From Haematococcus lacustris (taxonomy: Eukaryota; Chlorophyta; Chlorophyceae; Chlamydomonadales; Haematococcaceae): a stretch of DNA of 64,000 nucleotides. The stretch lies in the NCBI GenBank assembly GCA_030144725.1, contig JASKMD010000002.1, positions 1,385,611-1,449,610 on the forward strand, in the 5' to 3' direction. The notes under the pieces were generated by a model that worked only from the letters and a program-made list of their open reading frames with translations, did no database searches and was not told where the DNA came from. Positions 1 to 64,000 of the stretch are shown here, piece by piece. Position 1 is the first letter of the stretch, and each line of letters opens with the position of its first letter. A program made the translations under genes and the position numbers.

Positions 1-184
1 TCTTATCAGCCAAGAGCTACCACGATCTCTCCACCCAGGCATTTCTTTCTATGCGCATGACTTGCATCAGCGGACGAATGCCTCGAGGCTGATCTTGCGC
101 GTCCCCAGTCCTGCGCATCTGCAAACCAACCGCACGGAGCAAAGCAGTCATACGCAATGGTGGACACCCCAGGCACATGTAGTG
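1..184. other. No recognisable gene
   Basis: Short overlapping reading frames occur on both strands, but none has a motif, splice pattern or composition I recognise. I see nothing that can be supported here. Confidence 0.5.
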
Positions 185-775
185 CAACCAAGCATTGTGG
201 GGGAGCCGCAGGCTGGCAGAGTTGCAAACAGAACCATGCCACCACCACCATTTGCCACACTTGTAGCAAATTATGCCATCCACCGTCCTGCCCATCCCAC
301 CGCCACCACAGCCCTCCCATCCCTTCCCAGCCCACCAGTTTTAGAACCCAATGCATTATCGCCCATCCCACCTGCTCCAGCACGCCGTCACCGTCTGATC
401 TAGCTGCCGCTGTGCCTGGCAAGCCATCAGCTCAGTGCCACACAAAGCGTCCCTGGCGCCCAGCTCAAAACGCACACACACACACACATCTTTGTCTCCC
501 TGTACATGGAAAACACCCAAAGCAACCAAGCACAATGGGGGAGCCGTGCATCGACAGAGCTTTACAGGGCAAACATCATCAGGCACCAAGGAGGCAAGTG
601 CATGTTGACCCACGCCTATAACAAATTGTGCCATTCACCGTCCTGCCCATCATCAAGCACCCTTTGCATTACTGTCCTCCCACCTGCTCCAACGCACCGT
701 CACCGTCTGCTCTAGCTGCCACAGTGCCTTGTGTGCCATCATTTTCGTGCCCTACAAGGAGTCCCGGCGCACACG
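185..775 (+). repeat. Diverged tandem duplication, unit about 337 bp
   Basis: Two head-to-tail copies begin with related words (gcaaccaagcattgtggggg near 185, agcaaccaagcacaatgggg near 521). They keep the same order of landmarks: a 'caccgtcctgcccatc' block, a 'ccacctgctcca' block, 'caccgtctgatctagctgcc' versus 'caccgtctgctctagctgcc', then a block ending in acacgcac. Identity is patchy, with insertions and deletions. Short open frames cross both copies, but a shared reading frame is not kept, so I treat this as non-coding repeat DNA. Confidence 0.6.
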
Positions 776-1149
776 CACCATGACGTCTCCCTGCACCGCT
801 TCACACACCACACGGAAACACACGAAGCAGCAGCTTAGGTAGACGCCACGTTAGCACGGGTGGTGATGGCAAGAGCAGCTACAACCACTCCCAGCCTGCG
901 AAACCTGGAAAACGAGTGAAACGCACCTGAAAGCAAGGCTTGAGCTTGAGCTATTGTAGCGTTGGCAAAATCACGCAGGAATCACAGTCGGAAAGTCTAC
1001 GGCAGCCTGAATACGTACACAGACCGAAGATGGGCCTACAAGCAAGGATGGGAAGCAAATGGCAAGCAAAAACAATGTCGCATTCCGAAACAATAACCTC
1101 CGACTTCTCACCACTGGTCCAGCGCCGCATTTGCAGCATGACCGGGGCA
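776..1149. other. No recognisable gene
   Basis: Mixed-composition DNA with only short frames. No motif, repeat or splice-supported exon is evident. Confidence 0.4.
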
Positions 1150-1461
1150 CAAAGGGGCAAGGAAGGTGAGAGACACAACTCCTCGATCTCAACGTCGGAG
1201 GGAAACGATCGTCGCCATCGCGGTCTTCTTCGTCGTAGTCATATGCAGGCGGGATGAGCCCAACAATGGCTTCCGACATAGAACATATGCAGTACGGGAA
1301 GAGATGCGGGACGGTCAACTTTACAAATGTCACACCAAATGTGAGAGACGGAGCCAGTCGCTACGCTCCGCGGCCGCTGGCTTCGGTCTCGAGCTGTTTA
1401 GCGCCGGTGCTCGGCCTCGCGTGTTTAAACCTTTAGCACGCAGCGGTTTTGTCGCTATCTA
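1150..1461 (+). repeat. Partial copy of the 4.6-4.98 kb foldback repeat
   Basis: Bases 1150-1350 match 4590-4735 in order and orientation. Bases 1361-1461 match the right arm of the palindrome at 4785-4980, sharing cgctacgctccgcggccgct and gctcggcctcgcgtgttta. The left arm is missing, so this copy cannot form the long hairpin. On minus, both copies can be read as a short Cys-paired peptide, but this copy carries a one-base insertion relative to the other, so any shared peptide is broken here. Confidence 0.75.
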
Positions 1462-1593
1462 GGGCCTATCCGCGAACGGGCTCGTAATTCAAACTTTTCT
1501 GATTAATCCAAACTTTACTAGTTCGGTAGTGGTTGGGCCAACCGCCTGCGCCTGCGCCTGCGCCTTTGCCACTACCAACCCATCTGCCGGGCC

Positions 1594-2171
1594 CTGCTGG
1601 ATACTGATAGCAGCGACGATGAGCGCCAGCGGCAGCAAGACGATTCCGACGCTGACGCTGACAGGCTTCGAGGGCAGAATGGCGACTTTCTTCTTTACCT
1701 GCAGTTGTACGAACTCGAAGGGAGAGCTGAGTGAGTATGGGGGCGCCCGCCATTTCGCAGGCCCCTTGCCCGCCGCAACCCCGCATCTTGCACACTGTGC
1801 GCAGGCGGGAATGGGACGTACTGCCCAGGTCTCTTGACCACTACAAGACTGTCACAAAAGCCGTCGATGCAAATGGCGAGCGACACACGTGGTACAGGAT
1901 GGGAAGGGGCACGTTCGTTTGGCTTAAGCGTCAGCTCCGACCACTCATCAAGACCCGTCGTTTAAGCTCTGGCCAGCGCCTAGCCCCAACGCTAAGGTTC
2001 CTTGCATCGGGCTCCTCTATGCTCTCTGTGGCCAATGAGCTGGGTATGGGCCACTCCACTGTGCACAAGGCGGTTCATGAGGTGTGTGCTGCCATAGTGA
2101 CCATACTGTCCACGAAAATCAGGATGCCCACCACAATTGATCAACTCAAGGTTCAGCGGCTCAGGCAAATG
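1594..2171 (+). pseudogene. PIF/Harbinger transposase, truncated before the DDE domain
   Basis: Two exons are visible. The first is acidic (many Ser, Asp and Gln) and ends at 1730 with gtgagtat. The second runs 1805-2171 after a cgcag acceptor and ends at a possible gtgagg donor. Exon 2 reads REWDVLPRSLDHYKT and later WYRMGRGTFVWLKRQLRPLI. It then carries the helix-turn-helix characteristic of Harbinger transposases, LRFLASGSSMLSVANELGM followed by GHSTVHKAVHEVC. In intact family members a DDE nuclease domain follows. I find no such domain downstream, so this copy is probably dead. The start of exon 1 is uncertain. Confidence 0.8.
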
Positions 2172-2303
2172 TGAGGCTTCATCAGGTTGCCATCATTACA
2201 AGTACAAGTGACGAGTGTCAAATGACGTTGCGGCTGTGGCTGGGACACCCAAGCAAATGTAAGGCTGACATGAAAATTAACAGACAACCACGATGTCAAG
2301 CCA

Positions 2304-2993
2304 TTAAGACAAGCCATAGTCCAAGCCCCTATGAACATTCACACCCTGTGAGTCATTATCGCTGTCCTCCTCCGCAGGTGCCTCCTCCCTCCCCAGCTGA
2401 GCCCTCTGGCTGGAGTTGGGGCCTAGTCGCTGAGGCAGTTGAGGCAGAGGCTCGGGCTTGGGTGGCAGGTCCAGCTGGGGCTTGTGTTGCTCCCAGGTCA
2501 GTGTCAGCTCCTCCATCCAGGAGCGGTAGTGTTGCATGTCACCATTGCTCTTCTCCATGGCGATGCTTGTGTGCACTCAGCTGCACTCTGTCTCCCACGC
2601 TTGCAAGCGGCGCTGGTAGTCACGTTGGGCATCCCTCTGCACACAAGCGGAAACAACAAGCATGCTTCAAGTTGGTTGCAATGTGCTCCAAGCTTCCTTG
2701 CATGCTGAGGCTTGCATGCATGCGGCTGGGGCTTGCATGCATGCTGTGGCTTGAGACCAACAGCAAACACATCACCTGTTGGCGCAACAACTCCATGCGG
2801 TCGGTCTGCGCTGCCTGGCGCTCTGCATGGTGTTTGATTGCCAGCATTGTGCGTGTTGCTCACGATCTTCACCAACTGGCAGCTCCTTCACAAGGTTTGC
2901 AAGCTGTAAAGTCTCATCATGGGTGAACCTGTAAGTGTAAGCAACAACAACAACAACTTGATAGACAACCAGGCTGCCATCAAAAAGCAACAA
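2304..2993 (-). pseudogene. Possible Harbinger accessory (ORF1/Myb-like) remnant
   Basis: On minus, three overlapping frames together resemble one helical, Gln/Glu-rich protein. Near 2870-2920 is FTHDETLQLANLVKELPVG, near 2780-2850 is AIKHHAERQAAQTDRMELL, and near 2470-2560 is MEKSNGDMQHYRSWMEELTL. Frame changes between the blocks mean it is broken. It lies beside the Harbinger transposase and points toward it, and Harbinger elements usually carry a second DNA-binding gene. The assignment is by position and flavour only; no diagnostic Myb tryptophan pattern is visible. Confidence 0.3.
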
Positions 2994-4231
2994 GCGTCTA
3001 ATGACAGCAGCCCCAGCAGCAGCACCTTGTCTTCATCGTCCCTGCGCATGCAATGGGGTATGCAATGGGGCAAGCGAATGGGGTATGCAATGGGGCAGAT
3101 GCAAGTAAATGTTGTATGTTAATGGTGCACACACCTGTGGTGTCAATGTATGTACCACCTACCTGCTAGTCCTGGCGTTGTCCTTGCTCTGTCGCTACGC
3201 TCGGGGCTGGCGGTGAGGCACCTCCACGCGGTGGCCCTGGTAACAATCCGCGTTGACTTCGGTCGCACGGATTGGCTAAGCTACCTCACCACCGCACCCA
3301 GCGGTATATAAAGTGGGATGCAACGGGACAGCCTTCCCAGGCTTGAACGGGCACCGCTTTGTCCAGCGGAATACAAATGAGGTCCGGGTGCCGCACACGA
3401 CCGTTGCGGGTCATCGAGCTGTTGTGGAGTTGCTGGCGTCGTCAAGGAGGGAGCAGAACTACCTCAACGTGGGACGTTGGCTGACAGCTGAAGTTTGGAC
3501 CTTTGGAGCCTGAACTTCAGATTTTAGTGCGACATCCGACGGACAAGGCGGGAGCTGCTCTCGTCAACGAGGAGAAGAGATAGGTCCAGCTGCCGAGTGC
3601 ACTGGTCTTTGCTCCTCTCATGCCTCTTTGTTTGCCTTGGTTGCTAGTTGTGGTCTGTGGCTACAGCTAGGGCAGCTTGGTGGGGACATGTCCAGCCTGT
3701 GTCCAACTTTTGGAGGTGGGAGCAGGCCGCGCCCCAGGCGGTAGCTCCTCCCTTAATGCACGCCGGTTTGTACCGGAGTAGTTTTCTTTCTTTCTTTCTC
3801 GCTACGCTCTGTCCTCGCTCTGTCGCTACGCTCCGCGGCCTCTGGCTGCGGTCTCGGGCTGTTACGCGCTCGGACCTCGGCCTCGCGTCTTTAGGCGGGC
3901 TTAACACTCCATGTTTGCCAACTATCTACTACGTAACAAAGGCAACCGACGCCCAATTATGTTTCAACCGTCAATTACAGCGAAAAGTGCGGCTGCGCCG
4001 CACAAACTGCAAGGAACAGCGAAGCTTTCGCGTGGAGGGGTTGCGGTGACGCTTGAAGTGGCCATCCTCGCTCTTATAATTGGAAACCCGGTCGGCTGGC
4101 TGCAGTTCTGCCCCTGAGATCGCGCAGTCACACTGGTCACAGCGACCACTGCGGCTTCGCCGCTGTATAGCCGTGTGCATCGCCGCTGTATAGCTCTGCT
4201 ATGCTGGCCTTGTAAATTGAAGTTATACAAG
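2994..4231. other. Gene-poor stretch with short direct repeats and foldback debris
   Basis: It holds short direct repeats (gcaatgggg words, 3047-3100) and a 'cgctacgctc' hairpin word at about 3190. Near 3784-3900 is a degenerate single arm of the foldback family (cgctacgctccgcggcc, then cggacctcggcctcgcgt). Around 4130-4200 are small cttcgccg hairpin words. No supported exon. Confidence 0.45.
3305..3313 (+). promoter_or_regulatory. TATA-like box
   Basis: tatataaag lies in a GC-rich context at the end of a foldback-like stretch. A short open frame starts close downstream but has no recognisable product. It is only a sequence match to a TATA element, with no supported gene attached. Confidence 0.2.
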
Positions 4232-4410
4232 TTAACTGCAACGCCTCAGCTTTTCCGGGTTTGTAAACGACCTCGGCCTCGCAGTTCCTCGTGAACGCTC
4301 TCGACCTCCGCCAGGGGCCTCCGGCCCCTGGCGTCGGTCTCGAGCGTTCACTCGGAACTGCTTCGGCCTCGGTCGTTTACAAACCCGGAAAAGCTTCGTC
4401 ATTGCAGTTA
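4232..4410. repeat. 179-bp foldback palindrome
   Basis: The arms mirror each other about position 4321. The core is ccaggggcc-tcc-ggcccctgg, and the outer arms both read aactgca, ttttccgggttt and gtaaacgacc in inverted order. The arms diverge mainly in the middle, where 'ctcggcctcg' words alternate. A partial one-armed copy lies at 10995-11067 in the opposite orientation. There is no coding capacity. It belongs to the same palindrome family as 4785-4980, 5219-5419 and 10340-10493. Confidence 0.85.
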
Positions 4411-4516
4411 TCCTCATCGTAAACATAGATGCACTTTTTGGGTGTGTGGCTCGTAGTGGCGTTTTCACGCGTTTAAAAACGTTAGCAGCCCTATCCTTAA
4501 AACGTTTAGTACGCGG

Positions 4517-4575
4517 CCCCTCCGCTACTAACAGCCACAAACGAAACTTGTTTGTGGCTGTTAATAGCGGAGGGG
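4517..4575. repeat. 59-bp hairpin
   Basis: The arms cccctccgctactaacag... (4517-4542) and ...gttaatagcggagggg (4550-4575) pair with one mismatch around a 7-base loop. Confidence 0.8.
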
Positions 4576-4784
4576 ACTTGTAAGCAGGGCAACCACCGTC
4601 GCGATCACAGTCTTCGTCATCGTAGTCAGATGCAGGCGAGATATGCTCGGACATCGAACAAAGACAGCAGGGAATAGATGCGCGGCGGTCAGCATTACAC
4701 ATGTCACACCAGATGTGAGAGACAGAGCCAGCGCGGCTCCGCCGCGCTGGCTAAAGCTTGAACGCTTTGAAAACGCCACTACAC

Positions 4785-4980
4785 TAGATAGCGACAAAAC
4801 CGCTGCGTGCTAAAGGTTTAAACACGCTCGGCCTCGCACCGGCGCTAAACAGCTCTCGACCTCAGCCAGCGGCCGCGTCGCTACGCTCCGCGGCCGCTGG
4901 CTTCGGTCTCGAGCTGTTTAGCGCCGGTGCTCGGCCTCGCGTGTTTAAACCCTTTAGCACTGGCGGTTTTGTCTTTATCT
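4785..4980. repeat. 196-bp foldback palindrome
   Basis: It is symmetric about 4882. The inner arms are ccagcggccgcg and cgcggccgctgg, around the loop tcgctacgctc. The outer arms run through 'gctaaagg/ccctttagc', 'tgtttaaac' and 'gacaaaacc'. The two halves differ in a patterned way: ctcgacctcagcc on the left and ggcttcggtctcgag on the right. One arm is copied at 1361-1461. Confidence 0.88.
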
Positions 4981-5065
4981 ACTACTTAGTTCAGCAAGGG
5001 CCTCGTACTAAACGTTTTAAGGATAGGGCTGCTAACGTTTTTAAACGCGTGAAAACGCCACTACG

Positions 5066-5218
5066 AATCGTTAACTGCAACGACCTGGTGTATTAACAAA
5101 AAAGTGCTCCCAACGAAGACGTAACAGCCGGCCAGCACCATCGCAGTGGACAAGAAGCATGACATTGCGCGGCTTCGCCGCGCCAATAGAGCCTCGCCTA
5201 CGTAAAACTCACTTACAC
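5066..5218. other. Spacer between foldback elements
   Basis: AT-richer spacer with one small gcgcggcttcgccgcgcc hairpin near 5166. No gene. Confidence 0.4.
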
Positions 5219-5419
5219 TAGATAATGGAGTCGCCAGGGCCGTTTTCGGCAGTTGAAAAAGGCTCGGTCTCGGCCCTGGCGCGGGGCAACTCTCGACCTC
5301 AGCCAGCGGTCACGTCGCTACGCTCCGTGACCGCTGGCTTCGGTCTCGAGCTGCCCCGCGCCAGGGCCTCGGCCTCGCCTTTTTAAACCGCCTAAAACGA
5401 CCCGCGACACCATTATCTA
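5219..5419. repeat. 201-bp foldback palindrome
   Basis: It is symmetric about 5319. The inner arms are ccagcggtcac and gtgaccgctgg, around gtcgctacgctcc, and the ends are tagataatgg and ccattatcta. It has the same layout and the same loop word as 4785-4980, but mostly different arm sequence, so the architecture is conserved more than the sequence. Confidence 0.87.
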
Positions 5420-5587
5420 CTACGTATGTAGCTCCCTATGGCGACCTTATTGCGTGGACACAACTTTCGGCACAATTACCCATATCGAGCTTGCGGGCCT
5501 ACGCTTCGACGCCTCTCATTAGTTTAGCACGCAGAAGCTGACGGTGCAAGCGCGGTAGTTATTTACAGAGAGCTTGTCAAATCTGAC

Positions 5588-5637
5588 CTACAGTACTGTA
5601 GACACCTACAGTACTGTAGGTGTCTACAGTACTGTAG
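5588..5637. repeat. Perfect 50-bp palindrome made of three nested 14-bp palindromes
   Basis: Three copies of CTACAGTACTGTAG, each its own reverse complement, are separated by ACAC and GTGT. The whole 50-bp block is therefore also a perfect palindrome. It can form one long hairpin or three small ones, and it offers three identical dyad sites. Confidence 0.95.
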
Positions 5638-6260
5638 ATGGCTACACTCCAACTGCTCAAACACTCAGAATTTCAACACGCGCCAAGTGGCGTTGGAGTC
5701 GCAAGGACAATCCGAGGCGAACCGCATCAAAAAAATACCCCCCTAGGATGACGAATATGTGGACTAATTTGCCTGAGTGTGGTGGGCCTCCAACAGCCGC
5801 TCAGCCTGCTCGGCCGCCCTCTCCTGCGGCGGGGGACGCGGGTGCGCCCATGTGGAGGTGTCCAGCCAGCGAGGCGGCTGGCTGCCCTGCACCTCCTCGG
5901 GAGCCGCTCCTCCACATCCCTGCCCTGCTGCTCCCGCTCCCCCGCTGCCCCATGGCCTGCCACCTGCTGGGCGCTAGCCTCCCACTTGAGCTCCTGCTCC
6001 CTCAAGCTCCCTGCCACCTCCGGGTCACCCGCTGCCTGGGGGGGGCGCACACTTGCTTGCGTTTACGACTTTTCCAGGCCCACGCATTATCACTGTTGCA
6101 ACTATTAACATATGGGTGTACCCTAGCAATATGGCGAGCGCAGTTTGGGCTTACACAAGCAAATACATGCGAGTATGTCGCGCCTCATCGATGTAGCATA
6201 GCCACGATGCATTGCTCTCGGATGTCCATTGTGAGGGGTCCGATCGCATGCAATCCTTCA
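5638..6260. other. Unassigned GC-rich stretch
   Basis: The minus frame at 5727-6050 is Arg/Glu/Ala-rich (for example SLREQELKWEASAQQVAGHG), and plus frames cover the same bases. I recognise no domain and see no convincing splice sites. Confidence 0.35.
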
Positions 6261-6263
6261 GAC

Positions 6264-6835
6264 TTAACTAGGTTTTGTCTTCACCCCTACAGTAGGAAAA
6301 CTCGCAAGCAAATTAAATTCATACTTGATAGCCAAATTCAATGCGATGGGCCCAAGTGAGTCCGAATCCAATGATGGCATCATCTTGATCAACACGTTGC
6401 ATGCCAAGGCGTTGTTCAACGCTATTCGGTCAATTGCTTGAAGAGCTTGGTGTTGCTCGGGGGAGATTGCTTGCATTAGAGCCGGCGTGGGTCCGCTAAC
6501 AGGGGCGGTTGACTGTGCCTTCAACGTTGCCTGAGTCTTCCTTACCTGCAAATACATCATTCAATCCACTAAACCCATCGTGAAACGGCCAACAATTGAA
6601 CGAGAAAATAGTGCTACCATGCAAAGGACACTAAGTCATGTGCCTCACCGACCTCCTCGTATAGTAGGGCATGATGCATACAAGCATGTCATAAACGGTT
6701 GTGGCGACGATGTATGGAAATGCACTCTACCCCACAGGGCACTAAAGTGACTTACGTTTGTGAAAGTAAGTGCGGCTGCTTGGAACATAGCATGAGGTAG
6801 AACACCATCCAAACGCATTTGAGCTTCATATTGAT
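6264..6835 (-). CDS. Fragment of an unrecognised two-exon gene
   Basis: Exon A (6835-6756) follows a gcaacgcag acceptor and reads DQYEAQMRLDGVLPHAMFQ, then ends at gtaagtc. Exon B (6545-6264) follows a tttgcag acceptor, joins in phase and starts VRKTQATLKAQSTAPVSG. It continues through NNALACNVLIKMMPSLDSDS to a stop. GC content is lower than in the nearby genes. No upstream exon is found; an inverted-repeat element at 6903-7271 lies just upstream. I recognise no family. It could be a transposon gene or a decaying host gene. Confidence 0.35.
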
Positions 6836-6902
6836 CTGCGTTGCAACAATTACCATGCACATTAAGTATACGAAACATATCTAGTGTCAACAAACTATAG
6901 CT

Positions 6903-7271
6903 TACCGTACTCTCCCTTTTGATTCGCGAGGCCTCAAAAACTATAATTAAATACTCTTTTCCGATCCAAAACAAACATTGTTTACTTTTTCCCGATTCAA
7001 AAGATGCAGCAAAACACAACTTTGACGACGTGGGTGTGCTTATAAATATTCAAGACAGCCATTCCTTGCATGACATGTCAATCCTCCGTGGACACTTTCT
7101 GCACAAGTCACCAAGTCAAGCCACCCGATCACCAAGTCACAGCCACTGTGGAAGGGCCATCTTCGTGTTGGTCAACCTGGCGTAGCAGGTTTTCGGATTC
7201 GCGATTCGGCCAAAAATCACATTGTTTACTCGTTCGCGATTTCGCGAGGCCAAAAAAGGGAGAGTACGGTA
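6903..7271. mobile_element. 369-bp inverted-repeat element (MITE-like)
   Basis: The ends are TACCGTACTCTCCCTTTT (left) and its reverse complement (right). Inside each end lies 'gattcgcgaggcc' or its inverse. CTATAG flanks both sides (6895-6900, two bases short of the left terminus, and 7272-7277); it may be a target duplication or part of the termini. No coding capacity. The family recurs at 11754-12834. Confidence 0.75.
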
Positions 7272-7639
7272 CTATAGTTTTGCACATGCCCGCGCTCCAA
7301 TGCAAACGATTGCGCATTCACCATGAGTAATCCGCAACCCGCGAACAATCAGTGCACAATTTAGGTTGAACTAGGGCAGTGGGCCCGTCCCACATCGGAC
7401 GGGCAGCAGGCAACATATGTATGTGCGGCCTCCGGCCCACATTTTTAAAATAACCAGCCCGTCAGACGTCCACTTGCAATGTGTGTGTTAATGATGTTTG
7501 CATGCTTGCATGATGCCGCTTTGCATCCCTGGCATCTGAGAAATGTGTGTGAGCGTGATGTCCAACTATCACTTCTGCAGTGTTACATGTGATGGCTGGT
7601 TTATGCACCGGTGGCCTTCAAGTGTGCCAACAACACCCT
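7272..7639. other. Spacer without a gene
   Basis: It contains a small hairpin gtgcggcctccggcccac near 7422 and otherwise nothing I can support. Confidence 0.4.
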
Positions 7640-8333
7640 TATGGAACTCCACTTCAAGCCTGCTGCCGCTGCCCCTGCCCCTGCTGCCATTGCTGCCGCT
7701 GTTGCCGCTACTCGCGCGGCTGCCACTGTTGTCGCTGTTGCCGCTGACCCTGCTGACCCTGCCGCCACTGCTGACCCTGCTGACCCTGCTGACCCTGCTG
7801 ACCCTGCCCTAGCTGCTGCTGCCCCTGCTGCTGCTGCCCCTGCTGCTGCTGCCCCTGTTACTGCTGCCCCTGTTGCTGCTGATGATGATGCCGCTGCTGC
7901 TGCCCCTGCTATTGCTGCCCTTGCTGCTGCTGCTGCCGCTGTAGCTGCCCCTGCTGCTGCCACCGCCGCCCCTGCCGCCCCTGCCGCCGCTGCCGTTGCC
8001 GCTGTTGCTGCTGCCGCCGCCGCCGCTGCCGCCGCTGATGCCGCTGCCGCTGCTGCCCTTGCTGCTGCTGCTGCCGCTGCTGCTGCCATTGCTGTTGCTG
8101 CCACTGCTGCTGCTGCCCCTGCTGCTGCTGCCCCTGCTGCCCCTGCCCCTGCTGCCCATGCTGCTGACGCCCCTGCTGCTGCTGCACCTGCTACTGCTGC
8201 CCCTGTTGCTGCTGATGATGATGCCACTGCTGCTACCCCTGCTACCTCTGCCCTTGCTGTTGCTGCTGCCGCTGCTGCCGCTGCTGCTGCCCTTGCTGCT
8301 GCCGCCGCCGCCCCTGCCATCGCTGCCGTTGCC

Positions 8334-8398
<65 letters not shown>

Positions 8399-9110
8399 TG
8401 ATGCTGCTGCTGCCCTGCTGCTGATGATGATGATTCCGCTGCTGCTGCCCCTGCTGCTGCCGCCCCCTCTGCTGCTGCCCCTGCTGCTGCTGCCCCTGCT
8501 GCCCCTGCTGCTGCTGCCCCTGCTGCTGCTGCCCCTGCCCCTGCTGCCCGTGCTGCTGCTGCCCCTGCTGCTGCTGCTCCTGCCCCTGCTGCCCCTGCTG
8601 CTGCTGCCCCTGCTGCTGCTGCCCCTGCTACTGCTGCCCCTGTTGCTGCTGCTGATGATGCCGCTGCTGCTGCCCCTGCTACCTCTGCCCTTGCTGCTGC
8701 TGCTGCCGCTGCTGATGCCCCTGCTGCTGCCGCCGCTGCTGCTGCCGCCGCTGCCGCTGCCGCCGCTGATGCCGCTGCTGCTGCTGCCCTTGCTGCTGCT
8801 GCTGCCCCTGCTGCTGCCCTTGCTGCTGCTGCTGCCGCTGCTGATGCCCCTGCTGCTGCCGCCGCTGCTGCTGCCGCCGCTGCCGCTGCCGCCGCTGCTG
8901 CCGCTGCCGCTGCTGCCCTTGCTGCTGCTGCTGCTGCCCCTGCTGCTGCCCTTGCTGCTGCTGCTGCCGCTGCTGTTGCCCCTGCTTCTGCCGCCGCCAC
9001 CCCTGCCGCCGCTGCCGCTGCTGCTGCTGCTCCTGATGCTGCTGCTGCCCCTGCAGGTGCTGCCCCTGTAGCTGCTGCCCCTGCTGCTGCTGCCCTGCTG
9101 CTAGCCTGGC
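7640..9110. repeat. 1.5-kb compound CTG/CTGCCC repeat
   Basis: Almost the whole stretch is built from ctg, ctgcccctg, ctgccg and ccgctgctg words. A pure (CTG)n run lies near 8336-8396. Higher-order structure is visible: blocks containing gatgatgatg recur near 7880, 8211, 8424 and 8651, each followed by similar 'ccgctgctgctgcccctgct' text. Long open frames exist on both strands (poly-Ala or poly-Leu on plus, poly-Ala, poly-Gly or poly-Gln on minus), as expected from any trinucleotide array. None shows a non-repetitive coding anchor. Confidence 0.9.
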
Positions 9111-9532
9111 TGCTTTTCGGGACTTCACACCTGCCATCAGGTGCGTTGGGGACGTCAGGCTCCCTCGCGTTGAAGCAGAGGCTGAACATGTTTTACCGCA
9201 CAGGCAGTGCGCAAGGTTGACGTGCACGCCACGGCCAAGCGCCGCATCCGTGAGCTGCAGCCCAGTCCTGGCCCTGGACTGCGGCTGTAAGTTCAAAATG
9301 GATGATGATGGGACCAACCTGCGTCATCTACATCAACATCTACATATCAAACATATGCGGGCTGGCAGCCAGTGCGAGCGAAGGGAACAACTGTAGAGCA
9401 ACCGCAAACGGCAGGGTATCGATCAAGATGGACTTGTGGAGATTTATGTCATTTTGCTCGCCTCATAGCTGGCAGTCTCCTTGGGAACATGTAATGATTG
9501 CTTTAGTGATGAGGCGTCACCGCCCCCTTGTG
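9111..9532. other. Unassigned stretch 3' of the CTG array
   Basis: A plus frame ends KVDVHATAKRRIRELQPSPG near 9280 and could be the end of a coding exon, but I cannot connect it to other exons. No family recognised. Confidence 0.3.
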
Positions 9533-9790
9533 TCACTCTTCTACTGAAGCCGCTGTGCGGGTGCAACCCGAGAAGAGGTGTGTAGCGTTGTCGGCCTCAC
9601 CACAGAGCGGGCACCGGTCGTCCGCGGCCTTCCCCCAATGTGTTGCCGTTTTTTGGTTGTAGAGCCTAGCAGGCATAGCTGTCCCTTGGGCAGCAGTCGG
9701 AATGCTCGGGTCGAGCATTACTCTTTTGCATGACCCTTTGGCCGAAACCCTCGTGATATTGTGAGACTTCTTGTAGTAAATGCTATCTTG
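9533..9790 (-). pseudogene. LINE 3' zinc-knuckle (zf-RVT-like) remnant
   Basis: The minus frame reads ATHWGKAADDRCPLCGEADN and then ATHLFSGC. This CxxC...H...C arrangement is the zinc-knuckle block that follows RNase H in many non-LTR retrotransposons of algae and plants. Upstream text (GTAMPARLYNQKTATHWGK) fits too. It is separated from the RNase H part by about 0.8 kb that includes palindromes and tandem repeats, so the element is interrupted and broken. Confidence 0.6.
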
Positions 9791-10237
9791 ATTGTCGGGT
9801 CCTAGATTGAATTTGGCATGCATATGTGTGTATATCTGAAGTGTATGCAAAACACAGGATCAAATAATTCTTCATAACTCGGATGATAATATCAAGTCTG
9901 CAAAGTGCGAGCAGCTTACTCCGCGTGTTCCACAAGTGTACAGCAAGTCGCGAGTGTGCTAGTTGCATGTAAGGCTTGCACGTCAAAACCTGCAAGTCGC
10001 GAGTTGCCCGAACTATTGCAACCTCAACGCGGCAAATGCAACAATTCGCGGTAGCTTAGCGGACATGTTGCCAGGCTGGCATGTATACTTATAACTGCCA
10101 GGCTGGCATGTTGACTAGAAGCTTCAGGCTTTGGGCAGGCCGCGCTCATTGCGAATAGACAAATAGATCGCTATATCGTTGTTGCTAAGCCAATTCGTTG
10201 TCAAAAACTTCAGATATTTGACCTAACGTTGACTGCG
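9791..10237. other. Interior of the broken LINE, no clear coding
   Basis: Between the zinc-knuckle and RNase H blocks I find no continuous frame. Short repeats of 'ccaggctggcatgt' occur near 10070-10110. Confidence 0.35.
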
Positions 10238-10324
10238 CTTTTGTATAATTGACGGGCCGCGGGGAGCACTTTTGTATAATTGATGGGCCGCGGGGAGCAC
10301 TTTTGTATAATTGACGGGCCGCGG
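10238..10324. repeat. 31-bp tandem repeat, about 2.8 copies
   Basis: Units start at 10238, 10269 and 10300 with cttttgtataattgacgggc, and each contains gggccgcgg. Unit 2 has one base change (gatggg). They directly precede the palindrome at 10340. Confidence 0.9.
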
Positions 10325-10339
10325 ACTTCAGATATACCA

Positions 10340-10493
10340 GATAATCGCCTCTACCTCGCACATTACGCGAATCTAATGGACTCGTCCTTGTCTCCGCGGC
10401 CATACACACCTCGGCTGCGCCTCGGTGTGCATGTCCGCATCGCCTCGGACTCGTCCATTATTTTCGCATAATGTACTCGGCCCGCCGATTATC
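10340..10493. repeat. 154-bp imperfect foldback palindrome inside LINE debris
   Basis: The ends are gataatcg and cgattatc. Inner mirrored words are cacattacgcga/tcgcataatgt, taatggactcgtcc/ggactcgtccatta and cacacctcgg/cctcggtgtg. It has the same interspersed 'ctcg' style as the 4.2-5.4 kb palindromes, but no direct sequence identity in the core. Confidence 0.75.
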
Positions 10494-10589
10494 CATTACG
10501 TACGTTGTGTTGGCAGTCCGGTAGTGGTATGGAGGTGCCGCTTTTGGTGGATGTGCTCAACCGAGTCTAGCGTACGGTGTGCTCGTGTG

Positions 10590-10987
10590 GGCCCTGCGTG
10601 TTAGTCTGATATGAGTACATCGCCGCGTGTTTGGTCAAGGCGTCTGCAGCTTCATTTCCGATGATGTCAGATTGTGCGTGGACCTTACAAAAGGTGTTTA
10701 GTGCCGCGGCCGTTCATGACCAGGGTGACGCTGTCGGCCAGCATGTCTCCGTGGTGATTTATGCGTAACGACATTGGGTTGGCCAATGCTCTAAATATTT
10801 GGTAGAAAGAGCAGAGGCTGACGGTAGCGATGTGGGTTGCTCCCAATTTGATTGCCGCGTAGATAGCTGCGAGCTCTGCTCTGTGGATGGCGTCGTGGCC
10901 GGGTAGGGCGATAGTAAGCCGCAGGGCAGGTTCTATGGTGTGTACACTCCCGCTACTACTTACTCTCCTCCAGTTTTGTATGACCAT
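10590..10987 (-). pseudogene. Non-LTR retrotransposon RNase H domain, broken
   Basis: The minus frame contains HRAELAAIYAAIKLGATHIA, the RNase H helix with its catalytic Glu. The next catalytic Asp (usually ATDS) is Val here (ATVSLCSF). After GRGTKHLL a +1 shift is needed to continue into KVHAQSDIIGNEAADALTKH, the normal C-terminal RNase H motif. Substitution plus frameshift mark it as dead. It belongs with the zinc-knuckle block at 9533. Confidence 0.75.
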
Positions 10988-10994
10988 GAGCTAT

Positions 10995-11067
10995 GATGAG
11001 GATAACTGCAATGACGAAACGTTTCCGGGATTCTAAACGACCGAGGCCGAACCAGTTCCGAGTGAAG
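10995..11067 (-). repeat. Half copy of the 4232-4410 palindrome
   Basis: Bases 10995-11067 match the reverse complement of about 4345-4415 (gataactgcaatgacga, tttccggg, aaacgaccgaggccgaa, agttccgagtgaa). Only one arm is present. Confidence 0.8.
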
Positions 11068-11753
11068 ATGTGGGTGGCAAGCCATAATGTGTGACATAGG
11101 TCAAAGGTTAGCTCACGGTGTCACGCTGGCATACCATAACTCAACGCAGTCATGCAGTCTACTACAGTCACCGCAACGTCAGGTCGCAGGTTCGGTGGAT
11201 CCGTTGTGAGCTTAACATCGAACGTGACCCCACCGGCCATCTTTACGTTGTTGGGGCGAAGCCTTCATAAACCCGCCACAACCACAGCAGCAACTACGAT
11301 GTTATTAATGCCGCCGCACCGCTCCGGACGTGTAGCTGGTCAAGATGGTCAACAACAGATGGCCAGCGCGGCGCCCTACCCTCACCCCACAAGGCCAAGG
11401 CATCACTATGTGCACCATCCCCCTACTTGCACCCTCCTACCACTGGGTACACAGTATCAACCTTCTACTGTACATGAGTTGGTTTAAAACAATGAGGTTG
11501 TTGTTGAGCCAACCATTGCATTGAGAGACCTGGTGTGCTTCTTATTGGGATGGCAAATGAGGGCAACTATAAATACATGGCTATTTATGTAAGACACAGT
11601 GAGGACCCTATATCACCCCGGATTATGAAGGTTTATCGGATTCTATATCTTACTTACACTTCAGATACACCGTGATCTCCCTTTGAATACTCTATCCTTA
11701 TTAGGTTACTAGGCTCTGGGTAAACATGAGAGTTCAAGAATGCAGTTTTCGAC
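11068..11753. other. No recognisable gene
   Basis: Moderately AT-rich spacer with only short frames and no motif or repeat I can support. Confidence 0.4.
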
Positions 11754-12834
11754 TACCGTACTCTCCCTTTTCATTCCCCGTCCCGAAAATTTCTTTGTCC
11801 TTCGGGTGACCGGATAAGAGTAAACAATGTATTATTCTGATCCTTTGGGAAGTAGTCAAACACTTAGTTGACCTTCACGAAAGTGTTAGCAATGGCCCAA
11901 TTTGTGGTCAGGGGCATAAGCGTCTGCCAATGCAGCTGATGATCAGCACTGCGAGCTCCTTAAGCACGATGAATAAGGTTTCCAGATGTCTCTTAAACGT
12001 CAAGCGGCAGTTATTGAGAAGCAACTACCTGGGAGACCTCAAAAGCTGTCTAACTTTGAGCCTTGTCCAAGCTGCAACCCTACCGCATCGCACAGCACAC
12101 CTCCAGCTCCAGCACGCACCGGCAAGGCGCATAAGAGTTGGTGGCATCCTGCTCAGATTCAGCCCATCTTGCAAGTGGGAGGCGGGCTAGGCTGGGGCAA
12201 AGGCTAGGGCGGCGGGCCAGGCCAGGACGGCAAGCAGGGTGACTGCTTTGCCCCGGGCAAGGTCAAGGGAGGTGGGCCAGGCTGAGGCAAAGGTCGGGGT
12301 CACAGGACAGGCAAGGGTGGCAACTAGGCTGGCAACCATGTTGAGGGGGGCGGTGGTCGGTCATACACGGGCAGCCGGCCAGGACGGGGTGCTTGCTTTG
12401 GCCAAAGCGGCAGCATGGGTGGCTGCAGCAACAAGCCAATTCGAATGCTTCGAGGCAGATGATGAGATACGCCGCCATCGCCAGCACCAGCCACAGCAGC
12501 CATTGCCAGCAACAGCCATGGCCAGCAGCAGCCATTGCCAGCAGCAGCCATTGCCACGACTTTATGAGCGAGGTTCAGTGCCCCATGTCACGTGGTCGGG
12601 TGACAAGGCCACTAGAAGAGAAACCACGACAGTTGACGATGTGGATCATATGATTTTGATGCGAGATTAATGGGGTGGGAGGCTTTATGATCTTAATGCA
12701 CGAAGACGTTCACACAATTGACTATTAACGTATTTTAGCCATCGGGAAACTTGAAAAAATTAAGAATATAGCTTAAAAGTTATATTGGTATTATACTTTC
12801 TGAGGCCTCGGGAATCGAAAGGGAGACTGTGGTA
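11754..12834. mobile_element. 1.08-kb inverted-repeat element, same family as 6903-7271
   Basis: The left end TACCGTACTCTCCCTTTT is followed by cattccccg. The right end in reverse complement reads taccacagtctccctttc, then gattcccgaggcctca. The right end shares 'gattc-cgaggcctca' with the element at 6903. The termini are imperfect (about three mismatches in the first 18). The GC-rich middle (12205-12440) has 'gtgggccaggctgaggcaaa' type repeats and no recognisable protein. It sits just past the likely 3' end of NAA35. Confidence 0.55.
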
Positions 12835-13066
12835 GATCAGAAGCTTCTCAACGGAATTATTGATCACCTACTATTATGCCGTTCGTATATCAGCCATTAT
12901 TCTGACGTACTTGCGGCTAACGCAGCCAGGAGTGGCATTTCCATGTAGTATTGCGAGTGAGATGCAACGGGAACTTGAAGAGTGATTGCAGTGCGTGGTT
13001 GTGATATACATCCTCAAATAAATACAATCGTCATACAATCACCACGCCAACATTGCCCACAGGTAC
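12835..13066. other. Probable last exon and 3' flank of NAA35, unresolved
   Basis: On minus, a short frame ending AALAASTSE at a stop near 12906 could be the C-terminus of NAA35. I cannot join it in phase to the last exon I trust (13094-13067). Confidence 0.25.
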
Positions 13067-16000
13067 TTAAAGACATCATATAGTTGGCTTGTTGCTAGAA
13101 AAGCACGATAACAAATGTTGATGACATTAAAATAAGCAGTAGCACATGCAGTGGCAAGAGAACACAACAAGACTTACCAAAAGACAAAGGTACAGGCTTC
13201 ACCAGAGAAGGAGAGTGGAAGCTGGCAAAGCGTTGGTCAAACTGCTCTCTTAATGTGTTGAATGGCAGCTTGGGTGCCTTTGTGAGCCCTGCAAACATGA
13301 GATACTTCATTGTGCATTGCCTAACGCACAGCTTTCCATACTGTTCAATCACTTGTACGAAAACATGCTCTCAACACTAACACTATGCCACGTGACTACC
13401 TCATGGGCTCACCTGCGGCTTGTAGCCCTGCCAGCAGACGTACTAGACCCACTGCCAATGAGGCATACTGCTCACACAGCACAGCGTCAGCCAACAACCC
13501 AGCTTGCCGGCGAACTGTGGCGGGCGAGGGTGGGAGTGGCTTTGTGGACTTCTTGGCCTTGCCACCTGCAACCAGCAAGGGAAAGCTGTCATTGGAGCGA
13601 CTGCACGCTTATTAGAAGGCGTACAACACTGTTGGTGATACCTAAGCTGTCAAATGAGCCCTGGGCACCACAGTCCTTGTCCGCTATTGTCAAACATTGC
13701 AGGCTTGCATGGGTGACTCATCTTTTGTACCCTGCCTAAGCAGGGTGTAGAAAAGCACATCCTTGCATCATCAAACTGGCCACTGTCACAGACATGGGCA
13801 CGCTTGCAAGGCATTGTCATTTTGATTTATTGGTGGACATCACTCATATACAGTACCTGAGGGCAGTTGAGGCCCTTTCTTTGGCACAGGCGCTTGCACG
13901 GAGTGGAGCAGTTGCAGAGCGTGCTTGCGGGTTTCAAGCAAGGAAGCAGAATACCAAAAAATCAGGCAGTACTCTTGGACACTGCGCAACCAAGATGACA
14001 ACATCAGCGTGTGCGTCACTTGCATATACGTAGCATGTTGTTGCATTAGATGTGGCCCATGGCGTGCTCTATTTTAATCCAGTTGTGTATGGGTGTTGGT
14101 GCCGTTTTGGCAATTGTGCAAGGTCTTGGCCCTCATGGCCCCACCTGTAGAGGTCTAACTTGAACCCGAGCAGCAGGTGGCTGTATTGGCTCAGAGCCGT
14201 CTCTGACTCCACCCAAGTGGCCAATACCCCCTGATCATGGATAGCAGACAAGCGAAGATAAGCAAACAAGTGGGGGTAAGCAAACAAGCTGGGATGCAGG
14301 TGAGGAGGCAACGTTGAGCATGGCTTGCAAGGCACATGGAGAAGGGTGGCAAGTGGGAGGATAAGCATGTTGATAGGCATGCTGAAAAAGCACCAACATG
14401 TAGAGCACAAAAGGGGTTTGACAGAGTCACTAAGCTACAAGCCCAAGGGGCTTGCTTGCCTCCTTCTGCGTCTCATATTGTCACAACTCATCAGGCCCCA
14501 GACCACACAAGCTAACAGTTGGGTAATGCAGCCTAGGGACACTGCCTACCTACCTACAGCTTTGCCTGCTTACTGATAGGGGTAGCCATCACCACTGCTG
14601 AAGTGCAGCCCATTGCCCTCTCCCTTATATCACCGCCCTTGCCTGACCCCTGCCCTACCTCATCCCACCGCCCCCCATTTCCCCTCTCCCAGGCATCTGG
14701 TTTCTATCCACCCCACCCCACCCCGCCCCGCCCCGCCCCGCCCCGCCCCGCCCCGCCCCGCCCCGCCCCGCCCCGCCCCGCCCCGCCCCGCCCCGCCCCG
14801 CCCCGCCCCGCCCCCCTCGTGCCCACACATCAGCACCACCCACAGCACCATGACTTCAGCCAACCCTAGCCTGCCAGCACCTGTGGGTCCGGGGCGCCAC
14901 TGACAGTGTCGGGGGGTCCCGCCTGGCCAGGCACCCAGCGCCAGCCCGCTGCACTCATCCACGCCTGGAATTCTGGGCTCAGGTCGGCGTTGAGAGCATG
15001 CTGATACAGGTGAGCCCAGTCCTCCAAGCCTCGGCGCAGCCGGCGGCGCTGGCGACAGGGGTTCAGCAGCATGGCCTGCACCCAGTTGCCAGCCTGCCCA
15101 GGCCAAGGCCAGGGAGGCGGGCAGACTGTGCGGTAACACACTAATCGTCTGGCTTGGTAAGAAAGACACAGGACCAAGAGCAAGCCACAGAAGAACAGGA
15201 TGAAGGCGGTTCGCCACACACCAGGCACCCAGCCAAGCTCTTGGCCTGAACACCACCATTGCAACCTATGACGGTGTGACCACAAAGCTGAGTACAGCAG
15301 CTACCTGGCAGCCTGTTAACCGGCTTGGATTTGAACCTTCACCATCTTGGATTGTTGCAGCAACCAAAGGGTGACATGTGTGTGGCCGGCTATCCTTCAG
15401 AAAGTGGCTGGGTCTGGGCCTGTGAGCACATCAGCTCGTGCTCTGCTGAGCCGGCCTTGCTGCAGGTCCCACCCCAGTAGCCGCGCTCTGGCAGGCCACA
15501 CATCTTGGTTGCGACAGCAAGGCAGCGCACGAAGCAACAGCTAAGCCCTGAACTTGCTACACCGTCAGGCATGACCCAGGTCCAGCTTTGTGCTGCCGAA
15601 CGTCCCTGTAGTACTCCACCAACACAAGAGCCCGCATCCAGCCTCTCGACAACTATTTTTACCAGATGCCACCCTGCTCACCTGCACCTGGCTCCAGTTA
15701 CCACACCTGCCCGTGCTGATATGCACAACTGTCATCCAGGACCTGACCTGGCCTGGCCTGCACCCTGCCGTAACCCTGCCCACCCACCACCTGCTCCACA
15801 CACCCTGCCCACCCACCACCTGTTCCACACACCCTGCACACTCACCCATCAAACGCTGCAACACCATGTCCTGTGCCTCCCAGACAGCTGCCCACCAGCC
15901 CCTGACTCACTGCGATCACCGCTTGCTCCAGGAACATGTCCACATCAGGCCCCAGGCTCTTCAAAACCGGCAGCGCCAGTGCCTCGCAGATCATGGGCGT

Positions 16001-18866
16001 GTCCAGCACCCAGCTCGGCCACTCGTCATTCCCAGGGCCCATAATGCTGCCTTGGCTTGGGCCACTGTTGCTGCTGCTGCTGCTGCTGCCGCCGGGCCCA
16101 GCGGCGTGTTGGCCCGCGTTGCTGGCACTCCAGGCCTTGCCAGCTACGAGGTAGTGGGCAATGCACCGGGCCACCACTCCCATGCGCAGCCCAGCAAGCT
16201 TCAGCACATGCAGCTGCAGGGCACGCCACCTGGTGCAGGCAGCCACAGAGTGGTAACAGCACAGGCGGCTGAGTCATTGCACAGCTGCAGCAGCAGCAGC
16301 AGCAGAGTACGCTGGGCAGGGGTGGGTGGGTGCCGACGGCAGGTCCTGGGCGTGTGATAGGGGCATGTGTAAGGGCTGGCTTGAAGAGCAATGGCCAGAC
16401 AGGGAGGAGGGGCCGCCACTATTGATGCGGGCATGGCGGCTCCAATGTCACCAGCATGGTAGATGACATGCGAAGGCATCACTATGGCGTATGTGCTTGC
16501 TGCTGCACGTGGGCAGGGAGTGCGTCTAGATTTCATCACACTCTCACTCTGAGCCAGTGTCATAGTAAGGCAGCCATGTCGTCACCCACCCTAGAATGTC
16601 ATCCAGAGCTGCTGCAGCTTGAAGGTGGGTGAGCAGCGTAGCCCACTGCTGCCTGCTGTCCACTTCTGACATCATCTGGGGATTGAGCAAGGTGGACATG
16701 GTTCAGTGCAACATTGGACAGAGGCAGGTGCTGGGCAGGGACAGAAGCAGGGCAGGGCAGAGCTCTTCTCATGTCGTACCATGCTGCAGCGCCTCTTGTC
16801 GGCTTGCTGGGCAGGGGCAGGAGCAGGGGCAGGTGCTGACCAGCGAGCCAGCTCTGCACTGACCTGAGTGGCCCGAGGCGGTGCGGGGTACAAGAGGTGA
16901 TGGTTAAGGCCCGGAACATAGCCCAGGCAGGCTGGACCCTCGGCACCCACCACCCCCAGCCCACTCTGTTGCGCGCTGCTCCCCACCCCTGCACCCTCAC
17001 AGCCAGGCTGCTTGGCAGCAGAGCCGCTGCCGTTGCTGCAGACCTTTGCTGCAAGCACATCAGACTGAGCTGCGCCGGGACCGTCCGCTGCAATGGGAGC
17101 AGCAGTGCGGGGTGGACTGGCGTGCAGCTTGGCCAGCTGTGCTGCAGCCTGTGTCAGAGCTTTCTGCGCTGTGTGCAGGGCTGGGCCATTCTTCTGCTTC
17201 AGTTGCAGTAGGGCCTGCACTCACAGACCCGCAAGGCACACCACATGTCGCATCGTGTCAGCACGCTTGCACACAGGCTGGCTTGAGCTGCAGCAGCAGC
17301 TGTTCCCCACAAAAGAAACAGCTATGTGGAGGACTACCTCACCGCCCACTCAGGCCCTCAGCCTGCCCTAGCTGCCCTTCTGCTCTGCAAACAGTTGTCA
17401 AGGCCAGTGGCCTGACCTTGATCAGCGCATGCCGGAATGTCAGGTGCTGACCAATCCTGTCCCACACGCCGGCCTGCTCCGGCGCTGTTGCGCAGTCAGC
17501 AGCGGCCTGCGCGGCTGCCTTTTGAGCTGCCAGCAGCTGCGGCAAACAGTCCTCGCTGGGCAGGTGGGCAATGCCTCCAGGAGCCTCCTCCAGTGGCAGG
17601 CCAGAAATCAGCAGGCTGATGTCCTCCTCCTGCGCGGACACAACCAGCGGGCTGTAATGTGTTCAGGCACTGTGTATGGGTCAGCAATTGAGAGGGCAGC
17701 AATGGGACACACCCAATGCTACTCTCCTCCCTTGATGCGCGCCAGCCGGTAAGGGCAGCGTCGTTCTTTCCATTTGCACAGGCAATGCCAGGGAGGCAGA
17801 GGAGGGCGGTGCAGGGGCCTTGGGGTAGGGCTGGGCTGCACCAGGCTAGGTGGCCAGCAAGGCTGATGCTAGGGCCCACCGAAAGGGGCAGCAGCAGTGC
17901 CCTGGGTGAGTGCCGTGCCACAAGGCCATCACTGCTTGAAACACATCACCTGCTCCACAACTGCACCACCCCATGGTGCAAGAGTGCAAGGCAGGGGAGG
18001 CCGTAGCCGCCCTGGCTGACAGTGCCAGCTGACATTGACATCACCCCAAGGGTAAAGCGGCAATAACAACATTTCTAAACAGCCTGTGGTCTACGGCCCT
18101 GGTTCACAGTACTCCTACACCATGGCCACATGCGCCTCACACCTCACCTCCGACACAGCTCCATTCATGAGGAACCAGCGCACAGCCAGGCAAGTGGCCT
18201 CTACACCCTTGCAATAGGCTGCTAGAGATGGACAGGCGGTGGTCAGCCTGCACGTGCGCAGAACTCCATGTCAATGGGGGCAGCAGCATCTGGGACTGTT
18301 GCATGTAGGCACCAACTGCTATGCAGCTTGACTGCACTTTGCTGCACCACGCTTGCCTGTCTGGCCTCATCATGTACAGGCTGGAGTACACTGAGGCAGC
18401 TGCCGCATTGCCACTGAAGTAGTGTGTGGCCTCCAGCAGCATCAAATGGTCCATGATGGCACAGGCCTGCTCCGGTGTCAGGTCTACAGGCGCCTGCAGG
18501 CAGAGCAGCTAGGCGATGTATTACAAGGCCCCCCCCCCCTCCCTACATAGCAAGGTGATGCACGCAGTGTCATTACAGGAAGTATGTATACAGACCTCAA
18601 CTACGTGTGAGCAGTGACGGTTGCTGCGTCAAGTATACATTGGATTAGAGGCGGCGCTAGAGCCTGGCGGGTACCTGCCCGCTGTCGAGGTGCGCATCGA
18701 TGCTCATGCCGCGTGTGGCACCCGAGTCCATCTTGACGTTGCCTATCTCCACGGCCGACATAGCCTCGAACAGGGAGAAATGTGGAATGTGCAGCATATC
18801 GTTCACCCCCATTTCGGTGCATCCTGCTGCCAGCAGAGGCCCGACGTCCACCCAGGGGCTTGTCAT
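13067..18866 (-). CDS. NAA35/MAK10, NatC N-acetyltransferase auxiliary subunit
   Basis: NAA35 anchors the NatC complex that acetylates N-termini in the cytosol. The start (ATG at 18866) reads MTSPWVDVGPLLAAG and is followed by LFEAMSAVEIGNVKMDSG, the conserved NAA35 N-terminal block. Exons: 18866-18675; one starting at 18493 (LTPEQACAIMDHLMLLEATH); a short exon near 18240-18150 (YCKGVEATCLAVRWFL); 17629-17417; 17214-16864; 16675-16590; 16229-15911; 15075-14881 (NPCRQRRRLRRGLEDWAHLY); 14230-14145 (SHLLLGFKLDLY); 13981-13857; 13565-13413; 13288-13178; 13094-13067. The junction after the second exon and the C-terminus are unresolved. Exons 4-13 join in phase. One intron holds a CCCCG array. Confidence 0.88.
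14708..14812. repeat. (CCCCG)n microsatellite
   Basis: About 21 uninterrupted 5-bp units inside a NAA35 intron. The gene is on minus, so its transcript carries CGGGG, a G-quadruplex-capable RNA. Confidence 0.97.
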
Positions 18867-19734
18867 CGCTTTACTAGCAGACTAGTAGACTAGAAGAGGC
18901 ATTATACGTCGCCGCTTCAATGAGCTTGCCACCTGCGCTCAGGACCGCATTTGCTTTGAAGAAAGTTGGTGTCCATGTGGCTTGAGGACAGCAACCGGAG
19001 AGCCTCTCTAAAACTAGCCCCAAGGGCATCAGCTGAATACCCTTCCAAGGCCACCCTGGCCACCGTGCTGGAGGTGTGGGAGCCCGTGTGTGAGGAGAGC
19101 CTCAAGCCACGCTCGGCAGAGTTCCGACTGTAGGGCGCAGTTCTGGAGCATAGTGAGCTTGCAGGGTCGAGCTGTCCTTTTGGTCCACCTCCAGCATGTA
19201 GCCTCCAGCGTGCAGGCCTGCCCTTGCAATGGCGGTGGTACACGTGACATGCCACAGGTTGCCCCTTGCGTTGTTGGCTATAGGTCAAGGGGGTCAGCCA
19301 TCAGCTGTTGCCTGGCCTCAAGCCGGTCATTGTCGGCTCCTGGGCGCCAGGTGGCCGGGGCCGGCAGTCAGTGCCCGTGTCAGAAGTCAGCAATTGTGCC
19401 AGCGCCACTTCGAGCTGGTGCTGGTGCACGTGTACCCGGACCACCGCGGTCAGCGCCTAGCCACTGCCTGCCGGCCTGCCGGGCTGCTGCAGCCGGTGTT
19501 CAGCGATGCGACGCTGCTGCGATGCCTCCGCGGCATCAGGGCAGCAACAGCCTACACCGGCAATCTTGACAACCAGCTGGTAGTGGCTCTGCGAGCTGTG
19601 CCGCTGTTTTGGACGGACCGCCCTTGTCGCAATTGCCGATGTGGGTAGGCGGCACGTGCACATCGCCGACAGGGACATCACGACCGCGCGGCTGCCCGGC
19701 ACGTGGTGACGGAGCAGCGGTGGCAAGAGCCGGA
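18867..19734. other. Unassigned coding-like stretch upstream of NAA35
   Basis: On plus, a frame near 19400-19645 reads ELVLVHVYPDHRGQRLATAC and later GNLDNQLVVALRAVPLFW. On minus, 18917-19110 reads VARVALEGYSADALGASFRE. Composition looks coding, but I recognise no family and find no consistent exon set. The plus frame may be the decayed N-terminal half of the adjacent nuclease element. About 120 bp of AT-richer DNA at 18867-18990 could hold the NAA35 promoter. Confidence 0.3.
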
Positions 19735-21218
19735 CCGATTGCTGCGGCAATCGAGGACCGGTTGCTGCGCCCAGAATGGACCTGTCAGCCTGGGTACCTG
19801 CCCTGCTGAAGCCATGAACAGAGCAAAGATGTCGGCTGGGGAAGGGGCTGTCATATGAAGCCCCTGCAGTGGGACTCTCCCACATAGGCAGGGGCATAGC
19901 TGAGACGCGTGATTATGTGTTGGACCCAGACACACAGATTGGGGTGGGCATCGACCCCGGCGTCACCCAGGCAGTCAGCGCAGCCTCTCCGGGATCCGGC
20001 AACAGGCCAGCTGCTGGCAGACCAGCTCCCCCGGTGGAAGCTGACCAAGGGAAGCCCGGTGGAAGCATGCCAGCGGCCTGAACAATGCCCGCCGTGACAC
20101 TGAGCGGTGGCTCGCACCAATCAAGCCCCACCTCCAGCACCTGGCAGCAGCAAGCTCAGCCGGCACCTCCCTGGAGGCCAACCTGAAGCACATCACTGTC
20201 ACGCTGGCCACTTGGGATGCGGTGTGGGAGGTGTACCTGGGCTCCAAGTGGGCACGGCAGCGGCTGCAGCTGTACAGAGCCCAGGACTGGGCGCTGAAGC
20301 ACTTCTTCAAGAAGGTGAGGGTGGGTGGGAAGGAGGGAGGGTAAGGGACTGGGGAGTGGTGGGTTAGGCATAACGTGAAAAGGTAGTTGACTGTGCCATG
20401 CCTAACCTGGTGCCACCATATCAGCCACCATATCAGCCTGTGTGTGCCTTGTGTGCATGGCTGCAGTTGGAGGAGGACATGGCGGAGGTGTCCATGAAGC
20501 GCCACAATCGTGCCAAGCAGCTAGTGGTGTTCTTGGCGCAGTTGGCATAGGCACAGCGGGAGGGTGGGGTGCTGATGCGGTGCTGCGTGCACGCTGCAAG
20601 GTGGTGTGCAGGCCCAGGGGCGCAGGCCAGCGGCGGGGCAGGGTGGTGCTAGTGGATGAGCACCGCACCACCCGGGTCAGCTCATCAATGAATGGGAAGC
20701 AACCATGTGAGGAGGAGCAGGTTAAACAGCGCCTGGTGCGCCCAGCATGGAGCCAGCAGCGTGACCAGCCTGTGCGGGGCCTGATGTGGTGCCCGGTAGC
20801 GCCCCCCCGCAAGCCCCCACAGGCCCCACGCAGCAGCCAGGAAGCCACACAGCCAGCAGCCTCAGAGCCAGGGCCCAGCACTCTCCCGCCAGCCAAGCGC
20901 AGCAAGCGCACCGAGGCTGAGACGGCAGCTGAGCCCACCCAGCCCACCAAGGGCACAGGCAAGGGCACAGGCAAGGGCAAGGCTGCCAAAGCCAAGCCAG
21001 CACCACAGCCAGGCAGGTGACTGGACAGGGACTGCAATGCAGCGCTGAACATGCAGCGCATTGGGGAGAGCAGGTGGCGTCCACTGGAGCTATGCTACTG
21101 GCCAAACCAGGGAGCTCTGCCAGCCAAGGGCAAGGAGTTTCCTGGCCTGGGCTACAAGCGGCTGCAAGACAAGCCACCCAAGGTCCTGGAGCAGCAGCAG
21201 CCTGCTGTGGCACAGTAG
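19735..21218 (+). pseudogene. Fanzor/TnpB-like RuvC nuclease, copy A (long, broken)
   Basis: All three RuvC motifs are present. RuvC-I is GVGIDPGVTQAVSAAS (Asp codon 19953-19955), RuvC-II is VVLVDEHRTTRVS (Glu 20658-20660), and RuvC-III is LDRDCNAALNMQRIGESRW (Asp 21030-21032). Between I and II is a helical block (LEANLKHITVTLATWDAVWE) and a spliceosomal intron (20315-20466). Between II and III is MWCP and an insert of about 80 residues rich in Lys, Ala and Pro. Damage: stops and frame changes before RuvC-I, a shift near 20540, and a Trp codon turned to TGA at 21018. The C-terminus reads LGYKRLQDKPPK and ends at 21218. In the Fanzor/TnpB family this is an RNA-guided DNA endonuclease; activity here is unlikely. 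The N-terminus is not recognisable. Confidence 0.8.
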
Positions 21219-21370
21219 TGTGCCAGTTTTTGTTGAGCTGTCATCAGCTTACATTAGCGCATGTTTTGTCATGCCAACTCTACACAATAACCCTCGTGGT
21301 CAGGCACTAGTGTAGGTGGTAGGCGCCTCATGTGCCATGTGCACTGGGTTTACTCCACACAGCCCAATAA
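21219..21370 (+). ncRNA. Conserved 3' tail of copy A (candidate guide-RNA/right end)
   Basis: The sequence after the stop codon is shared with the 3'-only copy at 32648-32790. Common words include catcag, gtcatgcc, tatag/ataac, ggcaatggtg/ggcactagtg, gtaggcgcctcatg versus gtagaaggcgcccatg, ccatgtg and tccacaca. In TnpB/Fanzor systems the guide RNA overlaps or follows the ORF 3' end, which is why this tail is listed. Function is inferred; transcription is not shown. Confidence 0.35.
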
Positions 21371-22120
21371 CACCATTTGAGTCGGGCCACTATTGCCCGC
21401 TAGTATATTCCCGCTAGTGGCTGCTAGTGGGTACTACTGATCCGGCTCTAATGGAGGCCCTGGTGAGGGACAAGGGGGCTGTCATATGAAGCAACCCTAA
21501 GCCAAACAGGCACCGAGACACCTGGTATCTTTTGGAGTGTTCAACAGTTAGGCGTCCCCGGAGTGTAGGGTCATCTGACATACCTGGTTAAATGTGCCCA
21601 GGCGCCGCGTTCCTTGCTGGGGCAGGGCAGCTGAGCATCCCAGCGGATGGTGGCCTATGGCGGTGCTGGCCATCAGTGCACATATGAATGTGGCAACTGA
21701 TGCTTGGAAACTCCTTACCAAGCGCCAGTGCATCAAGCAATGCTCTGGAGCAATACGCTGGATACGCTTAATACGCTGGTATGCATGATAGCGACAGCAC
21801 CAATGACGTTAACTAACTTATATAACGTTCCAAATGTACAGCAGTATGAATGACGTAGCGCACCAAGCCAATGCACTCATTGCATGCAGAACGTTTGAGA
21901 GACAGAAGTGCAACAGCAAGCAAGCGTGGCAATGCACTGGAGTAACAGCATCAACGACATTTATGCACTGATAGAACAGGCGATATGTGCGGGTGATGCG
22001 GGTTGCGTAAAGCACAGCAGTTTCTCTGATGCAGCGCATCTTATGGTTTCCTAGGGTGTAGCACATGTGAATGATAGGAGTGCGATTGCAAGCACAGCCC
22101 TCTCACTTCCACCTCCATTG
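21371..22120. other. Mostly empty; one short nuclease-element fragment
   Basis: Bases 21476-21493 repeat ggctgtcatatgaagc, also found at 19847-19862 upstream of RuvC-I in copy A. A small piece of another element copy therefore lies here. The rest has no supported gene. Confidence 0.4.
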
Positions 22121-25100
22121 CTAGGGAGTCCTGTCAGCTGGTCCAGTCCTGGATAGCATAGCTCGTACACTGGCATGAGAGTGGGTGGCTTTCAAATCTG
22201 GATTTTCTCGTAGAAAGCTGTCTGCCTCATGCATGGATTTCACGGCTTCCATCACTGCTACACCATCACTGCCTGCCTTGGTGGACGCGTCCCATCCACC
22301 GTCACCGCCTTCCACCTTGCCGCTGCCAGGTGCAGCTACTCGTCCACTACGGCAACTCATGGCGCTCCTGCATCCAGTGGGTGCCCAGCCCAGGCCATGC
22401 ACTAGGTCCAGCACCCTCCCATGCCTGCTGCCTGCTGTGCCCTGGGTTTGCACTGAGGCTGAAAGGGTGCATAGCGGCCGCCAGGCAGCAGTGGCTCAAG
22501 CTGCATGAGGTGCATGGAGCAGGGGCGTGTGTGGAGCGCATGGATGGCAGGGAGTCAGGTTCAGCCCAGGCTGTGCACACTGCCTGAGGCCCGGCCCTGC
22601 AGCACGAGGCAACCTAGCCCTGCAGCGCCCACTCATGTGCCCTATGACAGCAGGCTGATTAGCGACGGCAGAGGGAGCTGGGACTGCAGCGAGCGCCGCG
22701 GTTGGCCCATGTCGGCACCAGGTGCCAAGAGGTCACACCTGTGAGTACACCTCATTAGCGCACCTTGCCTCAGACATGCCGGCCACGGACTGGCAGTCAT
22801 CTGCTCCCCTTGCTGCCAGGTGGCTGGCCTGAGCAGCCCGCGTCCGTGACACATGCCTCATGGCACGCACGAAGCTGCTGCGCCAAGCTTTGTCGTCCCC
22901 CTTGTTTGTCTCCTCCACTTCTTCCAGAGCCTGGGGATGGTGAGGCAGCCATGGCTGGCCCAGCAACCTGGTGTGCCCCTCTCAAGACAGGCCAGCCCTC
23001 CTCGTGCCTGGGGCCTTGTTAGGGTAGTGCATACCTGCAGCGTGTCTTTGAGCTCCAGGTCGTCCAGTGTCGACATGAACCTGTCAAAGTCCAAGCTGCC
23101 AGCAAAGGCCAGCAGCTCTTCCTCCTCGGCATCAGCAGCATGCACCACCTCCTTCTCTGTCAAGGCCCATGCAGGCTTTGTGCTCACACAGCCTCTGCTG
23201 CCCGCCTTCCCACTGCTCTGCATGCACGTGATCACACACACGATAGATGGTGATGAACGCACTCGTCTGTTACAGCATTCGCAGCAGCATTGCTTGGCCA
23301 CCCTCCTACCTTGACTTTGTGCCCAGTCCCAGCTGGTAATGGCGCCCTGCCGCCTGTGTCTGCCCCTGTATGCTGCGTTGCCATGGCCTCCCCAGCTGCA
23401 GTGACTGAGACTGGGGTTGTCTTCCTTGACAGGGAGTGTGTAGCATTACATGCAGGAGGTGACGTGTCATGGGCTGGCTGCACATCTGGGGCTGGCATGA
23501 ACTCGCTCTGCTGACTGCCTTCAGGTACTTCGCCGTGTGTGTGCTCCTTTGCATGAGGTCCAGTGGAGCCAGCATGACGCATGGCTGGACGCCAGAAGCT
23601 GACATCGCCACCTGCGCAGGCGCGCTTCGGTCAGCGCTGCTTGCACCAGTGGCAGCAGCCCCCTAACCCCCCGCCCCAGGGCAGTCAAAGCGTGGCAGGC
23701 GCAGGGATTGTCTCTGAACCCTCACCTGCCCAGCCCCCATCACCCTCACCCCAATGGCGAGGGTTGGAATTCACTTCATGAAGCTGGATGGCAAAGTGCT
23801 CCATGGGATGTGCATGCAGCTGGGGCTAACCAAGCAGACACTCGCAGCCTGATCCAGGGAGCCAGCCCACAAGGCCCCATGAAGCAGGTGGGTCAGCGCA
23901 AGCGAGCTGGCCAGCCGGGGGCATGAGCTTGCAAGGATGGTGGAGATATACAGTGTCAGCGTGTGTGTGCACTACGCACACCCCCTCCCCAGCACCCCTG
24001 CCCCCACCCCCCAGCAGCTGGCCCCTCCAGGCAGCAATGCCCTAGCGGCAGCAGCAGCAGCTGCAGGTGCAGCAGCAGGTACCCCTCAAGAAACCTCCCC
24101 CACATCGGCAAGGGCCTAGCTGAAAAGTAATGTTCGATACAGCCATGCAAACTGGGGTGGGCATTGATCCCGGCGCCATCCAGGCAGTCAGTGCAGCTTC
24201 AGGGTTATGGGATGGGGCGCCAGGCAAGCTAGTGAGAGACAGGCCGGCCCAGTGGAAGCTGATCATGGAAGGTGCGGCAGGCCACTGGCCTGAACAATGC
24301 CCGCCGCAACACTGTACAACAGCCAGCATCTGGCTGCCGCCGGTACAGCTGGCTCTACCTTGGAGGCCAACCTGCAGCACATCAGCGTCACACTGGCCAC
24401 CTGGGACAGGGTGTGGGAGGTCTGCCTGGATCCCAAGTGGCCATGGCAGCAGCTCAGGTTGTACGAGGCCCAGGGCCGGAGCAATCTTTCAGGATGGTGA
24501 GGTGGGAGATGTATTGGAAGTTTGTGGGATCGCATGAAGTGAACGAGTAGCTGACTGACGTGCCATGTCAAACCTGGTACCACCATGTGTACCCCTGTAT
24601 GCATGTCTGCAGCTGAGGTGTCATGGGAGCGTCACAGTGTCAAAGGAGGTTCCTGGAGTTTTCAAGGAACTGTGTCAAGCAATTGTGTCAAAGATGTATG
24701 TCAAGAAACTTCTCTGGAGTTCTCAAGGAAATCTTTTCTGGAGCAGCTGCATTGGCACCTGGGGTTGGGAGCGCCACAGCTATGTCAAGCAACTGGTGGT
24801 CCTCAGTGGTACAACTGGCATCGGCACCCGGGGTGGGGGCTGAGCCAGTGCTGCAGGCCTGTCGCAAGGTGGTGGAGAGGCCCAGGGGTACAGACCAGCG
24901 GCGGGCTAGGGTGATGCTTGAGGATGAGCTTCGCACCAGCCAGGTCAGCGCAGCAGTACATAGCCGACAGGAGTGAGAGATGGACCCAGACTATGAGCAG
25001 CCCACCAGGCCTGGTGTCTAGAAGCCCCCAGCAGGGCAGGTGGACCACCAGCTGCTGTGCCCAGCGTGGAGCCAGCAGACCAGCCAGTCCAGGGCCTGAT

Positions 25101-25950
25101 GTGGTGCTCAGTAGTGGCCCTGCACCTGGCTAAGTAGCCTCCACATAGCCAGGCAACCACTCTGCCAGCAGCCTCGAAGCCTGGGGCCGGTGCTTCCCCG
25201 CCAGCCAGCACTAAGCGCACCAAGGCTGACCAGCCTGCCGAGCCCACACAGCCCACCAAGGGCAAAGGCAAAAGCAAGGCTGACAAACACAGCCCCCAGC
25301 ACCGCAGCCAGGCAGGTGGCTAGACAGGGACTGCAATGAAGCGTTGAACATGCAGCGCATTGAGGAGAGCAGGTGGCGCCCGCTGGTGCTGTGCTCACAG
25401 ACTGACCTGTCTGAGCTGCCTGCCAAGGGCATAGCTTGAGCTGGGCTACAAGCGGCAGCGAGACTGTCCACTCAAGGCCCAACAGCAGCAGCAGCAGCAG
25501 CCTGAGGCACAGGAATGCTGTCTTGGTCTGAGCTGTTCTTAGCTTCTACGCATGCCACGCCGGTGTCATGTCATGTGAGTGTATGTTACATCACTACCTG
25601 CCAGGATGGTAGACCGAAGCTTTGCATTGAAATGGCTGACTGATTCTGCCTTCTTCGCCTCCTCTGTTTGCTGCTTCTCCAGCTGTGCTTGTGAGGCATG
25701 TCGCCGCTTCTCCACCTCCCTCAACCATAACTTGTGTATGTAGTTGACGTTGGCAGGGGCCAGCTCATCCAATGCAAAATCAGCCAGGTCCTGCATCATA
25801 ACTCACATAAGATGCATGCTGGGGGGCTTCAAGCAGTGCAAAGGATACCTGGCGAGTGATGGTGTAGCCGAGAGGAGTCAGCGACTCCGTAGCAGAAGAA
25901 GGCTTGAATGGTGAGCTAGCTGAAATGCCACCTGGCCGATCCGCCAACAT
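22121..25950 (-). CDS. Uncharacterised 388-residue coiled-coil protein, six exons
   Basis: Exons on minus: 25950-25849, 25790-25598, 23611-23310, 23217-23035, 22930-22739, 22315-22121. All junctions keep phase and the sum is 389 codons with the stop. The N-terminus reads MLADRPGGISASSPFKPSS, then a charged helix (LWLREVEKRRHASQAQLEKQ), a Ser/Thr/Pro linker, the acidic block EEEELLAFAGSLDFDRFMST with LDDLELKDTLQ, and the tail FLRENPDLKATHSHASVRAM. No enzyme domain, signal peptide or membrane segment. The short motifs feel like those of uncharacterised proteins of ciliated organisms, but that is a weak impression. Intron 2 (2.0 kb) houses nuclease copy B antisense. It is divergent from KIFBP with 236 bp between start codons. 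Confidence 0.75.
23757..25530 (+). pseudogene. Fanzor/TnpB-like RuvC nuclease, copy B (long, broken)
   Basis: It matches copy A along most of its length. Near 23770-23860 is IHFMKLDGKVLHGMCMQLGL, probably N-terminal. RuvC-I is GVGIDPGAIQAVSAASG (Asp 24166-24168), RuvC-II is VMLEDELRTSQVSA (Glu 24926-24928), and RuvC-III is WLDRDCNEALNMQRIEESRW (second Asp 25329-25331). The position of the intron before the RuvC-II block is shared with copy A (acceptor text ...gcatgtctgcag near 24612). Several frame changes, a stop soon after RuvC-II and a TGA at 25437 disable it. It lies wholly inside intron 2 of the orphan gene, on the opposite strand. Confidence 0.75.
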
Positions 25951-26186
25951 TACTCCCTATGTAACGACATCGCATCAGCATTGATATCTGCTTGGCACAA
26001 AGCACGGGGTCCTGACGGGCCGCGCACTTTTATAGGGTCGGACATGTCCCTCGCGCTCTGTTGTCGCCGGTGTGCGAATAGAGACTAAGCAAGGCCGCTG
26101 TTTAGGCTGCACACTGATGTTCGGCGAACATTCGAAGGCTCACACGAAGTAGTCCTATATTTGTTGCCACACTGCAATATTTAGAC
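25951..26186. promoter_or_regulatory. Short divergent promoter between the orphan gene and KIFBP
   Basis: Only 236 bp separate the two start codons, which point away from each other, so both promoters and 5' leaders must lie here or overlap. The sequence holds an AT-rich 'cacttttatagg' near 26026 and 'tgcaatatttag' just before the KIFBP start. No experimentally known element is recognised. Confidence 0.5.
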
Positions 26187-29100
26187 ATGGCAGTGCTAGC
26201 TGATCCCGATGGCTTGGATGACGAAGTCGATGAGCGCCAGCCCTATGCTCACAAGTACAAGGCGGCAGATGCACTACTGCAAGCGATGGAAGGCAGCGAC
26301 GATAGTCTTTCCAGAGCCATGCTTAACGCAAAACGCGGTCTCCTTCTACTTGAGACAGATTTGCTGAAGGATGGAGAGGACTGTGTGCAAGCAGCTCTGC
26401 CTGTGCTCAGCTCACATGTTGGTAGAGCTTGCCCATGCGCCAACAACAAGGACCCAGCCTCCAGCACAGCTCTACAGGACCAGGCTTGCAGCCAGCAGGA
26501 GACAGGGGCACTGTGCAAGCTGCAGCAAGATTGCTACAACTCGCTGGCAGTTCTGTGGTGCTCAAGGGGTGACTACGCAGCGGCTCTGTCATGGCTGAAG
26601 GAGGCGGAGGAGGTGTACAAGCAGCACTTGAGTTGCAACCCTGCAACGGCGAGCAATACAAGCACTGACATTCCCAGAGCTGACACCATGCTAGCGACCC
26701 ACATGCAGTCCCTTGAAGCAGGCTACACTTCCACCCTCTTCTACCTAGCCCAGGTCCATGGCCATGCTGACAACAGAGATCAGTCCGCCCGCTATTGTGC
26801 CGCCACTCTCCAGCGCCAGCTGGCAGCCGGTGAGTGTGACAAGCTCAGCTGCTGGGCAGCAGCCAGCCGTGAGGCTTGACCTATCCCGTGTGCACTGGCT
26901 GTGTGCCGGTCTTTGCTTACAGGCTCATTTGACGTTTCAGAGTGGCTACAGAACTGTGTACAACTGGCCAACTACTACTCCAGCACCCATGCCTTTGCCC
27001 TGGCTGAGCACTGCATTGCGGCAGCCCACTGTGTGCAGCTGCGCCAGCAACGTGTCAGCCACACAGGCCCACCCAGTGGCATGGAGCAGGTTGCCCCAGA
27101 GGTGGAGGCCAACCTGCACCTGGCAGCTGCCAAGCTGGCCATGGCCCGCCTGGCTGCCTCCCACGCTGCCTACATTGCCGGGCAGCCGCCCCTGGATTTG
27201 CCATACCCAGACCCCAGCCACTTCCCATCGCTCCTGTGCTTCCCGTCACTGGCAAATGACATGCCCAGCCTCACTGCCCTGAGCTGGGGCGTGGCTGCCT
27301 TGGCCCAGGACTTTGCCGCTGCTCGCACCATCTTCAATGCCGGGATGGTGGAGTACAACCTGGCCCTGGCATACTACCAGCTAGATGGCTGGGTGACGGA
27401 GCATGTGCATACCTTGATGGACGTCTCCAACATGTTCAGGTCAGGACAGGACAAGCCAGGGTACGCATGTGGAGGTGGCCTAGTGGCTGCAAGGCTGCGG
27501 CTACTGCAGTTGCTAGTGTGATCAAAATAGTCTGTGCTGCTCTTCTCCGCTCTTGCATGCCTGCTGCTGCTGCCACCGCTGTTGCCACTGCGGCTTCAAC
27601 ACCACGTCTTTCTCAGCCTGTACTGTGACATCAGAAACACTGACCCAGTGGGATCTGACAGAGGCCAGCACACAAAACAGCAGTCACGTCGCCACCTGTG
27701 CCGCTGTGCACCTTCCCTGTGTACCCTGGGCCTGCTGTGTGCAGGCTGCCCTGGACCTGCTGTGTGCAGGCTGCCCTGGACCTGCTGTGTGCAGGCTGCC
27801 CTGGACCTGCTGTGTGCAGGCTGCCCTGGACCTGCTGTGTGCACCTGCTGCACCTGCCCTGGACCTGCTGTGTGCAGGCTGCCCTGGACCTGCTGTGTGC
27901 ACCTGCTGCACCTGCCCTGGACCTGCTGTGTGCAGGCTTCTGGCAGCGTTTGAGCGCGAGCCACACCGGCAGGCAGCCATGCACAAGCAGCGGGTGCAGC
28001 GGCTGCAGCCCGTGTCTGGCTCAGCACTGAACAAGGAGCACTACCTGGGGCTAGTGCGCTCCATTGAGCTGGAGCTGGGCGCAGCCTGGCGGGATGCGAT
28101 GGACGCGGTGGCCCAGGGCAAGGACAGCAAGCAGGTGTGTTAAACGGGACCCACAGCAGCCCAACCCACAGCAACCCAACCTAGGCACCAGCAGTGGTAG
28201 GGAACAGCACACAGAGCACCCGGTAGACATTGCATGGTGCCATGAGTCCTTTGAACATGGGCGGGTTGCAGGCTCACAGGGGCAAAGCGCTGCATGCACA
28301 GTTGGCGTGTACACAGCGCTGCACATAATGCACATGCAGCACAGAGCTGAGCACAGCAGCTTGCACATGTTGCCTGCCTGTGTTTGTGTGTGGCCATGTG
28401 ATGTCCAGTGTGTCAGCTGGCTCAGGGGCTCTGTCACTGCTGCTGCTCCTGTGACTTACGCATGCTCCAGCACATGGATGCTTCCCCACCACACATGTGT
28501 GACGATGCAGCAGGGGCCAAGGCATGAGTGCTGCCCTGCCTATCACAGTCATCAAAGGCTGCACTGGCTGCGGCCACACACTACACGGCATACCTGGACT
28601 CTTACAAGCACTGCGCCACAGCCTCTCTCCCAGCACGCATTGATGAGGACAACGAGGTCATCTTCCTCACAGCCTCCTTCAACTTGGGGCGAGTCATGCA
28701 CCGCTGCTCCTTGGGCAACAACACTCCCCAGAGGTGAGGTGTCAGTGGCACCAGGTTAGGAAAGGGCGTCTTGGGGATGCAACCGTGCACAAGGCATGCT
28801 TACTAATGGCTGTGCAAAGTGAGGACGTTGTGATGGGCGACGTGCGCCATGTCTCTTGTGGTGCAAGGCCACCAGCAATGTTACTTGCTTTTTCGTACCA
28901 CTGCTTGAAACTCTCGCATCACTGTTGATCACAGTACTGCAAGGAAGCCTACCATGCCTTGAAACTCCATGAAGTGTATTGTCCAGCTAGGTATGTCCTG
29001 GTAGATGCCTTACAACTGTGAGTCATGTGTCCCGTGCAGGGAGTTGGACATCATGGTGGGCGCAGTGCGGCATCTGCAGTGGGTGGTGGAGTACGTGGCC

Positions 29101-29250
29101 AAGTATGACATTACTCAATTCAGGGACGAGGCGCGCTTGTCAAAGGAGCTGTCTGACCTGCTGCTAGAGAAAGTAAAAATGATACAGCGCGTCATGGCTG
29201 TGCAGACACAAGATGCCTCAGCACGAACGAGTTATGCCCGCAGCATTTGA
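26187..29250 (+). CDS. KIF-binding protein (KIFBP/KBP)
   Basis: KIFBP binds kinesin motor domains and blocks microtubule attachment. It is an all-helical TPR-like protein. Exons: 26187-26829, 26923-27439, 27936-28134, 28549-28733, 29040-29250, in phase throughout, giving 584 residues, close to animal KBP. Diagnostic blocks: CYNSLAVLWCSRGDYAAALS, STLFYLAQVHGHADNRDQSA with RYCAATLQRQL, MVEYNLALAYYQLDGWVTEH, FEREPHRQAAMHKQRVQRLQ, HYTAYLDSYKHC, and RELDIMVGAVRHLQWVVEYV. The start is the first ATG and follows an AT-rich leader. Intron 2 contains a minisatellite that repeats the 3' splice site of that intron. In algae KBP may act in kinesin control in flagella or division; that role is inferred. 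Confidence 0.93.
27730..27935 (+). repeat. Minisatellite amplifying a splice acceptor (KIFBP intron 2)
   Basis: A unit of about 24 bp (ccctggacctgctgtgtgcagg) is repeated about seven times, with a 36-bp variant containing cacctgctgca. Every unit ends in tgtgcagg, the same text as the true acceptor at 27935/27936. The array therefore presents several equivalent AG sites. Confidence 0.93.
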
Positions 29251-29485
29251 ACCATGTCATACCTGGAGAGCCGGGACTGCAGTACAGCAAAGGAAGAGAT
29301 GGTGTGAGCGAAACATGTGTTGCAGTGCTGCTGATGTTGATAGCAACGTTATGCCCATCAGCCTTGCAATGTTAACATATACCCCCATGCAAATCTAAAC
29401 AGCCTTGACCTTGCCACCTCGATACCATGCTACGAGAGGGTGTTCGATAGCTTGCCGCCGCACTGGCACAAGCATCGGCGTTGAC

Positions 29486-32400
29486 ATGCACATCGTGCGG
29501 GACGTACCCGACAACCTGGTCGCGGCGGCCCTAGCCATCCTTAACGAACCGGACCCTTGGTGCAAAGCCCAACTTTCACAGGCGACCGTGCTAGCATGGC
29601 GGGCTGGGAGCCTGCCCATCCGCCCCCAAACGCAGTTACAAGGCGTACAACCTGGTTCCGCTGGCCAAACAAGTCCAGGCAACTCTACAATTCAGCAGTT
29701 TTGCCACTTCACGGTCCCAGAGAGGCCAGCTAGGTGTGATGACAGGGTAGGCAGGCGTGATGCAAGCAGGGGTCTGTGCTGGTGGCAGTTTAGCACATGC
29801 ATGCATATGCGATGTGCGTGGTGTGCCCTACTGCAGGTACGGCTAGTGCCACCTGGACAGGTGCCCAAGCTGGGCAAAGGCGGCAGCCTGGCGAGTCGTC
29901 AAGCCATTGTGCACAGTCTCTGCCATATTGAGAGCTGGGCGGTAGACCTGTCATGGGACATCATCGCACGCTTTGGAGCTCAGCCTGACCTGGCTCCATT
30001 CTTGCCACATGCTTTCTTCGAAGACTTTGTGTCAGGTAAGGTATCTTCCCTGCACTCGTAATGTCTCGCCAGCATAGACTGGGTGCACTGACCACAGCCT
30101 GCCTGTGACAGCCACTGAGGCAGGCACCCCTGCATCCCCCACCCTTGCGTGATGTGAACATTCCCTGGGTCAGGAGTCCTCGTCCTGCAATGCCACTGTG
30201 CTACACATGCAAATGAGAGAGCATGCCTCTAGTGCCGGGTGCTGGGTGCGCATCCTGGCTGCGACAGTTGCTGATGACGAGTGCCGCCACTTCCTGCTGC
30301 TGGAGGCGCGGCTGCGGGCGCTGGGGTCGCACTACGGGGCGCTGGCAGCACATGACGGGTGCGGCCCAGACCCCACCCAGCCTGCAGCCTGCACCCAGTC
30401 TGCACCCTGCCAGTGGCCCAGGCGCATATGTGCTCGCAAGCGGGACCTGACTCGCCTTCCTCATGTTCATAGCAACACAGTTTCTAGTACCATGCTCACC
30501 AGAAACATTCTCATTGCTTGGAAGGCTGCCCTGGTAAGTTGGGCTGTTCATGGACAGTGGGCTTGTCTGACCTTCATGGACTACTTCCTGTTTGTACATC
30601 ACACACGTCTGAAAGCCAGCCGCATAGGAGGAACCAACAGCGTGACCAGCCAGTCCCAGGCCTGATGTGGTGCCCAGCAGTGGCTCCACGCCAGTCCCCC
30701 CTGGCCCTCGCAGCCAGGCAGCCACCAGACCCGAAGCTTGGGTGCAGTGCTCCCCCGCCAGCCAAGTGCGTTACAGGCAGCCAAGCCCACCCAGCCCAGC
30801 AAGGGCAGAGGCAGGGCCAAGGCTGCCAAACCCAGCCCCACAGGATCATAGTCAGGCAGGGACAGGGACTGCAATGCAGCGATGAATAGCGCATAGGGGA
30901 GAGCAGCTTGCGCACACTGGAGCTGTGCTCAAGGACTGACATGCCAGAGGTGCCCACCTAGGGCATTTGCTGAGCTGGGATATAAGCCGCAGCGAGACTG
31001 CCCACCCAAGGCCCAGCAGCAGCAGCAGCAGCAGCCTGAGGCACAGTAATGCTGCCTGGTTTTGAGCTGTTCTTAGCCTTTGCATCTGCATTTTGCCTTT
31101 GCATGGTACCTGTTGCCTGCTGGGCTGATGTAGGAGGTGCTGCTATCACTGCCTGTCATGCTGTGACTGCAATGTGCGCGGGGTCATTGCCCTCAGGCTT
31201 GGTGATATCAGTGTGTGAGCCTGCTGCCCACTGTTGGCTTGCTTCCTGCATGGTCTTTGCCTGTTGCCCGTTGCGGCCCTGTTGCCTGCTGAGCACCACG
31301 CACCCCTTCACTGCAACGCCGAGCAGGCTGTGGGAGAGCGCCGCCCGCACGGCTCACAAGCTGCCGGCCCGACTGGCCGTGGAGCATTGCGTGCACGAGG
31401 CGCGTGGGCTGGATCGGTTGCCAGCCACCATCGACAACTTCCGACGCAATGGAGACGAGGAAACGGGTGCGGCTCAACATGTCAGTGGGCTCTGGCAGGC
31501 TCTGTGCCTCGTTGGAAGCCCTGCAGCGTGCAGACCTACAGACTCAATCCCACCCAACACCTTGTTCCTGTGTTTTGGGCATGGGCCAGCAGCTGCAGGG
31601 CAGGGGTGGTCCGTCACCAAACATGCTGGTGGGCCTAGGCAGGCAGGCTCTGTACACCATTGTAAAGCCATTTACACCATTTACACCATTTACACCATTT
31701 ACACCATTTACACCATTGTACCCAGCAGACCAACAGCCACGCTGCAGCCCAGCACCTACAATGCAGGTCAAGTGCATTGAAGTGAGAGCCAGCAGCCACT
31801 GTGCGGGGGTTAGCAGCACAAGGGCAGGCAGGTGGGGCACCACCCCTGCAGTGTGAAGGTCTGCTCACAGGGGCACCACCCCTGCAGTGCAAAGGTCTGC
31901 AGCCTTAGGGTGCATTGCACTGCTCACAGGGGCGCTGCATCGCCCTAGCAGCTGGCTTCCGCCAGCTGCCCTGCAGGGCGATGAGTGTGCAGGGCGGTGT
32001 GCTTGCCTGCCCTGCAGCGGTGTTGCTGGAGGCGGTCATCTACCCCGAGGAGGTCACCCACTGCGCAGCGGGGGTGCGCTGGCTGAAGCATCTGTTCCAG
32101 GCTGCTCGGGACATGAAGCCAGACCCGTCACACCTCCAAGACAGCGAGGGCGTGGGCACGCAGGTGGGTGGGCCAGATCCCTCCAGGCCTGTTCAACCTC
32201 AGTGGCTGGCAGCAGTATGACGTGCACAAGGCGCTGCTGCCCAATGCAAGTGCACGTCCATGTACATACTGTATCGGAGCATTCTCAGGCTGGCTGACAA
32301 GTGCCCTAGGTCGCTGACAACGAATGCTTGGCAACATGCGTGTGTGCGTGTGTATGTGCAGGGCTTTCAGAACCATGAGTGGATAGCGGAGGCATGCGCG

Positions 32401-32532
32401 GCGGTAACAGTTGAGGCGTGGTTTCACCAGCTAGTCCGTGCCAACTTCCATGGCTCGTTGCGGCCGCCCTTCAATGAGGCTGCACGGGCAAAAGCTGGAT
32501 TTGCAAAGAGCTGGTATGAGCCTTTGAGTTGA
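29486..32532 (+). CDS. DUF455 ferritin-like protein
   Basis: Six exons join in phase: 29486-29746, 29837-30035, 30268-30358, 31327-31466, 32018-32163, 32362-32532, for 335 residues. The start is the ATG reading MHIVRDVPDN, after which LVAAALAILNEPDPWCKAQL matches the family N-terminus. The four-helix metal-site pattern is visible: CHIESWAVDLSWD (Glu about 119), DECRHFLLLEARL (Glu 158, His 161), HEARGLDRL (about 208) and YPEEVTHCAAG (about 242-245). DUF455 (PF04305) is a ferritin-like superfamily branch of unknown substrate. Nuclease-element piece C sits in intron 3 and piece D starts just after the stop. A decamer array is in intron 4. Confidence 0.88.
30610..31090 (+). mobile_element. Nuclease-element 3'-end fragment, copy C
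   Basis: It begins near NQQRDQPVPGLMWCP (copy A has SQQRDQPVRGLMWCP), keeps the Lys/Ala/Pro-type insert and RuvC-III RDCNAAMN (second Asp 30867-30869). It then runs through several stops to a Gln-rich end and a tail (tgagctgttcttagc) shared with copy B. The 5' two thirds are absent. It lies in intron 3 of the DUF455 gene, same strand. Confidence 0.72.
31664..31718 (+). repeat. Decamer tandem repeat (tttacaccat), about 5 units
   Basis: Perfect tttacaccat units, in DUF455 intron 4, flanked by caccattgta on both sides. Confidence 0.95.
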
Positions 32533-32569
32533 TGCACATGTGACATGTCTGCATTGCTTGACACGGGCC

Positions 32570-32790
32570 TCCATGAGCCGCTACAAGCGGCTGCAAGACC
32601 GCCCACCCAAGGCCCAGCAGCGACAGCAGCCTGCTGAGGCACACTAGTGTTGCCTTACTTGCATCAGTACATGCATGTCATGCCGATTCTATGCATGCCA
32701 AATATAGGCTATAGCCCTGGGCCAGGCAATGGTGAAAGTAGAAGGCGCCCATGCCATGTGAGTGCAAGGTATTCCACACAAATGAAACAC
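32570..32790 (+). mobile_element. Nuclease-element 3'-end fragment, copy D
   Basis: Starts within the last codons (RYKRLQDRPPKAQQ, then QQPAEAH and a stop at 32647) and continues about 140 bp through the conserved tail. No RuvC motif is kept. It begins about 40 bp after the DUF455 stop codon, so it may supply 3' UTR or polyadenylation sequence to that gene. Confidence 0.7.
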
Positions 32791-34121
32791 AACCTGTAAT
32801 GAGAGGCATGTGCTGCTATGAGTGTTTAGTACAGTTCGGTTCTGTCATAAGGAGATCTTCATAAGTGGTCACCAACACAAAAGCCAGAAGGAGGTTCTTT
32901 GGCGTGTAGAAACCTTAGCGTGGAGTGGTGGCGACGTGAATAGGTTTACACGCATTTGTCCGATGTGATGCTAGGGGGTATGAACACAGCATACATTCAC
33001 ATGCACATGCATTCCTGCATACTCGCCGACAACTGCACACGACACCTACAGTGTGACCTCACACTGTATATATGCAGATGCATGCATACATGACACATGC
33101 ATTGCAATCGCAAGAGAGGTGGCCATTAGGCACCAACCGCCTCAATGACTGCTTGGATTTTCACACTACTTGATTTACTACTCGGGGATATACATGAAAC
33201 AAACTCAAACCCAGTACAGTGATCAAACTCCAACCCAGTAGAGCGATCGAACTCAAACCTAGCACAGTGATGATGCCCGCACCAAAAGCCATCCATGGCA
33301 TATGAGCCTGGCAACACGCCGCACCAGCACCTGAGTCATGTTCAGAAACGTGTCAGGGGTGCTGCCCTAGTGCTCTTCCCAGGTGACTATCATAGCTGTA
33401 ACATCTGAGATGTAGACCTACCCCCATTATCACTCCACCATCACACATATGCAGGCAACGCAATGCAGACATTGTCTCAGGTCGCCCACACCTGACGTAA
33501 TGTGGCATGCTATGCCCCGTGCTGTCGTGACTCTATCGTGAAACTGTTGCCAATGTAAGCACCGCCCGTTGCTAAACCGCATGCAATTATTCATCTCACC
33601 CCTGACAGGCAATCAAAGGTTGTCCTACTAATATTGGTGGCCTGGAAGCAGCATGCACTCGTGGCTGGGCTGCACCACTAACACAACTCTCACTCTGCCA
33701 CTGCATGGATGTCATTGGGCTGCATGACCAGAACAGTGCGTGGCTACTAACGCCTGCCAGAAGGGGCAGCCCTGCAACATAGCAGCAACCACACCCCTGC
33801 CTATCTGCAACATAACTGCAACATAACCTTTCTGCAACATAACAGCAACCCTGCCCTTTCTGCCTATCAGCGGGGGGTTTCACAGTGCAGCAGCGCACAT
33901 AGCAGCAGCATACGAGTGAAATGTATCCTACTGGCAGTGCATGGTCCCATGCTACCCTCCATGTCACGGAGTCAATCTTTTGGCTGTGCCCCCATAGGCA
34001 TGCGTGGGCCTGTTTAGATGAGCACGCAAGTGTGGAGCTGCAAGAATCGCATTAGATAGCCCATCAGGGGCGCAGCAATAGGGCAATGGGGAAGATGGGG
34101 TTGCGCACCGACCCTGGCCCT
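32791..34121. other. Intergenic, short repeats only
   Basis: Near 33200-33270 three 25-bp units of 'gatcaaactc-aacccagta-ag' type occur, and near 33775-33850 'gcaacataacagcaacc' words recur. No exon with motif support on either strand. It lies between two convergent genes. Confidence 0.5.
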
Positions 34122-37100
34122 TCACATGAAGATCTTGTCAAAGCTGTCTAGGGTGAGGGTGTCAGGCTGGGGGACAGGCCATGCCGCACACTCCAGCAGC
34201 AGCTGCGACAAGATGGTCACCACCTGGGAGGCTGTTGGCCTGCATGGCAGCAGGGGCAGGGGCGGGGGCCAGGGCCACCTTGCCATGAGCTGCTTGTGGT
34301 GCACCCCTTGCCTGTTCTCTGACACCATGCACAGCACTGCAAACAGTTTTTGAGATTGATGCCGGCAGGCACACAAGGCTGGCTCGTTAGGGGTGTACTG
34401 CAGCTGCTGCCGCCACAGCAGCAGCAACAACCCCCAGTGATCAGCCAGGGGGTTAGCTGTGAGCAAAAAGGGGCATCAGGGGTGCAGCCAAGGCCCCATG
34501 CAGGTCCCCCATGCAGCTGAGCTGGCCATTCACCTCGCATCAGGGTTCTGCAGCATGCATTGCTGGGCCAGCTGCTGATAGCCCCGGGCGCAGTGGGCCG
34601 TGAAGATAGGTCGCAGCTGGCCCGAGCGCACGTGTTGCAGCGAGGTGGCTGGCAGGTGCTGGAAGGCTCGCTTGCCATGGTACACCTCCCTGCATGCGGC
34701 ATATTGCACATACCCAGGAGCAGGCACAGCTGAGGCTGACAGGCCTATCTGACACCACCTCCTACTTAAAGACAAGCCTGCCACACTCTCTATCCACCCC
34801 ACCGCCTGAGAGCTCTGAGAGCCTCATCACTGGCTGCAGGGCAGGCGGCTGCGGGTGTGGGGTTGAGAAACGTGTTGAAGGTTACGGTTGGGGGTGGCTG
34901 CTGAGGTGGTGGGGCGGTGAGGAAGGAGGGGTGGGTGGCTGAGCTGCTGGAGGTAGTCAGCCAGGCCTCAGAGGGTGGGGTGGCAGGGGTGGCTGTGGAC
35001 TGCTCGCATGGAGGACTTGTGCATGGTGAGGACGAGTGCTGGGCGATTGGGTAATAATGTAATTAGTCGGTAATAATCCAGCGCAAAAAACGGTAATAAG
35101 TCGAAAAAACCGTCCTCAAAATGAGTGAACTTTATTACATCGGTAATAGCTCCACCGCCCGTCTGGTACTCCGCTTATTACTTATCCCCCAACGATGTAT
35201 CCCATCTTCCGCAAACCCCAAAGCGGGCGGCTGCCCACCACAGCCGAACATCCAACGCTCTGTAACAACAAGTGCCGATGATGAAGGCGTTGAGGTCAGT
35301 AATCGCAGCATGTCCGGGGCTAGGGGCCGTTACCTAGGGCACAGGGTCTAGGGCTACAGCCCAGCCCTGTTGCATGCTGACCCAATAGGGCTAGGGTATG
35401 AGGCTACAGCCCAGCCTATTGCATGCTGACCCACTAGGGCAAGGGTATGAGGCTACAGCCCAGCCTATTGCATGCTGACCCACAAGGGCTGGGGTGTGGG
35501 GCTATGTGGGATGTATTGCATCCAGGTCCTACAAGGGTGTATTGTATAGAATTGATTGGCAATTAAACAATCATTATGTATTAAAAGTAATAAAAAACTC
35601 GTGTTTTGATGTTTTTTATTACACTGAGTAATACGTCTTTGGCGAATCGCCCAGCACTGGTGAGGACCGGCCCAGTACCTGGCTAGGCAGTACTGGAGGT
35701 AGGTAGGTAGGAGGTGGAGGTCGTCACACCCCTGGCTGCTGCTGGCGCCTCCCCCTGCACCTACCACATGAGGATGCCCAGGGCGTACATATCAGCAGCA
35801 GGCGTGGGTGCGCCGCCGCTGAACAGCTCAGGGGCAACGTGGGCCCCTGGCCAGGCTGGCGTGCGCTCCTCCCCGCTGCCCTGAGCTGTCCCTGACCGCC
35901 CTGACTGCCTTGAGGTGCTGGCAGACGAGGGCGGTTTGCCCACACTCAGCGCCGCAGCCAGTTGATAGCTGCTGTCACGCCCCACAGAGGGAGGCGCTCT
36001 GTCGTTTGGTGCTCTGTTATTTGGCCTTTGCCGCTGGGGCTGGTCAAGCCGTGACGAGCTCGACGTAGGGGCCGGCCGCCTTGTTGTTGCCAGCTGGGCA
36101 GGGAAGGGCTGGTCTGGCAGGTTGCCGTGGCTCCTCCAGCGCTGGCCGTCCTCCCTGCCAGGCCTGGCCACTTGCGGTGCAGTGAGCCTGGGCTGCTCAC
36201 GGGGCCACTCTAGGCCTGGGGCAGTGATGAATGTGATTTGGGAGCTGGCGGAGGAGGTCCAGTTGGAGAAGAGGCAGGCGCTGGCGGATGTCTGGGAGGC
36301 AGTGGACAGAGCCGCGTGCAGCACGGCCTGGTCCACTGCCGGCGTCACCCAGGGCAGGGCCAGCCAGCGCACCCGCACCACCACTGGCCCCACGGCAGTG
36401 GCAATGGGCTGGGCAGCCAGGGCCTCAGAGACAGGGGCGGGGTGGAAGGGGGGTCTCCCTGCCTGGCTGCCTGCCACGTGAGCCTTACCCAGGGCGGTGG
36501 TGCGCAGGCGGGAGGCCGGTACAGAAGTGCCTGAGGAAGCTGATGGCGTGGGCGCTTGGGCGGCCTGGCTGTGGCAGGGCTGACGCAAGGTGCCTGCTCC
36601 TGGCTGGTGTCTGCTCCTGGCTCCAAGGGCTCCGGGTAGGGATTGCGCTCTGGCAGAGCAGCTGCTCTTGGCTGCCTGCCCTGCATTTGTGCAGCTGCGG
36701 CTGTTTGGGGCAGCAGGCAGTGCGGACCTGCTGCTGCCTGCTGCCTGCTGGCCCAGCCCGCTGAGGTTGGGGAGCAGGGGCAGCGAGGGCCTGTGTAAAG
36801 TCTGCATACCAACAGTGCCAGTGGGCTGGGCTAAGGCAGGCTGGGCTGATGCTGGGCTAGTGCTGGGCTGGTGCTGGGCTGGTGGGTTGCAGGAGCTTGC
36901 CTCTGTCGGCCGGCATCTAGAGCTGTGCCGGGCGCTGTGTACGTTGAAGCTGGTGAGGGGTAAGGGGGAGAGGGGCTCCAAAACCACGGAGCCAGCGTTT
37001 AGGTCGCCATGGCTGAGGCCCAACCCGTGTAGGTGTGCAAGCAGCTCCGCCACCCGCAACAGCACCTGCACAGCACAGCCAGGGCAGCAACCCTCAACCG

Positions 37101-39904
37101 GGCGATGAGGACAGGGGTGGCAAAGTAGGGTGGCAATGTCAATGGCAACGGTAGCAGCCGCGACAGCCTATGAACAGCTTCTGGTTCCAACAGCTTGGGT
37201 GACTGGGCAAGCAACAGATGCAGCCCACACGTCAAGACACACCACTGCCAACAGCTGCAGCCTGGCACCAGTGGATTCCCTAACAATGTGTGGAGGACAT
37301 GGCAACCTTTGTAAAGTGATCAGGTGTATGGGAAGTTTGTGGGTTTCACCTGTGCAACACGTCTCCTGTTGACATAAGGAGCATGACGTGGCCCTAACGT
37401 TGCAACTAACGTTCATGAAAGCAATGTCAGAGCACTCTCCACCACTCATATTACAGGCCATGGGGGTAAGGAACAAGGCCAGGGTCACCTATGCCATGCA
37501 TACCATCTCGAGTGTAAATGCCACAGTACTCTCGCTCCAGAAGGATGTTGGACCACCGCGCTTGCACATGGCTGTTACTGAGTTACACTTCAGGTTACAC
37601 CTCACTCCATTGCCCTACTACCACCCTACCTGCAGTGCGGGAAGGTAGGAGGTCGCCCCCCCTTGCAGCTGCAGCAGCAGAGGCACGCCCGGGTTAAGGT
37701 CGTTCAACGCCACCTGGCTGAATAGCACGGACAGGGCCCAGCCGCGTACGTGCTCCTGCACCAGCACACAGCCCTGGCCGCCATACTCACCTGGACATGG
37801 GCCGGGCTCCTGCACCAGGCCCTCCACCTGGTCGTCGCCCAGTGGCCCACCCTGCTGCTGCAGCCCCTGCTGCTGCTGCCCCTGCTGCTGCTGCCCCTGC
37901 TGCTGCTGCTGCTGCTGCTGCCCCTGCTGCCCCTGCTGCTGCTGCTGAGGCGCTGGCAGTGTATGAGCTGCGGGTGCTGGGGCGGTGCTTGTCTGCTGGC
38001 CATCCGCCTCCGGTGCTGCCGCTGGTCCTGATGCTAGGCGGGGCGAGGAGGGTGCCCGCAGTGCACTGCTGCCCTGGAGGCGCTCAGGCTCAGCCGCCAC
38101 AGAGGAGGCCGCCAGTGTCATTGGGGCAGTCAGGGCCGGCGGCCTGGCCCCAGGCAGCAGCCTGCGGTCTGAGACTCGCATGGGGCCCTGCCCCTGCCCC
38201 TCCATCAGGCCCTCAGCCAGGCCCCCCAAGGAGTAGTGAGCGGGCAGCAAGTGGGAGGCCTGGGGGGTTGGCAGTTGGGAGGTTGGCAGTTGGGGGGTTG
38301 GCAGTTGGGGGGTTGGCAGTTGGGGGGTTGGCAGTTGGGGGGTTGGCAGTTGGGGGGTTGGCAGTTGGGGAGTCTGGACCTGGCGCTGTGGCACCTGCTG
38401 GGGGCTGGGTTGGGACGCCTCCTCCTCCCCCCCGCTGTCATCTACGCCTCCACCTCCCTGCAGCCCCCTTGCAAGGCCTGCCTGCTTGACTTGGCCTTGT
38501 TGTGAGCCAAGCATGATGGACAGCAGCCCAGGCCCTCGGCCAGGGGCCCCCAGACCCTGGGTGTGAGAGGTGTGAGAGGTACGGGCAGCAGAGCCACGGT
38601 CTGTGGCATGGGAGCTGGCTGCCAGCGAGTTGCGCCAAGCCAGCAGGCTGACCTCCCATGCGGCGCCCTCCACACTGCCTCCACCCAGGCTGTCTGGCAG
38701 TTGAGTTGGTTGGGGCCTGGGGAGCAGGGTGCTGAGGTCTGTGGCTGGCAGCTCCATGGCGGCGTGCCCCAGGGGTGGCCCCTGGACTGACCCCAGCATC
38801 CAGCTGCTGCGCCCCTCCCCCTGGCCATCATCACTGGTGTGATAGGGGCGGGGGCCAGGGGCTGGGCCCAGGCCAGGGCAGGCGCTCGAACTTGCTGCAG
38901 GTGTTGGGTAGGAGGGATGAGGTGGTGGGTGCGCTGCTGCTGCGGGGCCTGCTGCCACCTCCATGGCCTCGACTCCATGGTCTCTTGACAGGCCGTCTGA
39001 TGGGTTGAGGGTCGACTGGTTGCCACAGCAGGGAGTAGGCAAAGCTGGTGGTGGGGTGCAGTGAGGGGGGACCGAGGAGGCCGGCTGGCAGGCTGCGGTG
39101 AGAGGGCCAGGCAGGGGGGTCTCTGCTCCCAGCTGCTGTGGGGTCAGCTGTACCAGGGCTGAGGGGGGCCCCTCCGGTGAGGTGGGGGGGAGGGGTGAGG
39201 CCTGGGGTGCTGTAGGTAGGGCTGGGGGCAGCTCCCGGGTCGTGCCTGGAGGCTGTGCGGGTGGGACTGCGGAGGGTGGGAGAGGGAGGGGAGGGGCGGC
39301 TGGCATGCGGGGCGGGGTCAGCGCGACTGGCCTGTCGTTCCCGGTAGCCTGAACAAGCCTAGACACCTCTAGCTGAGGCAGGTCGCATTCTAACCCAGTG
39401 GAAGCTGGCTGGGAACCAAGGGGGAGGCAAGGTGTGTCGGTGGTAGAGGTGTTGGCCGGCCCCTCACACCCGGTGCTCATGATAGTCGGGTCATGGGTGT
39501 TGCTGGCAGGGCCAGGCCTCACCACTACCCTGCCGGTGGCAGTGGTGGGGGGAGCGCAGGGCACAGGGGCAGGGGGGCAGTGCGGGGTGCCCATGGAGGG
39601 CAGTGTCAGAGGCCCTGGTGGGAGGGCAGTCAGGCTGCAACCGCCAAGGCTCAGCAGCAGGCTGCGCACCAGGCTGGGGTGCGGGGCCGCCCGGGCGAGC
39701 AGCAGAGCGGCTGCCATGCGGGCTGCAGGGCAGGCGGCTGCGGGTGTGGGGCTGAGGAGTGTGTGGGAGGTCGCGGTTGGGGGTGGCTGCTGAGGTGGTG
39801 GGGCGGTGAGGAGGAAGGAGGGGTGAGCGGCAGAACTGCTGGAAGTAGTCAGCCAGGCCTCAGAGGGTGGGGTGGCAGGGGTGGCTGTGGACTGCTCGCA
39901 TGGA
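34122..39904 (-). CDS. Protein-kinase-like protein with giant low-complexity inserts
   Basis: Exons on minus: 39904-37630, 37065-35765, 34689-34534, 34239-34122; the 5' end is not found. A split kinase fold is readable. An N-lobe-like block (AALLLARAAPHPSLVRSLLL) comes first, then about 600 residues of Pro/Ser/Gln text. Next are the hinge CVLVQEHVRGWALSVLF, helix E and catalytic loop (LLAHLHGLGLSHGDLNAGSV), about 350 low-complexity residues, APELFSGGAPTPAADMYALG, VYHGKRAFQHL, and the final helix RPTASQVVTILSQLLLE. Splice phase is kept at MW|E and at R|PT. I see no DFG triplet, so it may be a pseudokinase. It resembles TKL-type kinases of chlorophytes. Confidence 0.65.
35034..35659. mobile_element. 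hAT-type non-autonomous element, 626 bp, with 8-bp target duplication
   Basis: The terminal inverted repeats share AGTGCTGGGCGATT, and the right end reads cAGTGCTGGGCGATT in reverse complement. GTGAGGAC is duplicated at 35026-35033 and 35660-35667. An 8-bp duplication and CAG-type ends fit the hAT superfamily. No transposase is present. The unfilled paralogous site is at about 39917-39935. AT-rich subterminal repeats of gtaataat/attattac type flank a three-unit 50-bp tandem block. Confidence 0.85.
35353..35500. repeat. 50-bp tandem repeat inside the hAT-type element, three units
   Basis: Units start at 35353, 35403 and 35452 with gctacagcccagcc and contain ttgcatgctgaccca. Such internal arrays are common in non-autonomous elements. 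Confidence 0.9.
37858..37946 (-). repeat. CAG-type array coding poly-Gln in the kinase exon
   Basis: On plus it is ctgctgctgcccctg text. On the coding minus strand it gives Gln runs broken by Gly, near the hinge of the kinase. Confidence 0.85.
38268..38372 (-). repeat. 15-bp minisatellite coding PQLPT repeats
   Basis: About seven 15-bp units (ggggttggcagttgg on plus) encode tandem PQLPT on minus, with one TSQLP variant. The frame is kept through the array, which supports that this exon is translated. Confidence 0.92.
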
Positions 39905-40009
39905 GAACCTGTGCATGGTGAGGAGCGGCTCAGTACCTGGCTAGGCAGTACTGGCTGTGACGAAGTGAGTCTGAACGACTGCCAGGGCCCTAGACGGGAG
40001 GCTGGGACT

Positions 40010-40100
40010 AAGTACACTACAGCCTCTGTCAGCATGTCAGTAGCCTGGGATGTGATTCCTGGTTCGAATCCCGGCACCGGGCTGGTTGGGTGCTGTTGTA
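40010..40100 (+). repeat. Possible tRNA-derived SINE head
   Basis: GGTTCGAATCC (about 40063-40073) is an exact RNA polymerase III B-box, and 'tgtcagcatgtcagtagc' about 30 bp upstream resembles a tRNA A-box/D-arm. The two flank a stem-like 'cctgggatgtgattcctgg'. A complete tRNA cannot be folded by eye, so a SINE or tRNA pseudogene is more likely. Confidence 0.35.
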
Positions 40101-41548
40101 GCCAGTGGACGTGACCGGAGACCACTGTGAGCTTGGTGGTCCGATGGCGTGTGTTGATGGGTGGTACGGAAACGGTGCACTGCAGGTCATGTGATGTGAA
40201 GGGAGCCTGCAAGGTGACACCAGCAATAGTTATGTGCACCCAATGTGCTGCCTGGTCCTGTGAAGCACGCATGTGCAGAGTCGAAATGGGAAGTGCATCG
40301 CACGCCCACCTCCAGCACAAGCCAAGAATGGCCCACTACCCGGTGCTCGCCGCTCCGCCGCGGAGGTGGCATATGTCGTATTGCCCTAAGCAGGGGTATG
40401 GGGTGTGGAGCGGCCGAAGGAGGAGCCGCTTGTGATGTGGCCGATGCAGGATTATCGACCGGTGCCTGGTCCGAACCTTGCACATTGCCAAACTCTGCTG
40501 ACGTCCTGCAAGGATTGGCGTCAAGGGCATCAAGGGCGTCAAGGGCATCAATGGCGTAAGTATGGGAAAGACTGGAATTGCGGGCGCTGTGTGCCAGCAT
40601 AAGGATCGTGCAGCAAAGCAACCTGCTTGTAAATGGACCGTGCAGAATGTCCGTTTCCGGCTCCTGCTCAGATGTCCATCCAGCATCGCGGAAACATACA
40701 TTCCCCATCCTTACAAGCCCGCTCGTACAGACGCTGACGTTGTTGCGCCGGCACTACACTTGTCACATGTAGGCCATTTTGATACACACGGTTATGCAGG
40801 AAGGTGCTGGTCATGGCATTTCTTAGTAAGAAGGGAAACCAGGGTGTAAAGGTTGTGAGAGGAGCGCTACTGAGTGCAATGTCAAGATGTGGTACGAGAC
40901 TGAGTGCGTGCATGTGAGGTCTGTTTTTGACATGCCTGTGAGGGCTGTAGCGTGCCGAATATTGTGCGCAGTCATGTCTATCGTTGTGCCAAGTAGGTGA
41001 TGTTACACCATATATGCTAGTTCCATGGCAGCAACCACGGCAGTTTAGCATGCTAACGTGTTATTGTGCAAGGGTGAAACCTTACAGAGTCATGCATCCT
41101 TGAGTGACACTGAAGATACACATATGAAATAACTTTTGTGCACTCACATGCGCCTCTATCTGTATCGCCCCCCTATCGTGCGCCTGAACCTATGAGTGCA
41201 AAGCACTGAAACCAGAGCACTATCCACTCCCACACACAGCACCGCTGTTGGGATGTCCTCTAGCAACCCTGCTGCCCTGTGCAACACCTCACTTTACAGA
41301 GCCCTCACTTTACAGAGCCAGGGTCTGAGTGCCAGCCTACAGCCAGGCCCTCAGTCTTAGGTCGGACCAGGCCAGGCGGCGTCCAGCTGGGGCCGCGGCC
41401 CTCAGCCAGGCGCTTGGGGAGCCCTGCTGCTCTACCCTGCCCTCCGCCCCAGGCACATTGCATATGGCCAGTGCTAAGCGTGTGGGGAGGCCTGTCCCAC
41501 TGTCCTGCCCGCGGCCCATGTGGCTGCCAGCAAGAGGCGGTACGGCCC
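40101..41548. other. Intergenic, unassigned frames
   Basis: Minus frames at 40187-41051 are long enough to notice and include a 9-bp repeat near 40515-40555 coding DALDALDALDA. I recognise no domain and no good exon borders. The region may hold missing 5' exons of the kinase gene and the 3' flank of VMP1. Confidence 0.4.
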
Positions 41549-44537
41549 TTATTGCGCCTTGCCCGACTTCAGCTGCTGCAGTCTCGAGCGCTGCTCCATG
41601 GCTGCTTCATCCTCCGCCGCCTTCGCCCCCTGAGCAGCAGGCAGTGAAACAGGGTGTTGAGGCAGGGAGCTGGAGGAGGCCCGAGTGGGGCGGTGCATGG
41701 CAACATGGCCAGCCCATGACAAGGGCTACAGCTCCACAAGGCAGGTGAGAGCAGGCTGGCTGACTGTGACGCTGGCAGGCCGACAGGCAAGGGATCACAA
41801 AGGGCAGTGTAAGGTAACCGAGCAGTGCACCAAGTGGCAGTGACACACTGGCGACAGTGCGTGTGAGGGAAGGGGAGGGGCCTGATGGCGGGCACCTGGG
41901 CTAGGGTGTTGACGCAGGACACGGCGAATGTGCCCACTAGCACGAAGAGCAGCAGGCTCCACACCTCCGCGATGGTGTCGGGCACTGCAAGCAGGTGGCA
42001 GGGGGCAGGCTTCCTTGGGGCATCACCCGTGCATCATTAGGGGAGGGGGAGGGGGAGGGGGAGGGGGAGGGGGAGGGGGAGGGGGAGGGGGAGGGGGAGG
42101 GGGAGGGGGAGGGGGAGGGGGAGGGGGAGGGGGAGGGGGAGGGGGAGGGGGAGGGGGAGGGGGAGGGGGAGGGGGAGGGGGAGGGGGAGGGGGAGGGGGA
42201 GGGGGAGGGGGAGGGGGAGGGGGAGGGGGAGGGGGAGGGGGAGGGGAGGGGGAGGGGGAGGGAGGGGGGGAAGGGGAGGGGGGGGGAGGGGGAGGGGGAA
42301 GCGAATTCATATTGTCTTGCAGTGAGTCTAAGAAAAGCAGTGGGTGTAAGTGCCGGGTGACAGAGCACAAGTCCAAAAGACCAGTGCAGGGGGGTGGGGA
42401 GACTTGGCAAGCATAGTCGCCACCGTGAGGAGCTGCAACATGGATGATGCTACACACACCACTCCCTTTACACATCTCTGCCCTGCGTTCGCCCTCAGCC
42501 TACCCTGCTCAGTAGCCCCACAGCCTACCTGCCACTCTTGCCCACTGGGACAGCTGCTGAGGCTGCTGAACACCATCCCACAGCCGCTGCCACCACCAGC
42601 GCTGCTCCAGCTGCTGCTCCGCTGCCTTGGCCAGCACCTTGGCCTGCAAGGACCCCCAGCAGCGCCTAGGGGTTAAGGCAGAGAGCCAGAGCTGCACAGA
42701 TGCTTGCCTGAGCTCAGTCACTTCGCCTCACTTCAACCTCATTAAGCCTCATCCAGTTTGTGAGCGTGAGTATGACAGTTGCCAGATCAGGTCCAGGGGC
42801 CAGTCATGATCTAGGCACTACAGCACCCAGGGTGGTCCAGATTAGGCAAGTCTCTGTGAACTGTGTCTCAGTGTAGTGAACCAGGACCATCAGCCCCACC
42901 CCCAGCCCTGACTGCAGCAGTGCCCACCAGGTCGTGCAAGCCACATGGTGCTGCTGTCACTGCAACTGCTCATGTCTGTTGGCATTGGCACAGGGTCCAC
43001 ACGCCTGACAATCAAGGACTGCAGCTAGAGCTGCCAGCACCTCAGTAGAGCCTGCACACCCAGCCCTGCCCCTGCTGCCCAGCCCTGACCCCAAGCCTGG
43101 CCCTTACTCTCCCCCTGGCGTGGGTATCGTGTGTGGGAGGGAAGGGCGCCAAGTGCATGAGGGGGTGCCAGAGACAAACGATAAAACCCTAACTCCTGCT
43201 GTTCACTGCTGGTGGCAATGCCAGGTGGCAGGTGACAGGGGCGCTAGACAGCGGGCAGCAGCTACATCATGAGCCTAGGCCACATTGGATGTGTTCACTG
43301 CTGGTGGCAGCAGCCCTATGTCAGAGGGACCTATGTCACATGAGGTGCGACATAAGACAGCCATCAGCCCTTGCCCCTGCTGCCCTGCCCTACCCCATAC
43401 TGCCCCTGCCGCCCCTGCTGTCCCTGCTGCCCTGCCCTTACCCCTGCTGCCCCAGCTGCCCTACCCCATAGGCAGCAGGCTGCCGCAGGTCTGAGCAGCA
43501 AGGCAGCTGCACCAGGCACCTGGAAGGCCGCAATGGAGCGGTCGATGAACGCCTGCAGCTCTTGTGCTGGGGTGCGTGGCAGGGGCAGGCCAGGGATGCT
43601 GTGCGGCAGCACTGACTCTACCCAGGTCAACAGCACGTCGCGGGTTTGCCGGCGGAACAGGGTGACGAAGAACACACTCTGCAAGGCGGTGGCACAGACG
43701 CAGACATGCCTGCTGTGGCTGGTGTCTCATGCCTGGCTGTCCAGTTGGTGAGGGGCAGGGACATGCACGCCAGCCTCGGGCACAGAGGCCCAGAGGCGGT
43801 GCTTGGAGCATACAGCCTAAGACAATGACTACATTCTGCAGGGCAGGGGCACGGACACAGAGAAGCCCAGACCCAGACAGTGGCACAGGGACAGACAGGC
43901 TGAGCCATGTTGTGCCTGCCTGGCTGCCTGAGGGTCCCCGCAAGACACGGACAGTGGCATAGACACAGACAGTGGCACAGGGACAGACAGGCTGAGCCCG
44001 CATGCAACCAAGACCAAGCATGCCAGTGGCAGTGCCAGTGGCAGTGGCACAGACAGGCCATGCTGGGGTAGGGGTGCAGGTTGCAACATGGTGGGTAGGC
44101 AACGTGGTGGGTGGGTGTCATGACAGGGGTGAAAATGGCAAAGAAGACGGGCAGACGGGGGTGAGGGTGAGGCAGCAGGGGGGATGAGGTGGAGCAGCAG
44201 CATGTGGGACATCAGGATGGGGAGGGCGGGCATGATACCAGTATGGTGTGGGGTCATGACGTAACAGGTACATCGCTGTTAGGGAGGGGCAGTGGGGGCT
44301 TACCCACCCCTGCCTGGCCGCCCTAAACCTCTGCTTAGCCTCAACCTCTGCTGAGCATTGAGGCGTTGGGCTGGTCACTCTGGTCACACTCTGGTCACAC
44401 TCTGGTCATAAACCCGTTTGTGCCACATGACCTGAAGGTCCATAGCCTCAGCGCTAGTGGTTCAGGCCATGCAAACCAACCCTGGCCGGCATCGTCCACA
44501 TTCAGCCTCAGCAACCACCTATAGGTCGTGCCGCTTC

Positions 44538-44570
<33 letters not shown>

Positions 44571-47500
44571 CCCCTACCCAGCTCAGCCCGGCCCTCAGCG
44601 GCCTGCTCACCTGCCCATTGACCTTGACCAGGCCCTTGCCTATGAGGGTGGCCCCAAAGAACTGCCAGAAGGGCATCATGAAGGCCCCGCAGCATAGCCC
44701 ACACAGGTCAAAGGCTGCGTTGGGCCTGCAGCCAGGACGCCAGGCGCGCAGGGCAGGCAGGCAGGCAAGCAGGTGGGCAGGCAGGCAGGTGGGCAGGCAG
44801 GCAGGAGGGACGCCAGGCACGCACGGCAGGGAGTCATGCAAGCAGGTGGGCAGGCAGGCAGGAGGACTGACACGTTGGCGGTAAAACTGGCAGGCAGACA
44901 AGCAGGAGGAAGGCATCAGCCTTTCCGTGCACTCCCTAGCTTTAGCCAACCCTGCTCTGCGATTTCATTCGCCCCCAGTGCCCAGCTGCAACCAGGCCCA
45001 TACCGCCCAGCTTCCTTTCCCTTCCCCACCTGGTCAGCACCAGGCCACCCCATGGTCATCCCGGCCGCAGCAAGGCACTGAACCCCAGCAGCCGCCCTCA
45101 GTGCCGCCTGGCCGCCCCTGCCTCACCAACTGGCCAGCAGCAGGATGCCCCAGAAGCCGTGCTTGCGAATGAAGTCCATCATCTGGCCCTCCATCCAGGA
45201 CAGGACGCGCCCCACCAGCCCTGACCGCTGACTGCTACCAAGCTTCTGCGGCCAGCAGGCAAGGCACATCATAGGGCAGCCGTGCCCCCTGCTGCTCTAC
45301 TTGCGCCTCAGCTGCACCACACAGTGCTGCCAGGCACAGCTCAGGGAGAGGGCACCCTACTGGCATGATGGCTGGACAGGACGAGGTGAGGACAGGGAAG
45401 GCCTCAGGCAGGGCTGGGTGGACATGGCCAGGGCGCCCCTCTCACTGCTGTTGCACTGGTTGGCCAGCATCCCAGGCCTTGCCCACTTCCAATGGCCCAG
45501 CTCCTGCCCATGGCCCCTGCCCTGCCTCCAGCCCTGGGTGTTGAACCCCGCACCTCTTGTATCTCCTGCATTGCCAGGGTCTTGCGGCCTGCTGCTGCTG
45601 CGCTGTAGCTGATGAGGTAGGGCGGCACCTCCCCTATGGCTGTGCCTGCACCCCACAGCATCGACGTGATGGCCACCTGCGCAGCAGCAGGCAGCCGAGC
45701 AGCTGCACTAGCACGCAGCTCAGCATCATGAAACCAGCTGGATCAGGATGCAAGGATGAGGAGTAAGGGGCCATGGAAGGTCATAGCAGGCCAATGCCCA
45801 GCTAAGTCCCAACTTAGTGTGGCAGCCGTGGCTAACTGAAGAAGTAGACTTTGTGAACGAGGGATACCACCCTCAGTGCCGCCTGGCAGCCCCTGCCTCA
45901 CCAACTGGCCAGCAGCAGGATGCCCCAGAAGCCATGCAGCCAACAGCAGGGGAGTGGACCTTTCTTTAAGACTCTGATTAGTGGGTCCCAGCTGTGCGTA
46001 CTGCTGCTGCTGCTACCCATCCTGCTGCTGTGCTGCCAGCTGTGAGCACTGTTGTTGCTGTGCAGCCTCATAGGAGGCTGGACTGCCCTCAGTCTGGTGC
46101 TGCTAGGCAGCGGGTGCGACCACCCAGGCCTACATGGCCTAGTGCATACCCTACTCCAGCCAGGTGGCTTACTGGACGCCGCCGCCGCTGCTGTTGCTGC
46201 AGTGCTGCCGCTGCTGTGTGACCTAGTCCATGGTGCACTCCAGCCGGAGAGTGGGACCTTCCTGTAGGCCCCTGGTTGCCTGGCCCCAGCTGTGAGTACT
46301 GCTGCTGCTGCTGCTGCTGCTACCCAGCCAGGTAGCTGCTGCCGCCGCTGCCGCCGCCGCTGCCGCTGCCGCCGCCGCTGCCGCTGCTGCCGCAAGCTCT
46401 GCAGGGTCACTGCTGCTGCCCACACTCTCGCAACAGCCCCTCCCACCACTGCCCCTGCCCTGGCTGCTGCAATCCCTGGCCCTGCCCCCTGCCTACGCTG
46501 GTGGCTGTGAGGCACAGCAGCACGTGCCTTGTTGAACACAGCCCAGAAGCCAACAGGACCAGGCGGAGCATCCCCACAGTGCAGGGGTTCTGAGTTGTAC
46601 CACACATCACGGTGGATGTCAAACTGGGTATGGCCACAGGTCTCGGCCGCAAGGCTGACCTGCAGGCAGCAGGGCCTGGTTGGGTGCTGGGCCTAAGGTG
46701 TGCAGAGGGCGACGAGGGAACCTGCCCCACCCAGTGGCTGGCCTACCCCTAGACATGACCCTGACTATGATCCTGACCCAGCCTGAGGGCACCATCATGA
46801 TGCATCATCTGCAGGCCACCATCTGCAAGCTTGGAGGCAGGCTCACCGGCTCAAACCACGTGAGCACAGGGTTAGGGTTAGGGGTGGGGTAATTAGGGTA
46901 GTTAGGGTAGTTGGGGTACGCAGGGTTAGGGTTAGGGTTAGGGTTAGGGTAAACAAGACATGCTGGAGCCGCTGAGGTAGCGGCTGCCAAGACAAGTTGG
47001 TAGGAGGCTGAGGGACGCTGGAGTGTGCTCAAGGAGTGTGCTGGGGTAGGCTGAAGAGGGGCTGGAGGGTGCTGGGGTGAGCTCTGGTGGTGTGCTGGGG
47101 TGAGCTGAAGGGTTGCTGCAGGGTGCCGGGGCTTGCTCAGTGTGTGCTGGGTTGAGCTATGACCAGCTGCAAAGAGCTGTGGTGTGCTGGGGGGGCTGGC
47201 CTCCTGCCCAGAGTGCCCACCTTGAGCATGTGTGGGAACAGGAACAGCACCCCGGAGTGCATGCCTGTGCCCAGGCCTATGGAGGACAGCACGCCCAGGC
47301 CCAGCCACCATACCACATACTGGGTGTACTCCTGCAGACACCACCAGCACACCCACGTTGCCATCACCACCAGCAGCAGCAGCAGCAGCACCACCACCAT
47401 CACCAGCAGCAGCAAACATGGCAGTGGCTGTGGCAGTGGCAATAGCGGTGGCAGCAGCCGTGGCGGTGGCAGCAGCCGTGGCGGTGGCAGTCCTGGTGCC

Positions 47501-48068
47501 AGCTGAAGCGGCACCAGCATGGTGGCAGGGACAGCAGAGCCGCAGCGGTGGCAGTGGCAGTCTGCCAGCACCGTCCTGCAGAGCTGTCTATTCCATTGTG
47601 AACTCTCTAGGATCTGGCAGTGGGATGCAGCACGCACCTCTAAGCCTGTTATGAGTTGTGGATAAAGGTGGGCTCGTTTAGCCCCGAGGTACAGCAGCAG
47701 TGCTGGCAGCAGGAGGTACAGAGTGAAGGGGTGGCGGATGAACCAGGTGAGCCCGCTGTGAGTGCCAGACTTGACAGCTTTGCTGAAGTATGAGAGGGTG
47801 CGTGCCGGGGACCTGAACAAGGTCAGCTGCTGCAGCTCCTGCGCTGCTTGCTGGCGCCACTGCATGGTCCAGTCAGACCCAAGTCAGACCACCACCGAAG
47901 TCACCACACAACGCAGCACGCGTCGCACACAGCGTTGTTAAGCGCTATGTCTCCGAGATCACGCCGCAGCTGGACACAGTCAACACAGCTGCGTCATCTT
48001 CGTGTCGGCACCTTTTTCAGCTCCGCTTGCTCTGCTGTCAGCTCCTCCGATGGTGCAACGCTGGCCAT
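41549..48068 (-). CDS. VMP1 (vacuole membrane protein 1) homologue
   Basis: VMP1 is an ER multispanning lipid scramblase of the DedA/VTT group, needed for autophagy. Eleven exons on minus join in phase to 440 residues: 48068-48012, 47859-47638, 47331-47221, 46659-46528, 45676-45554, 45245-45127, 44725-44611, 43678-43520, 42643-42529, 41984-41896, 41629-41549. Landmarks: start [14 protein letters not shown]; membrane helix [56 protein letters not shown] (the VTT-domain GAxxGE motif); [40 protein letters not shown] with ATLIGK; last helix [19 protein letters not shown] and a charged tail. Exon 4 ends at a GC donor. Introns carry long repeats. Confidence 0.93.
42041..42290. repeat. (GAGGGG)n hexanucleotide array
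   Basis: About 250 bp of gaggggg/gagggg units with irregular 3' units, in VMP1 intron 9. The G-rich strand is the template, so the transcript reads CCCCTC. Confidence 0.97.
44755..44860. repeat. GGCA-type tetranucleotide array
   Basis: Runs of ggcaggca with aagc and tggg interruptions, near a splice acceptor in VMP1 intron 6. Confidence 0.8.
45871..45937 (-). repeat. Pseudo-exon: copy of the end of VMP1 exon 6 in intron 4
   Basis: About 67 bp (cctcagtgccgcctggcagc ... gatgccccagaagcc) repeat 45095-45162 with one or two changes. The copy includes the [11 protein letters not shown] coding end and the donor site, but lacks the rest of the exon and an adjacent acceptor. Confidence 0.85.
46868..46955 (+). 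repeat. Interstitial TTAGGG telomere-like repeats
   Basis: gggttagggttaggg, degenerate tagggtagttagggtagttgggg, then four more perfect ttaggg units, in VMP1 intron 3. Two ccctaa units also occur near 48717. TTAGGG telomeres are known in some Chlamydomonadales. Confidence 0.85.
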
Positions 48069-48284
48069 GGCAGCTGCTCGTTAATAAGAAGAAACGCCCA
48101 CAAAATGTTCGCAGATGCTCGCAGGCATCATCTCTGCAAGCCCAATAACGAGATGCGGCGTCTAGTCATGTGCCATGCGACTCCTTTACGTCAGTTGCCT
48201 TCATGTGCTGGTTCATGGTGTGGGTTGGGTTCACACAAGCAGCCTACCTGAGCACTTGACTTCATGCATCTCCCACACCCATGT

Positions 48285-48500
48285 GCAGGTTCTATGACCG
48301 GGACGTGTCAGCCGCGCTGAACATTCGTCGCTGTGCAGCTGGCCCAGGGCCACGTCCCACTGAGCTGTGCTACTGAACTAAACGCCCAGCCATGCCTAAG
48401 CCAGGCCAGCCAGGCCAGGATTGGGTGGAAATTGCCGACAAGGCCCTGTCGCGCAAGTGGCGTCGCAAGTTGGAGCAGTAGCCAGCTACAACTCAAGACA
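48285..48500 (+). mobile_element. Nuclease-element 3'-end fragment, copy E (different subfamily)
   Basis: After a catgtgcag acceptor (about 48290) the frame reads FYDRDVSAALNIRRCAAGPG and RPTELCY, then a TGA where the family has Trp, then WVEIADKALSRKWRRKLEQ and a stop. The RuvC-III Asp is present. It differs from copies A-D beyond the DRDxxAALN core, so it is a second lineage. It begins about 220 bp upstream of the VMP1 start codon on the opposite strand. Confidence 0.65.
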
Positions 48501-49973
48501 ATCCAAGAAAACAAAACATCAACCCCCTCACAAAGGGGATGTGTAGGGCTCTGGCAACAGGCACACACACCAGAAGGCTGAGCTGAAGGGGGCATTAGGC
48601 ACACTGTCAGTAGCTTTTACAATGATGCGCTCGCAGCCTGTGTTTGATTACATTTGCAGATTACTCATGCTTTATTAAGGTGTAGCATGAGGGCTGTAGG
48701 TCAGGCCTCCAGGTGCCCTAACCCTAACCTCGGGCGACCCCAACTGTTTAAAAATGACAGGAAACTGACCCTTGGCAGTCGGACGGCTGTAACTCTGCAC
48801 TCACTGCGCCAAATGTTATGCTAAATGATTCACCATGTAGCCAACCCTGCCAGCTACCGTTCACCCATCCAGAATTATTATGCACGCAATAGGTCGTGCA
48901 CAGCAAAGCATCAAAGTTGGTGTTTCAAATTCAAGCCGTTGCGGGGCATGCAGTCATCGCTACGACCGCCCGCGCCGCTTTGGCTGCTCTACGCGAGCAT
49001 GCGCGTCGGCAGCAACAGTCGGATCGGAGAACGATCACGGGAATGTGGCACCGGGCCCACCTCCCCCCCATACCTAGAGGGCAATGCCACAGCTCGACCA
49101 TTTGGATTTACAGCATGCTACTTACTAGGTTAAGCTCCTTTTAGACAGTGTTGCAAACGCTCATACTCAGATAAGCCAAAAGCTCACTTTGGTCGGTGAC
49201 CCCCAACTCCCTTAGCCGATCTCATGACCAGGGCCATGCAGTCAGACACACAACTCCACACCATGACCGAATTTGGACTCGGCTCCTCTGAGAGTTACAC
49301 TCCCCTGCATGCCATCCACCTGCGTGCAAAGTTTCATAGCTCAACTGCCACCCCACAGCCCCGTGGCCCTGATTCTGCTTGGAGAAGATGATGTAACTTC
49401 AAAGCTGTCAAACAGATAGAGGCCTAAGCTGTTTGTTGTGCGGTTTGTTTCAACAGATGCGCTAATGGGTCAAGAACACATAAAATATAGCCATTTTCTT
49501 GTGGGTGCAGCGGGTGCAACACAGTGGAGGACACAGTGGAGGAGGGGGGGGGGTGTAACCCGGTGATACCTGTGTGCGCCGACCCAATTGGTGTATTTGG
49601 CGGAAGCGAGTATATTTATATGTCCCAAACACCCCGTCAAGGTGCCCTGCACGCCCGGCAGGCATCGCGTTGGGTGTCAGCCGGACATTCCATTTGTGCA
49701 CAACCAGCTCACTACGCTAAGTAGATGGGGTCACAGGGATGCGGCTCACCGTCTAAGAGAGACCCGTCTCGCCGCTGTGATTTGTTCGCGGGCACATGTG
49801 GCAGTACGCGAGCAAAGACTCCAATGTCGTGCGCTGATGGTCAAATGACGCGCATTGCTTTGCAGAGCTCAATGTGATAAACGGTATTGAAAACGGTGCA
49901 GAATTGAGAGAGTATTTGCATGAACATTGCCAACCCCATGTTGGGGCCGCCCGACCTAACCCCAACCCGCCTC
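48501..49973. other. Gene-empty spacer
   Basis: Only short frames. Two ccctaa units lie near 48717. AT content is higher than in the genes. Nothing else can be supported. Confidence 0.45.
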
Positions 49974-49974
49974 C

Positions 49975-50763
49975 GTCGGACATTTTCCCCCCCATCGATC
50001 CCGCCTCGATTGCGGACCGATAGGGGGGTTCGACGCCGATTGAATTCGGCCCATTGCGTCGATGGGGTTAGCTGATCGATTCGATGGGGGTATCGATTTT
50101 TGTGATTTCGAGGTCTGTTCGAGGCCTGTTCGAGTCGGTCGCACCTTTCCCTGGCTTCCCTGGCTTCCCATTCTTTCTCCTCGCTGCCTCTTGCTCCTTT
50201 CGCTCGACCTGGTCGCATGCCTTCTATCGCTGGTGGCGTGTTTGGTCCGGGCTGCTGCTGGCTGCTCCTGGCTGCTAGCTCATCCTGGCTGCTAGCTCAG
50301 CTACTGTGTGCTGTCCTTCGCGATTCCTTCGCTTCCTTCGCTTCCTTCGCTTCCCTTGCGAAACCTGCATGCAACCTGAAGAACATAAATCCGTGTTATA
50401 TAGATGGCCTGCTGGGTTTGCACCACCTCTAGTGTGTTCAATACGTTGCCTCAATATGATGCTATGATGTTATGATGGTTGGGATGCCTGGTGCCCTTCG
50501 GCCCTTCGCCCGTCGCTGCCCTTCGGTCGGCAACTTTCAACCAGTTTCGACCGCAATCGACCCTATTTCGATGACCCCATCGATTTTGCGACAATCGACA
50601 GGTTTCGATGACCCGGGGGGAGTCTCTGGCGGCCACCCATCGGTCGCTCGACATATTTCGATCAGCTTCGACCGCCTTCGATCGCAATCGATCCCCTTTC
50701 GATGACCCCATCGATTTTGCAAAAATCGACAGGTTTCGATGACCCGGGGGAAAATGTCCGACG
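49975..50763. mobile_element. 789-bp inverted-repeat element rich in TCGA words
   Basis: CGTCGGACATTTTCCCCC at 49975-49992 is the exact reverse complement of 50746-50763. Inside, a block of about 56 bp starting tttcgatgaccccatcgatt occurs at 50566 and 50697 (spacing 131), and ATCGAT/TTCGA words are unusually frequent. No protein recognised. No clear target duplication (flanks cctc and tcct). Confidence 0.6.
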
Positions 50764-51476
50764 TCCTGTGCCTTCATGGAGCCACAAGTCACATGATGTC
50801 TCACGCCATCTCTGCAGTCGGTCACCCCCGCTATCCACTAGCTGTCGGTCACCCCCGCTTACTCGCAACCTCCGCCCTGGCTTTGACTGGCAGTCTCATG
50901 TCGTTGGGGAAATGATGGGTTAGACCTGTTGGACCCAACTGGACGGCTTATGTCTGCTTATGATGGCTTCCGTCAGCTGCAATAGGAAGGTTACCTTGGT
51001 CAAATTGTGGTGAGTTAGACATGATGGGAAGCAGAGGAGCTTTCAACGGCATCTTATGGCCGGCTCTTGTTAGTCTTACCTTTCAGCGCTAGGTTGCAGT
51101 GACAGCTTCGCCGCGGGCCCCTTCCGTTCTCTACGTTTCCTGGCATTCGTTTGTATTAACACTTGTGATTACAAACTGGACTTGCAAGCCCTACACTCTC
51201 CAGGGGGTAAGGGGCACCCCTGTGCATGGTACAGCATGGTAGCGAGCCGCACCCCTTGGCGGCAGCTGTTTTCTTGGTGCACGCCATGCACCTGGCGTGT
51301 GCTCCTTTGGTAAGGGGGACCACTCAATCTTCCTTCAACCAAGCCACTCAGCCACATCCTCACACGTCACTCCACAGCACTCAGCCTACGACTGACACTG
51401 GCAGCGCCAGCTTTTCGTCATGGAGGTTGTGTGCAACAGGGTCAGTGGACGTCACGGCGTGTCAGTGGCTTAGCTT
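50764..51476. other. Spacer and 3' flank of the transporter gene
   Basis: A short direct repeat 'ggtcacccccgct' occurs near 50820-50855. No supported gene. Confidence 0.4.
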
Positions 51477-53369
51477 TCAGTGGCCTATTGCTTGCTCAAA
51501 CAACACGTAGGCCAAGACGAGCGCCAGAGCGAGCCCAACAAAGTGGGCCACCTGCACAGAGGGGAGGAGGGGCTCGTGGAGAACCACAGCAAAGCTGCTG
51601 TACCGATGCAGCGGCAGGAGGGGCAGAAGGATGGGCAGTGGCAGGGGTCGCAGAGAAATTGCCAGCAGGCCAGAACTGTTTTCAGAGACTACACCCTGTT
51701 CCTGTCCTTCCTGTCCTTCAGCTGCTTCAGCTACCTAAGCCCTGGTCTCTTCCCACCTGCTTCCTCAACCCTGCCTCGACACCACTGCGCCACCACTTAC
51801 TCCTGCCTCGCCCCCTCCCCTTGCCTGCTTGTCTACCTCCCTGTGTGCATCTCCACTCCCTGCCTCGCCCTCCCCTGCCTGCTGGCCCGCCTTCCCACCT
51901 CCCACCACCCAGCCTCTACCTCTACCTGCACCTCTACCTGCGTCTGCCTCCCTGTACACCTCTCCACCTCCCCTCTCCCTCCCCCTGCCTGCTCATACCC
52001 CTGGCTGCTAACACACCTTTCCGCCTCCACCTCTATATGCAATCCCTCTATATGCACCCTGCCGCCACCTCCCCGCCTTCACCTGTGCTTGCGCCTCTAC
52101 TTAACCCCGCACCTGCGCCGTGTTCCACCCTGCCACCACCTCCTTGCCTGCCCCCCATGCAGCCCCCACCTCACCTGGAACACGAGCGCCAGCAGAGCTG
52201 AGGCGCGGCTGACCAGGTGGTCCTCCACTAGGTGTGGGGCGAGGATGTTGGCACTGCAGGCAACCACCACCACCCACCCAGCCACCACAACTGCCAGGCA
52301 GCCCATCTGTGCCACTCTCTTCACACTTTAGGCAGGCGCTAGGCAGGTGGGCAGGCAGGCAGGCAAGTGGGCTGGCAGGCGGGCAGGCGGCGGATGACCA
52401 GCTTGGCTGCAGGCAGCAGGCAGCAGGTCGCACCAGGTGTTGATGTAGCCGCCAAGGCTCCAGAGGACCACCACAATGGACACACTCAGCAGGTCGTGGT
52501 GGAAGCGGTCCAAGGCCTTGACGTAGAAGAAGAAGCCCACCCCAATGGCCACCTGCAGCCAAGAGACCAGAGGAGGGCTCAAGGTGTGGGGTAAGGTGCG
52601 GTATACATGTCAGAGCCAACTTGGGGAGTGTTTGATGTAAAGGTGTAAAGGTGTGGCAGGCAGATTGGGAGGTAAGTAGGTTGTTGAACCTTGTTTGTTA
52701 ACAGCTTATTGCAGGTTGCTGGTGGAGAGGTGCTGTTGCAAGCAGAAGCCATTGCAATTCAAAGGCCTAGCTAGTGCGATGCCAGAGGCTGAGAGCTGGT
52801 GTTGTTCTTTATCCTTAAAGGCATATAGCTTCAGTCAGGCATAAGACAGCTGTACATGGTTCGGGATGATGACGGTTTAGGCTCGGCCAAGAATTGCGGT
52901 GACCGTGTGGAGGCGATTTCGGAGATCATGTGGCAGCAATGTGCAGCGTTGGGTTTGGTGTGGTCAGCAGGGGTAGGGGTAGGGGTAGTGGGGTGAGGGG
53001 AGAGGGCCAGGGCAGTGGGCAAGGGGTAAGGGGTGGGTGGTGACCTGTACCTTGGTGAGCGCCATAGTGAGCAGCAGTGCGGGGGAGTGCACCAGCAGGG
53101 CCTTGCAGCGTGGAGCAAAGCGGCCCGCCAGGTCTGCGAAGATGCGGGTGAAGAAGAGGACCTGCGCGGCAAGCGGTGGACCAGGTGCATGGTGAGGCGG
53201 AGAGCCGCCGCTTGCGCTAGGCCTGAGACTGGCTTTGAGCCGACGGGGTAGGGAAGAGGGGCACGTTGACGCAGGAGGCCAGAGCAGGAGCATGGGGTGA
53301 GGTGGAGGTGCCGTGAGGTGGAGGTGAGGTGGAGGTAGGCGACAAGGAGGTGCTGTGGCGGAAAAAGGG

Positions 53370-53424
<55 letters not shown>

Positions 53425-56400
53425 GAATTCGCTGTTGCTGCTGCTGACTGGGGACTTGCTGCTGCTGCTGCTGCTGCTGCAGAGCACCTAGCAGTAGGGT
53501 TGTGGTAGTCATTGCTGCTGAACGGGACAAACCGAGGGGGTGGGGGGAGGGGCAGGGTGTGGGCAGCTTCGCTAGCTCAGCTGGTGTCATGCAGGTCAGT
53601 GGCACAGGCTCAGGGCTGCAAGCAGGTCCACTTTCAATGGAAGAGCAGGGACAGCAGGCAGCCACCACCACCACCACCTATCCATCCACCACAACTGCTA
53701 GACAGCCCATCTGTGCCCCTGAGGTCCACCATGGAGTGTGCATACATAACCACATAGGTCCAAGTAAGGCACACAGGTCCAGTTTGCTCCACATGATCCA
53801 CATGATGCATACAGGACCACCATGGAAGATCAGGGAGACAAAGGTACAGGAGGGGCCTGCGAGCAAGCTAGTGCAGTGTGGAGGGCAGCTAGTGGCACCT
53901 GGGGCAAGCTGGCGCCCAGCCAGCCTGAGGACTTCACAAAGGTGAAGAACGGGAAGATGAGGTACGTCACCGTCACGCTGATGAGGAACGCTAGCATCAC
54001 CTGGGGTCAGGCACAGGCAGACGGTAGGGAAGCAGGGCTGTGAGAACGATCAGGTGGGTGGGTGGGTGGGTGGGTGGGTGGGTGGGTGGGTGGGTGGGTG
54101 GGCGGGCGGGCGGGCGGGCGGGCGGGCGGGCGGGCGGGCGGGCGGGCGGGCGGGCGGGTGGGTGGGTGGGTGGGTGGGTGGGTGAAGGAGGGAGCAGACG
54201 AACAGCAGGCTGGCTTTTTTGTTAATGAAGCACCCAAATGGATAGACTTAGGTTTCCAGCTGCACCTAGGCCCCTTTGCGGGCAGTACAACGCAGCACAT
54301 AACAGTGCAGTACAATGCAGTACAATGCAGTACACCTCCCCCCTTATCCAGCAGCTTACCACCCCAGCCTGCGCCATCACAGCCGCAGTCTCCTCCAGAG
54401 CCGTCATCTTGAGCTGCGGGGCCTCCTGACCCTCCTTGCGCCCCTGCAGCCCCCCCTCCTCCCCCCCGGGCCCTGGGCCCCCTGGCCTGCTCTGCCGCAA
54501 GGGGCCAGGGCAGGGGTCCGGGCTGCTGCCTTCATGCTGGCCGCTGCTGGGGGGGGCCTGAGCAGCAGGGGGTGAGAGCAGTGTGCTGGCGGCTGTGTGG
54601 TACGCGCTGATCAGCCCAGGGCTGTGTGCAGACCTGCACGGCAAGGGAGGCGCCCGGGTAGGTGCGGGGGAGGAGGGTCGGGGTCAGGCTGTTTGCCAGG
54701 AGTGGGCCAGCGCTGGGCATGGCGCGGGGCAAGAGGCAGGAGCCAGGTGAGACCTGCCTGGGGCTGCCTGGCTGGGCCTGCTAGCCTGAGGCTACCTGGC
54801 TGGTGCTGGCCGCCTGGTTCTGGCCTGACTGGGCCTGATGACCTGGTGGCTTCCCCCTTACCCTGCCTGGGCCTGCTAGCCTGGTGCTGCCTGCCTGGCC
54901 TCTGACCTGCCTGGTGCTCTCTGACCTGCCTGCTGCTGCTAGCCTGGTGCATGTTGCCCGGTGCCCCCCCCTCCTTACTTGAAGTAGGGCCCTGCGCTGT
55001 GGCTCTGCTCCAGGCGCACTGGGCTGCTGGTGTAGCGCCCGGGTGCGGGCAGCAGCGGGCGGGCGGGCGAGGTGATGTCCTGGCAGATGCTGATGCTGTG
55101 GGAGTGGTGCAGGTAGGGCACGTCATCCTCTTCAGTGTGGGGGTGCCTGGGGCCTGGAGGGGGCAGCAGGGGGGGAGGGAGGGGAGGAGGGGGGGTGACG
55201 AGTGAGGGGGAGGGGGGGGTGAACTTGGGGATGAGGGGAGGGAAATGGGGGGAAGCTGGAGGGGGAGGGGGGCCAGGAGGAGGAGTGACAAAGGGCTTGT
55301 AGCGGATCATCACATCACATCGCTCACTTTGGGTTTTGGACCCTTTAAGGCCCTCCCTCCCCCCACACCCCTCCTCTTCTCCCCCTCTACACCCCACAGC
55401 CCCCCTCCCCTCCCACCCCACCCCGCCCTTCCCCGCCCTTCCCCGCCTGCCCTGCCCCCCTACCCACGTGGCGTGAGCATCACTGGCAGGCCCTGGAAGG
55501 GGTCTGGCGGCAGCACGATGGCGTTTGAGGAGGCTGCTGCCTGGCGCATGGCCCCGTCCTCCTGCTCCTGCTCCTGCTGCTGCTCAGCTGGGCTCAGCAG
55601 GGGGGCGTGGCGCTCCAGGTACGCCTCCTCACCAGTCATGATCTGCAGCGGGCGGGGGCCAGAGGGGGGGGGACAAGGGGGGGATCAGGGGTGGCAGGGA
55701 GGTAGGGGCGGTACCCAAGGGTGGCAAGGGGGCCAAGGGGGGGGCCTCAGACGTGGCAGGGGGGTGTAGGGGGTAGCCTCAGGGGTGGGCACTAGGCCTG
55801 CCTGTGGTGTCATAGCTCAGCCCCTGAGTGGGCCATTCTACCCTGGCCTTTGACCTGCTCGCAGACATCACCCAAGTCCTGAACCCAGGGGAGAGACAGG
55901 GTGCTGCTACAGCTGCCAGACCCAGTGTGTGGGAGATGCTGAGGCCCATCATTGTGTGACAACCTTAGGCCGTGGGGCTGGGTGTGATAGGTGTGGTAGA
56001 GTGTGATAGGGTGCGGTTGTGGCACCAGGGGGGATTGCGAGGCACCACAAGCAGGAGATGTCTTTGTGGCCCATGTCGCCCTCAGCAGCCATCCAGGCAT
56101 GAGCCACATGCAGCCATGCAGGCACGACTGACACAGGGTTCATGCTCCTGTAGGGTACATGCTGCTGTCTGGGCACTGTGCCCTGACCCAGCCAGCCAGT
56201 GCAGTTGGGCAAGCAGTTGCTCTGAGCCAGCGCATCAGCTGTGGGGTGAGTGAAGCATTTGGGGGGATGCTTGCCTCTGTGCACATAACCTTGGGCTGCC
56301 TGCTCATGACCCACACCCCATGCACTGCCGCCTCCCATCCCATGCATTGGCCCCCCCGCCAGCACCCGCCACTGTAGCCCGCCTCAAGGTAGGCTCAGGG

Positions 56401-58770
56401 TGGCCCTCCCTACCTACTGCCCACCTCTTGCCCCACTCTGTGCCTGCCCACCCACCCCATGCACCGCCCTCCTTCTGCTGCTGCTGCTTCTCACATCCCA
56501 CACAGACACACCTTCCAGTACTGGGCAAAGAGTGAGAGAGCGCTGACCACACCCGCAGCCATGATGACGGCCACCACCTCAAACATCGCGATCCACTGCC
56601 AGCGGGTGGGGTCAGAGCCCACCCCCAGGCCCAGCTGGATGGCCAGCACCAGAGGCCCGGTGCCTACCGCCCCCAGGCCCAGGGCGATGATGTCAGCGTG
56701 CCTGAACCACTGCACCAGCTGGTACGAGGTGGAGAAAGCGATGGCGGAGAGCTGCAGGGTCAGGGTCAGGGTCAGGGTCAGGGTCAGGGTCAGGGTCAGG
56801 GTCAGGGTCAGGGTATTCAAGGACCTGTGGCGGGGTACAACAGTGGGAGGGGCAAGGTGCTTGGTAGGGCTCAAAAGCTTGGTGGCTCAAGACGGGGTGA
56901 AGTATGTTCACCAGACCTATTGATAACAAAACAATATAACCATAACGGTGATTGGCTCGATCGTCGGGGGTGGGGGTGGGGTGGGGGTGGGGTGGGGTGG
57001 GGTGGGGTGGGGTGGGGTGGGGTGGGGTGGGGTGGGGTGGGGTGGGGTGGGGTGGGGTGGGGTGGGGTGGGGTGGGGTGGGGTGGGGTGGGGTGGGGTGG
57101 GGTGGGGTGGGGTGGGGTGGGGTGGGGTGGGGTGGGGTGGGGTGGGGTGGGGTGGGGTGGGGTGGGGTGGGGGTGGGGTGGGGGTGGGGGTGGGAGTGGG
57201 GGGTGGGTGGGGGTGGGGTGGGGTGGGGTGGGGTGGGGTGGGGTGGGGTGGGGTGGGGTGGGGTGGGGTGGGGTGGGGTGGGGTGGGGTGGGGTGGGGTG
57301 GGGTGGGGTGGGGTGGGGTGGGGTGGGGTGGGGTGGGGTGGGGTGGGGGTGGGGTGGGGTGGGGGTGGGGGTGGGAGTGGGGGGTGGGTGGGGGTGGGGT
57401 GGGGTGGGGTGGGATGGGGTGGGGTGGGGTGGGGTGGGGTGGGGTGGGGTGGGGTGGGGTGGGGTGGGGTGGGGTGGGGTGGGGTGGGGTGGGGTGGGGT
57501 GGGGTGGGGTGGGGTGGGGTGGGGTGGGGTGGGGTGGGGTGGGGTGGGGTGGGGTGGGGTGGGGTGGGGTGGGGTGGGGGGTACGGGGTCAGTGGCGGGG
57601 TCAGTGGGGGGTACACACACCGTGCCCAGCACTGCCACAGTCCACAGCAGGGCTGAGTGTGTGGTGGGCAGGAAGGGGAACGCTGCGGCACAGGCAGTGC
57701 AGCCGCACAGGCCCAGCAGCAGGCGCAGCGCCATGGACTGCACCACACCCAGCCGGGCGTCCAGCACCTTTTCAAACTGCAGCAGCAGAGGAGTGAGCAG
57801 CAGAGTGACCAGGAAAAGCAGCGCCAGCCCCAGTCCCAGTCACGATGTTAAAGTTCCCATGCGCATGCCAGCAGCATGGGCTAGGGTCCTGGCACGCCTG
57901 CCCATACTGGCGATGGCAGTGGCCTGGCAGGGGGCCAGCAGCAGCTGATGACATCACAGGGGAGGAGTGGCAGCCTCCCCTGGGTCAGGTTTCCAAGCTG
58001 CCCAGTCTGCAGGGCCTGCTGGCCTGGGCCTAGGGCTGCAGCAGGGCCTGGGGCTGGAGAGCCTGAGGCTGGGGCAGCAGGCCAGGGGCGGCTGCCAGGG
58101 AGTGCTGGGAGGTGAGGGTATGCTTTGGTGCTCGCATGCGCCCTGCACCTCCATTGGCCTTGGAGGGCATCAGCCAGATGAGGCTGAGGGGCAGTTGAGG
58201 GGCCCAGGCTGCGCTTGCCTGGCCGGAGATGACAAGCACAGGGATGGAGGGCAGGTAGAAGGCCATGGATAACTCTAGGAGGATCTGAGGTCCAAACCTG
58301 ACAAGGCAGGCAGGCAGACAGGCACACATGCAAGCGCATGAGTATGTGTAGACAGCTCCATGCTTCAGCAATTCTTGGCCTGGGCGTGGAGCATGCACAG
58401 CCCTTCTCTAATTCCTGAACAGGCCTATGTTACTTGTCAGGCTACTTAGCTCATGGTATGTTGGCTGTTCGTTGGGAAGTTGAAACACCACGCTGTGCAA
58501 GCTCATTTTAGATTGTCATACCCTCACCATCGTGAGTAGTAGCCCAGCTCACTGCTGACGAGCACCCAGGCACACATAAACGACACCTGCATAGCAGTAG
58601 GACCCAACGGAGCCGCAGTGACCTAGCAACTCACCGATTGGCCAGCATTCCTGGTTGTGGCCAGGACCAGCTTGTGACCTGCTTACCGCAATGAGAAAGA
58701 AGCGCACGACGCTCCATGTTCGCCCTTTGATGCGCACCCGTGCAGGCGCACCCGCGACGACTTCTGTCAT
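51477..58770 (-). CDS. Equilibrative nucleoside transporter-like (ENT/SLC29) membrane protein
   Basis: Thirteen exons on minus sum to 598 residues plus stop, all in phase: 58770-58687, 58586-58528, 58297-58219, 57776-57621, 56751-56512, 55642-55464, 55146-54979, 54633-54360, 54000-53899, 53161-53051, 52552-52434, 52325-52175, 51551-51477. The start is MTEVVAGAPARVRIKGRTW, then SSELGYYSRWFGPQILLELS and MAFYLPSIPVLVI. Helices include ALRLLLGLCGCTACAAAFPF and IIALGLGAVGTGPLVLAIQL. A hydrophilic loop of about 200 residues separates the halves. The second half has TVTYLIFPFF, FFTRIFADLAGRFAPR (ENT-type FxxDxxGR motif), LWSLGGYINT, and a last helix FVGLALALVLAYVLF. ENTs move nucleosides down gradients; the substrate here is unknown. 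Exon 3 uses a GC donor. Confidence 0.8.
53374..53486. repeat. CTG array in transporter intron 9
   Basis: Two pure CTG blocks separated by ccagggaattcgctgttg text, inside the intron between 53899 and 53161. Confidence 0.93.
54053..54184. repeat. Three-part (GGGT)n-(GGGC)n-(GGGT)n array
   Basis: gggtgggt units switch to gggcgggc and back to gggtgggt, giving a nearly symmetric T-C-T pattern over about 130 bp in transporter intron 8. Confidence 0.95.
56756..56816. repeat. (GGGTCA)n array
   Basis: About ten 6-bp units touching the splice acceptor of transporter exon 5 (56751). On the transcript the polypyrimidine region is CTGACC-rich. Confidence 0.95.
56966..57585. repeat. 620-bp (GGGGT)n array with a duplicated interruption
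   Basis: Pure ggggt units, except two near-identical interruptions containing gggagtggggggtgggtggg at about 57192 and 57372. The array therefore also has a 180-bp period. It lies in transporter intron 4, with the G strand as template. Confidence 0.97.
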
Positions 58771-59321
58771 GTCCCGGCAGGCTGGCAAGTTTCGTATGCT
58801 GCTTCGTAATCAATGCCAGCGCCAATCAGCTGCCATCGAAAAGTCGCGAGCCGAGGGAGCTTGCTGAAATGTATCTAAATCTATGCTATGGCGTCTCTTC
58901 TGGAGCTCGCGGTCGCTAAAGCTGCCTTGTCAAAGATCGTGACACGCTACGGTGACGCCTTCGACTTCACCCAACGGCTCAATGCAACTGCTTGCCTAAA
59001 GTTCGTTGTGTCTTCTCAGCAGGATGCACAGTAGATGTGTCAGTGTACGACTGGATGTACCATTAGATGCATTATAGGCAGCTTGTGTCTTGTTAAAGAG
59101 GTCCTCTTTGTGTGCATGCTGGGTCGCTAAACTCCATGCCATCATCACATTGTAATTTTATATCCTGACATCGTGGCACCAACTACCGGCAGCAGCACCC
59201 CATGTATACCGGTCTAACAATGCAACTTCCATGTGTCGCATCCGCACGTCTACGCGCAATAGTAGTACGCAGATTACGTGTATAGCCAAGGCGTGATCCA
59301 CAGACAGGCTATCGCCGCAAC
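58771..59321. promoter_or_regulatory. Divergent intergenic region between transporter and NUP42-like gene
   Basis: About 550 bp between two outward-facing starts. An extra ATG at 58888 opens MASLLELAVAKAALSKIVTR for about 49 codons; it could be an upstream exon of unknown use, but I could not splice it to the nucleoporin frame. AT-rich words occur near 59150. Confidence 0.4.
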
Positions 59322-62300
59322 ATGGCGTACCGAGGTGATTACGGCATGAAGTCAGCCTGCCCACCGAAGTGCCGCGTTACATCAATGCTGCGTCTGCACA
59401 GGCCGAGGCGGTCAAGGCTACTACAACCAGGGCCCGCAAGTAAGGGCCTCCTGCAGGTCGAAGATGCAACGCAAGCTTGCGCGGTGCAAGCTGACAACCC
59501 CATGCTATGCCATGCCATGTTTTACAGCAAAACTATCAAGATAGAAATGGCCGTCAAGGAGGTTACTCGCAAGGCAGGTTGCACTCCCTTCAACTCCGTT
59601 GCAGTTATCCACAAGGTGCCACCCTTGCACTCATGCCTTCCACTGCTGCCTTGCTGCTGTGCTTTCTGTGCAGGTTATAACAACAGCAATCAGGGGTACC
59701 AGTGAGTCACTGAACGCATGTCAGCACAGCGCTCCATGCAGCCCACCCAACAGCATGTCCCACATCAGGGTTGTTGGGGCTGCACTTTGTGATCAGCCAT
59801 GCAGCACATCGCTTGTCAACTCAAAACAGGTGTAACCCCCACTGGTGATTACCTCCCTTCCCTTGCTTAGCCAGCGTCCCACCACCACGGGTGCACCCAC
59901 CCTGTCAACCACCTTGACCTCCGTTATATTCCCTGTCATGGGACGACCCCTGCCTGGGGCGACACCTCGGCCTGCCCTGCCTTGCGGCGCAGAGGTGGGC
60001 CAGGCCCGGGTCCAAGAGGCCAGAGCACCTACTTTGGTAGAGGGGCTGGTGGTGGCGGCAACAGAGGCGGCGGCGGCTACCAGGGCAGCCAGACAGCCAG
60101 GCAGCCAGACCCCCCACCCCCCTCAAACAGCTATGTTCCCCAAGGCGGGCAGCAGGCAGGCGCCCGCGGCAGCAGCGTGTTTGGGCGGGGAGCGGGGCAG
60201 CATGCACAGCAGCAGCAGCAGGGGTGGGGAGGTCAGGGAGGGAGGGGTGATAGGGGGGAGGGGCCGCCCCCCCCGCCCAGGGAGGTGGTGGCATGTGACC
60301 TGCGGGAGGAGCGGCCGGTGTGGCTGCTGAGCTGCTACAGCCACTGCAAGGCGGCTAACGACCTGCGGGGGGACGTCAGCTGTGAGGAGCTGCGCTGGCA
60401 CCAGCTGCAGGTGGCCAGCAGGGGGTTCAAAGGGCCGGCAGGGGGTCAGGAGGCCAGGAGGGGGTGCAAGGGGGCCAGTAGGGGGTCAAGGCGGCCAGTA
60501 GGGGGTCAGGAGGCCAGCAGGGGGTCAGGAAAGCAGTGTGAGGGGGGGCTGTGGAGCAGGGACGACCCATGGGGTGGGTAGTTGGGCAGTTAGGGCCAGA
60601 GGCAGGCGGTGGCCAGGAGGTGGGTAGCTTGGGGTAGAGCAGGGGTGAGGGTGGTTGAGGGCGGTTGAAGTAGGTATCTAAGCACCTGGGATGGGGGACC
60701 TACCTGACTGGCTGCTGGCATTGCACACCTGGCTGGGTACTCACAGTGCTCAGCAGTGCTGACTCTGACCCTGACCCAGCTCACCAGCTCACCAGCTGCT
60801 CCGCTACTGCTACCTCCTCTGCTGCTCCTGCCACACGCCACTGCCACCACTGCTGCTGTTTCTTTTGTTCGCCAGCACCGTCGCCATCACCATGAATGTG
60901 ATGACAGAGTGCGGCACACCGGGTGGTTGGGTGGTTGGTGCGCAGGGTCGAGCCGCTGGCCGGGCTGACTTTGAGCTGCGCAGTGAGCTGCAACAGGCCC
61001 GTGTGGTGAAGGAGAAGGAGATGGAGGCGCTGCTGCAGGTGATGCTGTGGGGGGCAGGGCAGGGCAGGGCAGGGCGGAGGCTGCAGTGGGCTGTGGGATG
61101 GGCGGGCAAGCGCAGAGCAGTTGCAGTGCAAGCGGAACGTAAAGCAGGGCAGGGCAGGGCAGGGCAGCAGAGCAGGGCAGGGGCAGGGCAGGCAGGATAG
61201 GGTTAGCTGGGTTCAGGGTGGGATGGGGCAGGGCAGAGCGGGATGGGGGCAGCGGCTATAGCGGCTGGGCTGTCAGCCTCAGCAAAGCTGCCAGCCATGA
61301 GAAACAGAGCAATGGCAGGGCTGGCCAGCAGCGCCCTGCCTTCTACCTGGTCGCCCGTGTCTTCATCCTGGCCCCCACCGCCTCTCCCCCAGCTGCCAGC
61401 CCTCACCACACCTCTGCCATGCCGCCCTGCCCCTCCCCCCCTACCCCCCCCCGCCAGCCTGCTGCTACCCTGCACTGCTGCAGGCGGCACAGCGGGGCGT
61501 GCACCTGCCCTCCCAGGGGGGCCCCCCCATCAGCCAGCCCTCCCCGCTCGTGACAGCCATTACGGCAGGGGCGAACAGACCTGGCCTGGTGTTTGGGGGG
61601 GGCGCTCGAGCACCCCCTGCTGCTGCCCCCCTGCCTGGGCCACCACCTTTGCCTGGGCCCCCTATGCATCCGGGGTTTCCAGCTGGAGCAGCCAGCCAGC
61701 AGCAGCAGCAGCAGGGGATGCCGGGGTCAGGGGGGGCAGGCTGGGGGGTCTTTGGAGGAGCTCCCCCAGCAGGAGGAGGGGGGGGGGGGCTTGGGGGGTA
61801 GGCAGCCCCTAGCGTGGGGGTCAGCAGCTGGCAAGCCTGCTGTACCCCAGCCAGCCACCAGCAGCATAGCCTGGGGGGGGGGGAGGGGGGGGGCCCGCCA
61901 GGGGGGGGGGCTGCCTGGGGCTCAGGGGCCGGCACCCCCCAGCCCATGGCAGGGGCCCCCAGCCTGGCGGCAGTGGGCGGGGGCTTGTGGGGTGCGCTGG
62001 GGGGGGCCAGCCAGGCAGGGGGGCCGCAGCCCCTGCTGTTCGGGCAACCAGCCGCCCCTGCTGCTGCCATGGGTGGAGGGGGGTTGGGGGGAGGAAGCGC
62101 GTGGGGGGGCCATGGTGCGCCTGCTGCTGCTGAGGTGGCCAGGCAGGGGTCAGAGGCGGGCCAGGGGGGTCTGGCAGGCATGGCGGGTGGGAGAACACAA
62201 CAGCTGGCCAATGGCACTCATGCAAACGGGGCAGGTGGGGTGGCAGGAGGGGGTGGGGCCGCTGGTTTGGAGGCTTTCCAAAGCAGTGTGTTCATCCGGG

Positions 62301-62678
62301 GCAAGGTGGGTGACATGGCTACCAGCGGACTGCCCGCCCCCCCACCCCTCCCCCCCTGCCCCTCCCCCGGCCCCCTACCCCTGCCGGCCCCCTGCTCGCG
62401 TCACTGTGCCACACCCACCATTACGTCAAGCCTGGCATGTGTGGGGCCGAGGATTTGCAGAGGTGCTGCGTCTGTTGCTGAGCCGGACACCACCTCTGCA
62501 TCTGCTGTCGCTGCGCACCCTGCACTGTTTTCCTCAGCTCACACCCAGCTCACACCCAGCTCAACCCACCGGCCCAGCTGTTCGGGGCAGTGCCGCCTGC
62601 GCCCACTGCTGCCCCTCTGTGCTGCTGGACATGATGCAGATCCCAGAGACGCCCCCTCCGCCCCAGCTGTGCTGCTGA
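59322..62678 (+). CDS. NUP42-like FG/Gly-rich nucleoporin
   Basis: NUP42 sits on the cytoplasmic face of the nuclear pore and helps mRNA export. Exons: 59322-59334, 59402-59439, 59528-59573, 59674-59701, 59993-60410, 60946-61038, 61484-62305, 62640-62678; phases agree. The N-terminus is Gly/Gln/Tyr-rich (RGGQGYYNQGPQ, QNYQDRNGRQGGYSQ). Then comes the conserved block VWLLSCYSHCKAANDLRGDV with SCEELRW, a helix (FELRSELQQARVVKEKEMEA), Gly/Pro-rich text with PLLFGQPA, and the C-terminus LEAFQSSVFIRGK|IPETPPPPQLCC, like the end of animal NUP42. The CCCH zinc finger expected at the N-terminus is not seen. Exon 7 has an in-frame TAG at 61799 between two G runs; reading shifts by compensating single bases would bypass it. 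Exon 3 ends at a GC donor. Confidence 0.75.
60411..60545 (+). repeat. Minisatellite with gccagcagggggtca units
   Basis: Six or so irregular 17-22 bp units (ggccag-agggggtca) at the start of NUP42-like intron 5. Confidence 0.85.
61053..61200 (+). repeat. (GGGCA)n array, two blocks
   Basis: agggcagggcagggc runs at 61056-61075 and 61146-61200 in NUP42-like intron 6. Confidence 0.85.
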
Positions 62679-63690
62679 GTGTGACTGGGCTCAAGGCGCT
62701 CAAAGGGAGAGCTCAAGGCGCCACTGCCCAAGCGTGGCCTCTGGCTGACGGGAAAATGGACTGGTCAATGTGCTCCAAGGGACTGCTCCAGGCGCCACTG
62801 GCCAAACAGCCTGTTGTCTGCCAGCTTGATTGGTGAATGTTGCACTGAGGGCAGCAGCCCGCTACTCCAGCCACACCTAGCTCCTGGAGCTGGGAGCAGC
62901 GCTGCACCACAGCGCCGCACGCGGCCACTCGACTGAGGGTGTGATCGCTGGTGCTCAGAACACACGATCAGATACCAAGTACATGTGCACAGCAACGAGG
63001 ACCAGCATGGCCAGGGAAGGGCTGGGCAAGCATGGCTCGGAGGTGCAGTACGGTGTATTACATCGGCGACACTTGCGTTCGACTTGTGACATGCCCGCAT
63101 GCGAGTCCTTCAGCGCTGCGTAAACAGCCGCGTACGATAGTGCAGCTGTTGAGAAAAACCTCATATCCTGGAAAGCCTCTACACAACAGCTATTTAGTGG
63201 TGCTATCGTGCCCCTAACCTAATTAACCCTAGACGTGTTCGAGCCCCACCCTATGCATGCACTCACAATCCACCTTGTGCATTCTCCCAACCCTACGGCT
63301 CCACCTTGTGCATCCTTTCTGCATGGTCAGTTTCATGGGAAGTCAAACACAATGTAATTGCTGCTGACGCAGTCTAGGGACGCAACTTCAACAATGGCGC
63401 AGCAAGTGTACCAAGCGCCGTGCTGTAGACACGCGAGCTGTGTGCCCATAGTGCTCACATTTGAATCTAGAGCGTTTTTTCTGCAAATTTGTTTATATTG
63501 GTTCAGCGATTTTGTTTATTTTTGTTGTTACTTGAGCAGCTTCTTGTAATGTATATTGCACATGATACTGTCCATGCCATATCCACTGCCAGTGAATGGG
63601 TTTTTGTACATCTTGCCAAACAGACCTTATCTAACTTTACTGTACCCCTTGACTTGCTGATGAGGAAGGCCTGATGTCAGGCGCCCCCAA
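62679..63690. other. Intergenic spacer downstream of the NUP42-like gene
   Basis: A repeated 'ctcaaggcgc' word near 62690-62720 and short frames only. No gene recognised. Confidence 0.45.
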
Positions 63691-63691
63691 C

Positions 63692-63785
63692 CAGTGTTGT
63701 GAATCTTCAGATTTTCAGATTTTCAGATTTTCATGAAAATGAAAGTGTTTCATTGAAAAACTGAAAGAGTTTCATCGTCAGTGAA
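63692..63785. repeat. Possible hAT-type terminus with short tandem repeats
   Basis: ccagtgttgtgaatcttcag resembles hAT 5' ends (CAGTGTTG). It is followed by four 'attttcag' type units and a 'catgaaaatgaaagtgtttc' imperfect repeat. The other end would lie beyond the window. Confidence 0.3.
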
Positions 63786-63896
63786 ACTGAGCGTATGCCG
63801 CTGGTTATCAGCCCATCCTTTTACACGCGGCTTGTTTGTAGGCCTGCACTGTTTGATATGCAGAAATACGTAGTTTGCCAAAGGTCAGACATGCAA

Positions 63897-64000
63897 GCCG
63901 TTCATGTTGTCCATGGATCCGCCATCTGTGGCGTTTTCTGGCTTGCGCTTCTTCCGCTGTGGCTGTGGCGCGCTGGCGCCAGCCAAGCCAATCACAGCCA
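63897..64000 (-). CDS. Possible C-terminal exon of a gene entering from the right
   Basis: The minus frame reads AVIGLAGASAPQPQRKKRKP, then ENATDGGSMDNMNGLHV and a stop at 63897. The basic RKKRK run looks like a nuclear localisation signal. The gene would start outside the window. No family recognised. Confidence 0.3.

Follow-up and report, generated by a model that had tools for sequence, protein, structure and literature searches.

Five broken gene remnants in the window

The window analysed here, a stretch of 64,000 nucleotides from a contig of the astaxanthin alga Haematococcus lacustris, carries five broken gene remnants (A to E). All five lie on the plus strand and none is intact, with stops, frame changes or truncation in every copy, in agreement with a preliminary description of this DNA. 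Copies A to D belong to one family and copy E to a second, related family. The features are as follows:

19844-19861, plus: 5' copy of an 18-bp direct repeat at A, presumed target-site duplication
19862-21474, plus: copy A, a 5'-truncated insertion (DNA and protein comparisons)
19947-19961, plus: RuvC-I motif of A, GIDPG (motif scan)
20315-20466, plus: intron of A, GT...AG; the reading frame carries on across it and it can be aligned to the intron of B
20655-20669, plus: RuvC-II motif of A, DEHRT (motif scan)
21027-21053, plus: RuvC-III motif of A, RDCNAALNM (motif scan)
21373-21454, plus: imperfect hairpin of 82 bases in the 3' flank of A, 20 bases from its 3' end
21475-21492, plus: 3' copy of the 18-bp repeat, a perfect match to the 5' copy
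23661-25545, plus: copy B, from a stretch upstream of RuvC-I to just beyond the stop; GIDPG at 24160, DE(H/L)RT at 24923 and RDCNxALNM at 25326 (motif scan)
24497-24612, plus: intron of B, GT...AG, counterpart of the A intron
30630-31077, plus: copy C, a 3' part with RuvC-III RDCNAAMN at 30864
32541-32780, plus: copy D, ~24 terminal codons (32573-32644) followed by 3' flank, with the DNA match reaching 32780
48260-48478, plus: copy E, a second-family fragment from the C-terminal end, with RuvC-III RDVSAALNI at 48299 and an in-frame TGA at 48374

The coding part of copy A begins at residue 482 of its 889-aa relative P0131 (among the matches listed), and it is interrupted by three frame changes (near 19988, 20052-20063 and 20532-20541) and by an in-frame TGA at 21018. 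The insertion proper lies inside the 18-bp repeat, and therefore position 19735, where the preliminary description began the region, falls outside it. This repeat has only two matches in the window at three or fewer mismatches, compared to a mean of 0.07 in shuffled sequences. It is preceded by GGAA, which is not T-rich, and no A-rich tail was seen in the sequence before its 3' copy. For the hairpin, a region picked after a first fold, the z-score was -2.96 as RNA (1 of 200 shuffles equally good) and -2.66 as DNA (2 of 200).

Copy B, whose upstream limit is about 23661 among the matches listed, is broken by several stops and frame changes. Positions 19875-21250 of A match 24095-25545 of B at 63.5% over 1542 DNA columns, and the 467 columns shared by C and B match at 75% (E 5.8e-86). 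The motif scan bears out the earlier observation that A and B have the three RuvC motifs in order on the plus strand. Copies C, D and E had all been described as 3' ends; C does keep RuvC-III and E is C-terminal, whereas no RuvC motif was found in D by the motif scan. We also note that C sits between exon stretches of DUF455 and that D starts at most about 50 bp from the DUF455 stop codon.

No target duplication rises above background at B, C or E, and a 9-bp match at D is within background. Hairpin z-scores, computed from one or two 131-base windows per copy, were 0.00 for B, -0.82 for C, +1.23 for D, and -1.76 and -0.31 for E. Among the five copies, a hairpin near the 3' end and a flanking repeat were each found at A only.

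The peptide of copy E (FYDRDVSAALNI, encoded by 48290-48478) shows 74% identity across 73 aa with P0281, a second-family protein of H. lacustris, and about 40% with the A family, both among the matches listed in a protein comparison that placed A, B and E with low-complexity rows left out. Therefore, the five copies, which had been taken as one family, are better divided into four copies of one family and one fragment of another. When motif-selected cores are compared with hhalign, the two families prove homologous (probability 99.9, E 7.5e-34), with about 36% identity in the core. A first profile comparison between them gave too strong a match, since its alignment contained chimeric proteins (P0215 and P0227 have both kinds of C-terminus), and it was set aside and replaced by the comparison of cores.

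Relatives, RuvC signatures and the zinc finger

The joined A protein has 1202 protein matches at E<=1e-3. The best 120 of these all come from H. lacustris, which supports the green-algal assignment made earlier, and they are 62-81% identical to the joined A protein over the best segments. Relatives carry gene names of the QJQ45_, HaLaN_ and V8C86DRAFT_ series and are annotated as hypothetical proteins. Near-full-length relatives span about 720-890 aa, several of them 876-889 aa, and include gene models with the D-E-D triad. These proteins are of the same families as the window copies, with open gene models there and broken fragments here. Motifs were examined in 328 listed relatives, fragments included (210 from the A search and 118 from the E search).

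The published Fanzor fingerprint combines DPG at RuvC-I with a glutamate in RuvC-II that lies six residues ahead of the first position of the zinc finger (PMC10711439). DPG is present in A and B in the window, and in 139 of the 210 A-search and 57 of the 118 E-search relatives, where the remainder includes fragments. Both families have the alternative glutamate in the register D/H-E-x(6)-S; the combined pattern, DPG x(100,260) E x6 followed by a Ser that occupies the first zinc position, occurs in 148/210 and 51/118 proteins, respectively. Furthermore, the word RVSSA is identical in both families. Neither DPG nor the alternative glutamate was found in any of 51 TnpB controls. Because these controls were picked for having a zinc finger, only their lack of these two features is informative. 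The traits of IS605/IS607 TnpB, D-hydrophobic-G at RuvC-I and a canonical glutamate about 50 residues ahead of the finger, are absent from our families. TnpB of IS609 (InsQ, E. coli K-12) and its phage-borne relatives share the RuvC motif order, but have a zinc finger and lack both DPG and the alternative glutamate.

The motif D-X(125,275)-[TS][TS]-X-X ... RD, with its D-E-D triad (PMC3627910), is also found, and DPG x(125,275) RT[TS]xxS matches 130/210 A-search and 47/118 E-search proteins, fragments included. In pairwise, unfiltered alignments over all listed proteins, the triad residues D, E and D are conserved in 154/162, 204/206 and 193/197 A-family proteins (core mean 88%) and in 62/68, 90/97 and 109/111 second-family proteins (core mean 72%). 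Motif-bearing proteins made up part of the input to alignments A1 and A5, and therefore the invariant columns of these two were not used as evidence.

The Fanzor/TnpB motif given in PMC3627910 has a C4 zinc finger lying between RuvC-II and RuvC-III, in contrast to both Haematococcus families. The published pattern matches 0 of the 328 listed proteins, also when the first gap is relaxed, and a CxxC between RuvC-II and RuvC-III occurs in only 1/210 and 1/118; a separate count found a CxxC-like pair in 2 of 93 segments. As read from these sequences, the C4 finger is lost in both families, which the preliminary description overlooked despite the finger in the 2013 motif. Only “many” Fanzors are said to have one (PMC10711439). 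Given the missing finger and this wording, we prefer the label “Fanzor1-related” to plain membership. The encoded proteins are best read as large (about 720-890 aa) Fanzor1-related RuvC proteins without a C4 zinc finger.

Profile, structure and RNA comparisons

The profile comparison suggested in the preliminary description was mostly negative. None of the joined pieces passes the cut-off of a curated family, PF07282 is sub-threshold wherever a cut-off was shown, and sequence searches of solved structures matched no Fanzor; 3 of the 328 listed relatives carry a precomputed PF07282 annotation. Comparisons with TnpB profiles were not significant. Two sets of candidates were discarded: Mediator subunit 1 (E 0.023), the lone row of one solved-structure search, which covers a glutamine-rich stretch, and Pfam, NCBIfam and PHROG rows (adhesins, GUN4 and others), which are low-complexity or single-member matches. 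An Rfam scan of 18000-50000 gave no match.

AlphaFold2 models of the two families are poor (mean pLDDT 44.0 and 47.6). With the low-confidence model of the second family, the five best PDB chains in Foldseek were all Fanzor1 (best E 1.3e-3), and no Foldseek match reached E 0.001. A second Foldseek look ranked PpFz and SpuFz first. The full-length A-family model retrieved SpuFz only at E of at least 0.12, level with unrelated helical proteins. Thus, the solved Fanzor1 proteins are the best fold matches of the low-confidence second-family model and have no sequence-level match. SpuFz1, GtFz1 and PpFz1 have the D-E-D order in common with our families (PMC10432273, PMC11423790), and SpuFz1 differs in having a CCCC zinc finger (PMC10432273).

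The earlier term “Fanzor/TnpB-like” is therefore supported as regards Fanzor, by DPG, the alternative glutamate and the fold ranking of the low-confidence second-family model, and not, given the profiles, as regards TnpB proper. Fanzors are RNA-guided DNA cutters of eukaryotes. We consider it highly probable that the window relics are the remains of zinc-finger-less, Fanzor1-related transposons of two related families, a grading that concerns the identity of the relics and is separate from that of RNA-guided activity.

Spread, activity and alternative explanations

According to Bao and Jurka (2013; PMC3627910), the Chlamydomonas reinhardtii Fanzor1 families CRe-1, CRe-2 and CRe-3, which are non-autonomous Helitron2 elements, likewise come from a green alga and have an intron-containing gene. 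They are frequently 5' truncated with the 3' end retained, and have target duplications of ~7-19 bp and terminal hairpins. Copy A resembles them, by description only, in its 5' truncation, 18-bp repeat, retained intron and candidate hairpin near the 3' end; unlike A, which follows GGAA, they insert after T-rich tetranucleotides. A 5' hairpin and asymmetric terminal inverted repeats are further Helitron2 traits; the 5' end is missing in all window copies. In another green alga, Auxenochlorella, a Fanzor-coding element is reported to be the genome's most abundant repeat and is called uncharacterized (PMC12633428).

Since the intron is kept in A and B, we infer that an intact source element would spread at the DNA level. 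Copying would start from its 3' end, so that the 5' part would be lost in many copies and a variable target site duplicated, as in the Chlamydomonas Fanzor1/Helitron2 families. That an active source existed, as first suggested from shared structure among the copies, is plausible in view of the near-full-length gene models that have the triad. The intact protein would be an endonuclease guided, as in SpuFz1, by RNA from the element's 3' end, with a target-strand-loading region that would fold without zinc, and its cutting would favour the retention or spread of the element. We give such RNA-guided activity of an intact copy an even chance.

The main competing view is that these Fanzor1-derived repeats are moved wholly by another element and that the protein no longer cuts, the loss of the finger marking a function lost or changed. 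This is a real possibility, if below an even chance: every window copy is dead, no transposase was identified beside the copies, and the C4 finger common to SpuFz1 and ISDra2 TnpB (PMC10432273) is gone in both families. However, the D-E-D positions are conserved above the core average in both families in the unfiltered alignments. The bias of gene models towards open frames, or a recent expansion, might nevertheless give a similar picture of constraint at the triad. Copying of Fanzor transcripts by LINE-type target-primed reverse transcription, rather than one-ended DNA transposition, usually leaves 5' truncation and target duplications of variable length. Such copying would suit the truncated copy A and its 18-bp repeat, but it is unlikely given the alignable intron retained in A and B and the lack of an A-rich tail ahead of A's 3' repeat.

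Two further explanations are much weaker. It is very improbable that no RuvC domain exists and that the motifs arose by chance within a GC-rich algal repeat. The failure of the joined pieces to pass any curated cut-off and the low-confidence models would fit this view, yet a six-frame scan of the window finds the three motifs 7 times, whereas 100 first-order Markov sequences gave 0.04 on average and never more than 1; moreover, the triad is conserved across relatives and the top fold matches are Fanzor-specific. Less probable still is descent from TnpB elements of bacteria (IS605/IS607), or contamination. The RuvC motif order and a weak likeness to PF07282 are points in common with TnpB, but A and B have introns, the H. 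lacustris relatives lie on contigs of megabases, all 51 controls lack both Fanzor features, and the TnpB profiles were not significant. Pattern scans of virus and prokaryote collections matched 60, 11 and 183 stretches, none of which was confirmed as a relative.

Under the reading as Fanzor1-related transposons, part of the “hypothetical protein” catalogue of H. lacustris looks like transposon debris. In some gene models such debris is fused to housekeeping domains. We tentatively propose, at somewhat less than even probability, that Haematococcus has a catalytically intact Fanzor1-type lineage that works without a zinc finger, whose loss was fixed before the two families split (~36% core identity), and that this lineage now outnumbers the “hundreds of copies” given for Fanzor transposons, making up several per cent of annotated gene models. 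A search with a published fingerprint that demands the CxxC...CxxC zinc motif would miss both families (0/328), and thus current counts may understate the diversity and abundance of green-algal Fanzors. Activity of the protein would mean that a eukaryotic RNA-guided nuclease can dispense with the zinc finger.

Copies in the window and their surroundings

Nucleotide self-comparison of the window showed that copies A and B are homologous, that the 3' third of A/B is repeated at C, and that D repeats only the end of A/B. These copies and the neighboring features are as follows.

4233-4410, 4785-4981, and 5219-5419: three long imperfect palindromes of ~180-200 bp, each matching its own reverse complement at 80-82% (self-comparison)
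19875-21250, plus strand: copy A
24095-25545, plus strand: copy B, its upstream limit moved to 23661 by tblastn of relatives back onto the window
26118-27518 (to ~29250 by eye), plus strand: KIF1-binding-protein gene (TPR_10, KBP_C), between copies B and C
29399-32532: DUF455 (PF04305) gene, split into several exon stretches
30630-31077, plus strand: copy C, within a DUF455 intron between exon stretches
32541-32656, plus strand: copy D, with its start no more than ~50 bp from the stop codon of DUF455
34832-35032 and 39721-39924: direct repeat of ~200 bp, 91% identical (self-comparison)
41937-42449 and 56871-57948: long simple arrays (frames Gly-Glu/Pro-Ser and His-Pro-Thr-Pro/Gly-Val-Gly-Trp)

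Translation confirmed that GIDPG, DE(H/L)RT, and RDCNxALNM occur in that order in both A and B. Across all six reading frames, the window holds seven occurrences of these three A/B-type motifs, whereas 100 first-order Markov sequences averaged 0.04 and never exceeded 1. The preliminary description also held that C, D, and E keep only the 3' end; translation gave RDCNAAMN in C, FYDRDVSAALNI at 48290 in E, and no motif in D. Its assignment of all five copies to one family stands for A through D and fails for E: tblastn places E in a second family, with 74% identity to its member P0281 across 73 aa and ~40% identity to the first family. As had been proposed, every copy is broken, judging from translation and tblastn mapping. 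Aligned to its 889-aa relative P0131, copy A starts only at residue 482. Its reading frame changes three times (near 19988, at 20052-20063, and at 20532-20541) and is interrupted by an in-frame TGA at 21018.

Copy A as an insertion

Perfect 18-bp direct repeats, at 19844-19861 and at 21475-21492, flank copy A; with up to three mismatches allowed, the window has no other match to this word. Between the repeats lie the 5'-truncated coding region, a GT...AG intron that can be aligned to the intron of B, the stop codon, and some 260 bp of 3' flank. Also between them is a hairpin of 82 bases (z -2.96 as RNA and -2.66 as DNA), whose z values are somewhat flattered since the region was picked after a first fold. 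The stretches tested at the other copies showed nothing like this repeat or hairpin.

The Chlamydomonas Fanzor1 elements CRe-1/2/3 are described as often lacking their 5' part while keeping the 3' end whole, and as duplicating ~7-19 bp of target, a pattern read as one-ended Helitron2 transposition (PMC3627910). Copy A agrees with that account in its style of insertion, but GGAA precedes its repeat, whereas a T-rich word precedes the CRe-1/2/3 target.

Relatives in Haematococcus lacustris

The joined A protein, a query assembled from the broken coding pieces of copy A, was used to search 7996 scored candidates, of which 1202 passed E<=1e-3; these are gene models and fragments rather than loci, and the 120 listed are all from H. 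lacustris (119 QJQ45_ models and one HaLaN). The gene count given for the chromosome-level assembly is 32,416 in the text and 30,575 in the table (PMC10400597); were all 1202 from that assembly, they would account for almost 4% of its genes. Near-full-length members of the A family (P0128, P0130, and P0131) have 876-889 aa. Using the E-type stretch of P0078 as the query returned 145 proteins among 248 candidates, and all 120 matches listed are again from H. lacustris; forms of this second family (P0226, P0258, P0277, and P0288) have 717-759 aa. Comparison by hhalign shows the two families to be homologous (probability 99.9, E 7.5e-34, 390 columns). Of the 328 listed gene models (P0001-P0328), 45 also carry different Pfam domains, among them actin, histone, FKBP, and kinase domains, reflecting either insertion of the element into a gene or fusion of gene models.

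Abundance of Fanzors in a green alga has precedent, because a work that names Haematococcus for diploidy describes a Fanzor-coding element as the repeat most abundant in Auxenochlorella (PMC12633428). One account puts Fanzor transposons at "up to hundreds of copies" (PMC10711439). Among the titles listed for Fanzor together with algae and TnpB, with Chlamydomonas or with Volvox, and for Haematococcus together with Helitron, none was on Haematococcus Fanzors; these proteins may sit unnamed inside the supplementary tables of Fanzor surveys.

Class assignment and putative mechanism

Fanzors have a published fingerprint of two features (PMC10711439): DPG at RuvC-I, and at RuvC-II a glutamate that precedes the zinc finger by six residues. 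The two families show both, with the glutamate in this register ([D/H]E[H/F]RT[S/T]RVSSA), and neither feature was found in any of 51 TnpB controls. The zinc finger itself is lost. Its four positions are occupied in the A family by Ser (198/203), Val (197/202), Cys (170/177), and Val (177/186), and in the second family by Ser (89/96), Arg or Tyr (45 and 30 of 87), Cys or Ser (75 and 30 of 108), and Ser (105/109). The published DPG-E-CxxC-CxxC-D pattern matches none of the 328 proteins, and widening its first gap to 100-260 adds no match. Because the first position is Ser within the same RVSSA word in both families, the sequences suggest that the finger was lost before the families diverged. 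The 2013 Fanzor motif contains the C4 finger (PMC3627910), and the 2023 fingerprint authors attribute it to "many" Fanzors (PMC10711439). Both families thus fall outside the former and inside the latter, and we therefore call them Fanzor1-related and zinc-finger-less.

An intact element would probably encode a large Fanzor1-type endonuclease and move as DNA, mobilized from its 3' end, with the endonuclease using RNA from that same end. Retention of the 3' coding end in every window copy is compatible with both roles for this end, without proving them.

In pairwise alignments of all listed proteins, made without motif filtering, the RuvC D-E-D triad is retained at 154/162, 204/206, and 193/197 in the A family (core mean 88%) and at 62/68, 90/97, and 109/111 in the second (core mean 72%), although part of this conservation may be due to recent spread and gene models are also biased to open frames. 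The dead window copies say nothing about cutting by the zinc-free protein; conservation of the triad argues that this protein may still cut DNA.
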